Under the pieces are notes generated by a model, which was not told where the DNA came from, ran no database searches, and saw only the letters and a list, made by a program, of their open reading frames with translations. Both the position numbers and the translations under genes were made by a program. A stretch of DNA of 64,000 nucleotides from Amycolatopsis balhimycina FH 1894 (GTDB taxonomy: Bacteria; Actinomycetota; Actinomycetes; Mycobacteriales; Pseudonocardiaceae): positions 4,038,867 through 4,102,866 of the forward strand of contig NZ_KB913037.1 in assembly GCF_000384295.1 (NCBI RefSeq). Direction: 5' to 3'. Positions 1-64,000 of the stretch are shown piece after piece; within the stretch, counting starts at the first letter, position 1, and every line of letters starts with the position of its first letter.

Positions 1-528
1 GCCGACCAGTTCCAGCGGCCCGGATTCGTCCGGGACCCAGTGCAACATCAACAGCATCAGCAGGCCCAGTGGCTCGTCGAGGTCGATCAGCTCGCGGACC
101 TGCGGCGAATCGAGGATCTTCTCCGGATCCCGCATGTCGGCCTGCACGATCGCCGCGCGGTCGTTGCCCGCGAGCATCAGTTCGCTGTGCGCGACCGCCA
201 CCGGGTCGCGGTCGACGTACACCACCCGGCAGTCCGGGTCCTGCGCCTGGGCGACCTCGTGCACGTTCGCCACTGTCGGGATGCCGGAACCGATGTCGAG
301 GAACTGCCGGATCCCCTGCCCGGTCATGAACCGCACCGCGCGTCCGAGGAACGCGCGGCTCACGCGCGCGGAGTCGCGCAGGCCGGGCATCACGCGTTCG
401 ATCTCCTCACCGACCGCGCGGTCGACGGCGAAGTTGTGACCGCCGCCGAGCATGAAGTCGTAAGTGCGAGCGATGCTCGGCACGGAGATATCGACACCCG
501 GCGGCACCCATTCCGGTGATCGTGTCAC
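1..528 (-). CDS. SAM-dependent methyltransferase, SAV2177/DUF574 family (C-terminus beyond window)
   Basis: The reverse strand reads as the N-terminal part of an actinobacterial SAV2177-type (DUF574) methyltransferase. It opens with TRSPEWVPPGVDISVPS, then has a GGGHNFAVDR motif, the SAM-binding segment FLDIGSGIPT, VYVDRDPVAVAHS and later LMLMLHWVPD. About 175 residues are present; the family is usually about 260-280, so the gene continues past position 1. The GTG at 528 is preferred because GAGAAGG lies about 8 nt upstream; a GTG at 537 is the alternative. The substrate is unknown for this family. It is divergent from the P450 gene downstream. Confidence 0.9.
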   Translation of the reverse strand, partial: MTRSPEWVPPGVDISVPSIARTYDFMLGGGHNFAVDRAVGEEIERVMPGLRDSARVSRAFLGRAVRFMTGQGIRQFLDIGSGIPTVANVHEVAQAQDPDCRVVYVDRDPVAVAHSELMLAGNDRAAIVQADMRDPEKILDSPQVRELIDLDEPLGLLMLLMLHWVPDESGPLELVG

Positions 529-732
529 GAAGAACACCTTCTCAGTATGTCCGACCGGATGTCGGACCGGAAAGAGCTTAGCGATTCCCCGAGGATCGGC
601 TACTGCGCCATCTGCGTGAGGCCACACCACCCGATCGGGCACTGTCCCGTTCGCCCGGACGCGCCTACCGTAGACCGTCTCCTGGGGAATCCACACATTG
701 GCTCGAACGAATGGCTCAATCGAGGAGTTCGC

Positions 733-2031
733 ATGAGCGTCCCGGTCGCGCCGGGCCGGTGGCCTTTTCTCGGGCACACCCCGGCACTGCTGCGGCAACG
801 CTTCGCGTTCACCGACTCATTGCGCGAGCACGGCGAGATCGTGAAACTCCATCTCGGTCCGGCGCCCGTCTACTTCGTCGCGAGCCCGCGGCTGGTCCAC
901 GAAGTGCTGGTCACCGCGGGCCCGAAGTTCCGCAAGGGCGCCATGTTCGACAAGTTCCGGCCGTTCGTCGGAAATGGCTTGGTGCTTTCGAACGGGGACT
1001 TCCACCTGCGGCAGCGACGGCTGATGCAGCCGGCGTTCCACCGCGACCGCCTGGTCGCCTACGCGGAGATCATGCGGCGCGCGGCGGCCGGCCTGAGCGG
1101 CAGCTGGCGAGCCGGTGAAGTGCGGATGATCGAAGAGGACATGCAGAGTCTCGCGGTGACGATCGTCGGCGAGGCCCTGTTCTCCACGGACCTGGGCAAA
1201 GAAGCGATCGCCGAAGCCCGTCGTTCGATTTTCGTGATCATCCAGCAGGGAATGATCCGCGCGTTGTCCCCGAAGTTCGTCGAAAAGCTACCGGTTCCCG
1301 GAAACCGGCGGTTCGACGAGGCCATCGCGCGGATGCAGGGAATCGTGGTCGAGGTGATCCGCGACTGGCGGCGCGAAAGCACCGACCGCGGCGACCTGCT
1401 TTCGATGTTGCTGCTGGCCGGCATGACCGACGAGCAGGCGCGGGACGAGGTGCTCACCCTGCTCACGGCCGGCATCGAGACGACCGCGCTCGCGCTGGCC
1501 TGGACGTTCCACGAGCTCGGCAGGCACCCGGAGGTGGAAGCGCGGGTGCACGCCGAAGTCGACGAGGTGCTGGGCGGCCGCCCGGTCACCGTCGACGACC
1601 TCCCCCGGCTGACCTACGTCCGGCAGGTGGTCGACGAGGTGCTGCGGCTGTACCCGCTCTGGATGCTGATGCGCCGCACTCTCACCGACGTCGACCTCGG
1701 CGGGGCGCGTCTCCCGGAGGGCGCCGAGGTGATCGTCAGCCCGCACGCGCTGCACCACGACCCCGCGTCGTTCGCCGACCCGGACCGGTTCGATCCCGGC
1801 CGCTGGGCGCCGGAGCGGGCCGCCGACGTGCCGAAGGGCGCGTTCGTCCCGTTCGGGGCGGGCACCCGGCAGTGCATCGGGAACCGCTTCGCCCAGAACG
1901 AAATCGTCATCACGGTGGCCACGGTGGCCGCGCGGTGGCGGCTGGTCCCGGTTCCGGGCCGGCCGGTACGCGTGAAGTTCACCTCCGCCGCCTACCCCGA
2001 AAGCCTGCCGATGACGGCAGTCCCCCGCTAG
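733..2031 (+). CDS. Cytochrome P450
   Basis: A haem monooxygenase of about 432 residues, normal for a soluble bacterial P450. The I-helix has AGIETT near residues 246-251, the ExxR motif is EVLR near 302-305, and the haem loop is FGAGTRQCIG with the cysteine ligand near residue 381. The N-terminal part (PFLGHTPALLRQR, FVGNGLVLSNGDFHLRQRR) resembles pentalenene oxygenase-type and fatty-acid/terpene P450s, but the substrate cannot be read. The frame is open back to 547, but the ATG at 733 follows CGAGGAG at good spacing. No ferredoxin or reductase gene is adjacent. The secreted hydrolase follows after 16 nt and may be co-transcribed. Confidence 0.93.
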   Translation: MSVPVAPGRWPFLGHTPALLRQRFAFTDSLREHGEIVKLHLGPAPVYFVASPRLVHEVLVTAGPKFRKGAMFDKFRPFVGNGLVLSNGDFHLRQRRLMQPAFHRDRLVAYAEIMRRAAAGLSGSWRAGEVRMIEEDMQSLAVTIVGEALFSTDLGKEAIAEARRSIFVIIQQGMIRALSPKFVEKLPVPGNRRFDEAIARMQGIVVEVIRDWRRESTDRGDLLSMLLLAGMTDEQARDEVLTLLTAGIETTALALAWTFHELGRHPEVEARVHAEVDEVLGGRPVTVDDLPRLTYVRQVVDEVLRLYPLWMLMRRTLTDVDLGGARLPEGAEVIVSPHALHHDPASFADPDRFDPGRWAPERAADVPKGAFVPFGAGTRQCIGNRFAQNEIVITVATVAARWRLVPVPGRPVRVKFTSAAYPESLPMTAVPR

Positions 2032-2047
2032 CTGGAGGTCGTTCTCC

Positions 2048-3028
2048 GTGTCCCCCCTACGTTTTTGTGCTGCCGTTTTCCTGTTGCTGGCCACGCTTTT
2101 CCTGCCTGCTCCGGCCGCCGCGGCCACGACGTGCGAAGACCTGTCCGTCCCGGTCACGGTGGCCCTGCTCCCGCAGACGATGCACGGCCGCCTGTGCGCC
2201 CCGCCCGGAGCGTCGACGGTGGCGGTCCTGATTCCGGGCGGCACGTACAACGCGTCCTATTGGGACATCGGCTACACGCCGGAGATCCGGTCGTTCCGCC
2301 TGGCGATGAACCAGGCGGGCCTGGCGACCCTGGCACTGGACCGCCTGGGCACGGGCAGCAGTTCGAAGCCGTTGAGCACGCTGCTGAGCGCGTCGGTCCA
2401 GGCGACGGCGGCGCACCAGGTGATCCAGTCGGTGCGTTCCCGGTTCGCGAAAGTGGTCGTCGGCGGCCACTCGATCGGAGCGGCGATGGCGATGATCGAG
2501 GCGGGCCGCTACCGCGACGTCGACGGCGTGCTGGTCACGGGCATGACGCACCGGATGAACCTGGTCTCGGTGATCCCGACGCTGGCCCAGATGATGCCGG
2601 CCCCGCTGGACCCGGCGCTCCCCGGACGCGACGCAGGCTACTTGACCACCAACCCGGGCACGCGCTACACGGCGTTCCACACACCGGGTCCGTACGACGC
2701 CGCCGCGCTCGCGTACGACGAGTCCACAAAGGACGTCTTCGCGGCAACCGAGGCGGTGGACAGCCTCACGCTGACGACGGTGGTCGATCCGGCGTCCCAG
2801 CAGATCACGGCCCCGGCCCTGCTGGTGGTCGGCAACGACCCGAACTTCTGCGGAACCCTGGGCAGCGACTGCTCATCCCCGCAAGCCCTGCGCGTGTCGG
2901 AGGCCCCGTTCTTCGGCACGGCGAACCTGCAGACCTACATCCTGAACGGCTACGGCCACGCGATCAACTACGCCCCCAACGCCCCGACGTACTTCGGAGT
3001 GGTGGCCAACTGGCTGAAAACCCTGTGA
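2048..3028 (+). CDS. Secreted alpha/beta hydrolase
   Basis: A 326-residue protein with a Sec-type signal peptide: a hydrophobic core around residues 5-20 followed by APAAAA, with probable cleavage near residue 26. The nucleophile elbow is G-H-S-I-G with Ser142, and a likely catalytic His is in YGHAINY (His304). Four or more cysteines in the mature part (CED, RLC, FCGTL, DCS) suggest disulphides in an exported enzyme. The GTG at 2048 follows CTGGAGG at a suitable distance. This looks like a lipase/esterase-like hydrolase; the substrate is unknown. Confidence 0.85.
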   Translation: MSPLRFCAAVFLLLATLFLPAPAAAATTCEDLSVPVTVALLPQTMHGRLCAPPGASTVAVLIPGGTYNASYWDIGYTPEIRSFRLAMNQAGLATLALDRLGTGSSSKPLSTLLSASVQATAAHQVIQSVRSRFAKVVVGGHSIGAAMAMIEAGRYRDVDGVLVTGMTHRMNLVSVIPTLAQMMPAPLDPALPGRDAGYLTTNPGTRYTAFHTPGPYDAAALAYDESTKDVFAATEAVDSLTLTTVVDPASQQITAPALLVVGNDPNFCGTLGSDCSSPQALRVSEAPFFGTANLQTYILNGYGHAINYAPNAPTYFGVVANWLKTL

Positions 3029-3147
3029 TGATCGCCCACCGATCAGCCGGCTGGTGGACAACTTCATGACACTTTGCCCGCGTTTCTCGTCAGTTCAGCC
3101 GCCCGTGTACTACAAACGGCCCAGGCACGAGACCACGGGGAGAGCGC

Positions 3148-4092
3148 ATGCGGGTCGTGGCGGTCATGAACTACAAGGGCGGCGTGGGAAAGACGACTCT
3201 GACCGCGAACCTCGGTGCGGTCGCGGCCGGCCGCGGCCTGCGGGTTCTCCTGCTCGACCTCGACCCACAGACCAACCTGACCTTCTCCTTCTTCTCGATC
3301 GACGACTGGCACGAGCAACTCGCGGACAACCGCACGATCAAGCAGTGGTACGGCGGCGAAATGCCCGGCAGGGACGTCCCGCTGCCCGGCCTCGTGGTGT
3401 CACCGGGGCGAGTCAACCGGGCCCTCGCCGGCACCGGGGGACGGCTCGACCTGATCGCCTCCCACCTCGGGCTCATCGACATAGATCTCGAACTCGCCGC
3501 GCTGCTGGGCGGCACGACCACCCTTGACGGGTCGAAGCGGAGGTTCCTGGACCTGCACGGTTGCCTGCGGCAAGCGCTGGCGGACGACCACTTCGCCGAG
3601 TACGACCTGGTCCTCATCGACTGCGCACCGAATTTCGGCCTGGTCACCAAGACGGCGATCGTCGCGAGCGAGCAGATCCTCGTCCCGGCCAAGGCGGACT
3701 ACCTGTCCACCTTGGGACTGGAGTACCTGGTGGGCAACTGCGCCGGTCTGGTCCAGCAGTTCAACGACTTCGTCAACCACAACGGCGGAACCCGGGAACA
3801 CCGCCCGATCGACCCCGGCATGCTCGGTGTGGTCTTCACCATGGTGCAGATCTATTCACAGGACGTCACCACCGCCCAGCGCGCCTACATCGAGGAAGTC
3901 CGCCTGAACTCCAAGGTTCCCGTGCTGCAGAGCAGGATCCGCAACAGCCCCCACCACTTCGGCGACGCCGGCGAGACCGGCGTACCGGCGATGCTGCGCG
4001 CCAACAGCCGGGACAAGGTCGTCCGGGAATTCGATCAGCTCGCCGGCGAGGTGCTGACCGCGCTCGAGCTGACGCCGGGTGCCCCGCGGTGA
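3148..4092 (+). CDS. ParA-like ATPase
   Basis: A 314-residue ParA/Soj-type ATPase. It begins MRVVAVMNYKGGVGKTT, a deviant Walker A with the extra signature lysine at residue 10, followed by LLDLDPQTNLT and LVLIDCAPNFGL (Walker B region). ParA proteins position DNA or protein cargo by ATP-driven dimerisation on the nucleoid. There is no adjacent parB or parS, so plasmid or chromosome partition is unlikely. It is the first gene of an operon: its TGA overlaps the GTG of the next gene (GTGA). A GGGGAGAG ribosome site precedes the ATG. It may be the switch ATPase of a novel complex with the two downstream genes. Confidence 0.9.
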   Translation: MRVVAVMNYKGGVGKTTLTANLGAVAAGRGLRVLLLDLDPQTNLTFSFFSIDDWHEQLADNRTIKQWYGGEMPGRDVPLPGLVVSPGRVNRALAGTGGRLDLIASHLGLIDIDLELAALLGGTTTLDGSKRRFLDLHGCLRQALADDHFAEYDLVLIDCAPNFGLVTKTAIVASEQILVPAKADYLSTLGLEYLVGNCAGLVQQFNDFVNHNGGTREHRPIDPGMLGVVFTMVQIYSQDVTTAQRAYIEEVRLNSKVPVLQSRIRNSPHHFGDAGETGVPAMLRANSRDKVVREFDQLAGEVLTALELTPGAPR

Positions 4093-4736
4093 GTGACCTG
4101 AAGAGTTTCGTCGCCCTGCAGGCCCAGGTGTGGGAGTTCCTCGACCGGCAGGACGACGCCACACTGCGGAGGATTGCCGGCGGGGCGGCGCAGCTGATGG
4201 TGCTGAGCGCGGTCGAACAGGCGGTGCGAGCCCTGCCGGACATATCGTCGCCACCAGAACGACGAAACTACTTGCAAACCGCCGACCTCCTCGTGAGCGA
4301 TCTGAGGAAGATCGCCGGAGAGCTGCACTATCGCAACTACAGCAAACTTACGAAGCCGAAGCTCATCGACTTGCTTGCCGACCAGGCCGCGATCCCGACC
4401 GACGTGCCCGCAGCCGAACCGAAGCGTCCTGCACCAGCGCCTCCCACACCGGTGGCCGAAGACTCCGTGGCCGAACCGCCCGCCACCGTCCCGGTGACGA
4501 CGGGACCCGATGCCGACGCGGCAGCGATCGCCGCCCGCCTGCGCGAGATCGACACCGAGGAAGAGGGCGCCGAATATCTCGAGGCGCAGCACCTGGACCG
4601 GGACAGCCTGCTCGCCGTCGCGACCGAACTGCAGCTCACCCGCATGGACCGCCTGAGCCAGAAGGAGCTGAGGAGGCGGATCCTCAAGCAGGCGATCGGT
4701 GCCCGCCGCAAGTTCGCCGGTCTGCGGAAGTGGTGA
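4089..4736 (+). CDS. SAP-like domain protein in the ParA operon
   Basis: About 215 residues, with the GTG start overlapping the parA-like stop by 4 bp. An alpha-helical N-terminus (about 1-75) leads to a basic segment NYSKLTKPKLIDLLADQ (about 80-97), then a Pro/Ala-rich linker (about 100-145). A second similar segment, LTRMDRLSQKELRRRIL, precedes a basic C-terminus ending ARRKFAGLRKW. Both segments have the L-x(n)-K-x-x-L-I/L pattern of SAP or Rho-N type helix-extended-helix DNA/RNA-binding motifs. It is probably the DNA-binding adaptor between the ATPase and the downstream effector. The function is not known; the SAP call is motif-level inference. Confidence 0.75.
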   Translation: MSDLKSFVALQAQVWEFLDRQDDATLRRIAGGAAQLMVLSAVEQAVRALPDISSPPERRNYLQTADLLVSDLRKIAGELHYRNYSKLTKPKLIDLLADQAAIPTDVPAAEPKRPAPAPPTPVAEDSVAEPPATVPVTTGPDADAAAIAARLREIDTEEEGAEYLEAQHLDRDSLLAVATELQLTRMDRLSQKELRRRILKQAIGARRKFAGLRKW

Positions 4737-6118
4737 GTCCCGTGAGCGCGCGAACCGACGAGACCGGCGGCCGCTCGATGTACCTGATCGGCGGTCGCCG
4801 CGTCACCGTCTCGGACCTGCTCGAGGCGGGCCTGGTCAAGGCCGGCGCGAAGCTCAGGTTCAAGCGGAAGCGCATCGGTGCCACCTTCGACGCGACCGTG
4901 ACCGACGAGGGGCGGATCCGCCTCGAACCCGACGGCGAGGAGTTCCGCTCGCCTTCGCGAGCGGCCATGGTGGCGGCGGAAATGCGAGCGGTCGACGGAT
5001 GGCGAGCGTGGGTGGTGGTCGACGAGGGCCGGTTGCTCGATTCGGTGCGCCAGGAGTTTCTCGACCGGGCGATCGCCGGCGCGACGGCCACGGTCGACCG
5101 GAAATCCGGGGACCAGGATCGGCAGCGCGTCCACGAACGCCTGCGGCGAGCGCGTGAACGCGCCGACGAGCACAATCCCGAGCGGATCTCCGTCCGCGCC
5201 CTCCTGGCGCTCTGGGAAGCGACCGATCGCGGCGACAAGATCGGCCAGATCGAGGCGGACCTGGCGAACCACGGCCTGGTGACCTCGCCGAGCTTCCGCG
5301 CGGTCACCCTCGACACGGTGGTTTCCCTGACCACGCCGTCCGAGGAGGGGCCGCCCGTGATCGACGATGTCCCCGTCGGCAAGGACGACGAGGGGGGCGA
5401 TGACCTGAACGTCCGCCTGACGGTGGGAAACGTGTCTCCACTCGATGGTGTGGAGTCGGTCAGCCCGAACAGCACGCTCCATGAAGCGGTCACGAAGATG
5501 CTTCTCAACGAGTTCTCGCAGCTCGCTGTCCTGAACGGTCCCCGCAACCTGCGGGGTGCCGTGACCTGGCGCTCGATCGCCCAGGCAATGCACCAGAAAT
5601 CGGACGCGACGGTCGCCGACGCGATCGACACCCGCGTGGAACTGGTCGCGTACGACCGGGACCTCTTCGAAGTCCTTCCCCTGCTGCAGCAACACGAATT
5701 CGTCTTCGTACTGGACGAGAGCAGAATCGTGAAGGGCATTGTCACCACCTCGGACGTGGCCCGGCGCTACGGCGAGATGGCCACCCCGTTCTTCCAGGTG
5801 GGCGAGCTGGACCAGACTCTGCGCTGGATCTTGGGCCGCTCCTTCGACATTCCGGCCATCCAGCCGATGTGCAGCAGGACGGTCGAGAGCTTCGACGACC
5901 TGACCTTCGGCGACTACCAAAGCATCCTCGGAAACCGGGACGTCTGGGACAAGCTGGGCTGGCCGCTGGACCGCCAGGTCTTCATCGCCCGGCTGGAGAA
6001 GATCCGCCACATCCGCAACAAAGTCATGCACTTCCACCCGGACCCGATACCGGAAGACTCCATCACCAAGCTACGGAGCTTCAACAGCCTGCTCCACCAA
6101 TACCGCGATCCTGCCTGA
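4733..6118 (+). CDS. RAMA + CBS + HEPN-like domain protein
   Basis: About 461 residues; the GTG at 4733 overlaps the upstream stop (GTGA), though a GTG at 4742 is possible. Three regions are visible. The N-terminus (about 16-100) reads as a RAMA domain, with VTVSDLLEAGLVKAG, FRSPSRAAM and GWRAWVVV; RAMA is associated with restriction/modification proteins. The middle (about 240-350) has a CBS pair, with VSPNSTLHEAVTKML and VKGIVTTSDVARRYG. The C-terminus carries IRNKVMHFHPD, an R-N-x3-H motif typical of HEPN ribonuclease-like or Swt1-like domains. This suggests a ligand-sensing (CBS) RNase-type effector. It is the last gene of the operon and convergent with the next sigma factor gene. Confidence 0.8.
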   Translation: MSPVSARTDETGGRSMYLIGGRRVTVSDLLEAGLVKAGAKLRFKRKRIGATFDATVTDEGRIRLEPDGEEFRSPSRAAMVAAEMRAVDGWRAWVVVDEGRLLDSVRQEFLDRAIAGATATVDRKSGDQDRQRVHERLRRARERADEHNPERISVRALLALWEATDRGDKIGQIEADLANHGLVTSPSFRAVTLDTVVSLTTPSEEGPPVIDDVPVGKDDEGGDDLNVRLTVGNVSPLDGVESVSPNSTLHEAVTKMLLNEFSQLAVLNGPRNLRGAVTWRSIAQAMHQKSDATVADAIDTRVELVAYDRDLFEVLPLLQQHEFVFVLDESRIVKGIVTTSDVARRYGEMATPFFQVGELDQTLRWILGRSFDIPAIQPMCSRTVESFDDLTFGDYQSILGNRDVWDKLGWPLDRQVFIARLEKIRHIRNKVMHFHPDPIPEDSITKLRSFNSLLHQYRDPA

Positions 6119-6135
6119 CACGGCGCTTTCCCTTG

Positions 6136-7164
6136 TCACGCCTGAGGAGGGAGCGACCGCGGCAGCCCGAACGGTGACAGCATGCTGTTCTCGAACCGGG
6201 TCATGGCGCTGATCCGGTCGCCCGCAAGGGTCACGACGTACAGGCCGGTCCCGTGGCGGACGCCGTTGGGAGCGATCAGGTAGGCCCCGAACGCCGGCTG
6301 CCCGTTGGCGCGGGTCGGTACCAGGGCGAACCTCCGGCCCGCGTCGAAGATGGCGCCGCAGAAGCGGCCGACGACGTCCCGGCCCTGGTATTCCAGTGGC
6401 AGCGGTGGCATGGACATGAAGACGTCGTCGGTCAGCAGGGCCACCAGCGCGTCGACGTCGGCGGTTTCCCAGGCGTGCACGAAGCCCGCCACGATCGCGT
6501 TCTCGGTCGGCGAGGCCGTGGCGGGCGGCGGTTCGTGGCCGGCGGACGGCGGCTGGTTGCGCTGCAGGGTCGCCCGTGCCCGCTTGAGTGCGCTCTTCAC
6601 CGAGTCGAGAGTCGTGTCGAGCATGCCGGCCACCTCGCTCGCCGGGAAGCCGAGGACGTCACGCAGGATGAGGACGGCGAGCTGGCGAGGCGGCAGGGCC
6701 TGCAGTGCGGTGACGAAGGCCAGCGAGATGGATTCGGTCTGCTCGTAGCGGGCCTCCGGGCCGAGCGGCACCTGGATCGCGCCGTCGAGCAGGGTGTCCG
6801 GATAGGGTTCGAGCCAGACGACCTCGCCGAGCCGGGTCGGCTCGGGCGGTTCCACGCCGGGGATGTCCCACGCCGTGGCCGGACGCCGGGCGGCCGAGCG
6901 CAGCGTGCTCAGGCACCGGTTGGTGGCGATCCGGTAGAGCCAGGTGCGGAGCGAGGCGCGGCCGTCGAACCCGCTGAGTCCTCGCCAGGCCGCCACCACG
7001 GTGTCCTGGAGCGCGTCCTCGGCGTCCTGGAACGAGCCGAGCATCCGGTAGCAGTGCACCTGCAGCTCACGGCGGTGCGGCTCGGTCAGTGCCTGGAACG
7101 CGTCGTCGTCCCCGGCGCGCGCCCTGCTGATCAAATCTGCCCTCGAGGACTCCACGGCGGCCAC
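6136..7164 (-). CDS. ECF sigma factor with C-terminal SnoaL-like domain
   Basis: 342 residues. Sigma region 2 contains HCYRMLGSFQDAEDALQDT and LYRIATNRCL. Region 4 contains LPPRQLAVLILRDVLGF and the helix DTTLDSVKSALKRARA. After about residue 215 a SnoaL/NTF2-like tail follows, with FVHAWETADVDALVALLTDD. This is the SigJ/SigG-like architecture, where the tail modulates activity and no classical anti-sigma factor is needed; none is adjacent. Start choices are GTG at 7164, directly after GGAAGAGAG, or GTG at 7155, with AGAGG about 8 nt upstream. It is divergent from the RibD-like gene, which may be a target. Confidence 0.9.
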   Translation of the reverse strand: MAAVESSRADLISRARAGDDDAFQALTEPHRRELQVHCYRMLGSFQDAEDALQDTVVAAWRGLSGFDGRASLRTWLYRIATNRCLSTLRSAARRPATAWDIPGVEPPEPTRLGEVVWLEPYPDTLLDGAIQVPLGPEARYEQTESISLAFVTALQALPPRQLAVLILRDVLGFPASEVAGMLDTTLDSVKSALKRARATLQRNQPPSAGHEPPPATASPTENAIVAGFVHAWETADVDALVALLTDDVFMSMPPLPLEYQGRDVVGRFCGAIFDAGRRFALVPTRANGQPAFGAYLIAPNGVRHGTGLYVVTLAGDRISAMTRFENSMLSPFGLPRSLPPQA

Positions 7165-7283
7165 CTCTCTTCCCGCTGTACCGACGTCGGCGGCGGACCG
7201 AAGGGGGCGGTCCCCGGCCGACCCCTTTTCCGCTCTCGCGGCGTCCCTATCACCGGCTGTCGAGAAAGCGAAGGAGAACCGCC

Positions 7284-7865
7284 ATGGGAAAGATCGTGAT
7301 CAGCGAGACCGTATCGCTCGACGGGGTGTTCCAGGACCCGGTGGGTGCCGGGGGCTTCCGGTTCGCCGGCTGGTTCGACCAGCTCACGGGTGCGGACCGC
7401 GAGGCGTGGGCCAAGGTCGAGTTCGAGGAGGCGATGGGCGCGGAAGCGTTGCTGATGGGCCGCCGGACCTACGAGTGGCTCGTCGCGCGAGGCTGGGCGT
7501 CCCGGAGCGGCGACTGGCCGGACCGGCTGCGCGCGCTGCCCAAGTACGTCGTGTCGTCGACGCTGGAAGATCCCGCGTGGGCCAATTCGACGGTCCTCAG
7601 GGGCGACGTCATGGACGAAGTCGCGGAGCTGAAGAAGCAGGTGGACGGGGAGATCGTCGTCTACGGCAGCGGGCAGCTCGTGCTTCCGCTGATCGAGCAC
7701 GACCTGTTCGACGAGCTGCGGCTGATGATCTGCCCGTTCGCGCTCGGCGAGGGCGAACGACTGATCGGGCGGATCGGTGACCGGAAATCCCTGCGCCTGG
7801 CCGCCGGGCGCACCGTCGGGGACAGCCTCGTCTGCCTCACCTACCAGCCCGGCGCTTCGGCCTGA
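7284..7865 (+). CDS. Dihydrofolate reductase family protein (RibD C-terminal domain)
   Basis: 193 residues covering a single RibD_C/DHFR-like domain: MGKIVISETVSLDGVFQDP at the N-terminus, AEALLMGRRTYEW, and the NADPH-side segment GEIVVYGSGQLVLPLIEHDL. Such stand-alone proteins are common in actinomycetes and are predicted NAD(P)H reductases; the substrate is not known. AGGAG precedes the ATG at good spacing. It is divergent from the sigma factor gene with SnoaL domain and followed by a quinone-oxidoreductase-like gene, a pairing that suggests a redox or stress regulon, though this is inference. Confidence 0.9.
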   Translation: MGKIVISETVSLDGVFQDPVGAGGFRFAGWFDQLTGADREAWAKVEFEEAMGAEALLMGRRTYEWLVARGWASRSGDWPDRLRALPKYVVSSTLEDPAWANSTVLRGDVMDEVAELKKQVDGEIVVYGSGQLVLPLIEHDLFDELRLMICPFALGEGERLIGRIGDRKSLRLAAGRTVGDSLVCLTYQPGASA

Positions 7866-7936
7866 TCGATTCCTTTGCGCGGTGGCGGCGGTCTACCTGC
7901 TCGACGATGCAGCCCGCCGAGAGAGAGCAGATCGCC

Positions 7937-8929
7937 GTGAGCATTCCCGCCACCATGCGCGCCCTGGAGCAGACTTCGCTGCGGGGTCCGCAGGACATGC
8001 GTTTGATCCTCGACGCGCCGGTGCCGGCCCCGGGTCCGGGCGAAGTCCTGATCCGGGTCGCCGCCGCCGGCGTCAACTTCGCCGACATCTCGAAGGCCCA
8101 CGGCACGTTCCGGGACGGACCGCGCCCACCGTATCCGGCGGGGTTCGAGGCCGTCGGCGACGTCGTGGCGTGCGGTGAGTCGGTGACGGCCCCGCGGCTC
8201 GGGGATCGCGTGGCCGGCGTCGGATCCGGGGCGTTCGCTGACTACCTGGTCCTGCCGGCGGCCGCCGCGACGCCGGTGCCGGCCGGCTGGAGCGCCGAGC
8301 AGGCGCTCGGCCTGGTCGTGAACTGGCCCACCGCGCTGGCCGCGCTCAAGCCCCTGGGCCGCGTCGCCGCCGGAGAGACCGTGCTGGTCCACGCCGCGGC
8401 GGGAGCGACGGGGCAGGCCGCGGTGACGATGGCCAAGCACTACGGCGCGACGGTCATCGGCACGGCGTCGCCGGGCAAGCACGAGACGGTGCTGGCGCTG
8501 GGCGCCGACCACGTGCTGGACTCCCGCGGCGACGACCTCGCCGCCGAGGTGCGGCGGCTGACCGGCGGCGCCGGCGCCGACCTGGTGCTGGAGTCGGCGG
8601 GCGGCGCCACCTTCGAGGCGAGCCTGGCCGCGGCCAAGCGGGTCACCGGCCGGGTCGTCGTCTACGGGCTGGCGGGCGGCGAAGCCCCGGTCACCAACTG
8701 GGAACTGGTGTACCGGCACCAGGTCCACGTCATCGGGCTCAACATCGGCGTGCTGATCCAGGCCGCACCGCGGGTCTTCGGCGAGCTCATGGGCGAGCTG
8801 TCCGCGCTCGTCGCCGCGGGCGTGCTCACCCCGGCCCGCCCCACGACCTACGACCTGGCCGACGGCCCGAAGGCCCTCGCGGAGCTGGAAGCCAGGGCGA
8901 CCGTCGGCAAACTGGCCCTGCGGCCGTGA
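7937..8929 (+). CDS. Medium-chain dehydrogenase/reductase, quinone oxidoreductase type
   Basis: About 330 residues. The GroES-like N-terminal half has PGPGEVLIRVAAAGVNFAD, a typical zinc-free quinone oxidoreductase signature. The Rossmann segment is VLVHAAAGATGQAAV, followed by GGAGADLVLESAGG. Catalytic zinc ligands of alcohol dehydrogenases are not visible. The GTG at 7937 after GAGAGAG is preferred; an in-frame ATG at 7907 lacks a ribosome site. It probably reduces quinones or enones with NADPH. It lies about 70 nt after the RibD-like gene on the same strand. Confidence 0.88.
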   Translation: MSIPATMRALEQTSLRGPQDMRLILDAPVPAPGPGEVLIRVAAAGVNFADISKAHGTFRDGPRPPYPAGFEAVGDVVACGESVTAPRLGDRVAGVGSGAFADYLVLPAAAATPVPAGWSAEQALGLVVNWPTALAALKPLGRVAAGETVLVHAAAGATGQAAVTMAKHYGATVIGTASPGKHETVLALGADHVLDSRGDDLAAEVRRLTGGAGADLVLESAGGATFEASLAAAKRVTGRVVVYGLAGGEAPVTNWELVYRHQVHVIGLNIGVLIQAAPRVFGELMGELSALVAAGVLTPARPTTYDLADGPKALAELEARATVGKLALRP

Positions 8930-9148
8930 CGGTGAACCGTGCTACCTGGTCGTGATGCCGGACGGGACGACATGGCCGCGGCCGCGGATGCCCGCTGACC
9001 TGCGTTTCGATTCCTTCTCACCGACGTCCTGGTCGTACTGGTGACCGGCGGCGAAGGAGCAGAGCATGGCAAGCAGGCAATCCGCGGCGGCGGACCACCG
9101 GGCCGCGATCGCGCATCCGGCCGACCGGCCGCGGCCTAGGCTCGCGGC

Positions 9149-10144
9149 ATGACGGCGCACGTACGGGAGACGGCGGACCGGAACCGGTTCACGGCCGAGA
9201 CCGAGCGGTTCCGCCGTGAGCTGCTGGCGCACTGCTACCGCATGGCCGGCTCGGCGCACGACGCCGAAGACCTGGTCCAGGAAACGTACCTGCGGGCTTG
9301 GCGGTCTTACGCGGGCTTCGAGGGCCGTGCGTCGATCCGGTCCTGGCTCTACAAGATCGCCACCAACGTCTGCCTGACGGCGGCGCTGCCGCGCCCGATC
9401 CGGGTCCTGCCGTCGGGGCTGGCCGGTCCGGACGACGGACCAGACCGTCCACCGAGCCAGGCCGCACCGGGCGAGGTCTCGTGGCTGGAACCGTTCCCGG
9501 CCGCCTGGATCACCCCGGCCACCGAAGACCCGGCCGCGACGGCGGTAGCACGCGAGTCGCTCCGGCTGGCGCTCATCGCGAGTCTGCAGCACCTGCCCGC
9601 CCGCCAGCGAGCGATCCTGATCCTGCGCGAGGTGCTGGCGTTCTCAGCGCCCGAAACGGCGAAAATCCTCGGCACGACAACGGCGGCGGTGAAGAGCGGG
9701 CTGCAACGCGCCCGAGCCCGGCTGGACGAGCTGGAACCGCAGCCCGGTGAACTGCTCGAACCAACCGACGAGCGAGCACGCGCGCTGCTGGCCGGCTACA
9801 TCACCGCATTCGAACACTCGGACGCGAGCCTGCTGGAAAAAGTGCTCCGCACCGACGCCACCCTGGAAGCAACACCATTCCGCAATTGGTATGCGGGCAA
9901 GCCGAACTGCCTGTACCTGCTCGCCGCACACGTCATGGGCGCCCCGGGCGAATGGCGAATGATCGCCACGGAAGCCAACGGCCAACCAGCCGCAGCCGTG
10001 TACCACCGCGACAACGACGGCAAGCTCCAGGCGCACGGCATCGTCGTGCTGACCCCGACAGCCACAGGCGTCGCCCGCGTGACGGAATTCCACAATCCGG
10101 CGCTGGTGGTCCTGTTCGGATTCCCGAACCTGCTCACCGGCTGA
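9149..10144 (+). CDS. ECF sigma factor with C-terminal SnoaL-like domain (second copy)
   Basis: 331 residues with the same architecture as the sigma factor at 6136-7164. Region 2 has LLAHCYRMAGSAHDAEDLV and LYKIATNVCL, and region 4 has LPARQRAILILREVLAFSA and GTTTAAVKSGLQRARARL. A SnoaL-like tail starts near residue 210 (LLAGYITAFEHSDASLLEK). The two genes are divergent paralogues, not a tandem copy. No anti-sigma factor gene is adjacent. The 200-nt upstream region (8930-9148) holds no convincing gene and probably its promoter. Confidence 0.9.
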   Translation: MTAHVRETADRNRFTAETERFRRELLAHCYRMAGSAHDAEDLVQETYLRAWRSYAGFEGRASIRSWLYKIATNVCLTAALPRPIRVLPSGLAGPDDGPDRPPSQAAPGEVSWLEPFPAAWITPATEDPAATAVARESLRLALIASLQHLPARQRAILILREVLAFSAPETAKILGTTTAAVKSGLQRARARLDELEPQPGELLEPTDERARALLAGYITAFEHSDASLLEKVLRTDATLEATPFRNWYAGKPNCLYLLAAHVMGAPGEWRMIATEANGQPAAAVYHRDNDGKLQAHGIVVLTPTATGVARVTEFHNPALVVLFGFPNLLTG

Positions 10145-10269
10145 CCCGAAAGGCGCAAAGGGATCGACGCGTTTCGCGGCGCATCCTGACTCCACCCCGC
10201 TGAGCCGCGGGCTCGTGCCTGATCGCTGGTTTTCCCGTGGCCTGGGCCGCCGGTCATACTGGGTCGGTG

Positions 10270-10899
10270 ATGACTGGGCCTCTGATAGCCGGACTGGACG
10301 ACTCCGGCAACGGTTCGGCGCGACGACGGCGCGTCGACCCCGAACGCCGCGCCCAGCTGCTCAAGGACCTCGAAGAACTCGTGCTCGCCGAGGGCTTCAT
10401 GGCGCTGAGCATGGACGATCTGGCGCATCGGCTGCACTGCTCGAAGGCGACGCTCTACAGCGTGGCCGGGAACAAGGAACAGCTGGTCGTGGCCTTGACG
10501 AAGGGGTTCTTCCGGCAGGCGACCGAGCAGATCGAGCAGGCCGTGGCCGACGTGGCCGACCCGAGGCTGCGCATCCCGGCCTACCTGTCCGGGGTCGGCC
10601 GGGCGATGAGCCGGTGTTCGACCCAGTACTACGCCGACATGATCGGGCTCCGGTCGACCGCTGCCGTCTACCGGACGAATTCCGCGGCGGCGGCCCGGCG
10701 CGTCCAGGAGCTGATCGCCGACGGCGTCAAGGAGGGAGCGCTGCGGTCGATCGACGGCACCTTCGCCGGACAGCTCGTGGCACTGGCCATCGAAGGCGTG
10801 CAGTCCGGCGTGCTCTTGAGCGGCGGCCTCAGCGCGGGCGAGGCGTACACCGAAATGGCGGATCTCCTGCTGCACGGGCTCAGCGCACCCCAGGCATGA
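10270..10899 (+). CDS. TetR family transcriptional regulator
   Basis: About 209 residues with an N-terminal TetR helix-turn-helix: LVLAEGFMALSMDDLAHRL followed by HCSKATLYSVAGNKEQL. The C-terminal ligand domain is helical and not assignable. The ATG at 10270 is preceded by an in-frame GTG (10267); the frame is open back to 10237 but without a ribosome site. It ends 4 nt before the convergent SDR gene, so it is the natural candidate repressor of the minus-strand catabolic operon 15766-10904, whose promoter carries a palindrome at 15808-15837. That link is inference. Confidence 0.88.
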   Translation: MTGPLIAGLDDSGNGSARRRRVDPERRAQLLKDLEELVLAEGFMALSMDDLAHRLHCSKATLYSVAGNKEQLVVALTKGFFRQATEQIEQAVADVADPRLRIPAYLSGVGRAMSRCSTQYYADMIGLRSTAAVYRTNSAAAARRVQELIADGVKEGALRSIDGTFAGQLVALAIEGVQSGVLLSGGLSAGEAYTEMADLLLHGLSAPQA

Positions 10900-10903
10900 G
10901 CGC

Positions 10904-11650
10904 TCACCGGATCGAGGATCCGATCGAGATGCCGCCGTCCACGTCCAGGACGACGCCGGTGATGTAGCCGGCCGCTTCCGCGGCTAGAAACGCCGCGGCC
11001 TCGGCGATGTCCTCGGGCTTGCCGGTGTGGCGCATCGGGATCTTGCCGGTGAGCTTGTCGCGGGCGGGGCCGTTCATGGAGGCGAGCATGGGGGTCTCGA
11101 TGAGGCCGGGGGCGATGGCGTTGGCGGTGATGCCGTGGCGCGCGCCTTCGAGGGCGAGGGTGCGGGTCAGGCCGACGATGCCGGCCTTGGCGGCCACGTA
11201 GTTGGCCTGGCCGAAGTTCCCGCGCCAGGACATGGAGGAAAAGCTGACGATGCGTCCGTAGCCCTGGCGCTTCATGGGCCCGAAGGCCGTGCGGGCGCAG
11301 TGGAAGCTGCCGGTGAGGCTGACGTCGAGCACCGCGTGCCAGTCGTCGTCGGTGATGTCCTCGACCCGGTTGTCGCGGATGATGCCGGCGTTGTTGACCA
11401 GGACGTCGAGGCGGCCGAGGCCCTCGGTGACGCCGGCGATCCAGCTGCCGACCTGGGCGGAGTCGGTCACGTCGACCACGTCGGTGCGGAGTTCGGCGGC
11501 GATCGTCTCGGCGGCGCGCGTGAGGGCTTCACCGTTGACGTCGGCCAGCGCGACGGCGGCGCCTTCGGCGGCGAACCGGGCGGCCATGGCGAGACCGAGC
11601 CCCTGTGCGCCACCGGTGATGGCGACGACGCGTCCGTGGTAGCGATTCAT
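10904..11650 (-). CDS. Short-chain dehydrogenase/reductase (FabG-like)
   Basis: 248 residues with a classical SDR fold. The cofactor motif is TGGAQGLG (12-19), NNAG is at 87-90, Ser138/139 is in SFSSMSW, and the catalytic YxxxK is Tyr151/Lys155. The C-terminus has APGLIETPM. It resembles 3-oxoacyl-ACP/CoA reductases and 3-hydroxyacyl-CoA dehydrogenases. The ATG overlaps the stop of the enoyl-CoA hydratase gene (ATGA), so it is the last gene of a translationally coupled four-gene operon. In that context it probably oxidises a 3-hydroxyacyl-CoA. Confidence 0.92.
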   Translation of the reverse strand: MNRYHGRVVAITGGAQGLGLAMAARFAAEGAAVALADVNGEALTRAAETIAAELRTDVVDVTDSAQVGSWIAGVTEGLGRLDVLVNNAGIIRDNRVEDITDDDWHAVLDVSLTGSFHCARTAFGPMKRQGYGRIVSFSSMSWRGNFGQANYVAAKAGIVGLTRTLALEGARHGITANAIAPGLIETPMLASMNGPARDKLTGKIPMRHTGKPEDIAEAAAFLAAEAAGYITGVVLDVDGGISIGSSIR

Positions 11651-12417
11651 CGGTTGTCTCCATGATCGAGAAAGGCGCGCAGGGCATCGGCGACCGAGCT
11701 GGCCGGCCAGTTGTCGGCGAAGGCCGCCAGCTCCTCACGCAGGGCGTGTTCGGGCGCGACGCCGTCGATGCGGTGCAGCAACGTCTTGAGCCGCTGCTGG
11801 GCCGGGCCGGCGCGGTCGGCCAGCTGACGGCAGAGGCGGTCGGCCGTGGTGTGCAGGTCGGCTTCGGGCACGATCGCCCGAAGCCAGCCGGTGCCGGCGA
11901 ACGCGGTCGCGGGCAGCAGCTCGCCGGTGAGCAGGAGCCAGCGCGACAGCCCACGCCCGACCGCACCGGGAAGCCGGACGCTGGACCCGCCGGCCGGGAC
12001 GAGCCGGCGGGCGAGGTGCCCGTCGCCGATGAGCGTCGTGTCGGCGGCGACCACGACGTCGCAGGCCAGTGCGAGTTCGAGGCCCCCGGCGACGGCGTGG
12101 CCGTGGAGCACGGCGACCCACGGTTTGGTGCTGCCCGCGATGCGGGTGAAGCAGGCCGAGACGTCGGTCAGGAAGCCGACCGGGTTGTGGCCGCGGTCGT
12201 GCAGGTCCAGGAACTGGCGGAAGTCCCCGCCCGCACAGAAACTCGGCCCGTTGCCCGCCACCGCGACGACCGCGGTGGCCGGGTCGGCCTCGGCGCCGGT
12301 GATCTGCTTGTCCAGGGCCTCGATCAGGGTGACGTCGAGGGCGTTGCGCCGCTCGGGACGGTTCAGCCACAACCACCGGACAGGGCCGCATTGCTCGACG
12401 AGAAGCGGTTCGGTCAC
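11647..12417 (-). CDS. Enoyl-CoA hydratase/isomerase family protein
   Basis: About 256 residues with the crotonase fold. The first oxyanion loop is GPSFCAGGDFRQF, and the second glycine-rich segment is LHGHAVAGGLELALACD. The GTG start at 12417 overlaps the acyl-CoA ligase stop by 4 bp (GTGA). The usual hydratase glutamate pair is not obvious in the IGDGHLARRLVPAGG region, so hydratase, isomerase or hydrolase activity cannot be separated. It acts after CoA activation by the upstream ligase and before the SDR in the inferred pathway. Confidence 0.9.
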   Translation of the reverse strand: MTEPLLVEQCGPVRWLWLNRPERRNALDVTLIEALDKQITGAEADPATAVVAVAGNGPSFCAGGDFRQFLDLHDRGHNPVGFLTDVSACFTRIAGSTKPWVAVLHGHAVAGGLELALACDVVVAADTTLIGDGHLARRLVPAGGSSVRLPGAVGRGLSRWLLLTGELLPATAFAGTGWLRAIVPEADLHTTADRLCRQLADRAGPAQQRLKTLLHRIDGVAPEHALREELAAFADNWPASSVADALRAFLDHGDNR

Positions 12418-14027
12418 CGTGTCCCCGCGGTAAGTTCCGCTCGCCGTCGGCGCAACAGGTAACGCTGCGTCTTGCCGCTGGGTGTCTTGGGCAGGGCGTC
12501 GATGAAGTGGATGGTCCGCGGGTAGGCGTGGGCGGCGTAGCGGGTCTTGACGAACTGCTGGAGTTCGGAGGCCAGCGCCGGGGTCGCCTCGCTGCCGTCG
12601 CGGAGGACGACATAGGCCTCGATGACCTCCCCGCGGACATCGTCGGGTGCGCCGACGACGCTGCATTCGGCGACGGCGGGGTGCTGGGCGAGGACGCTCT
12701 CGATCTCGAACGGCCCGATGCGATAACCGGCCATGATGATGACGTCGTCGTCGCGGGACGAGAAGAAGAAGTCGCCGTCGGAGTCGACTCGCCCGGCGTC
12801 ACCCGTGAGGTACCAGCGGCCGCCGGCGGTGAACTTGGCGTCACTCTGCCCCGGGATCTGGTAGCCGCGGAAGGTCATCAGCGGGCTCGCCGCGACGTCG
12901 ATCGCGACCCTGCCGAGCACGCCCGGTGCGACCGGCTCGTCCCGGTCGTCGGCGAGAACAGTGAGGCTCCAGCCGGGCACCGGCCGCCCCATCGAGCCGG
13001 TCTTGAGGGGATGAGCGAGTTCCGAGTGGTGGTGGTTGGCCAGCGGCATGCCGACCTCGGTCTGGCCGAAGTGATCGTGCACGGCAACGCCCAGCGCGGC
13101 GCCGGCCCACTCGTTGACCTCCGGGGTCAACGGCTCCCCGGCGCTGGACGCCCGCCGCAGGCACAGCCCCGGCGGCACGGGCAACGAGGAAGAACGCAAT
13201 CCCCGGTACACGGTCGGAGCGGCGGTGAAGTCTGTGACCCGGTGGCCGGCGAGGGTGCGCCAGGTCGTCTCGACGGAGAACCCGCCGGCCAGCAGAAGGC
13301 TGGGGATGCCGGCGGCCAGCGGAGCGACGATGGCGGCGTACAACCCGTAGGCCCAGCCGGGGTCGGCGGCACACCAGTAGCTGCTCTCCCGGGTGACGCC
13401 GAGGGCGTACTCCAGGTAGATCTGCCAGCCGGCGATGTACGAGACGGGGTGGATCACCCCTTTGGGTTTGCCGGTGGTGCCGGAGGTGAACATGTGCACC
13501 AGCGGGCCGTCTCCGCTCGTGGTGACGGCGGGCACCGGTTCCGGGGACGCCGCGGCGGCCAGGTCCGCCAGAGACGCGCCGGTGACGACGCAGCGCTCGG
13601 GGTCGTGCGGCAGGTCCGGCCCCGGGTCGAGCTTGGGGCCCTGGTCCGGGTCGACGACCACGACGTGCGCCCCCGAGCCTTCCAGCCGCAGGGCGATGGC
13701 CTGGGGAGCGAACGCGGTGAACAGCGGAACGTAGACCGCGCCGAGCCGCCAGATCGCGAGGATGACCGTGACCAGGTCGGTGCTCTTGCCCATCAGGGTC
13801 GCGACCCGGTCGCCGGGACCGACGCCAAGCCCCTGCAACGCCCGCGCGTAGCGGTGCGAGTTCGCGGCGAGTTCGCCGAAGGTCAGGCTCGACGACTCAC
13901 CGGCGCCGTCGACGACGGTGAACGCGACGCGGTCCGCGGGGTGCCGGTCGCACAGCAACCGAGCCACTTCGAGGACGGGTGCGGTGAATTCCGCGGTCAG
14001 TTCGGCGACCCGACCGGCGGCGCTCAC
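12414..14027 (-). CDS. AMP-dependent acyl-CoA ligase
   Basis: About 537 residues of the ANL superfamily. The phosphate-binding motif is MFTSGTTGKPKG, the A5-type motif is HDHFGQTEVGMPLA, and the hinge region is YLTGDAGRVDSDGDFFFSSR. The C-terminal lysine motif is LPKTPSGKTQRYLL. The sequence resembles acetyl/medium-chain acyl-CoA synthetases (AcsA/ACSM type). The GTG at 14027 overlaps the CocE-like gene stop (GTGA). It would activate the carboxylic acid released by the upstream hydrolase; the acid is unknown. Confidence 0.92.
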   Translation of the reverse strand: MSAAGRVAELTAEFTAPVLEVARLLCDRHPADRVAFTVVDGAGESSSLTFGELAANSHRYARALQGLGVGPGDRVATLMGKSTDLVTVILAIWRLGAVYVPLFTAFAPQAIALRLEGSGAHVVVVDPDQGPKLDPGPDLPHDPERCVVTGASLADLAAAASPEPVPAVTTSGDGPLVHMFTSGTTGKPKGVIHPVSYIAGWQIYLEYALGVTRESSYWCAADPGWAYGLYAAIVAPLAAGIPSLLLAGGFSVETTWRTLAGHRVTDFTAAPTVYRGLRSSSLPVPPGLCLRRASSAGEPLTPEVNEWAGAALGVAVHDHFGQTEVGMPLANHHHSELAHPLKTGSMGRPVPGWSLTVLADDRDEPVAPGVLGRVAIDVAASPLMTFRGYQIPGQSDAKFTAGGRWYLTGDAGRVDSDGDFFFSSRDDDVIIMAGYRIGPFEIESVLAQHPAVAECSVVGAPDDVRGEVIEAYVVLRDGSEATPALASELQQFVKTRYAAHAYPRTIHFIDALPKTPSGKTQRYLLRRRRAELTAGTR

Positions 14028-15766
14028 TGTTCCTTCCGATCGATGATCGGCAGAACGAGCCGGCTGGGGTGGCTCGGCCCGTGATGGATGTGGTTGATCG
14101 CGGGAACCATCTGCTCTTCGGTTTCGCGGGCGATGACGCCGCCGGTGTTGGTGTTGCGGTCGTAACGCGGGAAGTTGCTGCTGGAGACGTCCACGCGGAT
14201 GCGGTGCCCCGGAAGGAAAACATTGGCCGTGGCGGTCAGGTCGACGGTGATCTCGTAGACCGTGCCGGGTTCCATCAGTTCTTCCGTGGCGAGGCCGTTG
14301 CGGTAACGGGCGCGCAGGATCCCGTCGCACAGGTTGATCGCCTTGCCGTCGGGGAAGACGTCGACGAGCTTGGCGGTGAAGTCGGTGTCCACCGCCGACG
14401 AGGAGACGAACAGGGTCAAGGAGACCGGCCCGGTGACCTCGACCGGCTCTTCCAGCACGGGACCGGTGAAACATAGGACGTCCTCGCGGCCGGTGACGGT
14501 CCGCTGGTCGACCGGACCACCGAACCCCGGCGTCATCGGCAGGCACGCCCCGCCCGCCGTGGGCACCGGGCGGCGCGGGTCGTAGAGGTAGGTGTCGTGC
14601 TCGGACGTTGCCGGTGGCTCGGTCGCCAGTACGCCGTCGCCGTCCGCGGTGTTGGCGTGGCCGGCGCTGGTGAGGTGGAAGTCGGTCCAGGTCGTGTCGG
14701 GCAGCGGCCAATCCTGCTCGTCGCGCCACTGGTCGATGCCCATCACGAAGATCTTCACCGGCGCCACGTCGTCCAAAGCGGTGGTGTCACCGCGAAGCCA
14801 GCAGTCGAAGAACTTCACGTACAGGTCGGTCAGGCCCATCAGCTGGGGCGCGGCCAACGCGCCGAAAGAGCGGTCGGGATAGACGCCGGTCGCGGAAATG
14901 TGGTCCCACGGACCGATGATCAGCCGTTGCCCCTCACGCGCCTGCTCACTACCGGCCTGCTGGCGGGCGGTGGTGAAGGTGCGGACGGTCTGTCCGATGT
15001 AGAGGTCGTACCAGCCACCGATGTTCAGCGCCGGGACCGTGACGTTCTTCAGCTCGGGCGTGAGCTCCATGGCGTCCCAGTACTCGTCGTGGGACGGGTG
15101 GGCCATCCAGTCGTCCCACCACTTCCCGTACGCCGCCAGGACCGGAACCTCGGCCGTCGGCAGCACATCGTTGAGGGACTCGGCGAACACGACCGCCTGA
15201 CCGAGCTCCTGCACCTGCGCCAAGGAGCCTTCACCGGCGGCCAGGGACCGCTGCGCGTCGGCCGCGTACATCATGGCGTTCCACCACGTGACCAGGCTCA
15301 AGGAGAGCGCACCACCCGCGGAGTACCAGGGCGCCTCGTAATTGTCGATCGAGGTGACCGACGGCGCGATCGCCCTGAGGGCCGGGGCGCCGGTCGCGGC
15401 GGTCTCCCACTGGACCATCCCCAGGTAGGACGCCCCGTACATGCCCACCGTGCCGTCCGACCACGGCTGGTCGGCGATCCAGGCGACGGTGTCCTCGCCG
15501 TCGGACCGGTCGGCCATGTGCGGAACGAACTCGCCTTCCGAGCGGAACGTGCCCCGGCAGTCCTGCACGACCAGCGCGTAACCGGCCTCCAGCAGAGCCA
15601 TCAAGTTCGGCATGACGCCGACGCCGGCGCCCATCATGTCCTTGCCGTACGGGAGACGCACGAGCAGCGTCGGCCCCTCGCCGTCGGCCAGGCGCCACAC
15701 GTTGGCGGACAGGGCCACGCCGTCACGCATCGGAATCCGGACATCTATGTCGTATACGTGCGGCAT
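14024..15766 (-). CDS. CocE/NonD family hydrolase (X-Pro dipeptidyl-peptidase S15 type)
   Basis: About 580 residues. The N-terminal alpha/beta hydrolase part has IPMRDGVALSANVWR, VVQDCRGTFRSEG and the nucleophile elbow GMYGASYLGM; the C-terminal jelly-roll domain has DFTAKLVDVFPDGKA and the RIRVDVSSSNFPRYDRN segment. These are hallmarks of cocaine-esterase/glutaryl-7-ACA-acylase relatives. The ATG at 15766 follows GAGGAG at 8-9 nt, although the frame is open to 15826. As first gene of the operon it probably hydrolyses an ester or amide to feed the acyl-CoA ligase. Confidence 0.9.
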   Translation of the reverse strand: MPHVYDIDVRIPMRDGVALSANVWRLADGEGPTLLVRLPYGKDMMGAGVGVMPNLMALLEAGYALVVQDCRGTFRSEGEFVPHMADRSDGEDTVAWIADQPWSDGTVGMYGASYLGMVQWETAATGAPALRAIAPSVTSIDNYEAPWYSAGGALSLSLVTWWNAMMYAADAQRSLAAGEGSLAQVQELGQAVVFAESLNDVLPTAEVPVLAAYGKWWDDWMAHPSHDEYWDAMELTPELKNVTVPALNIGGWYDLYIGQTVRTFTTARQQAGSEQAREGQRLIIGPWDHISATGVYPDRSFGALAAPQLMGLTDLYVKFFDCWLRGDTTALDDVAPVKIFVMGIDQWRDEQDWPLPDTTWTDFHLTSAGHANTADGDGVLATEPPATSEHDTYLYDPRRPVPTAGGACLPMTPGFGGPVDQRTVTGREDVLCFTGPVLEEPVEVTGPVSLTLFVSSSAVDTDFTAKLVDVFPDGKAINLCDGILRARYRNGLATEELMEPGTVYEITVDLTATANVFLPGHRIRVDVSSSNFPRYDRNTNTGGVIARETEEQMVPAINHIHHGPSHPSRLVLPIIDRKEQ

Positions 15767-15807
15767 TTCGACGCTCCTCGATGAGCTGCGGCGGTCGTTC
15801 GAGATGA

Positions 15808-15842
15808 AGGGTACGTTAGGCAGCACATCCGTACCCTGTCAA
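15808..15842 (-). promoter_or_regulatory. Promoter and overlapping palindromic operator of the CocE operon
   Basis: On the minus strand, a consensus -35 TTGACA (15842-15837) is followed after 18 nt by TAACGT (15818-15813), about 45 nt before the CocE start. A perfect 8-bp inverted repeat, AGGGTACG (15808-15815) and CGTACCCT (15830-15837), overlaps the promoter, the usual layout of a repressor site. The convergent TetR gene at 10270 is a candidate binder. Confidence 0.6.
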
Positions 15843-16013
15843 TGTACCGACATCGCAGGGGTGCGGTTCCCTCGACGACCGCCGCGGAATGGGCACGAGA
15901 AGTGTCACCTGGTGACCATCAGCTGACCGGTGCCCGCCGGGCGATTTGTCGAATCCCGGGAAATGATGGAAGAGCGTCACCGTAAGCAACCGCCGGACCG
16001 GAAGGACACGTCA

Positions 16014-16150
16014 TGACCGCCACAGCACCCACTGCACCAGGGGTGCGGTCCTGGTGGGGCCTCGAAGGCGCTACCGGTGGCCGTGTACGTCCACGGCGGC
16101 GGGTTCGAGTTCGGCGCGAACACGCAGATCACCTCGAACGCCGCCCCTGA
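16014..16150 (+). pseudogene. Carboxylesterase type B remnant
   Basis: Within about 140 nt one frame reads LPVAVYVHGGGFEFGANTQ, an unmistakable oxyanion-hole segment (HGGGF) of type B carboxylesterases. Another frame starts with an ATG at 16013 (MTATAPTAPG). No frame joins them into an esterase, and the rest of a roughly 500-residue gene is absent. This is a decayed scrap lying just upstream of the oxidoreductase gene, which uses its own ribosome site within the remnant. Confidence 0.6.
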
Positions 16151-16164
16151 CGAAGGAACTCGAT

Positions 16165-17187
16165 ATGAACCAACCGACAGCATCCGGCGACACCGCACCG
16201 GCGACGATGCGAGCCGTCGTCGTGACCCGTCCCGGCGGCCTGGACGCACTGGAGATCAAGGACGTGCCGGTGCCGGTACGCAAGCCCGGCTGGGTGCGGA
16301 TCAAGCTGAAGGCGTTCGGCGTCAACGAATCCGAGGTCACCACCCGCAAGGGCGAGTCGAGCCCGGACGTCACCTACCCGCGCGTGCCTGGCATCGAGGG
16401 CGTCGGCGTGGTCGACGAGGCCGAAGAGGACAGCGGACTGCGGCCGGGACAGCAGGTGGCCACGACGATGGGCGGGATGGGCCGCTCGTACGACGGCGCG
16501 TACGCCCAGTACGTGACCGTCCCCGCGGAGCAGGTCATCCCGTTCGAGACCCGCCTGCCGTGGGAGGTCGTCGGTGCGCTGCCGGAGATGTTCCAGACCG
16601 CGTACGGCTCCCTCGCCAACGGCCTCGGCCTGCAGGCGGGACAGACGCTGCTGATCCGCGGGGGCACCTCGACGGTCGGGCTGAGCGCGGCCACGATCGC
16701 GAAGGACCTCGGAGCCACCGTGCTGTCCACCACCCGCAGCCCGGAGCGGGCCGGTGAACTGCGGGCCGCGGGCGTCGACCATCCCCTCGTCGACGACGGC
16801 ACCATCGCCGACCAGGTGCGCGAGCTGGTGCCGGACGGTGTCGACGCCGTACTGGAGCTGGTGGGCTGCTCGGTCCTCGCCGACACCTTCCGCACCGTCC
16901 GCCGGCACGGCAAGGTCTGCTTCACGGGAGCCCTGGCGGGCCAGTGGACGATCCCCGACTTCAGCCCGTTCATGATCCCCACCGGGGTGCACCTGACCTC
17001 CTACGGCGGGCAGGCCACCGACCTCCCGGCCGACGTCTTCGCCCACCAGCTCCAGGCCATCGCCGAAGGGCGCCTCAAAGTCCCGGTCGCGAAGGTCTAC
17101 CGAGGTCTGGAGCAGATCCGTGACGCCCAGGCCGACGTCGAGTCCGGCGCCACGCCGGGCAAGCACGTCGTCGTTCTGGGCAATTGA
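16165..17187 (+). CDS. Zinc-binding-dehydrogenase family oxidoreductase (quinone reductase-like)
   Basis: About 340 residues of the medium-chain dehydrogenase superfamily. Near the N-terminus are PGGLDALEIKDVPVPV and LKAFGVNESEVTTRKG; the Rossmann motif is RGGTSTVGLSAATIAKDLG. No catalytic zinc-ligand set is seen, so an NADPH-dependent quinone/enone reductase is likely. The ATG at 16165 follows GAAGGAA; the longer frame from 16054 runs through the esterase remnant and is not believed. It is convergent with the AraC-type regulator that follows. Confidence 0.88.
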   Translation: MNQPTASGDTAPATMRAVVVTRPGGLDALEIKDVPVPVRKPGWVRIKLKAFGVNESEVTTRKGESSPDVTYPRVPGIEGVGVVDEAEEDSGLRPGQQVATTMGGMGRSYDGAYAQYVTVPAEQVIPFETRLPWEVVGALPEMFQTAYGSLANGLGLQAGQTLLIRGGTSTVGLSAATIAKDLGATVLSTTRSPERAGELRAAGVDHPLVDDGTIADQVRELVPDGVDAVLELVGCSVLADTFRTVRRHGKVCFTGALAGQWTIPDFSPFMIPTGVHLTSYGGQATDLPADVFAHQLQAIAEGRLKVPVAKVYRGLEQIRDAQADVESGATPGKHVVVLGN

Positions 17188-17204
17188 CGTCTACAGCCTT
17201 TCCG

Positions 17205-18107
17205 TCAAGCGTCGCTCGCTTCGCGGGCCGCGAAGGCGGCCGGAGTGGAACCGGTGCGGTCGCGGAAGAAGCGCCCGAAGTTCGCGGGATCGGTGAAGCC
17301 GAGGTGAGCGGTCACGGCCCGGGCGTCCCACCGCGCGACTCCCAGCAGGCGCCGGGCTTCGAGCAGCCGCCGCTCGTTGATGAGCTCACGCACCCCGGTG
17401 CCGGTGGCGTCCTGGGCGGCGCGGCTGAGGGTGCGGACCGAACAGCCGAGCAGCTCGGCGTAGTCCGCGGCTCGGTGCAGTTCGCGGAAGTGCAGTTCCA
17501 GGGCGTCCACGAACCGTCCGTAGGTGTCACCCCGGCCCGTGCCGGCCGTCGTGTCGGCGGGGGCGATCCCGGGAGCGTTGGCGAGGCGCAGCAGCAGCGA
17601 TTCGAGCAGGCTGCGGCGCAGGGCGTGGTGCACATCGAGTGGGCGGCGCCCGAGCGCGCGGTGTTCGTCCAGGAGCTGGAACGCCGTCTGCTGGAGCCAC
17701 CGGACGTCATCGGGGTGCGGGCTCAGCACGGCGGGCGCGTCGTGCGCGGTGAGCGGGGCCAGGAGGCGGGCGGTACCGGGCGTCAGCACGTCCGGCTCGA
17801 ACAGGATGAACGGGCCACGGGCGGCGCCGGGCGGATGCCAGCACTGCGCGTGCCCGGGCCGCACCCACAGCCACTGGCCGGGCGCGACGGTCCGCGTGAC
17901 GTGGTCGACGTCGTGCCGCAGCTCACCCTCGGTGACCAGGATGAGGTAGTGGAACGTGGCCCGGCCCGGACGGGGCGGGTTCCACGGCCAGGCGTCGTGC
18001 TGGGCGAAGAAGTCCTCGACGGTGATCACCTCGAGGCCGTACGGAGTACCGACCGGGGGCTGGAAACCGTACAACGGAACCGGCCTGGAGTGTCGCTTGT
18101 CGACCAT
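17205..18107 (-). CDS. AraC family transcriptional regulator
   Basis: About 300 residues. An N-terminal cupin-like sensor domain (FHYLILVTEGELRHDVDHV) precedes a C-terminal AraC double HTH: YAELLGCSVRTLSRAAQDATG and VTAHLGFTDPANFGRFFRDR with the final TGSTPAAFAA. The ATG at 18107 or GTG at 18110 is chosen because the longer frame to 18407 overlaps the divergent MmcQ gene. It may regulate the neighbouring oxidoreductase (16165-17187), which converges on it, but there is no direct evidence. Confidence 0.88.
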   Translation of the reverse strand: MVDKRHSRPVPLYGFQPPVGTPYGLEVITVEDFFAQHDAWPWNPPRPGRATFHYLILVTEGELRHDVDHVTRTVAPGQWLWVRPGHAQCWHPPGAARGPFILFEPDVLTPGTARLLAPLTAHDAPAVLSPHPDDVRWLQQTAFQLLDEHRALGRRPLDVHHALRRSLLESLLLRLANAPGIAPADTTAGTGRGDTYGRFVDALELHFRELHRAADYAELLGCSVRTLSRAAQDATGTGVRELINERRLLEARRLLGVARWDARAVTAHLGFTDPANFGRFFRDRTGSTPAAFAAREASDA

Positions 18108-18192
18108 CACGTGTCCGCAGTCTACTGTCTTCTTGATCGGTTTCGCGGGAAGGATGGGACGTGCCCGTAACCCCTGAGAAGGCCGATTACCC

Positions 18193-18588
18193 ATGAACGG
18201 ATCGACCAAGCAGAAGACCGCCGCCGACTGCGCGGAGGAACTTCCCGGAGCCCGGCTGGAGCATCCCTTCGGCCCCGGCTGGGAGGTCTTCAAGGTGCGC
18301 GGCAAGGTGTTCATGCTGATGACCGAGGTTCCGGGGCGCCCGGTCGTGATCCTCAAAGCGGACCCCGGCGAGGCCCTCGCCCTGCGAGAGCGGAACAGCC
18401 ACATCACCCCCGGCTACCACATGAACAAGAAGCACTGGATCACGCTGGAGGGCGGGGACGGCGTCGACGAGACGCTGGTCGAGGAACTCGTCACAGACTC
18501 CTACTTGCTCGTGGTCTCTCACCTGCCCAAGGCCGAGCGGCCGGTCGACCCGCACACCTACGGCAGCGGCACGCGGGCGGCCCGCTGA
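18193..18588 (+). CDS. MmcQ/YjbR family protein
   Basis: 131 residues matching the MmcQ/YjbR family (CyaY-like fold, sometimes called DNA-binding). Recognisable segments are LEHPFGPGWEVFKVRGKVF, VILKADPGEALALRE, ITPGYHMNKKHWITL and the C-terminal DSYLLVVSHLPK. The size is normal for the family (about 115-130). The molecular role is not established. It is divergent from the AraC regulator gene. Confidence 0.9.
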   Translation: MNGSTKQKTAADCAEELPGARLEHPFGPGWEVFKVRGKVFMLMTEVPGRPVVILKADPGEALALRERNSHITPGYHMNKKHWITLEGGDGVDETLVEELVTDSYLLVVSHLPKAERPVDPHTYGSGTRAAR

Positions 18589-18771
18589 GCGCGGCCGGCT
18601 CCACGGTCAAGTGCGAACCCGAACACGCCCGCGCGAGAACGCGCTACAACTGCCGCGACGCGACCGCCCCGGTGCTCGATGAACGCCGCGAGCTTTCCCT
18701 CCGGCGGCCGAGCCCTTGCTCGTGCAACGCTTGTCATGCCCGCACACGTCCGCCTTCGACCCGAGAGTCCG

Positions 18772-20085
18772 ATGGAACCGACCGAACCGACCCTGCCGCT
18801 CTTCGACGCGGAGCCCGCGCGGCCACTTGCCGACCGCCTGCGCCCCACGCGGCTGGAAGATGTCGTCGGGCAGGACCACCTCCTGGCCCCGGACGCCCCG
18901 CTGGGCCGCATGGTCGCTCAGCACCGCCTCGGCTCCGCCATCCTGTGGGGGCCGCCCGGCGTCGGGAAAACGACCATCGCCCGGCTCCTCGCGGAAGGCA
19001 CCAACCTGGCCTTCGAACCGGTGTCAGCCACCTTCTCCGGCGTGGCCGATCTGCGGAAGGTCTTCGCCGCCGCGGGAAAACGGCGGGGCGTCGGCCAGGG
19101 CACCCTGCTGTTCGTCGACGAGATCCACCGCTTCAACCGCGCCCAGCAGGACAGCTTCCTTCCGTACGTCGAGGACGGCACGATCACCCTGATCGGTGCC
19201 ACCACGGAGAACCCGAGCTTCGAACTCAACGGCGCGCTCCTTTCCCGCACCCAGGTCCTCGTCCTCAAACGCCTCGACGAAGCGGCGCTGTCCACGTTGC
19301 TCAACCGCGCCGAGCAGCTCACCGGCCACCGGCTGCCCCTGGACGACGACGCCCGCCGAGCCCTGATCGCCATGGCCGACGGCGACGGCCGCTACCTCCT
19401 CAACATGGCCGAACAGCTTCAGGCCCTCCCGGACACCGGGACGCCCCTGGACACCACGGCGCTCGCCCACCACATCCAGCAGCGCGCCCCGCTGTACGAC
19501 AAGGCGCAGGAGAGCCACTACAACCTGATCTCCGCGCTGCACAAGTCCATGCGCGGCTCCGACCCGGACGCGGCTCTGTATTGGCTGGCCCGCATGCTCG
19601 ACGGTGGCGAGGACCCGCTGTACGTGGCCCGCCGCCTGGTCCGCTTCGCAGGCGAGGACATCGGCATGGCCGACCCGCAAGCGGTCCAGCAGACGCTCGC
19701 CGCCTGGGACGTGTACGAGCGACTCGGCTCCCCCGAGGGCGAGCTGGCGATCGCCCAGGCCGTCGTCTACCTGGCCACAGCCCCGAAGTCCATCGCCGTC
19801 TACCGCGGCTTCAACGCGGCACATCGCGCCGCCCGACGCACCGGCTCGCTGATGCCGCCCGCCCACATCCTCAACGCCCCGACCCGGCTGATGAAGGACC
19901 TCGGCTACGGCAAGGACTACGAGTACGACCCGGACACCACCGACGGCTTCTCCGGCGCCGACTACTTCCCCGGCGACATGGACCGCGAGACGTATTACCA
20001 GCCCACCCAAAACGGCTACGAGGCCCAGATCACCGAGCGCCTGCGCAATTGGGCGGCCTCGCGTGCTCGCCGACAACGCGGATAA
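18772..20085 (+). CDS. rarA: Replication-associated recombination protein A (AAA+ ATPase)
   Basis: About 437 residues, the usual length for RarA/MgsA. The start region reads PLADRLRPTRLEDVVGQDHL. Walker A is GPPGVGKT (60-67), Walker B is LLFVDEIHRFN, and sensor 1 is GATTENPSFELNGALLSR. The C-terminal tetramerisation part has YDKAQESHYNLISALHKSM. RarA binds stalled forks and clamp-loader targets. The frame is open to 18679, but the ATG at 18772 starts the conserved protein. A strong hairpin follows at 20163. Confidence 0.93.
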   Translation: MEPTEPTLPLFDAEPARPLADRLRPTRLEDVVGQDHLLAPDAPLGRMVAQHRLGSAILWGPPGVGKTTIARLLAEGTNLAFEPVSATFSGVADLRKVFAAAGKRRGVGQGTLLFVDEIHRFNRAQQDSFLPYVEDGTITLIGATTENPSFELNGALLSRTQVLVLKRLDEAALSTLLNRAEQLTGHRLPLDDDARRALIAMADGDGRYLLNMAEQLQALPDTGTPLDTTALAHHIQQRAPLYDKAQESHYNLISALHKSMRGSDPDAALYWLARMLDGGEDPLYVARRLVRFAGEDIGMADPQAVQQTLAAWDVYERLGSPEGELAIAQAVVYLATAPKSIAVYRGFNAAHRAARRTGSLMPPAHILNAPTRLMKDLGYGKDYEYDPDTTDGFSGADYFPGDMDRETYYQPTQNGYEAQITERLRNWAASRARRQRG

Positions 20086-20162
20086 CCGGCCGGCTGCCAC
20101 CGGAGCGAGCCGGATTCGTCACGGGAGTGCCAGCACTCGAATGCTGCTATCAGGGCAACGAA

Positions 20163-20194
20163 AAGGGCCATCCACTCTACTGTGGACGGCCCTT
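20163..20194. terminator. Hairpin downstream of rarA
   Basis: A near-perfect 13-bp inverted repeat (AAGGGCCATCCAC and GTGGACGGCCCTT, one mismatch) with a 6-nt loop lies 78 nt after the rarA stop. It probably terminates rarA transcription. Homology to the HTH-cassette family begins immediately after it. Confidence 0.55.
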
Positions 20195-20390
20195 GACCTG
20201 CTGTGGACCTTGGGGAGCTTATTACAACACAAAACCCTAGTTAGAAGCCCTGGAGGCCCTGCTCCGGAAGCTGCCAGACCCCACCAAGCCGACTCCGCTG
20301 CCCGTCGACCGCTTCAAGCCACGGCAGGCACGCCGACTCGACGCCAACCACGTTCAGGAACTCATCGTCGGCTACCAGGCTGGAGCGACG

Positions 20391-20642
20391 GTGTATGAGC
20401 TGGGTGCCCGGTTCGGCATCGACCGGCGGACGGTGAGCGCCGTCCTCCGTCGGCACGGCGTGCCGACGCGTCGCCGCAGCCTCCCCATCGATCAGGTCGA
20501 CACTGCCATCCACCTCTACGCCCTCGGCTGGTCACTCGCACGAGTCGGCGAACACTTGGGCGTCGATCCGACCACCGTCCTGAACTGCCTTCGCAGACGT
20601 GGCGTCCGTACTCGCGACGCACACGGACGACCTCGGTCTTGA
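20391..20642 (+). CDS. Double-HTH protein, copy 1 (broken N-terminus)
   Basis: 84 codons encoding two helix-turn-helix units: [20 protein letters not shown] then [20 protein letters not shown], ending GRPRS. It resembles the DNA-binding part of Hin/resolvase-type proteins but has no recombinase catalytic domain. DNA homology to copy 4 (45215-45673) extends upstream to 20198, but that part has a 1-nt deletion (CCTTGGGG for CCTTAGGGG) and an amber codon at 20238 where copy 4 has CAG. Only the segment from the GTG at 20391 can be read, if it is translated at all. No DUF2637-like gene follows. Confidence 0.6.
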
Positions 20643-20721
20643 CGTACTGGGATTTCTCCGGTGCACCGTCAGACGGCGGTACGTCGAATCGATCCCACGG
20701 AGCTCACTACGCTGACACCTC

Positions 20722-21093
20722 ATGGCAAGGGCTCCGAAGTTCAGCACCCGGATGACCGGTCGATGGCGGATCGTGGCGATGAGTGGCTGGGACCGCGACG
20801 CGATCGACCTGGTCGAGCCGGGATACGTCGAGTTCGCCCGGAACGGGACCGGCCAGTTCGGTTTCATCGCCGTCCACGGTCGGCTGGACTGCCGCCCGGT
20901 CGAGCGGGACGGCCGCCTCGGCGTGGAGTTCACGTGGGAAGGTTCCGACGAGGGTGATCAGGTCAGCGGACGCGGCTGGGCGATCCTGGTCGACGACGAC
21001 ACGATCGAGGGCCATCTGTTCTTCCACCTGGGCGACGACTCGAGTTTCCGGGCGAAGCCGTTCACCGATGCCGACGAACTGGACGGACCGTGA
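20722..21093 (+). CDS. Conserved hypothetical protein of the TOTE-type locus
   Basis: 123 residues: beta-rich, acidic, with GRWRIVAMSGWDRDAIDLV, a repeated FIAVHGRLDCRP / VEFTWEGSDEGDQVSGRG pattern and GHLFFHLGDDSSF at the C-terminus. I recognise it as a conserved actinobacterial protein of unknown function (single small domain). Its TGA overlaps the GTG of the next gene (GTGA), so the two are translationally coupled and form one operon with the primase-helicase gene. Confidence 0.8.
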   Translation: MARAPKFSTRMTGRWRIVAMSGWDRDAIDLVEPGYVEFARNGTGQFGFIAVHGRLDCRPVERDGRLGVEFTWEGSDEGDQVSGRGWAILVDDDTIEGHLFFHLGDDSSFRAKPFTDADELDGP

Positions 21094-22256
21094 GCGAATA
21101 CCAGTACTACGAGTTCGTCGCGATCGACCGGCCACTGGACGACGGTGAACAAGCTGCGGTCCGGTCGCTGTCCACCCGGGCACGGATCTCTTCGACCAGC
21201 TTCGTGAACGAGTACCACTGGGGCGACTTCAAGGGTGACCCTCGCCGTCTGATGGAGCGCCACTACGACGCGCACCTGTACGTCGCCAGCTGGGGCACCC
21301 ACCGGGTGATGCTTCGCCTGCCGTGCGATCTGCTCGATCCCGACGTCGTCGAGGACTACTGCATCGGTGACGAGGTGAGCGCCTGGGTCATGGACGAGTT
21401 CATCGTGCTCGACATCAGCAGCGAGGACCACGCCGGTGAGTTCGACTTCGACTACGACCCCGAGAACCTGCTGTCGACGATCGTCGGAGTTCGCGCCGAA
21501 CTCGCCGCCGGTGATCTCCGGCCGCTCTATCTCGCCTGGCTGGCGGCCTATGGTGCCTGGGAGCGCGATGAAGACGTTTTCGATCGTGATGCTGACGACG
21601 ATCTCGAACCACCTGTTCCGCCCGGGCTGGGCACGCTCACGGCCGCGCAGCGGGCGCTGGCCGACTTCCTGCACCTCGACGACGATTTGATCGCGATCGC
21701 GGCTCAGGCTTCTCCACCACTGGGCAAGACGGCCGATAGCCCTGCTGACCTCACCGTTTGGGCAGCTCGCCTGCCGGTCACCGAGAAGGATCGGCTCTTG
21801 GCGCGGGTAATGCAGGGTGAGGCGGCGCGGGTGCAGATGGAGTTGCTGCGTCGTTTCCACGGCGATAGCGCTCCGATCATCCCCGTCCCAGCCCGCCGGA
21901 CCGTGGCCGACCTGCTCGACAACGCGGCGCGGCGACGAGCCGACCGTGAGCGTCGGCTGGCCGCCGAGCGCGCTGAAGACGAGGTACGCCGGGAACAGGC
22001 GCGCCTGCAGGCCCGCGGACGACGACTCGACACACTGGCCGCCGAGGAAGACGCCGCGTGGTCGCGCGTCGAGGCGATGATCGCCACCAGGAAACCCGCC
22101 GAGTACGACGCCGCCGTCACCCTGCTCAGCGATCTGCAGGCGCTGGCCGAACGCGACGGCCACTATGACACGTTCACCGCGCGCATGATCGCGCTGCGGC
22201 ACACGCACGGACGCAAACCCAGCCTCATCGAGCGCCTCGACCGGGTCTCCCTCTGA
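21090..22256 (+). CDS. Conserved hypothetical protein with coiled coil (TOTE-type locus)
   Basis: 388 residues. The N-terminal domain starts with YQYYEFVAIDRPLDD, then ARISSTSFVNEYHWGDFKG, and has an acidic centre (DVFDRDADDDLEPP). From about residue 265 to 330 there is a long charged helix rich in Arg/Glu (NAARRRADRERRLAAERAE) likely to form a coiled coil. The function is unknown. It is coupled by a 4-bp overlap to the upstream small gene, and the primase-helicase gene begins 23 nt downstream, so a role in that conflict system is plausible. Confidence 0.8.
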   Translation: MSEYQYYEFVAIDRPLDDGEQAAVRSLSTRARISSTSFVNEYHWGDFKGDPRRLMERHYDAHLYVASWGTHRVMLRLPCDLLDPDVVEDYCIGDEVSAWVMDEFIVLDISSEDHAGEFDFDYDPENLLSTIVGVRAELAAGDLRPLYLAWLAAYGAWERDEDVFDRDADDDLEPPVPPGLGTLTAAQRALADFLHLDDDLIAIAAQASPPLGKTADSPADLTVWAARLPVTEKDRLLARVMQGEAARVQMELLRRFHGDSAPIIPVPARRTVADLLDNAARRRADRERRLAAERAEDEVRREQARLQARGRRLDTLAAEEDAAWSRVEAMIATRKPAEYDAAVTLLSDLQALAERDGHYDTFTARMIALRHTHGRKPSLIERLDRVSL

Positions 22257-22279
22257 CCGTCCCGTCTACGGTGGGATCC

Positions 22280-22927
22280 GTGGACGACGATCTCCAGTCA
22301 GCGCAGGTCGCGGAGCTCGCGGAGGAACTCGCGCAGCTCCGCGCCTTGACAACGCGGTTGCGTGCGGAGAACGCGCGGCTGTTACGACTGCTGGAGCTGA
22401 CACCGAAACAAGCGGCTCCGCCCGGCCCGGTACAGACCGGCTTCTTCGAGGCGCACCCCGGCCCGGTCGACCGGCGATCGGCCCCGGAGGTGAAGGTCGA
22501 TTTCTTCGCTGCCTTGTTCGCCGCGCGCACCGACATCTACGCCACACGATGGGAGAACGCGCGAACAGGCCAGGCGGGTAGGCTGCCAGCGGTGCGCGGC
22601 GGCTGGCGCAGGGGTGTGCGGCACGAGGACCGCGACTATTTGCCGCTGAGCAAGGACGTGCTGCGCACACATCTGCCCGGTGACGTGCATGTCGGGCTGT
22701 ATCCGCTGTTGGACGGCGACCTGTGCTGGTGGCTGGCGGCCGACTTCGACGGCCCGATGGCGATGCTGGATTCCCTGGCCTACCTGAAGGCCGCCAGGGC
22801 ATGGTCGGTGCCAGCAGCGTTGGAAGTCTCGCGCTCGGGAGTGGGCGCCCATGTGTGGGTGTTCTTCACCGCACCCACGCCCGCGGAAACGGAATTTGTC
22901 AAGGTGGGTGAGACCAGTGGGTGTTAG
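22280..22927 (+). pseudogene. TOTE-type primase-helicase, 5' fragment (interrupted by IS3 element)
   Basis: The first about 200 residues of a TOTE conflict-system protein. A short coiled coil (LAEELAQLRALTTRLRAE) leads into an archaeo-eukaryotic primase-like domain with WWLAADFDGPMAM (catalytic D-x-D) and SRSGVGAHVWVFF (conserved H). The native frame ends at TPAET near 22892, where the insertion element begins; the remaining codons to the stop at 22927 belong to the element. The rest of the gene resumes at 24474. The GTG at 22280 is preferred over GTG 22271. Confidence 0.85.
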
Positions 22928-23934
22928 GCGGCTTCGGTTTTGGTCTCCTGGCTGGTGTCGTCGGTGGGTCGGTTGATCCAGACGGTGTCGGGGAGATCGA
23001 GCACCTTCGGCGCCGTGGTGATGCCACCGAACCGGTGCGGGTGCCTGGCCCGGGCTTCGGTGAGCACGGCGCGCCGGTCGGCGGCTTTGGCGGTTGCCAG
23101 GCCGAAGTGGACGTCGGCGGGGGTGTGCAGGCCGATGCCGGTGTGTCGATGTTCGTGGTTGTACCACTGGGCGAACTCGTCCATGAATTTCCTTGCCTCC
23201 GACAGTGACCCGAAGCGTTCGGGGAATTCCGGACCGTATTTCAAGGTCTTGAACAGTGATTCCGAGTACGGGTTGTCGTTGGACACCCGAGGCCGCGAGT
23301 GTGACCGTGTGACCTCGAGGTCGGCGAGCAAGACGGCGACAGTTTTGCTGGTCATCGACGTGCCCCGGTCGGCGTGCACGACCTGCGGGACGCCGTGGAC
23401 GGTGAAGATCTGTTCCATCAGTTCTTTCGCCAGGACACCGGATTCGTGGGCGTGGACATGGACGCCGACGATGAACCGGGAGTAGATATCGATCATCACG
23501 TACGCGTCGAAGTAGGTGCCTTTCACCGGGCCCGCCAGCTTGGTGATGTCCCACGAATACACCTGACGCGGTGCGGTCGCGACCAGTTCCGGACAGGCCT
23601 TCGCTGGGTGACGCGCCAGCCGGCGGCGTTCCTTGACCTGCTTGTTCTCCGCCAGCACCCGGTACATCGTGGACACCGAGCACACGTAGACGCCCTCGTC
23701 GAGCAGCTGGGCATAGATCTGCAACGGCGCCAGGTCCACAAATCGTTCGCTGGTGAGCACCTGGAGTATCCGCAGGCGTTCGGAAACGGTCAGTTTGTTG
23801 ACCGGTTCCGGCGCCGGATGCGCCATGACCGCCGGCGTGGCCGCGGCGGCGGTCTTGCCGTGCCGGATCGCCGTTGAGCGCGCCAGCCCGGTCAGCCAGG
23901 CGGCTTGCCTCGTGGGCACACCATCGGCGGTCAT
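22924..23934 (-). CDS. IS3 family transposase OrfB
   Basis: 336 residues with a DDE integrase core: YSWDITKLAG (first D), VVHADRGTSMTS (second D) and NDNPYSESLFKTLKY (catalytic E). The C-terminus has WYNHEHRHTGIGLHTPADV, typical of IS3-group OrfB. It appears intact. The frame remains open upstream of the ATG (LTHAYAS) to the end of orfA, consistent with expression by frameshifting from orfA, which ends 17 nt upstream. Confidence 0.92.
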   Translation of the reverse strand: MTADGVPTRQAAWLTGLARSTAIRHGKTAAAATPAVMAHPAPEPVNKLTVSERLRILQVLTSERFVDLAPLQIYAQLLDEGVYVCSVSTMYRVLAENKQVKERRRLARHPAKACPELVATAPRQVYSWDITKLAGPVKGTYFDAYVMIDIYSRFIVGVHVHAHESGVLAKELMEQIFTVHGVPQVVHADRGTSMTSKTVAVLLADLEVTRSHSRPRVSNDNPYSESLFKTLKYGPEFPERFGSLSEARKFMDEFAQWYNHEHRHTGIGLHTPADVHFGLATAKAADRRAVLTEARARHPHRFGGITTAPKVLDLPDTVWINRPTDDTSQETKTEAA

Positions 23935-23951
23935 GGACGCGTAGGCGTGGG

Positions 23952-24389
23952 TCAGCGCTTCTTGCGCTTCTCGTCGGAATCCGCTCTCTCGGAGAGACCT
24001 TCCAAGAGAGCGTGCGCTTTTCCCATGATGTCCAGGGCCGTCTCGGTGGTGTTCAGCCGTTTGCTCAAACGGGCGTTCTCCCGCGTGAGCCGCGCGATCT
24101 CAGCCTGCTCCGCGGACAGTCTGCCGACCTTCTCGCCGGGCTTTTTGCCCGCCAGCACGCCGGCATCGCGCTGCTTGCGCCACTCGCTGATCAACGACGA
24201 GTACAGGCCTTCCCGCCGCAGGTATCCGCCGCCGTCGCCCTGCTCACACGCCGCCTCGTAGGCGTCCAGATGGGCGAGCTTCTCCGACGCGGTGAACGTG
24301 CGTCGCCGTGGCCCGTCGCTGCGCGGGTGCTGGGAATCCATCCGCTCATTGTCGCCCTCGACTACCGGGGACATGGTCTTGCGGGTCAT
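23952..24389 (-). CDS. IS3 family transposase OrfA
   Basis: Up to 145 residues with an N-terminal HTH (RTFTASEKLAHLDAYEAA, then YLRREGLYSSLISEWRKQRD) and a leucine-zipper-like coiled coil (LTRENARLSKRLNTTE). This is standard OrfA of the IS3 family. The start may be further in, for example at the Met of MDSQHPRSDGP. It ends in the basic DEKRKKR just before orfB. Confidence 0.88.
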   Translation of the reverse strand: MTRKTMSPVVEGDNERMDSQHPRSDGPRRRTFTASEKLAHLDAYEAACEQGDGGGYLRREGLYSSLISEWRKQRDAGVLAGKKPGEKVGRLSAEQAEIARLTRENARLSKRLNTTETALDIMGKAHALLEGLSERADSDEKRKKR

Positions 24390-24473
24390 GTCAGTCGATC
24401 CGTATCTCGCCCTGCATCAGGCCGGGTTGCTGTGAACCAGTGGACTCAACTCACCCTGACACGCAGGGAACGG

Positions 24474-26271
24474 CTCGCCGACTTGGCACAGCCCTCTTAC
24501 GTGAAGCGATGGCGGTGCGTGGCCGCATGGACCTGGCCAGCTATGATCGACTGTTCCCGTCGCAGGACGTGCTGCCCGCGGGCGGCGTCGGGAACCTGAT
24601 CGCCGCACCTTTGCACGGCAAGGCCCGCCAGGACGGCGCGACGGTATTCCTCGACCTGGCCACGATGGAACCAGACGATGACCAATGGACGTACCTGTCC
24701 TCGCTCGGCCGAATGAGCCCTGCCGAGGTTAATCGGGTCGCGCGCCGCGCCGGCGGAGTCACCGTCGGAGCCAGCATCGACAAGATCGGCGCCGCAGTCT
24801 CGACTCGGATCCGTACCACCGCACCCCCATCGTGCACGCCCGGCTTGGCTCGGGAATCCGTCTGGAATCAGGCGAGTTGACCCCGGCGTTGCACGCGACG
24901 CTGAAGCACGCGGCGTCGATGACCAACCCACTGTTCTACGAGCGCCAACGACTCCGAATGTCCACATGGGACACGCCGAGGTTCCTACGCAGCTACGAAA
25001 CTCTCGACGGCGGGCTCGTCCTGCCCCGGGGGCTGCACGACACGGTGGCCTCGCTGGTCGAGCAGGCGGGCAGCCGCCTTGAGGTGATCGACGAGCAGCA
25101 GGCCGGCGAGACGCGGGAGTTCACATTCGCCGCTACGCTGACCCGGCAGCAGCAAGACGCCATAGACGATCTACGCGACCATGATCTCGGCGTGCTGGTC
25201 GCGCCGCCGGGCGCGGGCAAGACCGTGGTGGCCTGCGCGGTCATGGCTACCCACGCGACCTCCACGCTCGTGCTGGTCGACCGCAAGACTCTGGCCGACC
25301 AGTGGCGAACACGCATCAGCGAAATGCTGGGCGTCAAAGCCGGCCAACTCGGCGGTGGCCGCCGCAAAACCCGCGGCGTGATCGATGTCGTTATGCTGCA
25401 AACCCTGGCTCGCAAGACCGACATCGAGGAGCTCACCAGCGGCTACGGGCTGATCGTCGTCGACGAGTGCCACCACATCCCCGCCGCCGCGTTCGAGCAC
25501 GCCGTCAAGCAGATCCCGGCCCGCCGCTGGCTCGGACTCACCGCCACCCCATACCGACGCGACAAGCTCGACGACTTGATCACCCTCCAGCTGGGCCCAA
25601 TCCGGCACACCATCACTCACTCCACCCGGCCCAGTGTGGACTCGACACCCCAACTCGAGTTGGACACGACCGCGCACCGTCCGGTGCCGGCGCTCCACGT
25701 GCACGACACCGCCTACCGCTATGCCGGTGACGCCGACCCGACCAAGCCCGGTGGGATGGCGGCCATCTACCGCGATCTCGTCGCCGACGACGCCCGCCTC
25801 ACCCAGGTCGTCGACGACGTGATCGCCGCGCTGAAACGGGGTCGGCACTGCCTGCTGCTCACCCAGTGGACCACCCACGTCGAACGGTTCGCCGACGAAC
25901 TCCGGCAACGCTCGCTCGACCCGATCGTGCTGCGCGGCGGCATGAGCGCGACCGCCCGCCGCGACGCTCTCGCCCGCCTCCAACCCGCGAACGACGTACC
26001 GCTGCTGGTCGTCGCCACCGGACCATTCGCCGGCGAAGGATTCGACTGCCCTGTCCTGGACACGCTCTTCCTCGCCGCACCGATCGCGTTCAAAGGACGC
26101 CTCGTCCAATACGCAGGCCGCATCCTCCGCGCTCACCCCGACAAAGCCACCGCAGAAGTCCACGACTACCACGACATCAACACCGGCGTCCCGGCCTCGT
26201 CACTGGCCAAACGCGCGCCCGGCTACATCAGCCTCGGCTTCCCCGACCCCCGCCGAGCAGCAACACGTTGA
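24474..26271 (+). pseudogene. TOTE-type primase-helicase, 3' fragment with frameshift
   Basis: The gene resumes after the IS3 element: ARRLGTALLREAMAVRG and LASYDRLFPSQD finish the primase part. At a run of five C near 24823-24827 the frame shifts from TTAPPS to [10 protein letters not shown]. The rest, open from GTG 24832 to 26271 (479 codons), is a complete superfamily 2 helicase: [12 protein letters not shown] (Walker A), VVDECHH (motif II), [11 protein letters not shown] (motif III) and QYAGRILR (motif VI). The helicase part could still be made alone, but the gene as a whole is broken twice. Confidence 0.85.
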
Positions 26272-26514
26272 GCAGGAGCGGCCAGCTGCAGACAGGCGCA
26301 TTGGGCAATGCTGACCACGAGCACCACGTCCTGCCAGCTGATCTTGATCAGAACGACCAGGCGACAACCCACACCGTCCACGGGGATACACACGATTGAG
26401 TGGCCTTCCCGCTTGCGCGCAGCAGTCCGGTCGCGGTCGGCGCCGGATGTGGCTACCGTCGTAACTTGAGTCAGCAGCGGCCAGTGCCGCTGAGCCCATG
26501 GCGGTACCAAGCAA

Positions 26515-27103
26515 GTGCTGGTTCAGAGCCAAGGTGGGGCAGTGGACGCCAAGCCAGATTCGAAGCAGGGTCGTCGCGGGGCTCAATGTCGCGTGGATTC
26601 AACACCGCTTCGTGTTCGTGGTGTCCGTCACGACCCGCCCGATGCCAAGAAGATCGCGAAGGCACTCCTCGAACTCGCACGAGAACAGATGGCCGACAAG
26701 CCAGGTCACCGTCACGATCCCAACGCGATTAGTGGCGAGAGTTCGCCCCTGCCGTCTTTGCCCGCCAACCGGCCCAAGCCACGGCGGGTGCGACATCTCG
26801 ATCAAGACCAAAGTCCAGATGCTGGTACAGGGCTACGCTGCGGGCGCGACGACCTATGAGCTGGGTGACCGGTTCGGCATCGACCGCCGTACCGTCAGTG
26901 CCATCCTCCACCAGTACAACGTTCCGATGCGCCGACGCGGCCTCTCCCCAAGCCAGGTGGACGAGGCGATCCACCTCTACCGTCTCGGCTGGTCACTCGC
27001 TCGAGTTGGCGAACACCTTGCTGTCGACCCGACCACAGTGCTGAACCGCCTGCAGGAACATGGCATCCGCACTCGCGACACACACGGACGGGCTCGATCT
27101 TGA
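26515..27103 (+). pseudogene. Double-HTH protein, copy 2 (frameshifted)
   Basis: The first frame reads a small conserved segment (PPDAKKIAKALLELAREQM), then NRPKPRRVRHLDQDQ. At the run CCAAAG near 26810 one extra A moves the HTH part to another frame: VQMLVQGYAAGATTYELGD, then [19 protein letters not shown] and [20 protein letters not shown]. Restoring the frame gives the same layout as copy 4, so this copy is probably inactive, or only the HTH part from about 26856 is made. It ends GRARS like copy 1 and has no DUF2637-like partner. Confidence 0.65.
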
Positions 27104-27203
27104 CATGCTGGCAGATCGTCGGCAGCTCACAGTCTCAGCAGTCGATACTCAAAACTAACTTAACTTCCAGCGGTCGAGTGAGGCTAGAACTAAAGTTTTA
27201 CTG

Positions 27204-27218
27204 TAGTATGAGCCGGTG
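27204..27218 (+). promoter_or_regulatory. Probable leaderless promoter of the AbiE pair
   Basis: An AT-rich patch unusual for this sequence precedes abiEi. A TAGTAT -10-like hexamer (27204-27209) lies 6 nt before the GTG start, which would place transcription initiation at the start codon itself. AAAACT (about 27150) and AGTTTT (27194-27199) form a loose inverted repeat that could be an operator; AbiEi antitoxins of known systems repress their own promoter. No good -35 is visible. Confidence 0.4.
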
Positions 27219-27812
27219 ACCGTTGATCGACGTGACCTCCGTCGGCGGCTCTTCGAGCTCGCTGCCCAGCAGGGTGGCTATTTTACGGCCGCGCAGGCGA
27301 AGTCGCTCGGCTACTCCCACCAGGCGCAGGCCCATCACGTTGGAGCTGATAACTGGTGGCGCGTTGATCGCGGCCTGTTCCGCCTCGTTGAGTGGGTTCC
27401 GGGCGTCCATGATGAACTCGCTCGCTGGACCCTGTGGTCACGAGGACGCGCGATCGTGTCACACGAGTCAGCCATGGCCGTCCATGACATCGGCGAGTTC
27501 GAATCACGGTATATCCATCTGACAGTTCCACCCGGGTTCACCATGCGTGACGAAGCCGTAGCGCTTCACTACGCAGAGCTTCCCACCGATGACGTCTCCG
27601 CACGCTCGGGATACCGAGTGACCACTCCACTGCGCACGCTCATCGATATCGCCGCGAACGCGGCCGATGAGGATCAGCTTGCCCGCGCCATCGCCGACGC
27701 GCGGCGCGCCGGCCTCGTCACCACTCGCCGTCTCCGCTCCCGCGCCGAGACCCTTGACCCCCGCGCCGCGCTCTACATCGAACGCGCGATCCAGCAAGCG
27801 GAGACACAGTGA
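27216..27812 (+). CDS. AbiEi-type antitoxin (type IV toxin-antitoxin)
   Basis: 198 residues. The N-terminal winged helix reads LRRRLFELAAQQGGYFTAAQAKSLGYSH-like in two parts, with the AbiEi-typical WWRVDRGLFRLVEWV. The C-terminal half has SHESAMAVHDIGE, IHLTVPPGF and TPLRTLIDIAANAADEDQL. AbiEi proteins bind promoter DNA and antagonise AbiEii. The stop overlaps the toxin start. The pair lies exactly between HTH copies 2 and 3. Confidence 0.88.
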   Translation: MTVDRRDLRRRLFELAAQQGGYFTAAQAKSLGYSHQAQAHHVGADNWWRVDRGLFRLVEWVPGVHDELARWTLWSRGRAIVSHESAMAVHDIGEFESRYIHLTVPPGFTMRDEAVALHYAELPTDDVSARSGYRVTTPLRTLIDIAANAADEDQLARAIADARRAGLVTTRRLRSRAETLDPRAALYIERAIQQAETQ

Positions 27813-28666
27813 CCTACCAATCGGCGCCGGCGCTCCGCACCGCATTGGAGCGCCGACTATCAGCACGATCCGCCGAGACCGGAGTCAGCCTGGACCGGCT
27901 ACGCCGGCGGGTGATGTTCGAACGCATCATCGCCCGCATACAAGCGGCAGAGCCGGGGCAATGGGTACTCAAAGGTGGTATGGCACTTGAGGTTCGCCTG
28001 CGCGACGACGCCCGGCTGACCAAGGACGTCGATCTCGGCCTGCGCGATGACGTCAACAGCGCGCCAGACCTCCACGAGCGACTCATCGACATCCTCGCCG
28101 TCGACCTCGACCATGACTACTTCATCTTCGCTGCCGGCCCGCCGGAACGGCTACGCGACGACAGCGGCGGAGTCCCTACCTGGCGGGCCAAAGTCAGCGC
28201 GCAACTGGCCGACAAGCCTTTCGGAGGCATCCAGCTCGACGTGTCCCCCAGGACTCATGAACTTCATGCCACCGACAGGCTCGCCATACCCAACTCCTTG
28301 GCGTTCGCCGGGATCCCGACAGTTGAGGTCGAAGCGGTCGACATCCACCGACACGCCGCGGAGAAGTTCCACGGCATGCTCCGCGACTTCGGGGAACGCG
28401 AGAACTCGCGGGTCCGCGACCTCGTCGACCTCGCCATTCTGGTCGAACACGACCTGCTCGAACCCAAGCAAACGGCAGCCGCGGTCCGATCCGTATGGCT
28501 CGAACGCAACAACACCGCACCACCGGACAACCTCCCGCGGCTGCCAGAGTCGTGGCGGGACCGCTACCAGCGACTTGCCGCCAGCCACGGCATAGAAATT
28601 CCGCCGTACGTCGGAGCGGTGGCCACCGTGACCCAGCTATGGCTCACCATGTTCCCCCGCGAGTAG
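27809..28666 (+). CDS. AbiEii-type nucleotidyltransferase toxin
   Basis: 285 residues of the nucleotidyltransferase AbiEii/AbiGii toxin family. The key motif is WVLKGGMALEVRL followed by LTKDVDLGLRDD, where GG(x)AL...D-x-D is the nucleotidyltransferase signature. Later conserved parts are VEAVDIHRHAAEKFHGMLRD and RVRDLVDLAILVEHDLL. Relatives modify tRNA 3' ends or otherwise cause reversible growth arrest and abort phage infection. It is coupled by a 4-bp overlap to abiEi. Confidence 0.9.
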   Translation: MTYQSAPALRTALERRLSARSAETGVSLDRLRRRVMFERIIARIQAAEPGQWVLKGGMALEVRLRDDARLTKDVDLGLRDDVNSAPDLHERLIDILAVDLDHDYFIFAAGPPERLRDDSGGVPTWRAKVSAQLADKPFGGIQLDVSPRTHELHATDRLAIPNSLAFAGIPTVEVEAVDIHRHAAEKFHGMLRDFGERENSRVRDLVDLAILVEHDLLEPKQTAAAVRSVWLERNNTAPPDNLPRLPESWRDRYQRLAASHGIEIPPYVGAVATVTQLWLTMFPRE

Positions 28667-28938
28667 GCACACAACGGCCATCGCTCGAGCCAAGACGACC
28701 GTGCGAACCCCTGGGGCGGCGACCTCTGACCTAAACAATGCCACCCATAGGCAAGACACCTTAGCGAAGTTACAACCCGAAAGACCAGGTCAGGGCCCTC
28801 GAACAGCTTCGCGAGAAGCTTCCCAGCCTCGGCGCACCCGCACCGACGTCGGGCAAGCGGGACGGGCCGCGGCGGGCCCGGCAACTCGGCAGCGATCAAG
28901 TCGAACAGCTGATCGCCGGCTACCGGTCCGGCGCGACC

Positions 28939-29208
28939 GTGTACGAACTCGGTGACCGATTCGGCATCGAACGGCGGACGGTCAGCAGCATCCTCCACCG
29001 GAGCGGCGTGCCGATGCGTCGCAGTGGACTCTCGCCTGAACAGGTCGACAACGCCATCCACCTCTACAACCTCGGCTGGTCCCTCGCGCGAGTCGGCGAC
29101 CACCTGGGCGTCAACCACACCACCGTCCTCAACAAGCTGCGCGAACGCGGCGTTCCGACCCGAGACACCCACGGACGTCCGCGTGTCGAAGCAGGTGATC
29201 CTCGATGA
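28939..29208 (+). CDS. Double-HTH protein, copy 3 (damaged N-terminus)
   Basis: 90 codons from the GTG of the conserved ATVYELGD segment: [40 protein letters not shown], ending [11 protein letters not shown]. Homology to copy 4 extends upstream to about 28755 ([18 protein letters not shown] is readable from 28771), but a small deletion places a TAG at 28762 and leaves no ATG/GTG start for that part. Its stop overlaps a DUF2637-like gene start, of which only about 25 codons remain. Confidence 0.65.
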
Positions 29209-29280
29209 CCCCCGTTCAGGTTCGGACGGCGCCACCGTCGTTCGGGCCATCACCGTGATCATGGGCGTGGTCGTTGGTTC
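29205..29280 (+). pseudogene. DUF2637-like gene remnant after HTH copy 3
   Basis: The first about 75 nt match the 5' end of the membrane gene at 51303 (SGSDGATVVRAITVIMGVVV in the readable frame, versus [19 protein letters not shown]). Similarity stops abruptly near 29279; beyond it lies the unrelated STAS/HATPase region. The annotated ATG frame also carries an early TGA. The junction marks a deletion or the edge of accessory block A. Confidence 0.65.
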
Positions 29281-29328
29281 GCTAGTGTGGTGACTTACCT
29301 GTGAACAGCGTCACCCATCAGGGTTCTC

Positions 29329-30072
29329 CTAGCGGTCGCGTCGCACCAGCACGGCCCAGACCACTTTCCCCCCGCTCCAAGACCGCGCACAGCCCCAGCG
29401 CCGGGCGGCCCGGACGACCAGCCACAGGCCCAGCCCCGGTTCCGTGCGGGTGAGCCGTTCGTGCAGCACGGCCGGACGCGGGTCGTCGTCGGCCACCGCC
29501 ACGGTGAACCTTCCGCGCCGCAGCTCCAGCCGCAGCTGGGGCGTCGATTCCGTGTGCCCGAGCGCGTTCTCCACCAGTTCGGTCGCCACCATGAGGGCGT
29601 CATCGGTGTACTGGAGCACCCCCCACGTCGCGCAGACCCGTTGGACGAACGCCCGGGCGTCGGCCGACGCGGAGGAAGACGGGGCCAGCAGCCGGACGGC
29701 TCGCAGGCTCGGCGGTCGGTCGCGGGCTGCCTCCGCCGCTACGACGTCACGGCAGACCGGTACAGACCGGTGGATGTTCTGGGCCGCGAAGCCGGCCGCG
29801 TGGTCGGCGCGGGTGGTCACGACCGTGAACGGGATCGCCGGCCAGTCGACGATTCGGTCGGCGATCACGGAGAACACCGTCATCAGGGTGACGTCGGCGA
29901 TCTCAAGGCCTTCGATGTCGACGACAACGCTTTCCGGCGCATCTGCGGCGATCCTGAGCACACCATCGCGTAGCTCCGGGTAGCCGGCCGGGGTGAGCCT
30001 GCCGGTCACCACTGCGACAGTCGATTCGGCCCGATGCTCCGCCGCTATGCGAAGACCACTACCAGTGGTCAC
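29329..30072 (-). CDS. STAS domain - HATPase fusion (anti-sigma-type regulator)
   Basis: About 247 residues. The N-terminal half is a STAS-like domain (TVAVVTGRLTPAGYPELRD, VVVDIEGLEIADVTLM), and the C-terminal half is an RsbW-like HATPase_c_2 domain with the N-box ELVENALGH and the G-box GLGLWLVVRAARRWG. Such fusions combine an anti-anti-sigma and an anti-sigma kinase in one chain, probably acting in partner switching. The GTG at 30072 follows AGG at about 5 nt; the longer frame to 30444 overlaps the small genes. It is last in the minus-strand series starting at 31310. Confidence 0.82.
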   Translation of the reverse strand: MTTGSGLRIAAEHRAESTVAVVTGRLTPAGYPELRDGVLRIAADAPESVVVDIEGLEIADVTLMTVFSVIADRIVDWPAIPFTVVTTRADHAAGFAAQNIHRSVPVCRDVVAAEAARDRPPSLRAVRLLAPSSSASADARAFVQRVCATWGVLQYTDDALMVATELVENALGHTESTPQLRLELRRGRFTVAVADDDPRPAVLHERLTRTEPGLGLWLVVRAARRWGCARSWSGGKVVWAVLVRRDR

Positions 30073-30224
30073 GTGCTTACCTGGTTTCCGCTTGCGGGCT
30101 GCAGAACCGGCGCAACCTGTCCTTCGCCGACGCGCTTTGCCGGATCCTCCGGGGGCCACGCGGGATAAGGGCTCCGGCCCTCTGGAGCGCCCGGCACCAA
30201 CCGGACCGGGCGCACATCGGTGGT

Positions 30225-30383
30225 TCACCGCATTCGTTCGGGAATCGTGTCCATGGTGTGCAGTAGTCGCACAGCGAGCGCCTGACAGGCGGTGTCCGAC
30301 AATTCTGTGTTCTGTTTCAGAACATCTCGCACCAGTCTGACACGCTGGTCGTACCGGGACGCGAAGGCGGCTTCGGTGGTCAT
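30225..30383 (-). CDS. DUF6307 family small protein
   Basis: 52 residues: MTTEAAFASRYDQRVRLVRD, then ELSDTACQALAVRLLH and DTIPERMR. I recognise the pattern (Y-x-QRV-x-LV ... LA-x-x-LLH-x-x-DTIPER) as the DUF6307 family found in Amycolatopsis and relatives. The function is unknown. The ATG overlaps the RGCVC gene stop by 4 bp (ATGA), giving strong support for translation. Confidence 0.75.
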   Translation of the reverse strand: MTTEAAFASRYDQRVRLVRDVLKQNTELSDTACQALAVRLLHTMDTIPERMR

Positions 30384-30595
30384 GATGTTTCCTTCTCAGG
30401 TTCGTCGTGTCCGCCGATGCAGACGCATCCGCGGTTGAACCCACCCGCCACGGTGGCCGTGCAGAAACGGCGTGCGATCGGATCGTGCGTGTGCTGGGCG
30501 TAGTGGCAGGCCGCGCACGCGACGACGGCCGTGCTGCCGGTCGCTGTGACGGCGGAAACCGGCGCCTGGCCCGTTGCTGCTCCGCCTGGTGTCAC
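30380..30595 (-). CDS. RGCVC family small protein
   Basis: 71 residues from the GTG at 30595. The C-terminal half is diagnostic: CAACHYAQHTHDPIARRFC, then FNRGCVCIGG. Four or five cysteines with HxHD suggest a small zinc-binding fold. This matches the RGCVC protein family of Pseudonocardiaceae; the function is unknown. The start is chosen because GTGA overlaps the stop of the upstream small gene; the frame is also open to 30631. It overlaps the DUF6307 gene downstream. Confidence 0.78.
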   Translation of the reverse strand: MTPGGAATGQAPVSAVTATGSTAVVACAACHYAQHTHDPIARRFCTATVAGGFNRGCVCIGGHDEPEKETS

Positions 30596-30807
30596 CGGTG
30601 GGCGCGGCGTCCGGACGGGTCCGGTGCCCACGTGCTCGCCGAGCCGGGGCGCCGCTGCGCGACGGGTGCTGCCCCACCGCCGGTGGACGGTGCCGGGGTG
30701 TACACCGGCCGGCGGAACAGGCTCCCGTACCGGTCTTCCGGGGAGGCGGTGAGCGCTCCGGGCCGGGGCTGCTCGGCGATGGGATGGCTGAACAGCGAAC
30801 TGTCCAT
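30592..30807 (-). CDS. Small hypothetical protein in the RGCVC operon
   Basis: 71 residues starting MDSSLFSHPIAEQPRPG, then SPEDRYGSLFRRPVYTP and a Gly/Ala/Pro-rich tail. It is probably disordered or a short peptide with the YGSLFRRPVY box as core. I do not recognise the family. The support is positional: its TGA overlaps the GTG of the RGCVC gene (GTGA), and it fills the gap after the DUF5994 gene. An AAAGGA motif is rather far (about 19 nt) from the ATG. Confidence 0.5.
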   Translation of the reverse strand: MDSSLFSHPIAEQPRPGALTASPEDRYGSLFRRPVYTPAPSTGGGAAPVAQRRPGSASTWAPDPSGRRAHR

Positions 30808-30863
30808 TGTGGAAGTACTGATCGAAGGGATCCTTTCGTGGTGCCGCTCGTGGGCGGCGTGGT

Positions 30864-31310
30864 TCAGGACTGCAGCTGCCCGGCGGCCGGCAATTCCGTG
30901 CTGTCGTCGGTGTTGTCCGGGTCTGCGGCGGCCGTGAGAGCGTGCCGTGCGACGTCGGGGCCGGCTTCCGGGGGGACGACCAGCAGGGTCGTTCGCTGCC
31001 GGTCCCAGCCGATCGCCGTCAAGCTGCCGGAGGGCTGCGACCGGAACCCCTCGAGCCGGACGGCGCTGTCGTCGAAGGTGACGCGCCGAGGTGGGTTCGG
31101 CCAGTCGCCGAGGTGGTAGGTGACCCGGTCGATTCGTCCCAGCCGAGCGGCCAGCGCCGCGAGCAGCCCGGGCAGTTCGGCGGCCAGATCGCGGGTCGGA
31201 GGCCACCATGCTCCGTCGACGTGCCCGGTGGCGGGTGCCGCCGGCTTCAGCCGTAGACGCGGTTCGGTGGCCGGTTGGGTGGGGAGAGTGGTGTTCGGGC
31301 CCGACGTCAT
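30864..31310 (-). CDS. DUF5994 family protein
   Basis: 148 residues with the signature RLRLKPAAPATGHVDGAWWP, DLAAELPGLLAALAARLG, VTYHLGDWPNPPRRVTFDD and RTTLLVVPPEAGPDVA. This is the DUF5994 family, common in actinomycetes and often near stress or partner-switching genes; its function is unknown. The ATG at 31310 has GGGAG about 7 nt upstream; the frame is open to 31409. It is the likely first gene of the chain 31310 to 29329. Confidence 0.85.
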   Translation of the reverse strand: MTSGPNTTLPTQPATEPRLRLKPAAPATGHVDGAWWPPTRDLAAELPGLLAALAARLGRIDRVTYHLGDWPNPPRRVTFDDSAVRLEGFRSQPSGSLTAIGWDRQRTTLLVVPPEAGPDVARHALTAAADPDNTDDSTELPAAGQLQS

Positions 31311-31504
31311 GTCGGTGCTCCCGTCTCCGGCCGCTGATTTGCCGGCCGGACTGGGGCCGAGGACGGCGCAGGTTCGATCACTTGCGCACGAAATGCTCTC
31401 GGTCAACACCCAGCGTACGCGACGACTGCGCTGAGTGTGTGAAGAGTGTGACGCATCCGGACGACGAGCCGCCGGCGGCGGCGGGAAGGGCCGGCCGCGG
31501 TCCG

Positions 31505-32656
31505 CTACTCCGCGAGGTGCGGGTACTCCGCCGCGCGGTGCTGGAAGGCCAGCACGGCGGGATTCCGGACGACGCCGTCGCGGATCTCGATGGCGCGGCG
31601 GACGGTTTCGTCACCGTCCCAGGCGGACGGTCCGTCGAGGACTGTCTCCAGGAACGGGAGCAGGGCCTCGCTGTTCTCCCACGTGGCCGAGTTCCACAGG
31701 TAGGACGGGCTGTGGTCGACGGCGTAGTACGTGATGCCGTCGCCGACCACGAACGCCGGGTCGGCGAACGTGGTGGTCCGCGCCCAGCTGAAGCCCATGC
31801 CATCGTCGCAGGAGACGTCGACGATGAGGCTGCCGGGCGCGAACGCGGCGAGGTCGTCCTCGAGGAGGAAGGTCAACGGCGCGGCGGTGTCCTGCAGGAC
31901 GCAGTTGACGACGATGTCGTGTTCGGCGAGGAACCCCGCCAGCGGTACCCGGCCGCGGTCGGTCAGGGCGTGGCTGCGGCGGGGGTCGCCGGGGTTGTTC
32001 ACGTCGTGCTCGAACTGCACCATCGTCGCGGAGTGGATCGGCGAGCCGACCGCGGTGACGTCGCGGCCGGTGAGCACGCGCACGTCGTGCACGCCGTGCG
32101 CGTTGAGCGCGGTCACCGCTCCCCGCGCGGTCGCCCCGAAGCCGATCACCACCGCCCGCAATCGGCGGCCGTAGTCGCCGGTCGAGCCGATCACCTGCAG
32201 GGCGTGCAGCACCGAGGAGTAACCGGCCAGTTCGTTGTTCTTGTGGAAGACGTGCAGGCCGAACGAGCCGTCGCGGTTCCAGTGGTTCATCGCCTCGAAG
32301 GCGATCAGCGTCAACCGGCTGTCGATGGCCAGCTGGGTGAGCTCGCGGTCCTGGACGCAGTGCGGCCAGCCCCACAGCACCCGGCCCGGCCGCAGTTCGG
32401 CGACGTCCTGCGGCAGCGGTTTGGCCAGCAGGATGACGTCGCACTCGGCGATGAGCTGTTCCCGCGTGCGCATCCCGGCGACGGCGCCTGCCAGCTGGGT
32501 GTCGGGGACGCCGAAGGCTTCGCCGTAGCCGTGTTCGAGATAGATGCGGTCACGGATGCCTGCGTCGATTCGCTCGACGTGGCGGGGGTGGATCGGCAAT
32601 CGGCGTTCACCCGCTTTCCGCGAATGCGCGATGACGCCGAGGGTGAGCTGGTGCAC
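31505..32656 (-). CDS. Alanine dehydrogenase-fold enzyme, N5-(carboxyethyl)ornithine synthase-like
   Basis: About 383 residues. The N-terminal part has LGVIAHSRKAGERRLPIHP, an alanine dehydrogenase/saccharopine-type opening, then CDVILLAKPLPQDVAEL and LIAFEAMNHW. The NAD(P) domain includes VVIGFGATARGAV. The later FLAEHDIVVNCVLQDT and IVDVSCDDGMGFSW resemble N5-(carboxyethyl)ornithine synthase. It probably performs a reductive N-alkylation or amino-acid oxidation; the substrate is inferred only by family. The GTG at 32656 follows AAAAGGGG. It starts 27 nt after the desaturase gene on the same strand. Confidence 0.8.
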   Translation of the reverse strand: MHQLTLGVIAHSRKAGERRLPIHPRHVERIDAGIRDRIYLEHGYGEAFGVPDTQLAGAVAGMRTREQLIAECDVILLAKPLPQDVAELRPGRVLWGWPHCVQDRELTQLAIDSRLTLIAFEAMNHWNRDGSFGLHVFHKNNELAGYSSVLHALQVIGSTGDYGRRLRAVVIGFGATARGAVTALNAHGVHDVRVLTGRDVTAVGSPIHSATMVQFEHDVNNPGDPRRSHALTDRGRVPLAGFLAEHDIVVNCVLQDTAAPLTFLLEDDLAAFAPGSLIVDVSCDDGMGFSWARTTTFADPAFVVGDGITYYAVDHSPSYLWNSATWENSEALLPFLETVLDGPSAWDGDETVRRAIEIRDGVVRNPAVLAFQHRAAEYPHLAE

Positions 32657-32682
32657 GTGGGCCCCTTTTGCTAGACCACAGT

Positions 32683-33774
32683 CTAAGCACGCGGCGAGTA
32701 CGGTGCTCCGCTCGCGGGGTTCCGGCCGTCGGCTGGGTGGTACTGCGGGTGTTTTCGGGCGGATGTTCCGGCAGGCAGGCCGCGTTCGGGGTTGCCGAAC
32801 CCGCGGGGTGCCGATGTGAAGCCGGGGTTGAGCTTGCGGGCCAGGCGTTCGGGCTTGGGCCAGCGGACGTCGGTGGCCCAGCCGAGCTTTTCGAAGAGCC
32901 AGATCAGGCGTGCGGACATGTCGAGCTGGCCGCGGCGGACGCCGTGGCGGGCGCCGGTGGGGTCGGCGTGGTGGGAGTTGTGCCACGACTCGCCCATGGA
33001 CGCGATGGCCAGCGGCCAGAAGTTCGCGGACTTGTCGCGAGCGGCATAGGGCCGGTCGCCGATCAGGTGGCACAGGGAGTTCACCGACCAGGTGACGTGG
33101 TGCAGCACGGCCACCCGGACCAGGCCGGCCCAGAAGAACGCGGTCAGCGCGCCCCACCAGGACATCGTCACCAACCCGCCGATCAACGCCGGGGCAAGCA
33201 GAGTGACGACCGTGAGCGCGGGGAACCAGCGATCGATCCGGACGAGGTCGCGGTCGGCGAGCAGGTCCGGCGCGAAGCGCTGGGCGTTGGTCTTCTCGCG
33301 GTCGAACAGCCAGCCCATGTGGGCGTGCCAGAAACCCTTGGCGAGCGCGGCGGCGGACGTGCCGTAGCGCCAGGGGGAGTGCGGATCACCGTCGCGGTCG
33401 GCGTAGGCGTGGTGACGGCGGTGATCGGCGACCCAGCCGATCACCGGGCCCTGCATGGCCATGCTGCCCGCGACGGCGAGCGCGATCCGCAGCCCGCGGT
33501 TCGCCTTGAACGCGCCGTGGGTGAAGTAGCGGTGGAATCCGATCGTCACCCCGAGCCCGGTCAGGAAGTAGAACCCGGCGGTCAGTGCGACGTCGGTCCA
33601 GCTCAGGCCCCAGCCCCACGCGAACGGCACCGCCGCGGCCAGCGCCAGCAGCGGCACCACCGCGAACAGCTTGACGAGGAAGGTCTCGGTGCGGGTCTTC
33701 TCGCCCGCCAGCATCGGCTGCACGGCCTTGGCCGGGCGCGCTGACCGACGTTCGATGGTCTCTGTCATCTCCAT
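32683..33774 (-). CDS. Acyl-CoA delta-9 desaturase (membrane di-iron)
   Basis: 363 residues with all three histidine boxes: HRYFTH (81-86), HRRHH (118-122) and HNSHH (about 263-267). There are four hydrophobic segments, with two pairs around residues 35-75 and 95-115 and a second pair around 185-225. It introduces a cis double bond in acyl-CoA using ferredoxin or cytochrome b5-type electrons; no partner reductase is adjacent. The C-terminal extension (PAGTSARKHPQYH) is low-complexity. GGAAGAG precedes the ATG. Confidence 0.92.
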   Translation of the reverse strand: MEMTETIERRSARPAKAVQPMLAGEKTRTETFLVKLFAVVPLLALAAAVPFAWGWGLSWTDVALTAGFYFLTGLGVTIGFHRYFTHGAFKANRGLRIALAVAGSMAMQGPVIGWVADHRRHHAYADRDGDPHSPWRYGTSAAALAKGFWHAHMGWLFDREKTNAQRFAPDLLADRDLVRIDRWFPALTVVTLLAPALIGGLVTMSWWGALTAFFWAGLVRVAVLHHVTWSVNSLCHLIGDRPYAARDKSANFWPLAIASMGESWHNSHHADPTGARHGVRRGQLDMSARLIWLFEKLGWATDVRWPKPERLARKLNPGFTSAPRGFGNPERGLPAGTSARKHPQYHPADGRNPASGAPYSPRA

Positions 33775-33913
33775 CGCTCTTCCTGCTGATGTACCTGTTC
33801 ACCGGATTTTGTGGCGATTACTAGGGATTAGCCCCCTGATGACGGTCTAAACCCGACGATCTGCACCGACGGCCGCCCGGCACGCCGGCCGGATGGCCTC
33901 TAGCGTGGCGAGC

Positions 33914-34372
33914 ATGGAGCACGTCGAACCCGATACCCGCACCCTCGAGCGCGGTCTGAGCGAGTACGTGGGCGCGGTCGCGGCGGCGGTCGGTGTTCCG
34001 GACGAGAGCATGACGGTGGAGATCAGCGACACGGCCACCGCCTACCTCGGGCTGCCCGGGCGCTGGCGCGACCGGCCCGACCACGACGTCATGCTGGTCT
34101 GGAGCGAACGGCGCGGGTGGTCGCTCGCGGTGGAAACCGACCCCGGCGACGCCCCGGTCCTCATCGCGCACTACGGCGGTGACGACCTCGTGCCGCCGCC
34201 GGGCGCGGTCGCGCGGTTCGTCGCCGGCGCCGTCGCTGGGCACCACACCGGCCGGGAGCGTCCTGGCCCCGCGACCGCCCTGACCCGCAGGTCGCTGACC
34301 GAGCGGCTGAAGCCCTATCTCCGTCGCTCGCCGCGGCTATGTCCTGGATCTTCGACCCGGTCCGCACCGTGA
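33914..34372 (+). CDS. DUF6292 family protein
   Basis: About 152 residues. Diagnostic segments are GLSEYVGAVAAAVGVPDES, TATAYLGLPGRW, VMLVWSERRGWSLAVETD and LIAHYGGDDLVPPPGAVARF. DUF6292 is a small actinobacterial family of unknown function. The last about 40 residues may not be native: an opposite-strand GAF scrap starts there and the composition changes after RLKPYL. The ATG at 33914 is preferred to 33893; neither has a good ribosome site. Confidence 0.8.
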   Translation: MEHVEPDTRTLERGLSEYVGAVAAAVGVPDESMTVEISDTATAYLGLPGRWRDRPDHDVMLVWSERRGWSLAVETDPGDAPVLIAHYGGDDLVPPPGAVARFVAGAVAGHHTGRERPGPATALTRRSLTERLKPYLRRSPRLCPGSSTRSAP

Positions 34373-34481
34373 TCGCGGCACCGTCGACGCCGGCCTCGGC
34401 CACCGCGATGGCGCACACCGCCCCGGCCCAGCCGACCCGAGCGGGTGCGCGCTCGCTGACCAGCCGCCAGAGCTGCTCACG
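34317..34481 (-). pseudogene. GAF domain protein fragment
   Basis: About 55 codons read EQLWRLVSERAPARVGWAGA, AVAEAGVDGAAITVRTG and KIQDIAAASDG, typical of the first strands of a GAF(-ANTAR) signalling protein. No start or complete domain is present, and similarity ends at about 34317 inside the DUF6292 C-terminus. This is a truncated relic. Confidence 0.5.
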
Positions 34482-34590
34482 GCGTCCACCGCCGGTACCT
34501 CCGCACGTCCGGCGACCACAGGACGGAGACGCACCTCCGTCAGGCTCCATCCTTGCGGGTGGCGGCATCCGACACGGCTGTCCTTGACGG

Positions 34591-34770
34591 TCAGCACAGT
34601 CGTGCCCGAGTCTGGGATCGGAGCAGTTCGGCCCGCTGTCGGGCGGCTTTCGCGTCGGCGTACGCGCGTACCGCGGTCGCCGCCAGCCGGTCCGCTCGCT
34701 CCTCCAGGCTTTCCGCTTTGACGACGGCCCGGGCGATGGAGGCGACGCGGTTCTCGATTTCGTCGCGCAT
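34591..34770 (-). CDS. Small coiled-coil protein
   Basis: 59 residues, MRDEIENRVASIARAVVKAE onward to RAELLRSQTRARLC, strongly helical with alternating charged and Ala/Leu residues. AAGAGGA stands just before the ATG. It starts 7 nt after the stop of the large CheB-hybrid kinase gene, on the same strand, so it is probably co-transcribed and may be an accessory to it. The family is not recognised. Confidence 0.55.
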   Translation of the reverse strand: MRDEIENRVASIARAVVKAESLEERADRLAATAVRAYADAKAARQRAELLRSQTRARLC

Positions 34771-34777
34771 GTTCCTC

Positions 34778-37700
34778 TTAGGGCTCAGCCACCGGACCGG
34801 GGACTTCGGTCGCGGTGCCGACCCACTCGACGACTTCGCCGTTGTCGTCGAAGAGGGGGACGGCCCGGGAGTGGGTCCAGCCGAGGGTGCCGTCGGCGCG
34901 GCGGACGCGGTGGACGGCGTCGAACACGTTCTTGGTGCGCACGGCCTCGTCGATCGCGGCGAGCACGCCGGGCTGGTCGTCCGGGGCGATGTAGCTGTCG
35001 AGCCAGGAGTGGCTGGGGGCGGTGGTGTCGGCGATGAACCCGCGGCCGTCGAGCCCGCGCATCTCGCTCCAATCGGGATTCATCCGGTAGACCGCGTCGA
35101 AGGTGGCCGCGACGAGGGCGCGGAACCGGCGGTCGCCGATTTCCCGGACGCGGCGGCGTTCGAGCTGGGCGGCGACGCGGGCGACCAGCTCGCTGGGTGC
35201 GAACGGCTTGACCAGGTAGTCGTCGGCACCGGCGGTGAGGCCCTCGACGGTGGCTTCCTCGCCGGCACGGGCGCTGAGCATGATCAGCGGCACCTCCCGC
35301 AGCGCGGGGTCGGCCCGCAGGCGGTGGGCCAGTTCCAGCCCGTCCATTTCCGGCATCATGACGTCGGCGACGATCAGGTCGGGCGGGTCCCGGCGGGCCG
35401 ACTCCAGCGTCTGCTGCGCGTCGCCGACGGCGTGGACGTGCCAGTTCGGTGACAGGAGCCGGGTGAGGTAGTCCCGCATGTCGCGGTTGTCGTCGACGAC
35501 CAGCAGCCGTGCGCGGTCAGGCTGCGCTGGGGCCGGTGTGTCGTCGGTGTGGGTGTCCCAGTGCTCCGCGGCCTCAGCGAGGGCGACGGCGGTGGCGCGG
35601 TGGATGCGGCCGGAACCGGGCTTCTCGGCGGTCCGGGACTCCCGGCGCGAGATCCACACGGTGAACTCGCTGCCCTCGCCCACGGTGCTGCGCACCTTGA
35701 CCCGGCCGTGCAGGAGCCGGGCGAGCTCGTGGACCAGCGCCAGGCCGATGCCGGCGCCGTCGTGGGTGCGCGAGCGGGTGGCGGGGGCGCGGTGGAAGCG
35801 GGTGAACACCTTGGCCAGCTCGTCTTCCGGGATGCCGACCCCGGTGTCGCGCACGACGAGCTGAACGTGCTGAGGCAGCTCGCGCAAGGTGATGGTGATC
35901 GTGCCGGTGAAGGTGAACTTCACGGCGTTCGACAACAGGTTGGCGACGATCTTCTCCCACATCTCCGGGTCGACCGGGACCGGCGCGCTCAGGGGCGGGC
36001 AGTCGACCTCCAGGGTGATCCCGGCGTGGTCGGTCGCGCCGCGGAAGGTGCTGGCGATGTCTTCGGTGGCCTGGGCGAGGTCGGTGGGTTCGGACCGGGC
36101 CCGCAGGCGGCCCGCCCCGATTTGCGAGAAGTCGAGCAGGGTTTCGACCATGCCCAGCAGCCGGCGGGCGTTGCGGGCGGCGATGTCGACCTGGTCACGC
36201 AGGTGGGCGGGCAACTCCGACACGGGTGCGGCGAGGTCGTCGAGGGGAGCGAGCAGCAGGGTGAGCGGGGTGCGCAGCTCATGGCTGACGGTGGACAGGA
36301 ACTGCGTTTTGACGCGGTCGAGTTCGGCCAGCTGGTCGATCCGTTCGCTCTGGCGCCGGCGGTGTACCGCGTCGGTGAGCGCGGCGGTGGCCTGGGCGGC
36401 GACCAGGCCGAGGAAGTGCCGGTAGGTCTCGTCCAGCGGCAGCCGCGGGCTCACGCCGAGGATCAGCACCCCCGCGGGTGCGCGGGCGGGGGTTTCGCCG
36501 AGTGGGAAGAGCATCGCGGACCCGGGTTCTTCGTCGTCCGCGCCGACGGTCACCCCGCGGAAGGCGTGTGCCAGATCGGTCGTGAGGACGGGTTCGCCGG
36601 TCGCCACCAGCTCGGCCAGCGGCCACTTCGGCCGCCGCCAGGACAGCAACGCGGTGTGCGGCGCCAGCGGCCCGCCGGCCGGGGTGCCCACGGTGGCCAC
36701 GAGTTCCGCCCGCTGCCGCGTCGGGTCGGTGAGGTAGCCGGCGGCGAAGGGGATGTCGGGGGCGTCGTCGCCGAGCGCCCCAATGAAGGTTTCGAGCGCC
36801 GCGCGCCCGGACGCCGACTTCCTGGTGTACCCGGCGAGAGTGCTCAGCAGGTCGAGGCGGCGACGGCCGAGCATTTCGTGCGTCGTCTCGATGGCCGTGA
36901 CCAGCACGCCCGCCGGTGCCGGGCCGTCTCCGCGCAGGGGGCTGAAGGTCAGGTCGAACCAGGCGTTCTCGGTGTCGCCGTGCCGGGTGATCGGGTAGAG
37001 CGCGTCCTTGAGCGAGACGGCTTCCCCCGCCAGCGCCCGCCGGTAGCGGGGTTCGTTGAGGTGCCAGACCTCCGGCCAGCACTCCCGGTTGGCCTGGCCG
37101 AGGCCGGCGGGGTGCTTGGCACCCATCACCAGCCGGTAGGCGTCGTTGTAGAATTGCAGCAGATCCGGGCCCCACAGCACGCACATCCCCACCGGGCTGT
37201 CGAGCACCGTCCGGACCAGGGTGACCAGCTGCGCCGGCCACTGCCGCACCGGCCCCAGCGGCGTCTGGCTCCAGTCGACCTTCCGCGCCAGCGTGGCGAC
37301 TTCGCCGGTCCCGGCGAACACGACGTCGGCGCCGGGGCGGTCCCCGGCGCCCCGGGGCAGCAGGCCGCCCTGCGCGACGTCCCACAGCACCGGCCCGATC
37401 TCGGGCAGGTCGAGCACCAGGTTCGCCACGCCCGCTTCGGACACGGCCCGCGGCATCGACGAGTACTCGGCGGACTGCTCGCTCTGCGCGATGACGGTTC
37501 CACCCGCCTTCTTGATCGCCCGGGCCCCGGCCAGGCCGTCGTGGCCCATGCCCGACAGCACCACGGCCACCGCGCGCTCGCCGACCGAGCCGGCGAGGGA
37601 GGCCAGCAACACGTCGAGCACGCCGCCGGAACCGGGACCGGTGGCCGGGGCCAGCGACAGCGTGCCGTCCGGCAGCAACTCGAGCACCGTCCGCCCGGGG

Positions 37701-37966
37701 CACACGGTCACGGTGCCCGGCCGCAGCGCCTCTCCGTCGGCGGCCCACTCGACGCGCAGCGGCAGCCGGCGGCCCAGGATGTCGACCAGCCGCCCGCCGT
37801 GCCCGCCCAGGTGCTGGGCGACCACCACGGCGAACCCGAAATCGGCGGGCAGCGCGCTGAGCACGGAGGTGATGGCCCCGAGCCCGCCCGCGGACGCGAC
37901 CAGCGCGACGACCGGCGCAGCGGTGTGCCCCGGCGCGCCGGGGATTTTGAGCGGGGATGACACCAT
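34778..37966 (-). CDS. CheB - PAS - GAF - histidine kinase - receiver - PAS fusion protein
   Basis: About 1062 residues. The CheB methylesterase-like domain (about 15-190) has its triad in place: Ser25 in VASAGG, His52 in AQHLGG and Asp143 in GMGHDG. A PAS segment follows with LQFYNDAYRLVMG. A GAF region comes next, then HisKA with FLSTVSHELRTPL, and HATPase with NLLSNAVKFT and DTGVGIPEDEL. A receiver follows (LLVVDDNRDMRDYL, ADVMMPEMDG, VKPF), then a terminal PAS. There is no CheR domain and no chemotaxis operon, so the CheB part may serve another sensory role. The ATG at 37966 is the first plausible start. Confidence 0.9.
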   Translation of the reverse strand: MVSSPLKIPGAPGHTAAPVVALVASAGGLGAITSVLSALPADFGFAVVVAQHLGGHGGRLVDILGRRLPLRVEWAADGEALRPGTVTVCPGRTVLELLPDGTLSLAPATGPGSGGVLDVLLASLAGSVGERAVAVVLSGMGHDGLAGARAIKKAGGTVIAQSEQSAEYSSMPRAVSEAGVANLVLDLPEIGPVLWDVAQGGLLPRGAGDRPGADVVFAGTGEVATLARKVDWSQTPLGPVRQWPAQLVTLVRTVLDSPVGMCVLWGPDLLQFYNDAYRLVMGAKHPAGLGQANRECWPEVWHLNEPRYRRALAGEAVSLKDALYPITRHGDTENAWFDLTFSPLRGDGPAPAGVLVTAIETTHEMLGRRRLDLLSTLAGYTRKSASGRAALETFIGALGDDAPDIPFAAGYLTDPTRQRAELVATVGTPAGGPLAPHTALLSWRRPKWPLAELVATGEPVLTTDLAHAFRGVTVGADDEEPGSAMLFPLGETPARAPAGVLILGVSPRLPLDETYRHFLGLVAAQATAALTDAVHRRRQSERIDQLAELDRVKTQFLSTVSHELRTPLTLLLAPLDDLAAPVSELPAHLRDQVDIAARNARRLLGMVETLLDFSQIGAGRLRARSEPTDLAQATEDIASTFRGATDHAGITLEVDCPPLSAPVPVDPEMWEKIVANLLSNAVKFTFTGTITITLRELPQHVQLVVRDTGVGIPEDELAKVFTRFHRAPATRSRTHDGAGIGLALVHELARLLHGRVKVRSTVGEGSEFTVWISRRESRTAEKPGSGRIHRATAVALAEAAEHWDTHTDDTPAPAQPDRARLLVVDDNRDMRDYLTRLLSPNWHVHAVGDAQQTLESARRDPPDLIVADVMMPEMDGLELAHRLRADPALREVPLIMLSARAGEEATVEGLTAGADDYLVKPFAPSELVARVAAQLERRRVREIGDRRFRALVAATFDAVYRMNPDWSEMRGLDGRGFIADTTAPSHSWLDSYIAPDDQPGVLAAIDEAVRTKNVFDAVHRVRRADGTLGWTHSRAVPLFDDNGEVVEWVGTATEVPGPVAEP

Positions 37967-38601
37967 CGCCCCAGTCTGCTCGCTGGTACAAGGTTCCCGC
38001 ATTTCGTTCGGCGCCCCGAGCCGAACCGAGTGGCGGGCCCACTCGGCGCTACTTTGGTTACGCTGTGGGCGGTCGCTCCCGCCGTTCGAGGCCGGCGCCA
38101 CCGAACACCGGCGGAGCTTCCGGGCAACTGCGTGGCGTCGTTTCCGAGTCCGATCGTCAGGTCGAACCCTGGTGTGGGGTGGCCGGAATGCTGGAGTCTC
38201 AACCAGCTGGCCACCCCAGGTCCCGTACCTGTGGTGAAAAGATCAACCGTCTGATTCGCCTGCCGAGCGTGCATCAACTCGCTTGCCGAAGGGCTCCCGG
38301 CGACCACGCCGGTGCTTCGGCGCCGGGGTGAGGAGGTCGGCGCTCTACCAGCGGTTCACGACCCACGCGAAAGATACTGGTGAACATCTTCGAGACGGCG
38401 CTGCATCGTCGGCTCATCGGTTGTCCGTCGTCGTGGAGCGGTTCAGTCCAGGAGCCGTTGCACCACACCCGCAGCCCCTTTCGTGGAGGGCCGGCGTGGG
38501 ACGGGACTGGAGCGCGGGCGGTTTGGCCTCACCAGTGAGCCGAGGAGCCGAGCCGTCATGCCGCCGATGTTTTTCTCTTGCCCCGCAACGGATCGGCGCA
38601 C
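37967..38601. other. Intergenic region without a convincing gene
   Basis: About 630 nt between the hybrid kinase and the STAS remnant. Open frames here are short shadows with no recognisable motif or ribosome site. It probably contains the kinase promoter at its left end and decayed sequence elsewhere. Confidence 0.5.
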
Positions 38602-38942
38602 ATGCCGACCGCGTTGTTCACCGCGACCAGGACAGCCGAGTCGACCGTGATCGCGGTCGCCGGCGAGGTCGACCTCGCCGTCGCCGGCCGCTTCGCCGCG
38701 CTCATCAACCAGGAACTTCGCTCACGTTCTGCGCCGCGCGCGGGCTCGCCGTGTTGCTCGATGCGACCGCCGACGCCCTCATCGCCGGAGTGCCGTTCGC
38801 GATCTGTGGCCAGTGCCGGCCGTTGCTGCGCCCGATCGACGTGCTCGGCCTCAACCACGCCCCACCTCTTCATCGCAGCACCGCCGAGGCGCTCGCCTGG
38901 CTGGCATTTCTGCCCAGGCTGAGCGGGCAGGACATCCGCTGA
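38602..38942 (+). pseudogene. STAS domain anti-anti-sigma factor, internally deleted
   Basis: One frame starts with the ATG at 38602 and reads STVIAVAGEVDLAVAGRFAA and LINQELRS. Near 38718 the homologous continuation moves to another frame: LTFCAARGLAVLLDATADA, PFAICGQCRPLLRPIDVLGL and EALAWLAFLPRL. The central strand with the usual phosphorylation-site context is missing, so a short deletion plus frameshift has removed it. The encoded protein cannot be functional as a STAS switch. Confidence 0.65.
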
Positions 38943-38955
38943 TTTCCCAGGCCGG

Positions 38956-39428
38956 CTACGAACTGTCGGGATCATCGCAGTCGACGCGTCCCCAGACGAG
39001 CTTGCCGTCATCGTGGGAACTCCCCCCCACTCGGCACACACCTGATCGACCACCAGCAGTCCACGGCCGCCACTGTGGTCGGGAACGCGCATCCGTGGCT
39101 CGCCGGCACCGACGTCGGCGACCGCGACCGTGACCTTGCACGGGTCGTGCGTGTGGTGGATCCGCAACTGATCGGGTCCACCAGCGTGCTGGTACGCGTT
39201 CTCCAGCAGTTCCTCGGCGACCATCATCGTGTCGAGGCGATCGTTTTCACTCAACGTGGTCAGTCGGCCCTCGATCCATCGACGGGCGGCGGTCAGGGCC
39301 CCGGGGTTCGTGCCGGCCAGCTCCAGGACCTGCCAGCCTTCCTGACCGTATGTACTCCAGGTGACGAGCACCGTGCGGCTCCTTAGCTGTGCCGCGCTGG
39401 CTGCTGCGAGCGCGGCACTCCATCCCAT
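38956..39428 (-). pseudogene. RsbW-like HATPase, frameshifted in a 7-G tract
   Basis: From the ATG at 39428 the protein reads GWQVLELAGTNPGALTAARR, MMVAEELLENAYQHAGGPDQ (N-box) and GGRGLLVVDQVCAEWG. The run of seven G on the minus strand (C7 at 39022-39028) then shifts the frame; the expected end, SSHDDGKLVWGRVDC, is found in another frame down to 38956. A change of one or two bases in the tract would restore about 157 residues. It may be a sequencing artefact or a phase-variable or dead gene. Confidence 0.65.
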
Positions 39429-39616
39429 TGGCCTACCCCCGGTGCAGGTAGTTACTCGTCCTTCTGGCCACGATCGGTGACTACTGGTCGGGGTCGCTGG
39501 AGAGAAACACTGGTTGCGCCGGAACTTGTCTCCCGGGCGCGGGAGCCGGGTTGTCACGAAGGCATGTCGTGGCTGTGCGGGCTGCGGTTCCGGCGTGGGC
39601 TACCTCGCGGCGACCA

Positions 39617-40069
39617 TCACCGAGACCAGGTCATGGTGACAGTGGTGCCCTCGGTTCCGTTGTCGATCGTGGCGTGGTCGGCCAGCGTGTGGATGAGCGG
39701 GAGTCCGCGGCCGTGCAGCAGACCGGGGCGCGCGGCGGGTTGCCACCGGCCGTGGTCGGCGACGGTCACGGTGAGGCTCTGGTCGTGGCTGCGGGCGAGC
39801 AGCGAGAAGGTGCCGAGCTGTCCGGGGTAGGCGTGCACGACGACGTTGGCCATGGCCTCGTAGACCGCCAGCTGCAGTCCGGGGATCCGATCGGGATACA
39901 GGCCGGCGCGGGCGGCCCAGGCGGCGATCTCCTCGCGCAAGAGGGCGAGCTGCGCCGGGTTCGCCGGTGCTGTGGGATGGCAAAGATCCGAGACGTCCGA
40001 TTCGCGGGCGGCCGGGCCGGAGATGCTTTCGTTGCCGGAATCGCCGACTGGGGAATTCGGGGTGGGCAT
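39617..40069 (-). CDS. RsbW-like ATP-binding anti-sigma factor
   Basis: 150 residues with a HATPase_c_2 domain: LREEIAAWAARAGLYPD, the N-box LQLAVYEAMANVVVHAYPG, VTVADHGRWQPA and GRGLPLIHTLADHATI. Proteins of this type bind or phosphorylate STAS partners and sequester sigma factors. The STAS gene ends 6 nt upstream on the same strand, forming a classic anti-sigma/antagonist pair. No sigma factor gene is adjacent. Confidence 0.88.
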   Translation of the reverse strand: MPTPNSPVGDSGNESISGPAARESDVSDLCHPTAPANPAQLALLREEIAAWAARAGLYPDRIPGLQLAVYEAMANVVVHAYPGQLGTFSLLARSHDQSLTVTVADHGRWQPAARPGLLHGRGLPLIHTLADHATIDNGTEGTTVTMTWSR

Positions 40070-40075
40070 GGCGGA

Positions 40076-40450
40076 TCAGGACGGGGGGAGAGCGTCGGTC
40101 TGGCTGGGGAAGACCGTCAGGATCTTGTCGAGGCCGGTCAGGGCCATGGCCCGATACGGCATACCGTCGGCGGGGGCCACCACGCGGACCTGGCTGCCCG
40201 CGGACGCCGCCGTGTGGGCTTGAGCGAGGATCGACAGCCCGGAGGAGTCCAGGAAGGTGACCGCGGTCAGATCGATGATCAGCGTTGTGGGGTGCCGGGC
40301 GGCCGCGGCGGTGACGGCCTCGCTCACCAGCGGCGCGGTCAGCAGGTCGACTTCGCCGTGCAGCGCGATGACCAGTGCCCCGCCGGGGCCTTCGACGACG
40401 TTCGAGCTGATGCGCAACGCATCGTCGGGTAGCCCGGGGTCTGCACTCAC
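40076..40450 (-). CDS. STAS domain anti-anti-sigma factor
   Basis: About 124 residues: ALVIALHGEVDLLTAPLVSE, then LIIDLTAVTFLDSSGLSIL, where the DSSG serine is the typical phosphorylation site, and GSQVRVVAPADGMPYRAM. It antagonises an RsbW-type partner, most likely the product of the adjacent gene. The GTG at 40450 follows GGAGGG at about 7 nt; the frame is open to 40546. Confidence 0.9.
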   Translation of the reverse strand: MSADPGLPDDALRISSNVVEGPGGALVIALHGEVDLLTAPLVSEAVTAAAARHPTTLIIDLTAVTFLDSSGLSILAQAHTAASAGSQVRVVAPADGMPYRAMALTGLDKILTVFPSQTDALPPS

Positions 40451-41019
40451 GCAGCGCCCTCCACTATCGGCGCCATAAGGTCCTTCTTCCGCGCGAGTGA
40501 GGCTATTACCCCGGTTGCCCTTGGCACGCTTACCCGGCCAAGCCATGGTTCAAACGTCTGCTCGACGACTCGTCAAGATCATTCACCGGCGAACGGCCGA
40601 GACCCCCGGATCGGCAGCGAATACCCCGTGGAACCGGCGCAAGAAGTGACCCCTTCCAAGGTCTGGTCACTTCTCGTCAAAGTTCAGCTGGTAGTCGCGG
40701 CGCTGGCCACTGCCGTGACCGCGCCGCTCTTCCCCAGTGCGGAACACGGACCAGAGGGCGTGCCACAGCCGCCGAAGCTCTCCCACTCGTCCTCCGGCGC
40801 CCGCGCGAGCTCATCGCCTCACGTAAGCCCACGCCTTGCCGCCCTCCCCGACCTGATCTCGCGCTGCCGTGCCCATGCCGCCGGCCCGCCCGGTCAGGCG
40901 AGATTCCCCATCGAGGTGACCGGAGTCGCCTTGCGCAGCCTCGCGACTGATTACATCATCACTTTTGATGAAACTATCGGGTCGAGGCTGGCTCGGGCCG
41001 TCGATCGAGGAGGTACGCA
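40451..41019. other. Divergent intergenic region upstream of the peroxidase operon
   Basis: About 570 nt with only an unconvincing open frame (40628-41116) that overlaps the next gene. It should hold the STAS operon promoter (left) and the peroxidase operon promoter (right), with the palindrome at 40956-40971. Confidence 0.5.
40956..40971. promoter_or_regulatory. Palindromic operator candidate of the peroxidase operon
   Basis: TCATCA and TGATGA form a perfect 6-bp inverted repeat with a 4-nt spacer, 49 nt before the first gene. The same half-sites (CATCA, TGATG) occur in front of the TetR gene at 44738-44753 with a 6-nt spacer. A shared TetR operator is a reasonable inference. Confidence 0.5.
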
Positions 41020-41627
41020 ATGCCGGTGCAAGAGCTGCAGGCGAAGTTCGAGAAGTTGCCGGTCGCGGTGCGCGAGAAGGTCGACACCGTGCTGGCCGAT
41101 GCGAAGGTCGCACTGAAGCTGCGGATCGCGGAATTTCTGGCGGACAAGGAAGAGCAGGCCGAGCACGCAGTCACCACCGCGGGCCGGGTCGGCGCCAAGA
41201 GCGGTGAGGTCTCCGAGTTGACGGCCATCATGCCGCTGAAGCCGAACGGCGCGGAGCGGCTGCGAAAGTTCTTCCGGCTGGTCGGCGGAAACCTCGCGGG
41301 CGCGGCCAGGTCGGAACGCTGCACAACATGCGGTTCGTGTTCCTGGACAACGACACGAAGCTGCTGTTCGCCACGGCCTACGACGGTGAGTGGGACCCCT
41401 ACATCGACGACTTCGCCACCAAGATCCCCGACTTCATGGACTACCTGTTCAGCAACGTCGAGGGCTGGCCGGGCATCGCCTCGCCGGAGGTCAAGGACTT
41501 CATCGTCCGCTACCAGATCCCGGCCGAGGCGTGGTTCGTGTCGCACCCGAACGTCACCGTGGCGGAGACCAACCGTCTCAAGCGGCTCGACGCCACGGTG
41601 CAGAAGTTCCTCGGCGACCTCAACTGA
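41020..41627 (+). pseudogene. Uncharacterised peroxidase-operon protein, frameshifted
   Basis: A good ribosome site (GAGGAGG) precedes the ATG at 41020: MPVQELQAKFEKLPVAVREK, then VSELTAIMPLKPNGAERL. Near 41308 a one-base deletion moves the continuation to another frame, MRFVFLDNDTKLLFATAYD, EWDPYIDDFATKIPDFMDYL and AEAWFVSHPNVTVAETN, ending KFLGDLN at 41627. Restored, the protein has about 200 residues and matches proteins I know only as neighbours of DyP peroxidases. As sequenced the gene is broken. Confidence 0.7.
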
Positions 41628-41632
41628 CGGCC

Positions 41633-42958
41633 GTGGACGTGTTCCGACACCTGAAGAGGCGTCCGACGCTCGACCTGGACGACATCCAGGCGACGGTGCT
41701 GCGTGCGCGGCCGGAGCCCTACTTCGGCACGCACGCGATCATCGAGATCACCGACCAGGCCGCGGGCAAGGAGCTGCTGCGGCGCCTGGCCCCGCGCGTG
41801 CCCTCCGCGGCCCGCTGGGACGAGCCGCGCCCGTCCTGGCTGGCACTGGCGATCAGCTACCGCGGGCTGGTGGCCTTGGGCGTGCCGCAGGCGTCGCTCG
41901 ACTCCTTTCCGGCCAACTTCCGCGCCGGCATGGCCGGGCGTGCCGAGCGGCTGCGCGACACCGGTCCGAACGCGCCGGAGCACTGGGAAGCCCCGTTCGG
42001 CGGCCCGGCCGTGCACCTGGCCGTCACGGTCTATGCCGCGAACGAGGCCGATCGGCGCACCGAGGTCACGGGCTACGAGCAGCAGCTGCGCGGCCTGCCC
42101 GGAGTGAAGCTGTTGTCGCACCAGGACTTCGGCGCGAACGGGTTCAACGTGTTCGGCTACCGGGACGGGTTCTCCCAGCCGGTGGTCGAGGGCAGTGGCG
42201 CCGAGCCGCTGCCGGGCGATGGGCGGCCGATCAAGGCGGGCGAGTTCGTGCTCGGCTACCCCAGCGAAACAGGCCACCCACTGGCCATGCCGGCGCCCGA
42301 CGTGCTCGGCCGCAACGGAACCTTCGTCGTGTTCCGCAAATACCACTCGCACGTGGCCGCGTTCAACCGGTGGTTGCGGGACAACGGGCGGACCGAGCAG
42401 GAACGAGAGCTGCTGGCGGCCAAGCTCGTGGGCCGCTGGCGCAGCGGCGCGCCACTGGCGCTCTCGCCCACCGGCGACGACCCGGCACTCGGGGAAGATC
42501 CGCGCCGGATCAACGACTTCGACTACGCCGACGACCCGCGCGGACTGAAGACCCCGCTGGGTTCCCACATCCGCCGGATGAACCCGCGCGACACCAAGCT
42601 CGAAGTGCTCACCGACGTCAACATCCGGCGCGTCGTGCGGCGCAGCACCTCCTTCGGCGAGCCGACGACGGCGCTGTCCGACGACGGCGCCGATCGCGGG
42701 CTGGACTTCATCGCCCTCGGCGCACGCGCGATCGACAACGTCGAGTTCCTGCAGAGCGAATGGGTCAACTCCGGCAACTTCGTCGGCCTCGGCAAAGAAA
42801 AAGACCCGCTCATTTCGCTGCAGGACACGGGCGCCTACTTCACCGTGCCCGGCACACCCCCGCGGCGGGTGCAGGGCATCCAGAGCTTCAACACCCTGCG
42901 GGGCGGCGAGTACTTCTTCATGCCCAGCCTGTCCGCCATCCGCTGGCTCAGCACCTGA
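41633..42958 (+). CDS. DyP-type peroxidase
   Basis: About 441 residues. The GxxDG motif is GYRDG (175-179) with the distal catalytic Asp178, and the proximal haem ligand is His312 in GSHIRRMNPRD. The C-terminal RGGEYFFMPSL is also family-typical. There is no Tat or lipoprotein signal, so it is cytoplasmic. It oxidises dyes or phenolics with hydrogen peroxide; the natural substrate is unknown. The GTG at 41633 lies 5 nt after the upstream stop, and the catalase-like gene follows after 10 nt, so the three form an operon. Confidence 0.92.
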   Translation: MDVFRHLKRRPTLDLDDIQATVLRARPEPYFGTHAIIEITDQAAGKELLRRLAPRVPSAARWDEPRPSWLALAISYRGLVALGVPQASLDSFPANFRAGMAGRAERLRDTGPNAPEHWEAPFGGPAVHLAVTVYAANEADRRTEVTGYEQQLRGLPGVKLLSHQDFGANGFNVFGYRDGFSQPVVEGSGAEPLPGDGRPIKAGEFVLGYPSETGHPLAMPAPDVLGRNGTFVVFRKYHSHVAAFNRWLRDNGRTEQERELLAAKLVGRWRSGAPLALSPTGDDPALGEDPRRINDFDYADDPRGLKTPLGSHIRRMNPRDTKLEVLTDVNIRRVVRRSTSFGEPTTALSDDGADRGLDFIALGARAIDNVEFLQSEWVNSGNFVGLGKEKDPLISLQDTGAYFTVPGTPPRRVQGIQSFNTLRGGEYFFMPSLSAIRWLST

Positions 42959-42968
42959 GAGGCCATCA

Positions 42969-44057
42969 ATGTCCACCTACGTCCGCTACCGTCCGGACCT
43001 GGAGCAGCCCTTCCCGGACGAGGAGGAGCTCACCCGCCAGGTCGTCGCCGCGATGCAGCACGCCAACGAACAGGTCGCGGCCAAGCACCGGCACGGCCTG
43101 CGCGACGCCCACGCCAAGAGCCACGGCATCCTCGCCGGCGAACTGCGGGTGCACCCCGGTCTGCCCGAACACCTCGGTCAAGGCCTGTTCGCCGAAGCGC
43201 GCAGCTACCCGGTGATCGTCCGGTTCTCCACCGCGCCCGGTGACCTGCGCTCCGACCAGGTCCCGGTCCAGCGCGGTTTCGCGATCAAGGTCCTCGGGGT
43301 GCCCGGTGCCCGCGCGATCGACGACGGGTTCAGCACACAGGATTTCCTGCTCGTCAACCATCCGACCTTGCCGTTCGGCACCATCGCGGCCTACGCCGAC
43401 CTGCAGAAGATCCTCGAAAAGCAGCCCGGCCAGAGCGACAGCCAGCTGCAGCTCGCCGGTCTGGCCGCCCGCACCGCCGCGCGAGTGCTCCACCGCGCCG
43501 GACGGCCGATCCCGCCGAGCGTGGAAACCCTGGCCGCCGCCAACAACCACATCCTCGGCGAGACCTTCCACTCCATGGCCGCGCTGCGCTACGGCGACTA
43601 CGTCGCCAAGATCTCCGCGGCACCCCTCTCGCCGAACGTCCGTGCGCTCACCGGCACCCCGGTCGAGAAGAAGGCCGGTGAATCGGCGCTGCGCGACCTC
43701 GTCGTCGGCTTCTTCGCGGACAACGACGCCGAGTACGAACTCCGCGCCCAGCTGTGCACCGACCTCGACACCATGCCCGTCGAGGACGCCTCCGTGCGAT
43801 GGCCGGACGATCTGTCGCCGCACCAGGTCGTCGCGACGCTCCACCTGCCGGCCCAGGACGCCTACAGCGACGCCCGCCGCCGCTACGCCGACGACGTCCT
43901 CTCGTTCAACCCGTGGCACGCCCTCCAGGCCCACCGCCCGCTCGGCTCCATCATGCGCTCCCGCCGCCGGGCCTACGCCCAGTCCAGCGGCTTCCGCCAC
44001 GGCTACAACGGGATCGAGCAGCACGAGCCGGCGACCATCGCCGAACTGCCCGCCTGA
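42969..44057 (+). CDS. Catalase-like haem protein
   Basis: 362 residues, shorter than classical catalases (about 480+). Segments DAHAKSHGILAGELRVH (catalytic His region), YPVIVRFSTAPGD, RGFAIKVLGVPGA and FSTQDFLLVNHPTLPFG match the small catalase-family clade. The C-terminal FNPWHALQAHRPLGSIMRSR includes the R-P-LGS-x-x-R segment. It probably uses haem for peroxidase or peroxygenase-like chemistry rather than fast catalase turnover. It is last in the three-gene operon. Confidence 0.88.
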   Translation: MSTYVRYRPDLEQPFPDEEELTRQVVAAMQHANEQVAAKHRHGLRDAHAKSHGILAGELRVHPGLPEHLGQGLFAEARSYPVIVRFSTAPGDLRSDQVPVQRGFAIKVLGVPGARAIDDGFSTQDFLLVNHPTLPFGTIAAYADLQKILEKQPGQSDSQLQLAGLAARTAARVLHRAGRPIPPSVETLAAANNHILGETFHSMAALRYGDYVAKISAAPLSPNVRALTGTPVEKKAGESALRDLVVGFFADNDAEYELRAQLCTDLDTMPVEDASVRWPDDLSPHQVVATLHLPAQDAYSDARRRYADDVLSFNPWHALQAHRPLGSIMRSRRRAYAQSSGFRHGYNGIEQHEPATIAELPA

Positions 44058-44068
44058 CCAGTGGGTGG

Positions 44069-44722
44069 TCAGACCTGGTCGACGGCCGGCAGCGGCGCCG
44101 TCGCGATCTCGCGCGCTTCGTCGAGCGGGACACCGAGCATCCGCAGCAGCTGCTCGGCCGCCTCGTCGCACATCGCGTCGGTGACGCCGTCCGGATTCAC
44201 CAGCGACACGTGCAACACGGCCAGCAGCGCGCCGGCGGTGGTCGCCAGGGCGATCCGTGGCTCACCGACGCGGAACCGGCCCGACGCCGCACCGGCCTGG
44301 ATGTCGCGCAGGGCACGCGGAGCGAGACCTTCGTCGGCGTCGATGTAGGCCATCCCGTGCCGCACCAGCACCTGGGCCATCTCCGGCCGCGCCACCGCGA
44401 GCCGCACAGTCAATCGCACCGACTGCGCGAATGCCATCGCCGGATCGTCGACCCTGCTGCCCAGTTCGTCCAGCAGCAGCCCGAGTTCCTCCAGCACCTC
44501 CGACACAGCCGTCTGGAAGAGTTCGGTCTTGCTGGAGAAGTGGTTGTAGAAGGACCCGAAACCCACGTCCGCGGCGTCGGTGATGTCCTGGATGCTCGCC
44601 GTGGAATGCGTGTCGCTCGCGAGGAAACCACGCGCGGCGTCGATCAGCTTCTGCCGCGTGCTGGCCTTGCGCCGTTCAGCGCGAGTGCCGGGCTCGGTGC
44701 GGCCGGATCGAGATGCTGCCAT
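44069..44722 (-). CDS. TetR/AcrR family transcriptional regulator
   Basis: 217 residues. The N-terminal HTH is ASIQDITDAADVGFGSFYNH followed by FSSKTELFQTAV. The C-terminal ligand domain starts with EVLEELGLLLDEL. It is convergent with the peroxidase operon (12-nt gap) and the obvious local regulator. The operator-like CATCA-N6-TGATG lies 16 nt upstream of its own start, consistent with autoregulation. Confidence 0.9.
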   Translation of the reverse strand: MAASRSGRTEPGTRAERRKASTRQKLIDAARGFLASDTHSTASIQDITDAADVGFGSFYNHFSSKTELFQTAVSEVLEELGLLLDELGSRVDDPAMAFAQSVRLTVRLAVARPEMAQVLVRHGMAYIDADEGLAPRALRDIQAGAASGRFRVGEPRIALATTAGALLAVLHVSLVNPDGVTDAMCDEAAEQLLRMLGVPLDEAREIATAPLPAVDQV

Positions 44723-44737
44723 GCTTCAATGATAGAG

Positions 44738-44765
44738 CATCACAATACTGATGAATCAATCATTG
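44738..44765. promoter_or_regulatory. Operator candidate upstream of the TetR gene
   Basis: CATCA (44738-44742) and TGATG (44749-44753) form an inverted repeat. A second pair, CAATGAT (44727-44733) and ATCATTG (44759-44765), surrounds it. The half-sites match those at 40956-40971 in front of the peroxidase operon, suggesting one regulator controls both. Confidence 0.45.
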
Positions 44766-44942
44766 GTGAACCATGGCCGGACCCGGCAAAGTCGGGAGGG
44801 GCTGCTGCTCGCGCTCAGCACCGTGCCACCCAGGCGAACGAGAACGGCTCCGGCACGGCCTCCCGGAGCCGGGTGGCCCGGGAACCTGCTCTCTTCCCGA
44901 AAGTGGTGTGTCGTGGGTGCTCAACGAGATCGGACGCGTCGC

Positions 44943-45122
44943 GTGCGTCGCTCTGATTCACGGCGGCTCCGGGTAAGTGACGAACGTCGTGATCCGCTCG
45001 ATGTCGAGAAGCTTGCAAAGGTTCTCATTGGTCTTGTGCGAGAGCAGGAGTCAAACCGGCCAGTAGTTGCGACACAGAGTGATCAGAATCCGACACCTGA
45101 GGTGAGTGGAACCCTCGAATAG
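44943..45122 (+). CDS. Small conserved ORF upstream of HTH copy 4
   Basis: 59 residues from a GTG: DSRRLRVSDERRDPLDVEKL then AKVLIGLVREQESNRP. The same pattern (DSTPLRVRG ... DAKKIAKALLELAREQ) is present in the first frame of HTH copy 2, fused there to the HTH. So it may be the ancestral N-terminal domain of the HTH protein or a separate small partner. There is no convincing ribosome site. A strong hairpin follows 6 nt after the stop. Confidence 0.4.
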   Translation: MRRSDSRRLRVSDERRDPLDVEKLAKVLIGLVREQESNRPVVATQSDQNPTPEVSGTLE

Positions 45123-45128
45123 GCATTT

Positions 45129-45156
45129 GGCCTGGCGTTCAGTCGAACGCCAGGCC
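45129..45156. terminator. Strong hairpin before HTH copy 4
   Basis: A perfect 12-bp stem (GGCCTGGCGTTC and GAACGCCAGGCC) with a 4-nt loop lies just after the small ORF and 58 nt before the HTH start. It has no long T run, as is common in high-GC terminators. It could terminate or attenuate transcription into the cassette. Confidence 0.65.
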
Positions 45157-45214
45157 AGAGTCTTGCGGCCACGCAGGGTAATAGCCACAGGTCGAGGACT
45201 ATTAGTACCCTTAT

Positions 45215-45673
45215 GTGGACCTTAGGGGAGCTTATTACAACCCGAAAGACCAGGTCAGAGCCCTGGAACAGCTCCGCGAGAAGCTCCCCCGCCTAGATAC
45301 ACCCGCACCAACGCCGCCTCGGCGAGGCCGACCTCGGCGTGCCCGACAACTCGCCGACGAACTGATCCAGGAGTTGATCGCCGGCTACCGGTCCGGCGCG
45401 ACGGTGTACGAGCTCGGCGATCAGTTCGGCATCGAACGGCGAACGGTCAGCAACATCCTCCAGCGCCACGGCGTGCCGATGCGCCGCTGCGGCCTCACCC
45501 CTGAACAGATCGACGACGCCATCCACCTCTACAAGCTCGGCTGGTCACTCTCCCGGATCGGCATCCGCATGAGCGTCACGGCTGACACCGTACGCAAACG
45601 CCTCCTCGAACACGGAGTAACCATGCGTGACACCCACGGGCGTCCGCGCATCGCGGCAGGCGGCCCACGATGA
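45215..45673 (+). CDS. Double-HTH protein, copy 4 (best preserved)
   Basis: 152 residues. An N-terminal helix ([18 protein letters not shown]) is followed by a Pro/Arg-rich linker and a first HTH ([20 protein letters not shown]). A second HTH ([20 protein letters not shown]) precedes the [11 protein letters not shown] end. It resembles resolvase/Hin HTH units without a catalytic recombinase domain, so it is likely a DNA-binding regulator. The GTG at 45215 has no strong ribosome site. Its stop overlaps the membrane gene (ATGA). It is about 90 percent similar by eye at DNA level to copy 5 in the HTH core. Confidence 0.8.
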
Positions 45674-46494
45674 CCCTGCCCGCAACCAACTTTTCGGCTC
45701 GATCAGAGTCCAACAGCGCTGCCGTCGTTCAAGTCGTAACTGTGATCATGGGCGTCGTCATCGGCCTCACCTTCCTCTTCGGCTTCGGCAACGTCCTCAA
45801 CCTCGCACTCCGCCTCGGTGTGCCCGTCTGGGTCGCCCCACTCGTCGCACCCGCTGTTGACCTCTCGATCCTCGGGCTCCTCCTCGGCAGCCGACACTTG
45901 GCCCTCGCCGGGGCAGCGCCAACGCACCTGCGGCCAGCCCGCCGCCTGCTGATCTTCGCCAGCTTGGTGACCCTGGCCTCAAACGTGGCTGACCCAGTCG
46001 TAGTTGGTCAGTATGGCAAGGCTGCGTTCGACGCCGTGGGCCCGCTGCTGCTGATCGGCTGGGCCGAGGTCGGCCCCGATCTGCTGAGGGCGCTGACCAC
46101 CACAAGATGGCCGGCCGAAGCAGCGCACGACCAGGTGGAAACAGAGCAGGCCCCGCGCGGTGAAGAATCGACCGTTGTCGTGCAGGCGGCATCGGAAACT
46201 TCCGAGGACGAGGCGGAGCCCGACGAGACTCCAGCAGACAACCAGAGCCATTCGTCAACTACCCGGTCGGTTGCCAACGATCTGCTTGAGCGGGTTGACA
46301 ATGATCTGCTTGAGCGGGCGCGGGAGGAGGACGCGCGCCATTGGGACGTGCATCGCCGGCCGATCAGCGCAGACACGCTCCGGACGAAGCTCCGCATCGG
46401 TGCGGCCCGCTCCAGACTGCTCGTCGCGATCGTCCGGGCGGACTCGCAACGACGATCGGCTCACGACGACGTGACCGCACAGGCTGGAGTGTGA
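45670..46494 (+). CDS. DUF2637-like (SpdB-type) membrane protein, cassette copy 4
   Basis: 274 residues. The conserved hydrophobic part (about 18-135) has the segments [51 protein letters not shown] and [19 protein letters not shown], predicting about four membrane helices. A variable acidic linker follows. The C-terminal box [20 protein letters not shown] looks like a small HTH. The family resembles DUF2637/SpdB transfer-spread proteins of actinomycete mobile elements. It is translationally coupled to the HTH gene, suggesting a membrane-tethered regulator pair. Confidence 0.78.
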
Positions 46495-46615
46495 CGACCG
46501 ATGATCACCGCAGTTCGGGTTGCCTTCTTGGGCGTGTCTACGAGTGCGGCCAGTCGGCGGGTAGACAATCGGTCACCTGCAAGGTCGATATCGAACCGGA
46601 GGGTTGGGGGATCGT

Positions 46616-47425
46616 ATGCATTCCATTCCGGAGAAGACGTTGGAGCATTGGGCGAGCATCTACCTGTCGAGCCGGTTTCCCAACGGAGCGATGTGGTGGC
46701 CCACGTCCGGCGAGGATGTCTTGGCCGAACTACCTCGACTCGCCGCGTCCGGGCTGGGAAAGACGTTAGCCCTCGAACTGAAGACGACCGAGGCGACCGG
46801 TAGTAATCACGCGCTGTGGATCGATACCCGTCAGCTGGATCGCTATCTCAACCCACCGTTCGGGCCACCGCTGCCTGTCTATTACGTGTTTCCGGTACCG
46901 CACTGGAATGGGCCGCTCAGGGCACCGCCGGGTACAACACCTACTGCCCCGCCCCAGATGACCGTAGCGCCACCGGAGTGGTGGCGGCGGGTTGGATGGC
47001 CGTGGTTCGGCGATTGGCTCTACGTGATGTCAGCACAGTCACTCGGCAAGGCATTGCTGCCCACTTGGGCGGCCCCGTCGAGGGCGCGGGCAAGACTGTT
47101 CACCCTGAGCACACCCCACACCGTCGGCAGGATGCCGGACTGGACGAGTCTGTTCGCCCGGACGCCGCCTGCCGCACCGATGGGCTGGGCGCCGTTCTGG
47201 GCAGCCGTGACCCGGTGCGGGCCGGGCGATGGAGTCCGATGGCGCACCATCGCTGGCGAGGGCAACCAACCAGACCGCGTGCTGGTCCTCAGCGGTGACG
47301 AGGAACGCGTGTGGCAGTTCGACCAACTGCCAGGCCGGTTGCGGCGGGAACTCGAACCGCTTGCCGCTGACGAGGGCGGAAACGAACGCGTGGTACTGCA
47401 CGTCCCCGAATCGGCACTTATATGA
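46616..47425 (+). CDS. Hypothetical protein with PD-(D/E)XK-like motif
   Basis: About 269 residues. The N-terminal third has WASIYLSSRFPNGAMWWP, GEDVLAELPRL and TLALELKTTEA; the D ... E-L-K spacing is that of a PD-(D/E)XK nuclease core. The rest is Trp/Pro-rich (PPEWWRRVGWPWFGDWLY) without a known fold. The ATG at 46616 follows GGGGGATC; TTG 46604 is an alternative. It lies after the DUF2637-like gene of cassette copy 4, as the minus-strand gene 52214-53293 lies after copy 5. The nuclease call is inference. Confidence 0.6.
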   Translation: MHSIPEKTLEHWASIYLSSRFPNGAMWWPTSGEDVLAELPRLAASGLGKTLALELKTTEATGSNHALWIDTRQLDRYLNPPFGPPLPVYYVFPVPHWNGPLRAPPGTTPTAPPQMTVAPPEWWRRVGWPWFGDWLYVMSAQSLGKALLPTWAAPSRARARLFTLSTPHTVGRMPDWTSLFARTPPAAPMGWAPFWAAVTRCGPGDGVRWRTIAGEGNQPDRVLVLSGDEERVWQFDQLPGRLRRELEPLAADEGGNERVVLHVPESALI

Positions 47426-47610
47426 CCGGAGCACCGCGCGCTGCTCCCACTGCTGAAGATCCACCTGGAAAGCGGGGCTCGAAGACCCGCACAGCCGCGG
47501 CGACGGGCCTGAGCCGCCCGACGCTATACAGCAGGCTGGCGCGATTCGAGCAGATTCTGGGGGTGCCCCCTGGATTCGGCGGAGTCCCGGACTTCTGCAT
47601 GTGGCCCTGA
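47422..47610 (+). CDS. Small HTH protein (PucR-type HTH)
   Basis: 62 residues ending in TGLSRPTLYSRLARFEQILG, which matches the HTH found at the C-terminus of PucR-like regulators. The ATG overlaps the upstream stop by 4 bp, supporting coupled translation. It may be a small DNA-binding partner of the preceding protein or a fragment of a larger regulator. Confidence 0.45.
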   Translation: MTGAPRAAPTAEDPPGKRGSKTRTAAATGLSRPTLYSRLARFEQILGVPPGFGGVPDFCMWP

Positions 47611-47799
47611 TGACCGTGACGGCAGCTGCCCGCGGGTGACTCGGCCTGTCTCGGTCGCGAGCTCGGACTGGCCGATCAGGGCAATAGGTGATTGCACGGT
47701 GACACTCGGTGTGATCGGGAGCCGAGTCGGCGTAGCTTCGGAATATCTGCGACCACCTTTGGTAGACTTCGATGATTGGTGCTCAGAACGTGAGGTGCG

Positions 47800-48882
47800 A
47801 TGACCGATACGGCTGCCGTAGCGCGCATGGTGCGCCTGGTCCGGGAGGCCAGGGGGTGGTTCCAGCGTGACCTTGCGACGGCCGCCGACATCTCACAGGG
47901 TTTCGTCTCCAAGATCGAGCAGGGACTGCTTCCGCTGACGGCCGAGTACCTCGACAAGGTCGCCGCCGCGCTCGCCGTGCCCACTGACCTGCTCCTCACT
48001 TCCGGTCCGGTCGGCGGCGTCGAAACCACCTGCCTGCACCATCGGCGCAGATCCAGCGTTATGTCGGTGAACTCCATGCGCGCGATCGAGGGGCTGACGT
48101 ACCTGACCCGGCTGTCCGTCGACGGCCTGTCGGTTGACGTCGACAGCGTGCCGTCGAAGCACAAGCTGCGCAGAATGCCGATCGCCGGACATGGAGCCGC
48201 TGCCGCGGTCGCGGCTGCGTTGCGTGCTGCGTGGGACCTGCCCGAAGGCCCAGTCGAGAACCTGGTCGGTTTGCTCGAGTCCGCCGGCGTGCGGATCATG
48301 CGCCGTGATCTCGGCACCGCCGCGCAGGACGCGGTGAGCACGTGGCCCGCTGGGCAGCCGCCTCTCATCCTGATCAACCGGGATCTGTCGCCCGACCGGG
48401 AGCGGTTCACTCTGGCGCATGAAGTCGGCCACCTGGCCATGCACGAGCTGCCTTCGGAGGATCAGGAGAAGGAAGCCAACGAGTTCGCCGGCGAGTTCCT
48501 CGCCCCCGCGAGCGATCTGGAGCCACTGCTGCACGGCCTGACCGTGCGGCAGTTCCCGAAACTGGCCGAGCTGAAGATGACCTGGAAGGTCTCGATGGCG
48601 ATGCTGATCCAGCGCGCCGCCGACCTCGACTGCATCTCCGCGAGCCAGTTCAAATCCTTTCGTATCCGGCTCAACCAGTACGGCTGGACACGCTACGAGC
48701 CGGGTGACCTCCCCGCCGAGACGCCGCGGCACATCGCCGGGTTGGTCACCGCTCAGCTTGACCGCCACGGGCACGACATCGATGCCGTCGCCGGGCAGGC
48801 TCTGATGCTCCCGGAGCCGTTCCGGCGCCACTACATGCCCCTTGTGGTGGACGAACTCGACACCACGGCGGTGCGATCATGA
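47800..48882 (+). CDS. XRE regulator with ImmA/IrrE metallopeptidase domain
   Basis: 360 residues. An N-terminal XRE HTH (VREARGWFQRDLATAAD, ISQGFVSKIEQGLLPLT) is followed by an ImmA/IrrE-type peptidase domain with HEVGH (207-211), preceded by RFTLA and followed by EANEFAGEFLAP (third zinc ligand Glu). Such proteins sense stress and cleave or derepress mobile-element regulators, or act as antitoxins. GAGG is placed before the ATG. The stop overlaps the next gene (ATGA), so the two form a functional pair. Confidence 0.9.
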   Translation: MTDTAAVARMVRLVREARGWFQRDLATAADISQGFVSKIEQGLLPLTAEYLDKVAAALAVPTDLLLTSGPVGGVETTCLHHRRRSSVMSVNSMRAIEGLTYLTRLSVDGLSVDVDSVPSKHKLRRMPIAGHGAAAAVAAALRAAWDLPEGPVENLVGLLESAGVRIMRRDLGTAAQDAVSTWPAGQPPLILINRDLSPDRERFTLAHEVGHLAMHELPSEDQEKEANEFAGEFLAPASDLEPLLHGLTVRQFPKLAELKMTWKVSMAMLIQRAADLDCISASQFKSFRIRLNQYGWTRYEPGDLPAETPRHIAGLVTAQLDRHGHDIDAVAGQALMLPEPFRRHYMPLVVDELDTTAVRS

Positions 48883-50039
48883 ATCCGGACAACCTGGGAC
48901 CCGAGGGGGTTAGCGTGGTCAACCCCAGTTCCATCGCGTCGGCGCAAGATGCGCCGTTCGGCCGACTGAAGACGGCGCTGGCCGACGTCCTCCTGGTCCA
49001 GGCCGACGCGGGTGACGCCCACACCGACATCGCCATCAAGCGCTCCGACCGCGTGGGCGGCGGCATCGTGCTGACCGGGGAAAACGCCCTGCAGAAGGCC
49101 GAGCACCTCATCCGCACTCAGCGGTACCAGCGGCCAGTCGTGCCCGATCGCGGCAGGTACACGGGCAAGAACCGGGTGCTCGCGTCGCATTCGTTCGACC
49201 CGGTCTGGATCCAGCGGCAGCGACTCCTGGGCCTGCCCGCCGTGCTTCCGGACGGCGGCTACGTCGCCGAGCACGACGAACCAGGCCTGCTGAGTGTGCT
49301 GCGCCGGACCGCAGACCTGGGGCCGGACGTCGTAGCTCCGCTGTTCCTCGCCGCGAGCTGGCTAGAGCGGGAGAGGCTCCCGCGCCTGGTCGAGGCGGTC
49401 ACCGATGCCGGCGTTCCGATCGCGGTCGCCTTTGAACACAAGAAGGACCCGCTCGCGAAGAAGGCCGCGGTCTACGGGCTCGTGGCGCTCCTGCAAGTGC
49501 CCGTGCCAGTGCTTTTGCTCCGTTGCGACACCTCGTCTATCGGCGCGTTGGCCTACGGAGCTGTCGCGGCCGCCGTTGGAACACGTTCGAGCCTCCGGCA
49601 CTTCTATCCCGTGACGGACGGTGGCGGTCCGATCCGGCCGCCCAAGCCCGCGGCCGTTGTCGAGCGGCTCTTGTCCTACGTGCACCTCGATAAGATCGAC
49701 CAGACCGCGCAGCTGGATCCCGATCACCCCGACTGGCACTGCTCCTGCGACTGGTGCAACGGCCGGTCACTGCAGTCCCTTGCGTCGGCACCCGATCCGG
49801 AGCTCGCCGCGTTTCTGCACTCCATAGAGGTCCTCTTCCGCATCCGAACAAACATCCTCATGGCCGGCGACTTGACGGCTCGACGCGAAGCCTGGACAGA
49901 GCAGTGTTCGGCCGCTCAGTTCAACCACATGGACATCGACAACACGCGGTACAACTGGGAGGTTCCCAAGCACCTCGCCCACTGGCGCGAGCGCGGAAAG
50001 GACCCGAGCGACCTCAGCGCGCCGGCGAAGCCTCGATGA
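48879..50039 (+). CDS. TGT-like protein (tRNA-guanine transglycosylase-type zinc motif), paired with ImmA gene
   Basis: 386 residues. A C-x-C-x2-C motif (Cys288, Cys290, Cys293, in DWHCSCDWCNGRSL) is followed by His314 after 20 residues. This is close to the C-x-C-x2-C-x25-H zinc site of tRNA-guanine transglycosylases and the context (D-P-D ... S-L) also fits. Upstream parts have alternating strand/helix with PLFLAASWLERERLPRL, VPVPVLLLRCDTSSIGALAY and RSSLRHFYPV, consistent with a TIM barrel. It may be a DpdA-like base-exchange enzyme for DNA or tRNA, but the catalytic aspartates were not verified. Confidence 0.55.
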   Translation: MNPDNLGPEGVSVVNPSSIASAQDAPFGRLKTALADVLLVQADAGDAHTDIAIKRSDRVGGGIVLTGENALQKAEHLIRTQRYQRPVVPDRGRYTGKNRVLASHSFDPVWIQRQRLLGLPAVLPDGGYVAEHDEPGLLSVLRRTADLGPDVVAPLFLAASWLERERLPRLVEAVTDAGVPIAVAFEHKKDPLAKKAAVYGLVALLQVPVPVLLLRCDTSSIGALAYGAVAAAVGTRSSLRHFYPVTDGGGPIRPPKPAAVVERLLSYVHLDKIDQTAQLDPDHPDWHCSCDWCNGRSLQSLASAPDPELAAFLHSIEVLFRIRTNILMAGDLTARREAWTEQCSAAQFNHMDIDNTRYNWEVPKHLAHWRERGKDPSDLSAPAKPR

Positions 50040-50592
50040 GGCCATCCTGGACGAGGCGGGCGTAGACCAGCTCCTCGGTCCACCTCGTCACCGTTGTCGG
50101 TCGTGATGTCGCCACCGGGCCGACGCGGCCCTGATGGTCGATGACGGCTCCTGCGCGGCCGGACCGCACCACCCAGACCCCATAACGCTCAGCCATCGCC
50201 ACGCATGAGCTGGGTGCAGGCGCGTCTTGGGGCAGGATCAAGACTGTCGAGCTGAAGCCTGCGAAGCCGCTGACTGCCTTCATCGCGGATTGCCAGCGAG
50301 AGCCGATCGCCATGACCGCCACCAACTTGACCGCGGACGGCGGGGCTGTGAACTCGGGCCACTCCCACATCGCGACCGCCGGTCGGTCCACGACCGGCGG
50401 CGTGTTCGTTTGCTGCCGGAGTTCGTGAGCTTCGTGGTCTACGTGTGCGAGGACCGAGACGCGGCTGCAGAAAAGGGTGATGTCCTTCACCAGCGCACCG
50501 CTCCAGCCGAGGGCGTCGACCGCGAGCTGTTCAGGATCATGATGGTCGCATGAGGCTGAGATGAGCAGGCCGCCCCGCCGCTCACTGGACAT
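50014..50592 (-). CDS. Hypothetical protein paired with an AbrB-type gene
   Basis: About 192 residues: SERRGGLLISASCDHHDPEQ, AVAMWEWPEFTAPPSA, then STVLILPQDAPAPSSCVAMA and YGVWVVRSGRAGAVIDHQGR. The second half has alternating strands, perhaps a restriction-endonuclease-like or receiver-like fold, but I do not recognise the family. Its start overlaps the AbrB-type gene by 11 bp, the usual layout of an antitoxin-first toxin-antitoxin pair. It overlaps the convergent TGT-like gene by 26 bp. Confidence 0.6.
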   Translation of the reverse strand: MSSERRGGLLISASCDHHDPEQLAVDALGWSGALVKDITLFCSRVSVLAHVDHEAHELRQQTNTPPVVDRPAVAMWEWPEFTAPPSAVKLVAVMAIGSRWQSAMKAVSGFAGFSSTVLILPQDAPAPSSCVAMAERYGVWVVRSGRAGAVIDHQGRVGPVATSRPTTVTRWTEELVYARLVQDGLIEASPAR

Positions 50593-50866
50593 CGGTCGTG
50601 CCTTCTTCCTGGGTTCGTGCTGACGGCCGGTCGGAGAGCCTAGACGCGTCACCCGATCGCGCACCAGAGGGAGGGGCCTCGTCGCCATCTGAGTAGCGAC
50701 GGTGCACCTTCCACTCAGCCACGATGGTGAGCTCGCCACTCGTCCCGTCTCGCAGTTCGAAGTACACAGAGTCACCAGGGGCGAGGCCGAGTGCGCGCAG
50801 CAGCTTGACCGGTATCGCTACCTGGTTGACCTGCGAGATCTTCCGAGGTCCCGTCAAGTCCAGCAT
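50582..50866 (-). CDS. AbrB/MazE-type DNA-binding protein (probable antitoxin)
   Basis: 94 residues. The N-terminal swapped-hairpin domain is LTGPRKISQVNQVAIPVKLL, then LGLAPGDSVYFELRDGTSG, typical of AbrB/MazE/SpoVT DNA-binding antitoxins. The C-terminal tail is hydrophilic and disordered, as expected for a toxin-neutralising peptide. The palindrome 50869-50880 immediately upstream is a likely autoregulatory operator. Confidence 0.75.
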   Translation of the reverse strand: MLDLTGPRKISQVNQVAIPVKLLRALGLAPGDSVYFELRDGTSGELTIVAEWKVHRRYSDGDEAPPSGARSGDASRLSDRPSARTQEEGTTDVQ

Positions 50867-50868
50867 TC

Positions 50869-50880
50869 TGTAATTTTACA
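50869..50880. promoter_or_regulatory. Palindrome and AT-rich promoter of the AbrB-type pair
   Basis: TGTAATTTTACA has 5-bp inverted arms (TGTAA/TTACA) and lies 2 nt before the AbrB-type start codon, in an unusually AT-rich stretch (50869-50893). On the minus strand TTGTAT and GTAAAAT can serve as -35 and -10 elements. Autorepression by the AbrB-type protein is likely. Confidence 0.5.
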
Positions 50881-51036
50881 AAAAATACAACGTGCAGTCG
50901 ATAGCAAGGTCGACGGCTTCCCAACCTCGATACGCCCGAGCCGCCGTCGATCAAGCGCGACCGCCCCGGCCGCGCCCAGCAACTCGGCACTGAGCATGTC
51001 GAGCAGCTGATCGCCGACTATCGGTCCGGCGCGACG

Positions 51037-51306
51037 GTGTACGAACTCGGCGACCGGTTCGGCATCGAACGGCGAACGGTCAGCAACATCCTCCATCGCC
51101 ACGGCGTGCCGATGCGCCGCCGCGGCCTCGCACCAGACCAGGTCGACGACGCCATCCACCTCTACAACCTCGGCTGGTCCCTGGCACGAGTCGGTGATCA
51201 CCTGGGCGTCAACCACACGACCGTGCTGAAAAAGCTGCGCGAACGCGGCATCCCCACCCGAGACACCCACGGACGTCCGCGCGTCGAAGCAGGTGATCTT
51301 CGATGA
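51037..51306 (+). CDS. Double-HTH protein, copy 5 (N-terminally truncated)
   Basis: 90 codons from the GTG of [28 protein letters not shown], then [20 protein letters not shown], ending [11 protein letters not shown]. Homology to copy 4 continues upstream to about 50905 (LPNLDTP is readable) but ends there at a TAG, next to the AbrB-type promoter. So the N-terminal helix was lost in a recombination event or an unusual start is used. The stop overlaps the DUF2637-like gene (ATGA). Confidence 0.72.
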
Positions 51307-52220
51307 CCCGGGCTGCAGCTATATCAGGTTCGGACGCGGCCACCGTCGTTAAGGCCGTCACCGTGATCATGGGCGTCGTCGGCCTCACGTTCCTATTCGG
51401 CTTCGGCAACGTCCTCAACCTCGCCCTCCGCCTCGGCGTACCCATCTGGGTCGCTCCGCTCGTCGCACCCGCTGTAGACCTCTCCATCCTCGGGCTTCTG
51501 CTTGGAACTCGACACCTCGCGCTCACCGGCGCCTCTGCCGAGGTGCTGGCGCCGGCCCGTCGGCTGCTGATCTTCGCGAGCGTGGTCACCTTGGCGTTGA
51601 ACGTGGCGGACCCGCTCTTTGCCGGCGAGTACGGTAAGGCGGCGTTTGATGCCGTCGGACCGCTTCTCTTGATCGGCTGGGCCGAGGTTGGACCTAGCTT
51701 CTTGCAGGCGATCAGTGCAGCCAATCCGCCGGAAACTGCCATCATTCACAGAGGTATCGGTGTCAAGCAGCAAAGTGTGCAAACCGAGGAGCTGGTGGTC
51801 AGCGATTCGGGACGATTCGAGGCTGTGAGCAAAGGATCGGCCCTGTCAGAGCTCAGTCGACGGGCCTTTCTCGACCGTCCGCTGGAAGTGCTCCTTGAGC
51901 AGGCCCGACAGGAAGATGCGGCTCATCGCGTTGCCCACCAGAGGCCAATATCGGCGGATACTCTGCGTGTTCGGATGAGGATTGGCGCAACACCGGCTCG
52001 ACGACTTGTCAAGATCATTCGTGCTGAGTTCGATGGGACCGGTGCTCCCGATTTGGTGGACGAGAGGCTACGCGTGAGGTGCAGAACGCCGATGCAACCC
52101 TGGTGGCATGACGTTGGCCCAATTGGTCGTGGATGCGGGTCCGCGCCTTCTGTAGCAGCCTCTCATACGGCGTCTGGCCGGCCAGGCCGCCGTGTGGTCT
52201 TGTTGAGATCACGTCACTGA
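51303..52220 (+). CDS. DUF2637-like membrane protein, cassette copy 5 (tail replaced)
   Basis: 305 residues. The hydrophobic core (about 15-135) is nearly identical to the other copies: [36 protein letters not shown] and [19 protein letters not shown]. The C-terminal box [20 protein letters not shown] is present near residues 215-235. After about residue 255 the frame runs antisense through a transposase remnant ([16 protein letters not shown] onward), so the last about 50 residues are not native. Confidence 0.75.
52090..52212 (-). pseudogene. Transposase C-terminal remnant (IS3/IS481 type)
   Basis: On the minus strand about 40 codons read [20 protein letters not shown] and [10 protein letters not shown], the typical C-terminal end of DDE transposases of the IS3/IS481 group (RPH-x-x-L...TP-x-E). 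No other part of the element is nearby. It overlaps the tail of the DUF2637-like gene. Confidence 0.6.
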
Positions 52221-53293
52221 ACACCGACTGTGAAACGGTTCTGCGGCCACGATTGACCTAAAATCACGCGGACGCCATCCAGCCCGGTGCATTGCTTCGG
52301 GTTTTCGGCTTCGGCGCGCCCACGAGACCGCCACAACTCCGGCGCATTACCCGCTTCGGACTTGCCGGGTGTCTCCATCAACACCCCCATCAGGTCGGCG
52401 CCGATTGTCTGTAGCTGGTCCGCTTCAACTGGCCCGGACAACGGCGCACTGCTCAGGATACTCACGATCGGCTGCGGTACACCAAGGCTGAGGTCTATCT
52501 CCGGCAGGCGAGCCACGCTGGTCGTCTCGTCGCTGTCGTCGGTGTTCACCCCGGCGGCCAGGAGCGCCGCGACCAGTGGTCGGTAGTAGGCCACGAGGAG
52601 CATCTCGATCGTCAATGACGGAAGCATGTCATCAGGCTCTGGCGGATCCTCTAGGTAGGCATGCCAGTGGTCGTTCCCATCAAACGAGGCAACAGACGCC
52701 ACCCGGACGCTTGTGGTCGTGTTGATAATCCTGGGCAACAGTCCCGCCTGGCTTTTGGCCCTGGCAGTGACATCGCTCGTTCTATCGTTGGTGCGGCCCT
52801 TGGCCTCGACTGCGATGGTGTAGCGCATCGATGCCAGGTCGAAGCCGACGAAATCTGGGCGCGATGCGTTCGTCGAGCGGCCGAGCAGGGCCAGCACGGC
52901 GTCGAGATGGACCAAATGCGGCACGCCAAGCAGCATCTCGCAAGTGATCTTGGCTTGTGTCATGCCGAGGAAGTAGCTCACGGCCGACTTCTCGCTGGGG
53001 TCCAGCCGGTTGTAGGAGGCGGTCTTGACCCATCGCGCGCCCCTGTCATCCTCGGTGACGCTTGCCGCGGCCATGGCCGCCCGCCAACACAATTCGATCA
53101 GCGGGCGAGAAGGCACGCCCAGTGAGATCGGCGTCGTCCCGACCGTCATCGCGCCCCAGAGCAGTCGCGCCAAGGAAACCGGCAATTCACCAGATGCCGG
53201 TGGGATTTGTCTCGTGAACGCGCGCATCTGGAACGGGAGTCTGGCCACCCAACGATCCTGTCGAACGATGACCTTCCTGACCAGTGGCGGCAC
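52214..53293 (-). CDS. Hypothetical protein with PD-(D/E)XK-like core
   Basis: 359 residues. The central segment RPDFVGFDLASMRYTIAVEA continues KGRTND, giving P-D ... E-x-K as in PD-(D/E)XK nucleases. The N-terminal half contains WVKTASYNRLDPSEKSAVSY and FLGMTQAKITCEMLLG. The C-terminal third is variable. The GTG at 53293 is used; downstream starts are possible. It lies between HTH cassettes 5 and 6, on the opposite strand to both. A restriction or anti-phage role is inference. Confidence 0.6.
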   Translation of the reverse strand: MPPLVRKVIVRQDRWVARLPFQMRAFTRQIPPASGELPVSLARLLWGAMTVGTTPISLGVPSRPLIELCWRAAMAAASVTEDDRGARWVKTASYNRLDPSEKSAVSYFLGMTQAKITCEMLLGVPHLVHLDAVLALLGRSTNASRPDFVGFDLASMRYTIAVEAKGRTNDRTSDVTARAKSQAGLLPRIINTTTSVRVASVASFDGNDHWHAYLEDPPEPDDMLPSLTIEMLLVAYYRPLVAALLAAGVNTDDSDETTSVARLPEIDLSLGVPQPIVSILSSAPLSGPVEADQLQTIGADLMGVLMETPGKSEAGNAPELWRSRGRAEAENPKQCTGLDGVRVILGQSWPQNRFTVGVQ

Positions 53294-53566
53294 CCACGCG
53301 CGAGGCGATGTGGGTGGCTGGTCCCAGCCGGTTGAGTGGCTACTCAGCGCCGAGCCGCGGCTGCGGCTGTTCCGCCAGGCATACGTCGACCACTACCCGA
53401 TCGCGCTGCCCGACCCGACGAAGGAAGCTTTCGAGCCCGACGAGGTGGGCTGATCGGATGGTCTGCGGTTTAGCCGAGCGGCTCAAATCAGGCACCGTTC
53501 ATAACGAACGAGGCAACTTTCGTCGATGCCTGTCCAAAAAGCCGACAATTACACATTGTAACGGGA

Positions 53567-54019
53567 GTGGGCCTAACGTGGCACAACCCGAACTCTTTGC
53601 TCTTGGTCGACGGACCAGAGCTCACCATCGAGCCACCCACTCCCCGTCACTCGGCATCTACCAACAGTAACCGTCGCTTTCGACTCGACAATGACCAGAC
53701 CCAGCAGCTCATCGCTGCCTACCAGGCCGGCTCGACCGTGTACCAACTCGCCGCCCAGTTCGACATCGAACGCCGCACCGTCAGCGCCATCCTCCATCGC
53801 CACAACGTGCCCATGCGACGCCGCGGCTTGACCGACAACCAGATCGATGACGCCGAGCGCCTCTACCAGCAAGGCTGGTCACTCGCCCGCATCGGCAACC
53901 GCATGGACGTCACCGCCGACACCGTCCGGGCGCGGCTGCTCGAACGCGGCGTCGCCATGCGCGACACCCAGGGACGTCCCCGCACCGACGCGTCCTCCGA
54001 GGCCGGTGAGCTTCGATGA
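53567..54019 (+). CDS. Double-HTH protein, copy 6
   Basis: 150 residues. A divergent N-terminus leads to [20 protein letters not shown], a first HTH ([20 protein letters not shown]) and a second HTH ([20 protein letters not shown]), ending [11 protein letters not shown]. It is the most diverged complete copy and shares the R-x-G-N-R-M ... TADTVR variant with copy 4. The GTG at 53567 is the upstream-most start; there is no clear ribosome site. The stop overlaps the DUF2637-like gene by 4 bp. Confidence 0.75.
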
Positions 54020-54795
54020 CCAGGTCTACCGTCGAGCCGTCGACCCGACCAGGTCCGGACACCGGTCCCGTCGTGCAGGCCGTCACCGTGATCATGGGCA
54101 CCGTCGTCGCCCTCACCTTCCTCTTCGGCTTCGGCGACGTCCTCAACCTTGCCCTCCGGCTTGGCGTCCCCGCCTGGGTCGCACCACTGGTCGCACCCGC
54201 CGTCGACCTGTCCATCCTCGGCCTCCTATTGGGCAGACGACACCTCGCCCTCCACGACGCCACACCAGACCAACTCCGACCAGCCCGCCGACTACTCACC
54301 TTCGCCAGCCTCACCACCCTCGCCCTCAACACCGCCGACCCACTCGTCACCGGCGCCTACGGCAAAGCGGCCTTCGACGCCGTCGGCCCACTCCTACTTA
54401 TCGGCTGGGCCGAAGTCGGACCCGGACTGCTACAGGCCATCAGCACCATCAGCCCTCAACCGAAGGAAACAACCCACGCACACTCCAACGGAACCGATGC
54501 CAACACCGACGCCGCCACCACGAACACCGTCGCGATGAGGCCGAGCGAAGGGCCGGCCAGCGATACCACCAGCCGACCAGTAGCCATCACGCCCAACGGC
54601 GACCTGCTTGACCGCGCTCGGCACGAAGACACCCGCCACTGGACCATCCACCAGCGGCCCATCTCGGCCGAGACGCTCCGCAAGAACCTGCGCATCAGCG
54701 CGACGCGCTCACGGATGCTCGTCTCGATCATCCGAGCCGAACGGTCCGACGACCGAAACGCCGCTGTGGTGGCTGGTCAATCAATGTCGGAATAA
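54016..54795 (+). CDS. DUF2637-like membrane protein, cassette copy 6
   Basis: 259 residues with the same hydrophobic core ([59 protein letters not shown]). A Thr/Asn-rich linker and the C-terminal box [20 protein letters not shown] follow. About four membrane helices are predicted at residues 20-135, with the HTH-like tail in the cytoplasm. It is coupled by ATGA overlap to HTH copy 6. It converges on a small minus-strand gene with an 19-bp overlap. Confidence 0.78.
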
Positions 54796-54983
54796 CCGGA
54801 TGCCATACCGGGTGTCACGCTGTTGTCCCGGCGGCGGCTCGTCGCCCATTCGGCAATCAAGTTGGCCAACGCACTGACCGCCTGCTCGTACTGCTCGGCA
54901 GTCATCGGCACGGTTTCAATCTGGTCGACCGCGTAGTCCCGCCGACGGCGCTCGACCCGAGAATCGTCACTCACGCTGTCCAT
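54777..54983 (-). CDS. Small hypothetical protein
   Basis: 68 residues: DSVSDDSRVERRRRDYAVDQ, then the helical MTAEQYEQAVSALANLIAEW and a short tail. The Y-x-x-AV-x-AL-x-x-LI-x-x-W helix is typical of small actinobacterial mobile-element proteins of unknown function. The start (ATG 54983, with 54986 or GTG 54977 as options) lacks a clear ribosome site. Confidence 0.5.
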   Translation of the reverse strand: MDSVSDDSRVERRRRDYAVDQIETVPMTAEQYEQAVSALANLIAEWATSRRRDNSVTPGMASGYSDID

Positions 54984-55309
54984 CATCAGCGGCCACCACA
55001 GCATCGAGCGGCATTGGCAGATCACTCGTCTGGGCGACTTGCCGAGATCACGGCCGGATCGGTGACTAACTGACTTGGCCAGACGTCTTCCGGCCTGATC
55101 GGCACCTCGTCTCGTTGACCTGCGGGTGCGTCGCGGCGAGCAGGCCTCTGCCCCTGCGCGACAACCGCCGTAGCGCACCGACTGCCGGCCGCTACGCGCA
55201 CCCAAGATTGTTCTCCAGCGGGGCACGCACTGCGCCACCGGCGGCGCTGAAGACGCCCAACCCCGGTGCCAGAGTCGCACCGGCACACCGGGCTGGTCGC
55301 ACCGCGCCC
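54984..55309. other. Region between the small gene and the AIPR gene
   Basis: About 325 nt. One minus-strand frame ends with a protein-like stretch (QRDEVPIRPEDVWPSQLVTD) that stops at 55022 but has no credible start. It may be the tail of a lost gene. Nothing else is seen. Confidence 0.35.
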
Positions 55310-57073
55310 TTAGCGACCGGTGCTGTCGGTCAGCTCCTTACGGACCAGCTCCGCAAATCGCTCGTTGCGCACCGCCTCCCCCAGCGGCACTCCGGCGGCC
55401 CGTTCGGCGTCGATGGCCCGCTGGATCACCGGCAGCAGCTCGCGGACGACTAGCTTCTCCGCAGCCTCCGTATTCCAGATTACCTTCAGAATTTGGTCGC
55501 ACTCTTTCTGCGCGACTTTACCATTGGGAGGCAGTTTCAGCGAACCGACCAGCTTCTGTCGAATCATCGCCATCAGGTGATATTGGGCGGGCCGGTAGCC
55601 GCGATTGATACGGTGGTTCCGGATCATCCACTCCAATCGGTACCAGGTTGCCGCAGCCGTGTAGTACAGGATCGATGGCTGGCCGGTGACGAACAGTTCG
55701 GTACCGCGTGCCTTGATCAGCTCCTGATAGTGGCCTACACGGGACGGTTCGTTTAGAAACATCGCCAGGTACGCGCGGCTGAGTTGGGCCCGGCTGATGA
55801 CCCGGGTCTTCTCCACGTCCTTGCGTTCACTGTACTGTTTCGCCCGACGCTCATAGAACAACTGGCGCGGCTTGTCCCAGCCAAGGGTGAAAAAATCCTC
55901 CAGTTCCTTGTGGAAGTCCTCCCGTGCGGCTAGGTCCTCGTCGCTGACCGGGGTCTGCTGGTTGGTTGCGGCCACAATACCCTGGATCACGTCCTCGTCC
56001 ACCGAGTGAACGATGTGGACGCTGACGAAAACTTGGTCGGTGAGTTGATCACGCTCGTGGAACAGCACGTGACAGGTCTGGCAGCCATTCACGATCTGAA
56101 AATCGTCCAACACGAAATCGTCGCCGACGCGGTCCAGTCTCCGGGTCACGATAGTGATGCCGTTGTTCATCACAGCGAACCTTTGCCGCTTGTCTCGATC
56201 CCGCAGGCTGTCCCGAATACCGCTGTTGACCCTGTTGTAGCCCTGGAAGGCACGTACGTTGCTCTCAAACAGGTTCTCACGCAGTTTGCCCGAGCCGTCG
56301 TCCAATATGGTGCAGACCAACTCCGGCGCGGAAATCAGCCTCACAAACGACTGTTCAACGCCGGGGCCCGCTGGCACCGCGAACTGTTTCGGTACCGGCA
56401 GGGTGACCCGGACGGTGCTAGTCGCCTGCTGGTACAACGTGCGCAGCTCCCGCCAGTTCACGCAGCGCACGTCGGTCGTATCGAATCGGTTGAGCTTGTC
56501 CAAATGTTTCTCGGCCGATCGCGCCTTACGGTTGACCATATCCGAGATTTGATCGCCGGTGGTCACATAACGGACGTGCAGTTGCGGCAGTTGGCCGGCC
56601 AGCCGGGCCGAGTTTTCGAACACGGCGTCCAGGCAGTCACGCAAGCTCGCCACGTCGGTCGACACATCGTACGGGATCCTGCCGGCCCCACACAGGTGAC
56701 CGAGATTCTCTGCCAGGTCCGAGATCACCTTGGTTTCGAACTTGCCGCTGGTCTTGGCCTGGATGATCACTACCTGCACTTGCGGCCGCTTGCGTTTCAT
56801 CGCCGCCTGCACTTCCGTCGGGTCCCGGTACAGGTCCCCATCGATCAGGACGGCGTACGCGTCGATGCCGAGATCGTTACCGCCCCCGGTGCGGTACACG
56901 TCTGGGTTGAATGGATCGTTATAATACGAACTGAGCACGCAATAAGCAGCAAATGCCTCGAACGCCTCGGACTCCGGCAATTCGGTCAAGTCCTGGTCCT
57001 GCTGGAAGCCCTTGACCAGGCTCTCGATCACCTTCTCCACGGCGGGTTCACTCCTTGCACGGGCATCAGTCAC
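55310..57073 (-). CDS. AIPR family protein with N-terminal nuclease-like domain
   Basis: 587 residues. The N-terminal 120 residues carry a Mrr/PD-(D/E)XK-like core: GGNDLGIDAY (Asp71) and VVIIQAKTS (Gln105-x-Lys107). The central part is the AIPR (abortive infection phage resistance) domain, with NVRAFQGYNRVNSGI (about 270), FAVMNNGITIVTRRL and DDFQIVNGCQTCHVLF, followed by VATNQQTPVS-like AATNQQTPVSDEDL. AIPR proteins occur in phage-defence loci. The start overlaps the HerA-like gene by 8 bp. It is third in the operon and likely the effector. Confidence 0.88.
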   Translation of the reverse strand: MTDARARSEPAVEKVIESLVKGFQQDQDLTELPESEAFEAFAAYCVLSSYYNDPFNPDVYRTGGGNDLGIDAYAVLIDGDLYRDPTEVQAAMKRKRPQVQVVIIQAKTSGKFETKVISDLAENLGHLCGAGRIPYDVSTDVASLRDCLDAVFENSARLAGQLPQLHVRYVTTGDQISDMVNRKARSAEKHLDKLNRFDTTDVRCVNWRELRTLYQQATSTVRVTLPVPKQFAVPAGPGVEQSFVRLISAPELVCTILDDGSGKLRENLFESNVRAFQGYNRVNSGIRDSLRDRDKRQRFAVMNNGITIVTRRLDRVGDDFVLDDFQIVNGCQTCHVLFHERDQLTDQVFVSVHIVHSVDEDVIQGIVAATNQQTPVSDEDLAAREDFHKELEDFFTLGWDKPRQLFYERRAKQYSERKDVEKTRVISRAQLSRAYLAMFLNEPSRVGHYQELIKARGTELFVTGQPSILYYTAAATWYRLEWMIRNHRINRGYRPAQYHLMAMIRQKLVGSLKLPPNGKVAQKECDQILKVIWNTEAAEKLVVRELLPVIQRAIDAERAAGVPLGEAVRNERFAELVRKELTDSTGR

Positions 57074-60000
57074 GCCGAGCGCGGACGATGACTTCTTCGA
57101 CGGTCAACGGGCTCGACGGGTGGTAGCTCAGGCAGATTGGGGTGCGGATCTTCTGGAACGCCAAACCCTCGGCGACGGCGTAGAACTGGCCGGCGCCCAG
57201 CCGGGAGATGTCCGGCACCGAACTGGATTTCGCGGCTGCCATCTCCTTGGCAGCGGCGATCTGCGGCGGACTGTTGAGGAAGCCGAAGAATTGCGTAGCA
57301 GCGTTGCCGGAAATCCGATTGTGGATGCCGCGCGGCGCCTGTGTGGCGAACACCAGGCCGAGTCCGTACTTGCGGGCCTGCGAGGCCAACGCAAGGGTGC
57401 TGTACGTGCTTGCGGTAAGCGAACCGGACGGGGCGATGGTCTGCGCCTCGTCCATGACCAGCAGCCCGCCGAGTGGCCGGTCTCCGGCGGGATGCTGCTT
57501 GATCCAGGCGAACAGGGCCATTTGGAGTTGGTTGACGAAGCTCTGCCGTTGTTCCTCGGCAGGCAAGCCGATCAGGCTGATCACCGAGATCCGGGCGCGT
57601 TTGCCAGCCGCCGGGGTGAGCAGCACGCCCGGGTCCGCCGGCTCGCCAACGCCGCCGAACAACGGATCGTTGATCATAGCCGCGCGCAGTGTTTGCGCCA
57701 TGTCCGCGGCCATTTCGTGCGCTTTGGCCAGTGGTGTTACGTCATCGGGCAGGTCACCGAGCAGGTCCAGGAAATAGCTGAGCTCGCCGCCAGCCTCGTG
57801 CGCGAAGTACTGCAACGCCTGGTTGAGAACCGCGCGGGACCGCTCGGCCTTCGCGGTTGCGCCGTCGGCGCGGGCGCGTGGTGCGAGCGCGGCGACAGCA
57901 GTGTCGATGGCCTGGCGGAACTCGTCCGGGTCGTCGGCGACCGCGGCGAAGTCGGGGAGCGGGCGAAACGTCAACGGCCGGCCTGTTTCCCGACGGGGCG
58001 TCCAGACCACGACGTCGGTGTTGCGAAGGTAGTCGTCGGCGCGGACCGAGTCGTCGGGTCCCCAAGCGTCCGGTGGCTGCGGCCATGAGTCGCCGAGCCG
58101 GGCCAGGTCGTTGTTGGGATCGAGCACGATGGCAGACACGCCACGCAGCGCACATTCCTCGACCAGCCGGCGGATCAACACCGTCTTACCCGACCCGGAA
58201 CCGGCAAAAATCGCCGTGTGCTTTCGCAACGATTCCAACGCGATCGTCACCGCCGCGCCGGTGTCGATCCGGTCGCCGACGTGCAGCGTCACCGGGTCCA
58301 CCGTCACCCCACCTGATGTCGCAGTGGCAAGGTTGGTGGTGTCCGGGTCGGCCATCGGCCAGGAGACATCGGACGGTCGTGGCGCAGGGGTCGGTTCGGG
58401 TTCGGGACCCGGTGGCTCCGCGTCATCCGGCGGGTCGCCGAACACCGCGCGCAGCAAGGCGGTGTGGCTGGCCGGGCGGCGACTGAGCAACCATGCGTTG
58501 AACTGAGCCGGTGGCTGGGTCGCAGCTAGTCGCTCCAATGCCACGAACGTGCGGAGGTCTGTCTCCAATGTCTCCTTTGGCAGTCGGATCACGACTCCGC
58601 CCGCCGTCTCGAATTCCTGGACCTTCTGTCGGGTCTTGCGACCGTTCGACCAATCGCCGGTGCGCAATAGGTAGACTTTACGTTTCGGCGCCGCCGGGTC
58701 CAGGCCGGTGGTACTCAGGACTCGGTCAATCCGGTTGATCACCGCTCGCCCATCACTCCACGCGATCGCCCGAAACGACCAATAAATCTTGTCCTCGGTG
58801 CTCTCGTCCAAGGTCCGTCGCAGTTCGGCGTGCAGGGCCGGATTGCCGGCGGCCATCGTCTCCGTAAGCACCTCGTACTGGAAGCGTTCTTCGCCCTGTT
58901 CGGCGACCCACCGATTCAAGGCGGGACACAAGAGGTCCGGTACGCGCTGATCCTCCTGGTACGGGTCGAGCGCCTTGTCGACCTCCGCGATGAGGTTGAC
59001 ATCGTTCACCAAGGCGGCCAGCTGTCGGTCTATCTCGGTGAGCGCGCCATGATCGACCGGAACGTTTGCGGGCCCCGGTCGCGGCGCGGCGGCGTCAGCG
59101 CGGCTCGACTCGGCGAGGCTGCTCAGTTCGATGACCTCATTTGCATCCAAGCACGCCTGAATGTGGGTGTCGACCCGGCGAATGAGGCCGCGAGCGGTGA
59201 ACCGAACCGCGTCGGCGAACGCCTCCAAACTTATTGGCCAACTCGGATAGGGCGGAACGAAGCCAGCCTTTTCAAATTTGAGCGCGAACCGTCTTTCAAT
59301 AAGCGCCTGCCCTACCGCCGCCGTCGGGATCGTATCCAATTGTTCGGCACGGCGGAATCGTTGCTCGACAGAGCCTGGCGCAAAGTCCCGGATGCCCTGC
59401 CAGACCAAGTCCATACAGGCGACCAGAACCAGTGACCGGCGGGTGGCTTCGCGCAGCTCCATGAGCCCGCTGCCGACATCCTCGAACAACCGCCGCCTAG
59501 GCAATCCTATCGGGTCCGATATAGCGTCGGAAGTAGTCTCAGATGTAGCGCTGTCGGTTCCTCGCTCCGACTGCTTGATCAGCGTATCGATTTGATCCAG
59601 CGCGATCACACTTGGTCCAGTGAGCGCGATCAACTTGAACAGTTCACTGACCATTTCGTGCGAAGTCCTAGCGTCGGCACGAAGGCCCCATTCGGCTCGT
59701 TCGCCAACTACCGATTCGCTTTCCGAGGAAAGGTAGGCGATGCCGACCTCCCTGGTTGTCACCGAATCGCTGGCGAGCAGCGCCAAGGCTCGCAGAGTGT
59801 GCCCGCATTCGAATGCGAGCCGCCGATCAACCTGATCCAGCGCCTCTACCATGCCATCAAGCCCGGCCCGGGTTGGTTTGTCCAGTCCCACGAGTTGCCG
59901 ATGCAAGGGTTCGGGCAAGTTGAGTTTCCGGGACAGTTCCCGCCGCAGGATGACGCCCTGTTCCAAACCGTCAGTGCCGAACTGGAGCAGCCCGCTGAGC

Positions 60001-60323
60001 ACGTCGAGCACAACCTTCTGCCAGAAAGATCGTTCGTGCCGTAGTTCAAGGGCGAAGAAGTAGCCGTCCGCCGCGCTGACTCGCTTCCGTACGGTGGCGA
60101 CGAGGTGGGTCTTGCCCGAACCGGGCCGTCCGGTGACGACCACGCCGATCGGGCTCTCCGCGTCACTAGCCTTGGCGTCAGCGAAGCCAGCCATGACCGT
60201 CCGCAACGCCCGATCGTTAAGGCCGTCGACGTGCGCCTCGGGCTCCGTCCACACGCTTTCCCTGGTGGGCGCCCAGTTGGTCTTGGCTAGTTCCGTCAGT
60301 GCGTCGCGTTCGGCCGCCTTCAT
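57066..60323 (-). CDS. Dual-ATPase protein: AAA domain plus HerA/DUF87-like translocase
   Basis: 1085 residues. The N-terminal ATPase has VVVTGRPGSGKTHL (P-loop at 65-72) and VIALDQIDTLI as Walker B. A middle region has a helical segment. The C-terminal half is HerA/VirB4-like: AIFAGSGSGKTVLIRRL (about 703-719), VLDPNNDLARLGDSW, then GGLLVMDEAQTIAPSG (about 948-962) and LVFATQAPRGIHNRI. HerA-type motors are partners of nucleases in DNA repair and several anti-phage systems. It overlaps both neighbours (ATGA upstream, 8 bp downstream), so the three proteins are probably made in stoichiometry. Confidence 0.88.
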   Translation of the reverse strand: MKAAERDALTELAKTNWAPTRESVWTEPEAHVDGLNDRALRTVMAGFADAKASDAESPIGVVVTGRPGSGKTHLVATVRKRVSAADGYFFALELRHERSFWQKVVLDVLSGLLQFGTDGLEQGVILRRELSRKLNLPEPLHRQLVGLDKPTRAGLDGMVEALDQVDRRLAFECGHTLRALALLASDSVTTREVGIAYLSSESESVVGERAEWGLRADARTSHEMVSELFKLIALTGPSVIALDQIDTLIKQSERGTDSATSETTSDAISDPIGLPRRRLFEDVGSGLMELREATRRSLVLVACMDLVWQGIRDFAPGSVEQRFRRAEQLDTIPTAAVGQALIERRFALKFEKAGFVPPYPSWPISLEAFADAVRFTARGLIRRVDTHIQACLDANEVIELSSLAESSRADAAAPRPGPANVPVDHGALTEIDRQLAALVNDVNLIAEVDKALDPYQEDQRVPDLLCPALNRWVAEQGEERFQYEVLTETMAAGNPALHAELRRTLDESTEDKIYWSFRAIAWSDGRAVINRIDRVLSTTGLDPAAPKRKVYLLRTGDWSNGRKTRQKVQEFETAGGVVIRLPKETLETDLRTFVALERLAATQPPAQFNAWLLSRRPASHTALLRAVFGDPPDDAEPPGPEPEPTPAPRPSDVSWPMADPDTTNLATATSGGVTVDPVTLHVGDRIDTGAAVTIALESLRKHTAIFAGSGSGKTVLIRRLVEECALRGVSAIVLDPNNDLARLGDSWPQPPDAWGPDDSVRADDYLRNTDVVVWTPRRETGRPLTFRPLPDFAAVADDPDEFRQAIDTAVAALAPRARADGATAKAERSRAVLNQALQYFAHEAGGELSYFLDLLGDLPDDVTPLAKAHEMAADMAQTLRAAMINDPLFGGVGEPADPGVLLTPAAGKRARISVISLIGLPAEEQRQSFVNQLQMALFAWIKQHPAGDRPLGGLLVMDEAQTIAPSGSLTASTYSTLALASQARKYGLGLVFATQAPRGIHNRISGNAATQFFGFLNSPPQIAAAKEMAAAKSSSVPDISRLGAGQFYAVAEGLAFQKIRTPICLSYHPSSPLTVEEVIVRARRD

Positions 60324-60958
60324 GACTGTTCGATGGACAGCAGGTGCACGTCCTCTCCGCCGGTGCGCAGCGCTGCGGCCCGGTCGGCCGGGGTCAGCGT
60401 TTTCTGGTTGAACTCAGGATTGAGCCGCACTGACGGTTCCAGGGCTAGCCGCAGAAGGGCGGCGTCCAGGTCGGAACGCGCCACGTCGGGGAAAGCGCGC
60501 CGCAGCCGAGTCAGGCTGACACCGGCACCAGGGGCGGTAGCCAATTCGGTGTACGCGGCGCAGATTCGATCCGTGATGTCAACGGCCGGGGCTGTCGACT
60601 CGTCGTCGAGGACAAAGATGTCCGCGATACGCAGGTCGGATCGTGCCATGAAAACGGCGAACCGGCGGGTCAGCGAGTATTGCAGCCGTGTGGCTTTTGG
60701 AGCGCCCTTCGGGGTGGGGCTGCCCAGTTCGTCACTGCAGCGCCGCCAACCCTCGTCGGTCAGTTCGTGCACCCATGCCCTGTATCGACCGGTCTGCCGC
60801 GCCTTGATGTAGCCCAACTCGACCAGATGTTCCCTCTCCTCCTTCTTGATCTTGATGCCCAGTTCGTCCGCGAGGTTGGCATTCGACGCCTCGCGGATCA
60901 GGGTCATCAGCGCGAGCAGCGCAGATCGTTCCGGCAGTGTCAGGTGCGGGTCCGCCAT
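60320..60958 (-). CDS. Winged-helix protein, first gene of the HerA-AIPR operon
   Basis: 212 residues. The N-terminal half looks like a MarR/winged-helix domain: PERSALLALMTLIREASNAN, LADELGIKIKKEEREHLVEL and KARQTGRYRAWVHELTDEGW. The C-terminal half has a second wHTH-like part (LTRLRRAFPDVARSDLDAAL) and ends TPADRAAALRTGGEDVH. It could recruit the ATPase to DNA or repress the operon. The ATG at 60958 has no strong ribosome site; the stop overlaps the ATPase gene start. Confidence 0.8.
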   Translation of the reverse strand: MADPHLTLPERSALLALMTLIREASNANLADELGIKIKKEEREHLVELGYIKARQTGRYRAWVHELTDEGWRRCSDELGSPTPKGAPKATRLQYSLTRRFAVFMARSDLRIADIFVLDDESTAPAVDITDRICAAYTELATAPGAGVSLTRLRRAFPDVARSDLDAALLRLALEPSVRLNPEFNQKTLTPADRAAALRTGGEDVHLLSIEQS

Positions 60959-61179
60959 GGGTCCGAACGTACCTGGATACCGACATGACGGGGAGAGTCA
61001 TCGCCGGAATGACGCATTGATCCCGATGGGCCTTGACGCTGGGCATTAACACGAAAGGAGTAACCGCGACGGGGTCGGCGCACGAGCCAACGCCGGGGAG
61101 TACACCAATCCGGTCGGCGTTGTCCTTAGTCAAGACGGCCTCCCACGCTCCGGGGCCATGTGAGTGGAAGCTCCGTGGC

Positions 61180-61320
61180 GCCGCACCGTCCTCGGTTGGC
61201 TCACCCCCTTCACCGCGACGGCAAAGGAGGCACGGCCTCACCAACGACCAGAGTGACGACGCCGAGCACCCCTACCGCCTAGGCTGGTCACTCGCCCGCG
61301 TCGGCAACCGCTGGAGCATG
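61180..61320 (+). pseudogene. Double-HTH gene remnant, copy 7
   Basis: Within about 140 nt, one frame reads RRHGLTNDQSDDAEHPYRLG then WSLARVGNRWSM, clearly the second HTH of copy 6 ([32 protein letters not shown]). The first HTH survives only as a scrap (CGCCGCACCGTC near 61180). No start or stop of the gene remains. It has the same orientation as the other six copies and lies just beyond the wHTH-HerA-AIPR operon. Confidence 0.65.
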
Positions 61321-61464
61321 TCCAAGAACCGGAAAGTTCTGGTTGTGAAACCCGACGTAGGTCATAGATCATGGCCCCAGACAGGCCGCGAGTCGCTGAG
61401 CTGCGCATTCGCGCCTTAGATCGGCGAAGTTTAGGGCACTAATTCGGGAAGCATGCTTGCCGCG

Positions 61465-62131
61465 TCAGGTCCACGCCGAGTCCTCTCGCAGGTGCAACCC
61501 TGGCTTGTGCCGTACCCTGCACGGCACGCCAGCACCGCCACCCCGGCATGGCAGGCGCATAGACGTCGGCTGGCCACAGATGACGTGCCAACCACCGGTG
61601 TATTCGTTGCGGGCCAGGAACACTCGTTCCCCGCTGTCCGCGGTGGCCTGAACCGTCCGGTTGGCGTAGGTTCGCTCGACGGTGTATCGGTCGGCAACAT
61701 CGGATGTCGCCTGATCAGCAAGCATCCAGCGCTTGACTTCTAGCGCCGCGCCGCGAGTCGGCGGCGTGGCCATCTCGCGCTGCCACTGTTCAGCAGCCTC
61801 CGCTTCCTCGCGCACCTTTCGGGCCGCCGCATCAGCCTGCTCGATCTCCCATCGCGAGCGCCCCTGAGACCGCTTGCTGTGCGTTCCGCACGGCTGCTTC
61901 TTCTTGTTCACACACTGCTCACCGGGCGCAGCCTGGCAGACCGGGCACTCGTAATTGTCCCGGGCAGGGTCGTGCACGACGACAACAGTGTCGTCATACA
62001 GACCCGTGCCTCGCGGATCCACGAACCGGGAGACGAATTTGGTCACACCGTAGGTGACGGACTCAAAGCCGCCGTTGCGACCAACCACCAGCTCAGTGAT
62101 GGGACCGTACTTACGAAGCGCCTCGGCCGGG
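61465..62131 (-). pseudogene. Zinc-finger protein truncated by the IS21 element
   Basis: The open frame (GTG 62088 to 61465, 207 codons) reads YECPVCQAAPGEQCVNKKKQ and PCGTHSKRSQG, a CxxC...C...C/H zinc finger common in actinomycete mobile elements. A helical region and ERTYANRTVQATADSGERVF follow, then CRVRHKPGLHL. Upstream of the GTG the frame stays protein-like (PAEALRKYGPITEL) up to 62131, where the IS21 end supplies a stop. So the original N-terminus was lost to the insertion. A shortened product is possible. Confidence 0.65.
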
Positions 62132-62232
62132 TGTCAACGGTCATTGGGAACTCCGGGCGGGCGGACAGCTGGTCTGCGGGCTGGCGGACAGTACTTGTCC
62201 GGGCTGATGGACAGCGGTTCTCCGGATCTTGG

Positions 62233-63012
62233 TTAGGTCAAGGGGACCACCCCCTTGCCCGCGATGGCTTCGGCGAGGCGGTGGCTGTCCGCCTTTTGGT
62301 GGGTGACCAGGTGGGCGTGGTGCAGTAGCCGGTCGACGGTGGCCGTGGCGAGGGTTTTCGGCATGATCGAGTCGAACCCGCTGGGATGGATGTTGCTGGT
62401 CACCGCGATCGAGCGGCGTTCGTAGGCGGCGTCGATGATCCGGTAGAACGCCTCGGCGGCGTCCTGCCCGGCGGGCAGCATCCCGATGTCGTCGACGACG
62501 ATGAGGTCGCAGCCGCAGATCCGGGAGATCGTGCGGGCCACCGAGCCGTCGACCTTGGCTTTGCCGACCGCGGCGGTCAAGGTTTCCAGGGTGAACCAGG
62601 ACACCCGCATGTCGTTCTCGATCGCCGAGTGCGCGAGGGCTTCCACGAAGTGCGACTTCCCGGTGCCCGACGGCCCCGCGACGGCCAGGTTCTCTTGTCT
62701 TCCAATCCATTCCAATGTGGACAGTGAGTTCTGGGTAGCCTCGGAGATCGAGGATTCCTCGGCGCGCCAGGAGGAGAACGTCTTGCCGGTGGGGAAGTTC
62801 GCGGTCTTGCGCCGCATCCGCCGGGTCGCGGCGCCGCGGCCGGTGACTCCTCGCCGAGCAGGACGCGCAGCACCTCGGCGGGATCCCAGCGTTGCGCCCG
62901 CGCGGTGGCCAGGACGTCGGGTGCGGCTTTGCGCAGGTAGGGCCAGCCGCATCCGGCGCAGCACCAGGTCCAGTTCCTCAGGCGCAGGGCGGGGGCTTTG
63001 GGGGCTGCTCAC
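62233..63012 (-). pseudogene. istB: IstB-like helper ATPase, two frameshifts
   Basis: The C-terminal two thirds are intact: RKTANFPTGKTFSSWR, NLAVAGPSGTGKSHFVEAL (Walker A), CDLIVVDDIGMLPAG (Walker B) and IAVTSNIHPSGFDSIMPKTL. The N-terminal part is split: EELDLVLRRMRL continues in another frame as PYLRKAAPDVLATARAQRWD and EVLRVLLGEE, then returns near 62848. Two single-base changes (about 62952 and 62848) explain this and cancel each other, so the annotated frame is open but wrong in between. IstB assists IS21 transposition. Confidence 0.75.
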
Positions 63013-63081
63013 TGGCCGAACACCTCCCCAGCCGCGCTGGTGCCCGGTTGCGCGGAGTGGGCCTCATCGGCCACCACCACG

Positions 63082-64000
63082 TCACTCGGCGGCCCGGGAG
63101 GAGGTCAGGTGGTCCAGGATCGAGGCGAGGTCGTCCTCGGCGAACCGGCCCGCGATCGCCGCCAGCCCCCAGCGCGTCGTCGACCCGGCCGGCATCCAGG
63201 ATCGCCGCCAGTTCCACCGCGCGGGCCATCTTGACCCCGGATCCGGGTCACCCCGGTCGCAGCGGCTTCGGCTTCGACCAGCCACCGGCGAGCACCCTCG
63301 CCGAGGGCGAGGAACGCGACCTCCTCCGGAGTGCGTGCCCTGACCTTCGGCGGGCGAGGCAGATTCCCGCCCGGATGGTGCGGGTAGTGCGCGTCGTCGA
63401 TGCGGAGAAACCCGGAGTGGACAGCACATGCCGGGCGATCCTCGGTCAGCCCCGGCGGTGGTGTCGCCGACGATGACCAGCTCGTCGCCGGTGACGCGGG
63501 CCCAGACCTTGCTGCCCTGGTGCCCGTCGGGGGTGGAGTAGCGCACCGACCCGAACCGGATCGTCTGGTCATCGTCGACCAGGCGCTCCTCGCCGAGGGC
63601 GATCGCGTGCGGTTCGGCGGGCAGGACGTGCAGATGCTGCAGTTCGGTGGCCAGCCGGACATCCGGAGCGGCCCCGGTCTCGCCGGTGGGTGCGGGCGTT
63701 GACCCGCTCGCACCACTCGACACACGCGTCCGCCAGGTCGGCGAACGTCGAGTAGGCGGGCAGCAGGTTCGCCGTGGTGGGCACCAGGTCCGCCTTGGCG
63801 ATCTTGACGGTGTGCTCGGCGCCGCCCTTGGACTCGGGGTCGAACGGCTCACACGTTTCGACTTTGCAGCCGTAATACCGGCCCGCCGGCGACGATCTCA
63901 GGGTGACGTACCGGCACCCCGGCGACCCGGTCCATCGTCACCGTCCGGGGGTTGTCGGTCAGGCAGATATGTTGGTGCGCCACCGATCCGACGCAAACGT
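63082..64000 (-). pseudogene. istA: IstA-like transposase, C-terminal part, multiple frameshifts
   Basis: Fragments in different frames join into an IS21 transposase C-terminus: NPRTVTMDRVAGVPVRHPEI, FDPESKGGAEHTVKIAKADL (catalytic Glu context), NLLPAYSTFADLADACVEWC, LHVLPAEPHAIALGEERLVD and PPKVRARTPEEVAFLALGEG. At least three frame changes occur between 63200 and 63900. The N-terminal half and the start lie outside the window. Confidence 0.7.

Follow-up and report, generated by a model that had tools for sequence, protein, structure and literature searches.

A tandem-HTH gene at the module borders of an Amycolatopsis tRNA-Ala island as the probable remnant of a self-splitting serine integrase

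Copies of a tandem helix-turn-helix (HTH) gene separate blocks of cargo in a genomic island of Amycolatopsis balhimycina. What are these copies, and how did they come to stand between the blocks? We addressed this question in a window of 64,000 nucleotides, in the rest of this genome and in related genomes. The original prediction had described the array as a defence island with exchangeable cargo.

The HTH copies and the cargo between them

The tandem-HTH gene encodes a protein of ~150 aa, and its seven copies (c1 to c7), every one on the plus strand as predicted, share 67-84% mutual identity. Two copies are intact (c4 and c6, the only ones with an uninterrupted ORF from GTG) and five are decayed. 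The first copy (c1, 20203-20661) is a pseudogene with a G-run one base short and starts with the att core GTGGACCTT; c2 (~26593-27122) is frameshifted, with a likely start GTGGATTC at 26593; c3 (28750-29277, a range that takes in the first bases of its membrane-type partner) has a decayed start; c4 (45215-45673) starts with the att core GTGGACCTTAGGGG; c5 (50916-51306) is truncated at its 5' end and lacks the att core; c6 (53567-54019) has a second type of N-terminus and starts with GTGG; and c7 (61179-61317) is a remnant. A core-type start is present in c1, c4 and c6, probably in c2, and not in the remaining three copies; a reading of all seven as intact borders was not supported.

Alignment at the DNA level showed that all seven copies are related, but the longest exact runs that copies share with one another are 9-39 bp. 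The DNA predicted to be common to c4 and c5 was recovered, as the 20-mer quoted for them is exact in both and recurs in c3 and c1 with 1-2 mismatches (chance expectation 0.02). Given the identity values and the length of the exact runs, we read the copies as old paralogues and not as near-identical repeats. A search of the whole genome (10.86 Mb, E<=0.01) returned nine HTH matches, seven of which are c1-c7; the other two, at 34% and 37% identity, are weak and remote. An AlphaFold2 model of c4 (one model; mean pLDDT 71.7, pTM 0.41) contains two predicted three-helix HTH units, and a PDB fold search with this model gave no match at E<=0.001; both add little.

The genes after c4 (45670..46494, overlapping the HTH stop), c5 (51303..52220) and c6 (54016..54795), all on the plus strand, resemble membrane proteins, as judged by eye and not by a membrane predictor. 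Pfam matched the c6 partner to DUF2637 (E=0.0035, below the cut-off) and the other two to nothing. Relatives of the c4 partner are present in 58 of 80 genomes of the genus.

The predicted cargo labels held for four blocks. Between c1 and c2 (20752..26271), Pfam identified an AEP-TOTE primase and a ResIII helicase beside two unnamed genes. An rve-type IS (22924-24389) splits the primase ORF; IS elements were rejected as makers of the HTH borders because this one sits inside the primase gene and not at such a border. The TOTE unit recurs at 87-92% identity in two relatives (G073 and G020), there too after an HTH gene. AbiEi and AbiEii (Pfam, PADLOC) follow c2 (27216..28666, plus strand). An XRE-ImmA protein (PADLOC RmrA models, E=1.3e-51; Peptidase_M78 and HTH_3) and a downstream gene, which matched nothing in the profile searches, lie at 47800..50039 on the plus strand. 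An AIPR/AbiU-like protein, a HerA-like ATPase and a small upstream protein (Pfam, PADLOC) occupy 55310..60958 on the minus strand, a unit also present in G028. That every interval carries defence genes was not supported: the 16-kb block between c3 and c4 (29329..45122) holds genes of other kinds, not known defence. Its Pfam matches comprise alanine dehydrogenase, fatty-acid desaturase, a CheB/histidine-kinase protein, HATPase/STAS proteins, a Dyp-type peroxidase and TetR; among ten of its genes searched with PADLOC, the kinase protein alone gave matches (PDC-M43B, 5e-8; SduA, 0.003). Homologues of this block adjoin HTH copies in G075, G056 and G021. The gene between c5 and c6 (52.2-53.3 kb), predicted to be PD-(D/E)XK-like, matched neither Pfam nor PADLOC models. 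The right part of the island within the window (61465..64000) encodes IstB and other proteins (Pfam). Overall, defence models are abundant among island genes and not in the flanks. In the scan of window genes with Pfam, no Rep or FtsK-type transfer gene reached the cut-off, and the HerA-like protein gave one sub-threshold FtsK match. Nothing in the window matched Rfam.

Module borders and the tRNA-Ala(CGC) gene

The island spans 20203..65292, its right end lying 1.3 kb past the window. On its left is the terminator of tRNA-Ala(CGC) (20142..20202, the host half of the attachment site), and on its right the 3' end of the tRNA itself, which occupies 2160-2233 of L031. A tRNA scan of the window alone found none because the tRNA lies outside it. 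The ~60 bp to the left of c1 are nearly identical to the sequence abutting tRNA-Ala(CGC) at L091, L082 and L079, and some relatives carry the attachment site free of any insert. The locus thus has the features of a tandem genomic-island array: a tRNA with a displaced attachment sequence, empty sites, and several like borders inside. At these borders the start of the HTH gene is the recombination core (GTGG...).

The orientation of the HTH gene follows the tRNA. We found 82 non-overlapping HTH matches in the genus, 60 of them on the same contig as tRNA-Ala(CGC). The 200 kb next to this tRNA on its 3' side hold 34 matches in 23 genomes, and all 34 point at the tRNA; the same distance on the 5' side holds none. 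Among the other 48 matches, 14 lie within 300 kb 3' of tRNA-Ala(GGC/TGC), 12 of them in the same sense. Against a split integrase, the other two of these 14 are reversed, a further copy is found 5' of the tRNA, and 33 of the 82 matches could be assigned to the surroundings of none of the three tRNA-Ala genes. A GTGGA-type core forms the start of 35 of 42 copies; 34 of these were recognised by a pattern and one, L036, by eye. When the scan was widened to 45 named loci, 36 had a core-type start, and tRNA-Ala is in reach at three of the 45 (L161, L164 and L175), on the expected side in each. Synonymous identity over the first eight HTH codons is 0.90, compared with 0.50 expected.

The core is also where strains diverge. 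Our genome (G000) and G028 have 53567..61311 in common at 90.8% identity, in a match that begins exactly at the c6 GTG; upstream of it the two islands differ. Likewise, G044 and G036 match over 2106 bp at 99.4%; the GTG of the HTH gene is the exact beginning of this match, and the DNA upstream of it is unrelated. Other genomes of the genus also contain arrays of HTH genes on one strand together with defence genes, and cargo differs between strains at the HTH borders. These comparisons bear out the proposal that the HTH gene is a modular boundary with exchangeable cargo.

Such variation would also be expected if homologous recombination between HTH repeats excised or exchanged the cargo, for which direct repeats of 150-450 bp had been proposed as suitable substrates. 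However, the copies are only 67-84% identical with no exact run above 39 bp, the junctions coincide with the first base of the GTG core and do not lie within the repeats, and the tRNA, the insert-free sites and a recombinase account for them. We consider this mechanism very improbable; the original prediction was right that the copies mark module borders, but these borders are site-specific attachment sites with a tRNA-Ala 3'-end core and not recombining repeats. The sharp, ORF-bounded modules, the hairpins ahead of the HTH genes and the shuffling of cargo downstream of them also recall an integron-like cassette array in which the hairpins would be attC sites. This reading we regard as scarcely tenable: hairpin classes A and D lie directly beside tRNA-Ala(CGC) at insert-free sites, and the recombinase at the borders is a large serine recombinase (LSR). 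A terminator-targeting intron, suggested by the hairpins ahead of the HTH start, was dropped since two hairpin classes flank tRNA-Ala(CGC) at insert-free sites. A class C hairpin, a candidate right end of a tyrosine-integrase element, also resembles sequence beside tRNA-Ala(GGC) in our genome (L103).

Recombinase and HTH in one reading frame

The island in the window has no LSR; the weak matches to LSR queries are located where HTH copies start and stem from the ends of fusion queries. We therefore read this island as a decayed array. In relatives, 9 of 17 islands have an LSR or a fragment of one at their tRNA end, with Resolvase, Recombinase and Zn_ribbon domains (the last just below the cut-off), so that the domain set of an LSR element is found at the element end, partly as fragments. 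In G070, G015, G078, G067 and G054, the LSR ORF extends 29-357 aa beyond the core into antisense tRNA. When element ends were rejoined in silico, a single in-frame LSR-HTH ORF resulted in three of five islands (754 aa in G070, 737 aa in G015 and 762 aa in G078); rejoining failed in G067, where the HTH is frameshifted, and in G031, where the LSR is broken. The LSR P0002 carries in frame the same N-terminus as c6. A tRNA-Val(tac) element in the same genome provides an independent case with LSR and HTH in one frame. Natural LSR-HTH fusion proteins also exist, four at full length (P0045, P0048, P0121 and P0124) and four partial (P0122, P0123, P0125 and P0126), spanning at least two LSR types; the chromosomal fusions could be tandem junctions instead of attP. 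An antisense-tRNA-type tail was recognised by pattern in 95 of the 120 LSR relatives listed, a count made with no chance control, and most of those listed have, again by pattern, no stop ahead of the core.

Taken together, these findings most likely identify the HTH gene as the C-terminal portion of a gene for a serine integrase, one that carries attP within itself and is cut in two when the element integrates. We judge it quite probable that the island consists of tRNA-targeted elements in tandem, each splitting its LSR-HTH gene on integration and leaving an HTH stub. Integrative elements would have used the 3' end of tRNA-Ala(CGC) as their point of entry and piled up one after another. In each, the LSR frame would pass through the element's own attP into the tandem-HTH segment, which a membrane-type gene often follows, and integration would sever the LSR-HTH gene at the common GTG. 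The catalytic half would then come to lie on the tRNA side, ending in a tail that the antisense tRNA strand encodes, and the HTH half on the far side, as an ORF with an attP half-site as its first codons. Repeated integration at one tRNA would leave one HTH stub per element, in the same orientation, between cargo blocks. In the window, the recombinase halves would have been lost while HTH stubs and cargo stayed, and c2, c3, c5 and c7 would each formerly have been an element end. The LSR-HTH protein would be the translated integration form, the split may lower or redirect excision, and the severed HTH may have a function.

Several observations count against a split integrase: the island in the window is without an LSR and has just two intact HTH copies, the three recombinase seeds have no relative in six of the 17 islands, and tyrosine integrases stand directly ahead of some HTH copies (L042, L069, L137 and L170). 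In G015 and G078 a tyrosine-recombinase-like stretch lies 2-3 kb from the tRNA, beside the LSR. A free circular form was not seen; the fusion P0048 had no match in the plasmid and phage collections, and the HTH gave one weak match (33%) in the plasmid collection and none in the phage collection. One could also accept the tandem tRNA-targeted LSR elements and regard the HTH as a separate gene abutting attP, the open frame being fortuitous and the two never one protein. The 65 copies with an intact ORF from a start codon (median dN/dS 0.30) fit a free-standing protein, as does the membrane-type gene overlapping the HTH stop. This view nevertheless seems unlikely to us in the face of the frame common to LSR and HTH in G070, G015, G078 and the tRNA-Val element, the eight fusions, and the lack of a stop ahead of the core in most listed LSR relatives.

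Within the split-integrase reading, we lean towards a more specific proposal drawn from the sequences. The core may be a sense codon of the LSR-HTH gene, such that insertion at the tRNA removes the HTH, adds an antisense-tRNA peptide to the catalytic half and leaves an HTH ORF. This would constitute a built-in direction switch, in which the whole protein integrates and the split one cannot excise or differs, with leftovers recording insertions in arrays that grow into defence islands.

Significance and comparison with known systems

If true, a bacterial serine version would mean that an unrelated enzyme family also arrived at the self-splitting design, and it raises the testable question of whether the split itself sets serine-integrase direction. 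In Amycolatopsis and its relatives, the HTH stub may serve as a landmark for dividing defence-rich tRNA islands into single insertions. Our literature search, which covered few subscription journals or preprints, found no paper on a self-splitting serine integrase.

Two tandem HTH units also occur in Tc/mariner transposases, in the Pax bipartite HTH and in the CRISPR-repeat-binding protein Cbp1 (fold search, NCBIfam); the similarity is weak, with a best E of 9e-3 and a TM (by query length) below 0.4, and there is no sign of a common function. In phage systems with attP inside the repressor gene, integration alters the end of a regulatory protein, whereas here the altered gene is that of the recombinase itself.

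Actinomycete ICEs are likewise actinobacterial integrative elements found mostly at tRNA 3' ends (Ghinet 2011, PMC3218068). As far as the accessible text of that survey goes, 19 of 144 have serine recombinases, with one group at tRNA-Leu, and serine-type integration into tRNA is called rare; our elements thus point to natural LSRs for a target described as uncommon for these enzymes. These ICEs differ in being defined by Rep and FtsK-type transfer genes, which were not seen in the scanned window genes. The Dehalococcoides ssrA islands resemble our array in several respects: they have a serine recombinase, lie in tandem downstream of a small-RNA gene, include integrase-free modules, and have common border repeats and varied cargo (PMC3146451). 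In contrast, their target is tmRNA, their recombinase is of the CcrB type and their cargo includes reductive dehalogenases; the accessible part of that report mentions neither a split integrase nor an HTH stub.

The closest parallel lies in the archaeal suicidal (SSV-type) integrases, in which attP is within the integrase gene and the halves end up at the two element ends (PMC8371274). The accessible text of this 2021 review describes self-disrupting integrases as exclusive to archaea, and as tyrosine recombinases with the catalytic domain in the severed C-part. In the relatives studied here, attP appears from sequence to lie inside the integrase reading frame, but a bacterial serine recombinase keeps the catalytic half, loses the tandem-HTH and gains an antisense-tRNA tail. 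Because the enzyme is a serine and not an archaeal tyrosine recombinase, the system works like a suicidal integrase without being a member of that group.

Seven copies of one HTH gene and the genes between them

As the original prediction had claimed, the window contains seven plus-strand copies of one tandem-HTH gene of about 150 aa, which a direct-repeat search and alignments recovered at 20203-20661 (c1), about 26593-27122 (c2), 28750-29277 (c3), 45215-45673 (c4), 50916-51306 (c5), 53567-54019 (c6) and 61179-61317 (c7). Copies c1-c6 align over about 300 bp, and c7 is a remnant (79-139 bp). Pairs of copies are 67-84% identical at the DNA level, and exact matches between two copies reach 39 bp at most. 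An open frame from the GTG remains in c4 and c6 alone; c1, c2, c3, c5 and c7 are decayed. The gene matches HTH_23, with further HTH models below cut-off, and two three-helix HTH units are predicted for c4 with moderate confidence. Seven of the nine HTH matches in the source genome (G000; 10.86 Mb) are the window copies, the other two being 34% and 37% identical. A membrane-type gene, judged by eye, overlaps c4, c5 and c6; one of the three is DUF2637-like, below the Pfam cut-off.

The prediction that these copies bracket defence cargo held for the TOTE primase and helicase, whose primase gene is split by an rve-type IS (22924-24389), for AbiEi/AbiEii, for an XRE-ImmA protein matching RmrA models, and for the AIPR/AbiU-like and HerA-like pair. 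The non-defence c3-c4 block (29329-45122) carries alanine dehydrogenase, desaturase, CheB/histidine-kinase, HATPase, STAS, Dyp-type peroxidase and TetR genes. When ten genes of this block were run against PADLOC, only the kinase protein matched (a candidate model at 5e-8 and SduA at 0.003). Homologous genes adjoin HTH copies in three other genomes of the genus (G075, G056 and G021), and the 16-kb block may therefore itself travel as cargo. The IS DNA recurs at another locus (L064, 5727-7309; 94.9% identity), and TOTE stands without interruption in L050 (12445-14850).

Defence content was compared between parts of 17 islands and chromosomal flanks, using genes of at least 150 aa from which HTH, membrane and large serine recombinase (LSR) genes were removed by motif. 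From each set (154 island and 126 flank genes) 110 were drawn at random; the island draw matched 165 PADLOC models at E<=1e-15 and the flank draw 2, counted as models and not proteins. Many of the 25 island-set models listed of the 165 are redundant, with 15 for type I methyltransferases that two members each match; the 25 also include Dnd, Hma, Pbe and AbiU.

An attachment core at the tRNA-Ala border

The HTH gene is present in 48 of 80 genomes of the genus (E<=1e-8). Of 42 copies that could be anchored, 35 begin with the core GTGGA..T..GGGG: a pattern identified 34, including one with GTTGA, and inspection by eye added locus L036. The DNA before the core is unrelated or shared class-wise. 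Two copies, c6 and its G028 relative, start with GTGGGCC; no core start was found at c3, c5, L035 or L065, nor at the tested place in c2. A wider scan found the core in 36 of 45 named loci from Amycolatopsis, Prauserella, Saccharopolyspora, Nocardia and others.

The core is the antisense-strand reading of the tRNA-Ala 3' end. A complete tRNA-Ala(CGC) terminates the islands of G000 and G063, and ARAGORN placed this tRNA at 65293 in extended window coordinates, as well as in G028 and G063. One end sequence joins a tRNA-Ala 3' fragment in G020 and an HTH gene in G073. Thirty tRNA-Ala(CGC) loci were fetched, 16 of them readable in the printed orientation. In G022, G064, G039, G025 and G009, sites without insert, the hairpin that lies ahead of c1 in the window comes directly after the tRNA; therefore, the window island is delimited as 20203..65292. 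In G077 and G040 the tRNA is followed by another class of hairpin, one that precedes other HTH copies, and in the remaining readable loci, G000 included, by other sequence.

The genus search gave 82 HTH matches (86 rows minus 4 overlapping duplicates), 60 of which share a contig with tRNA-Ala(CGC). Among these 60, the first 200 kb on the 3' side of the tRNA contain 34 matches from 23 genomes, which agree in sense without exception; the first 200 kb on the 5' side contain none. Of the 48 matches outside these 34, fourteen lie within 300 kb 3' of tRNA-Ala(GGC) or (TGC), 12 in the same and 2 in the opposite sense, one match lies on the 5' side of these tRNAs, and 33 could not be placed near a tRNA-Ala, partly because of short contigs. 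In the wider scan, tRNA-Ala was in reach at 3 of 45 loci (L161, L164 and L175), each time on the side to which the HTH gene points.

The strain comparison proposed for cargo swaps at HTH borders gave matches that begin exactly at the HTH GTG. From the first base of the GTG, G044 matches G036 at 99.4% identity for 2106 bp, with unrelated DNA before it; from the GTG of c6, G000 matches G028 at 90.8% for 7.8 kb. Cargo is modular on the far side too, the orders being HTH-cargo1-cargo2 (L059), HTH-cargo1-cargo3 (L060), HTH-cargo2 (G073) and HTH-cargo3 (L057). G003, G044 and G036 (L036-L038, L053, L069) have sequence in common beyond the HTH and membrane-type genes, and G003 contains an additional 3.5-kb module, absent from G044, that encodes a STAND-like ATPase.

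In L042 (12090-13355), L069 (2225-3556), L137 (8822-9771) and L170 (9752-9986), the end of a tyrosine integrase lies immediately ahead of the HTH core; unrelated integrases thus share or neighbour the same tRNA border. On a circular Microbacterium plasmid (L177, NZ_CP012698.1), a tyrosine integrase neighbours a weak HTH relative (33%).

A serine recombinase frame that probably once continued into the HTH gene

In G073, a 604-aa frame before an inner HTH copy is an LSR, with Resolvase and Recombinase domains and a zinc ribbon that falls just short of the cut-off. LSR relatives or fragments occupy the tRNA end in 9 of 17 assembled islands (G070, G015, G067, G078, G031, G062, G061, G054 and G021) and precede an HTH start in G073 and G056; three seeds detected no LSR relative in six (G000, G028, G063, G042, G008 and G052). 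A tyrosine-recombinase-like stretch lies close to the LSR in G015 and G078. In G070, G015, G078, G067 and G054 (a 152-aa piece), the LSR frame crosses the core, where GTG is read as a sense codon, and extends 29 to 357 codons further, the first of these lying in antisense tRNA-Ala.

Five of eight listed islands were rejoined in silico. The two ends share the GTG in the same frame, so that joining the ends of one island yields a continuous ORF of 754 aa (G070), 737 aa (G015) or 762 aa (G078); in G067 the junction frame is correct and the HTH gene frameshifted, and in G031 the LSR is broken upstream. Natural LSR-HTH fusions also exist. P0121 (L132, Amycolatopsis acididurans) carries Resolvase, Recombinase, zinc ribbon and HTH_23 all above cut-off, P0124 is from Haloechinothrix, and P0122, P0123 (zinc ribbon below cut-off), P0125 and P0126 are partial. 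Together with P0045 and P0048, the two fusions among the 120 LSR relatives listed of 2170 matches, all eight have the junction valine at the same place by eye. P0002 carries a c6-type N-terminus.

Among the same 120 (P0001-P0120), 95 end in a tail of antisense-tRNA type, as defined by a pattern without chance control (V, 2-6 residues, then [GR][FILV]E[PLR]), 10 are short and 13 other. The 95 tails resemble antisense tRNA of several kinds, which suggests a large clade of tRNA-targeting serine recombinases without their own stop codon before the core.

Constraint was assessed in 51 non-redundant of 65 intact HTH copies, with expectation from the gene's codon use. Synonymous identity is 0.90 versus 0.50 expected in codons 1-8, 0.85 versus 0.74 in codons 9-15 (few columns), 0.97 versus 0.56 in codons 16-20, and 0.53-0.61 versus 0.40-0.49 from codon 21 onward, where median dN/dS is 0.30 (150 pairs). 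These values fit a coding sequence that doubles as an attachment half-site and whose protein is under selection.

A second HTH/LSR-type element of G000 lies at tRNA-Val(tac) at 7.42 Mb (L178, C1:7417000-7433000). Its HTH gene (34% identical) is preceded by a hairpin and begins VGAVEEF at GTGGGCGCAG; an LSR frame, now decayed, lies at a distance of about 10 kb and reads ...DEYL|VGAAGFEPATARV into antisense tRNA-Val(tac). The HTH start and the decayed LSR end have the core TTGGTGGGCGCAG in common.

Proposed mechanism and known systems

At the level of sequence, we demonstrated the borders, the sites without insert, the orientation, the exact junctions, the LSR position in relatives, the frame continuity and the fusions. 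We propose that the circular form would encode one LSR-HTH protein, from which insertion at the tRNA would sever the HTH part. Later elements would enter the same tRNA, leaving HTH stubs that point at it, and the LSR halves would disappear over time. The severed HTH part may serve as a directionality factor or as a repressor, or may have no role. We speculate that relaxed half-site recognition lets a second element enter a site that has already become attR.

Dehalococcoides is a known case of a small-RNA gene, ssrA, at which islands with a serine recombinase lie in tandem (PMC3146451), and another report calls serine integration into tRNA rare (PMC3218068). Self-disrupting (suicidal) integrases are described as exclusively archaeal and among tyrosine recombinases (PMC8371274); therefore, the present system resembles them by its proposed mechanism but lies outside that family.
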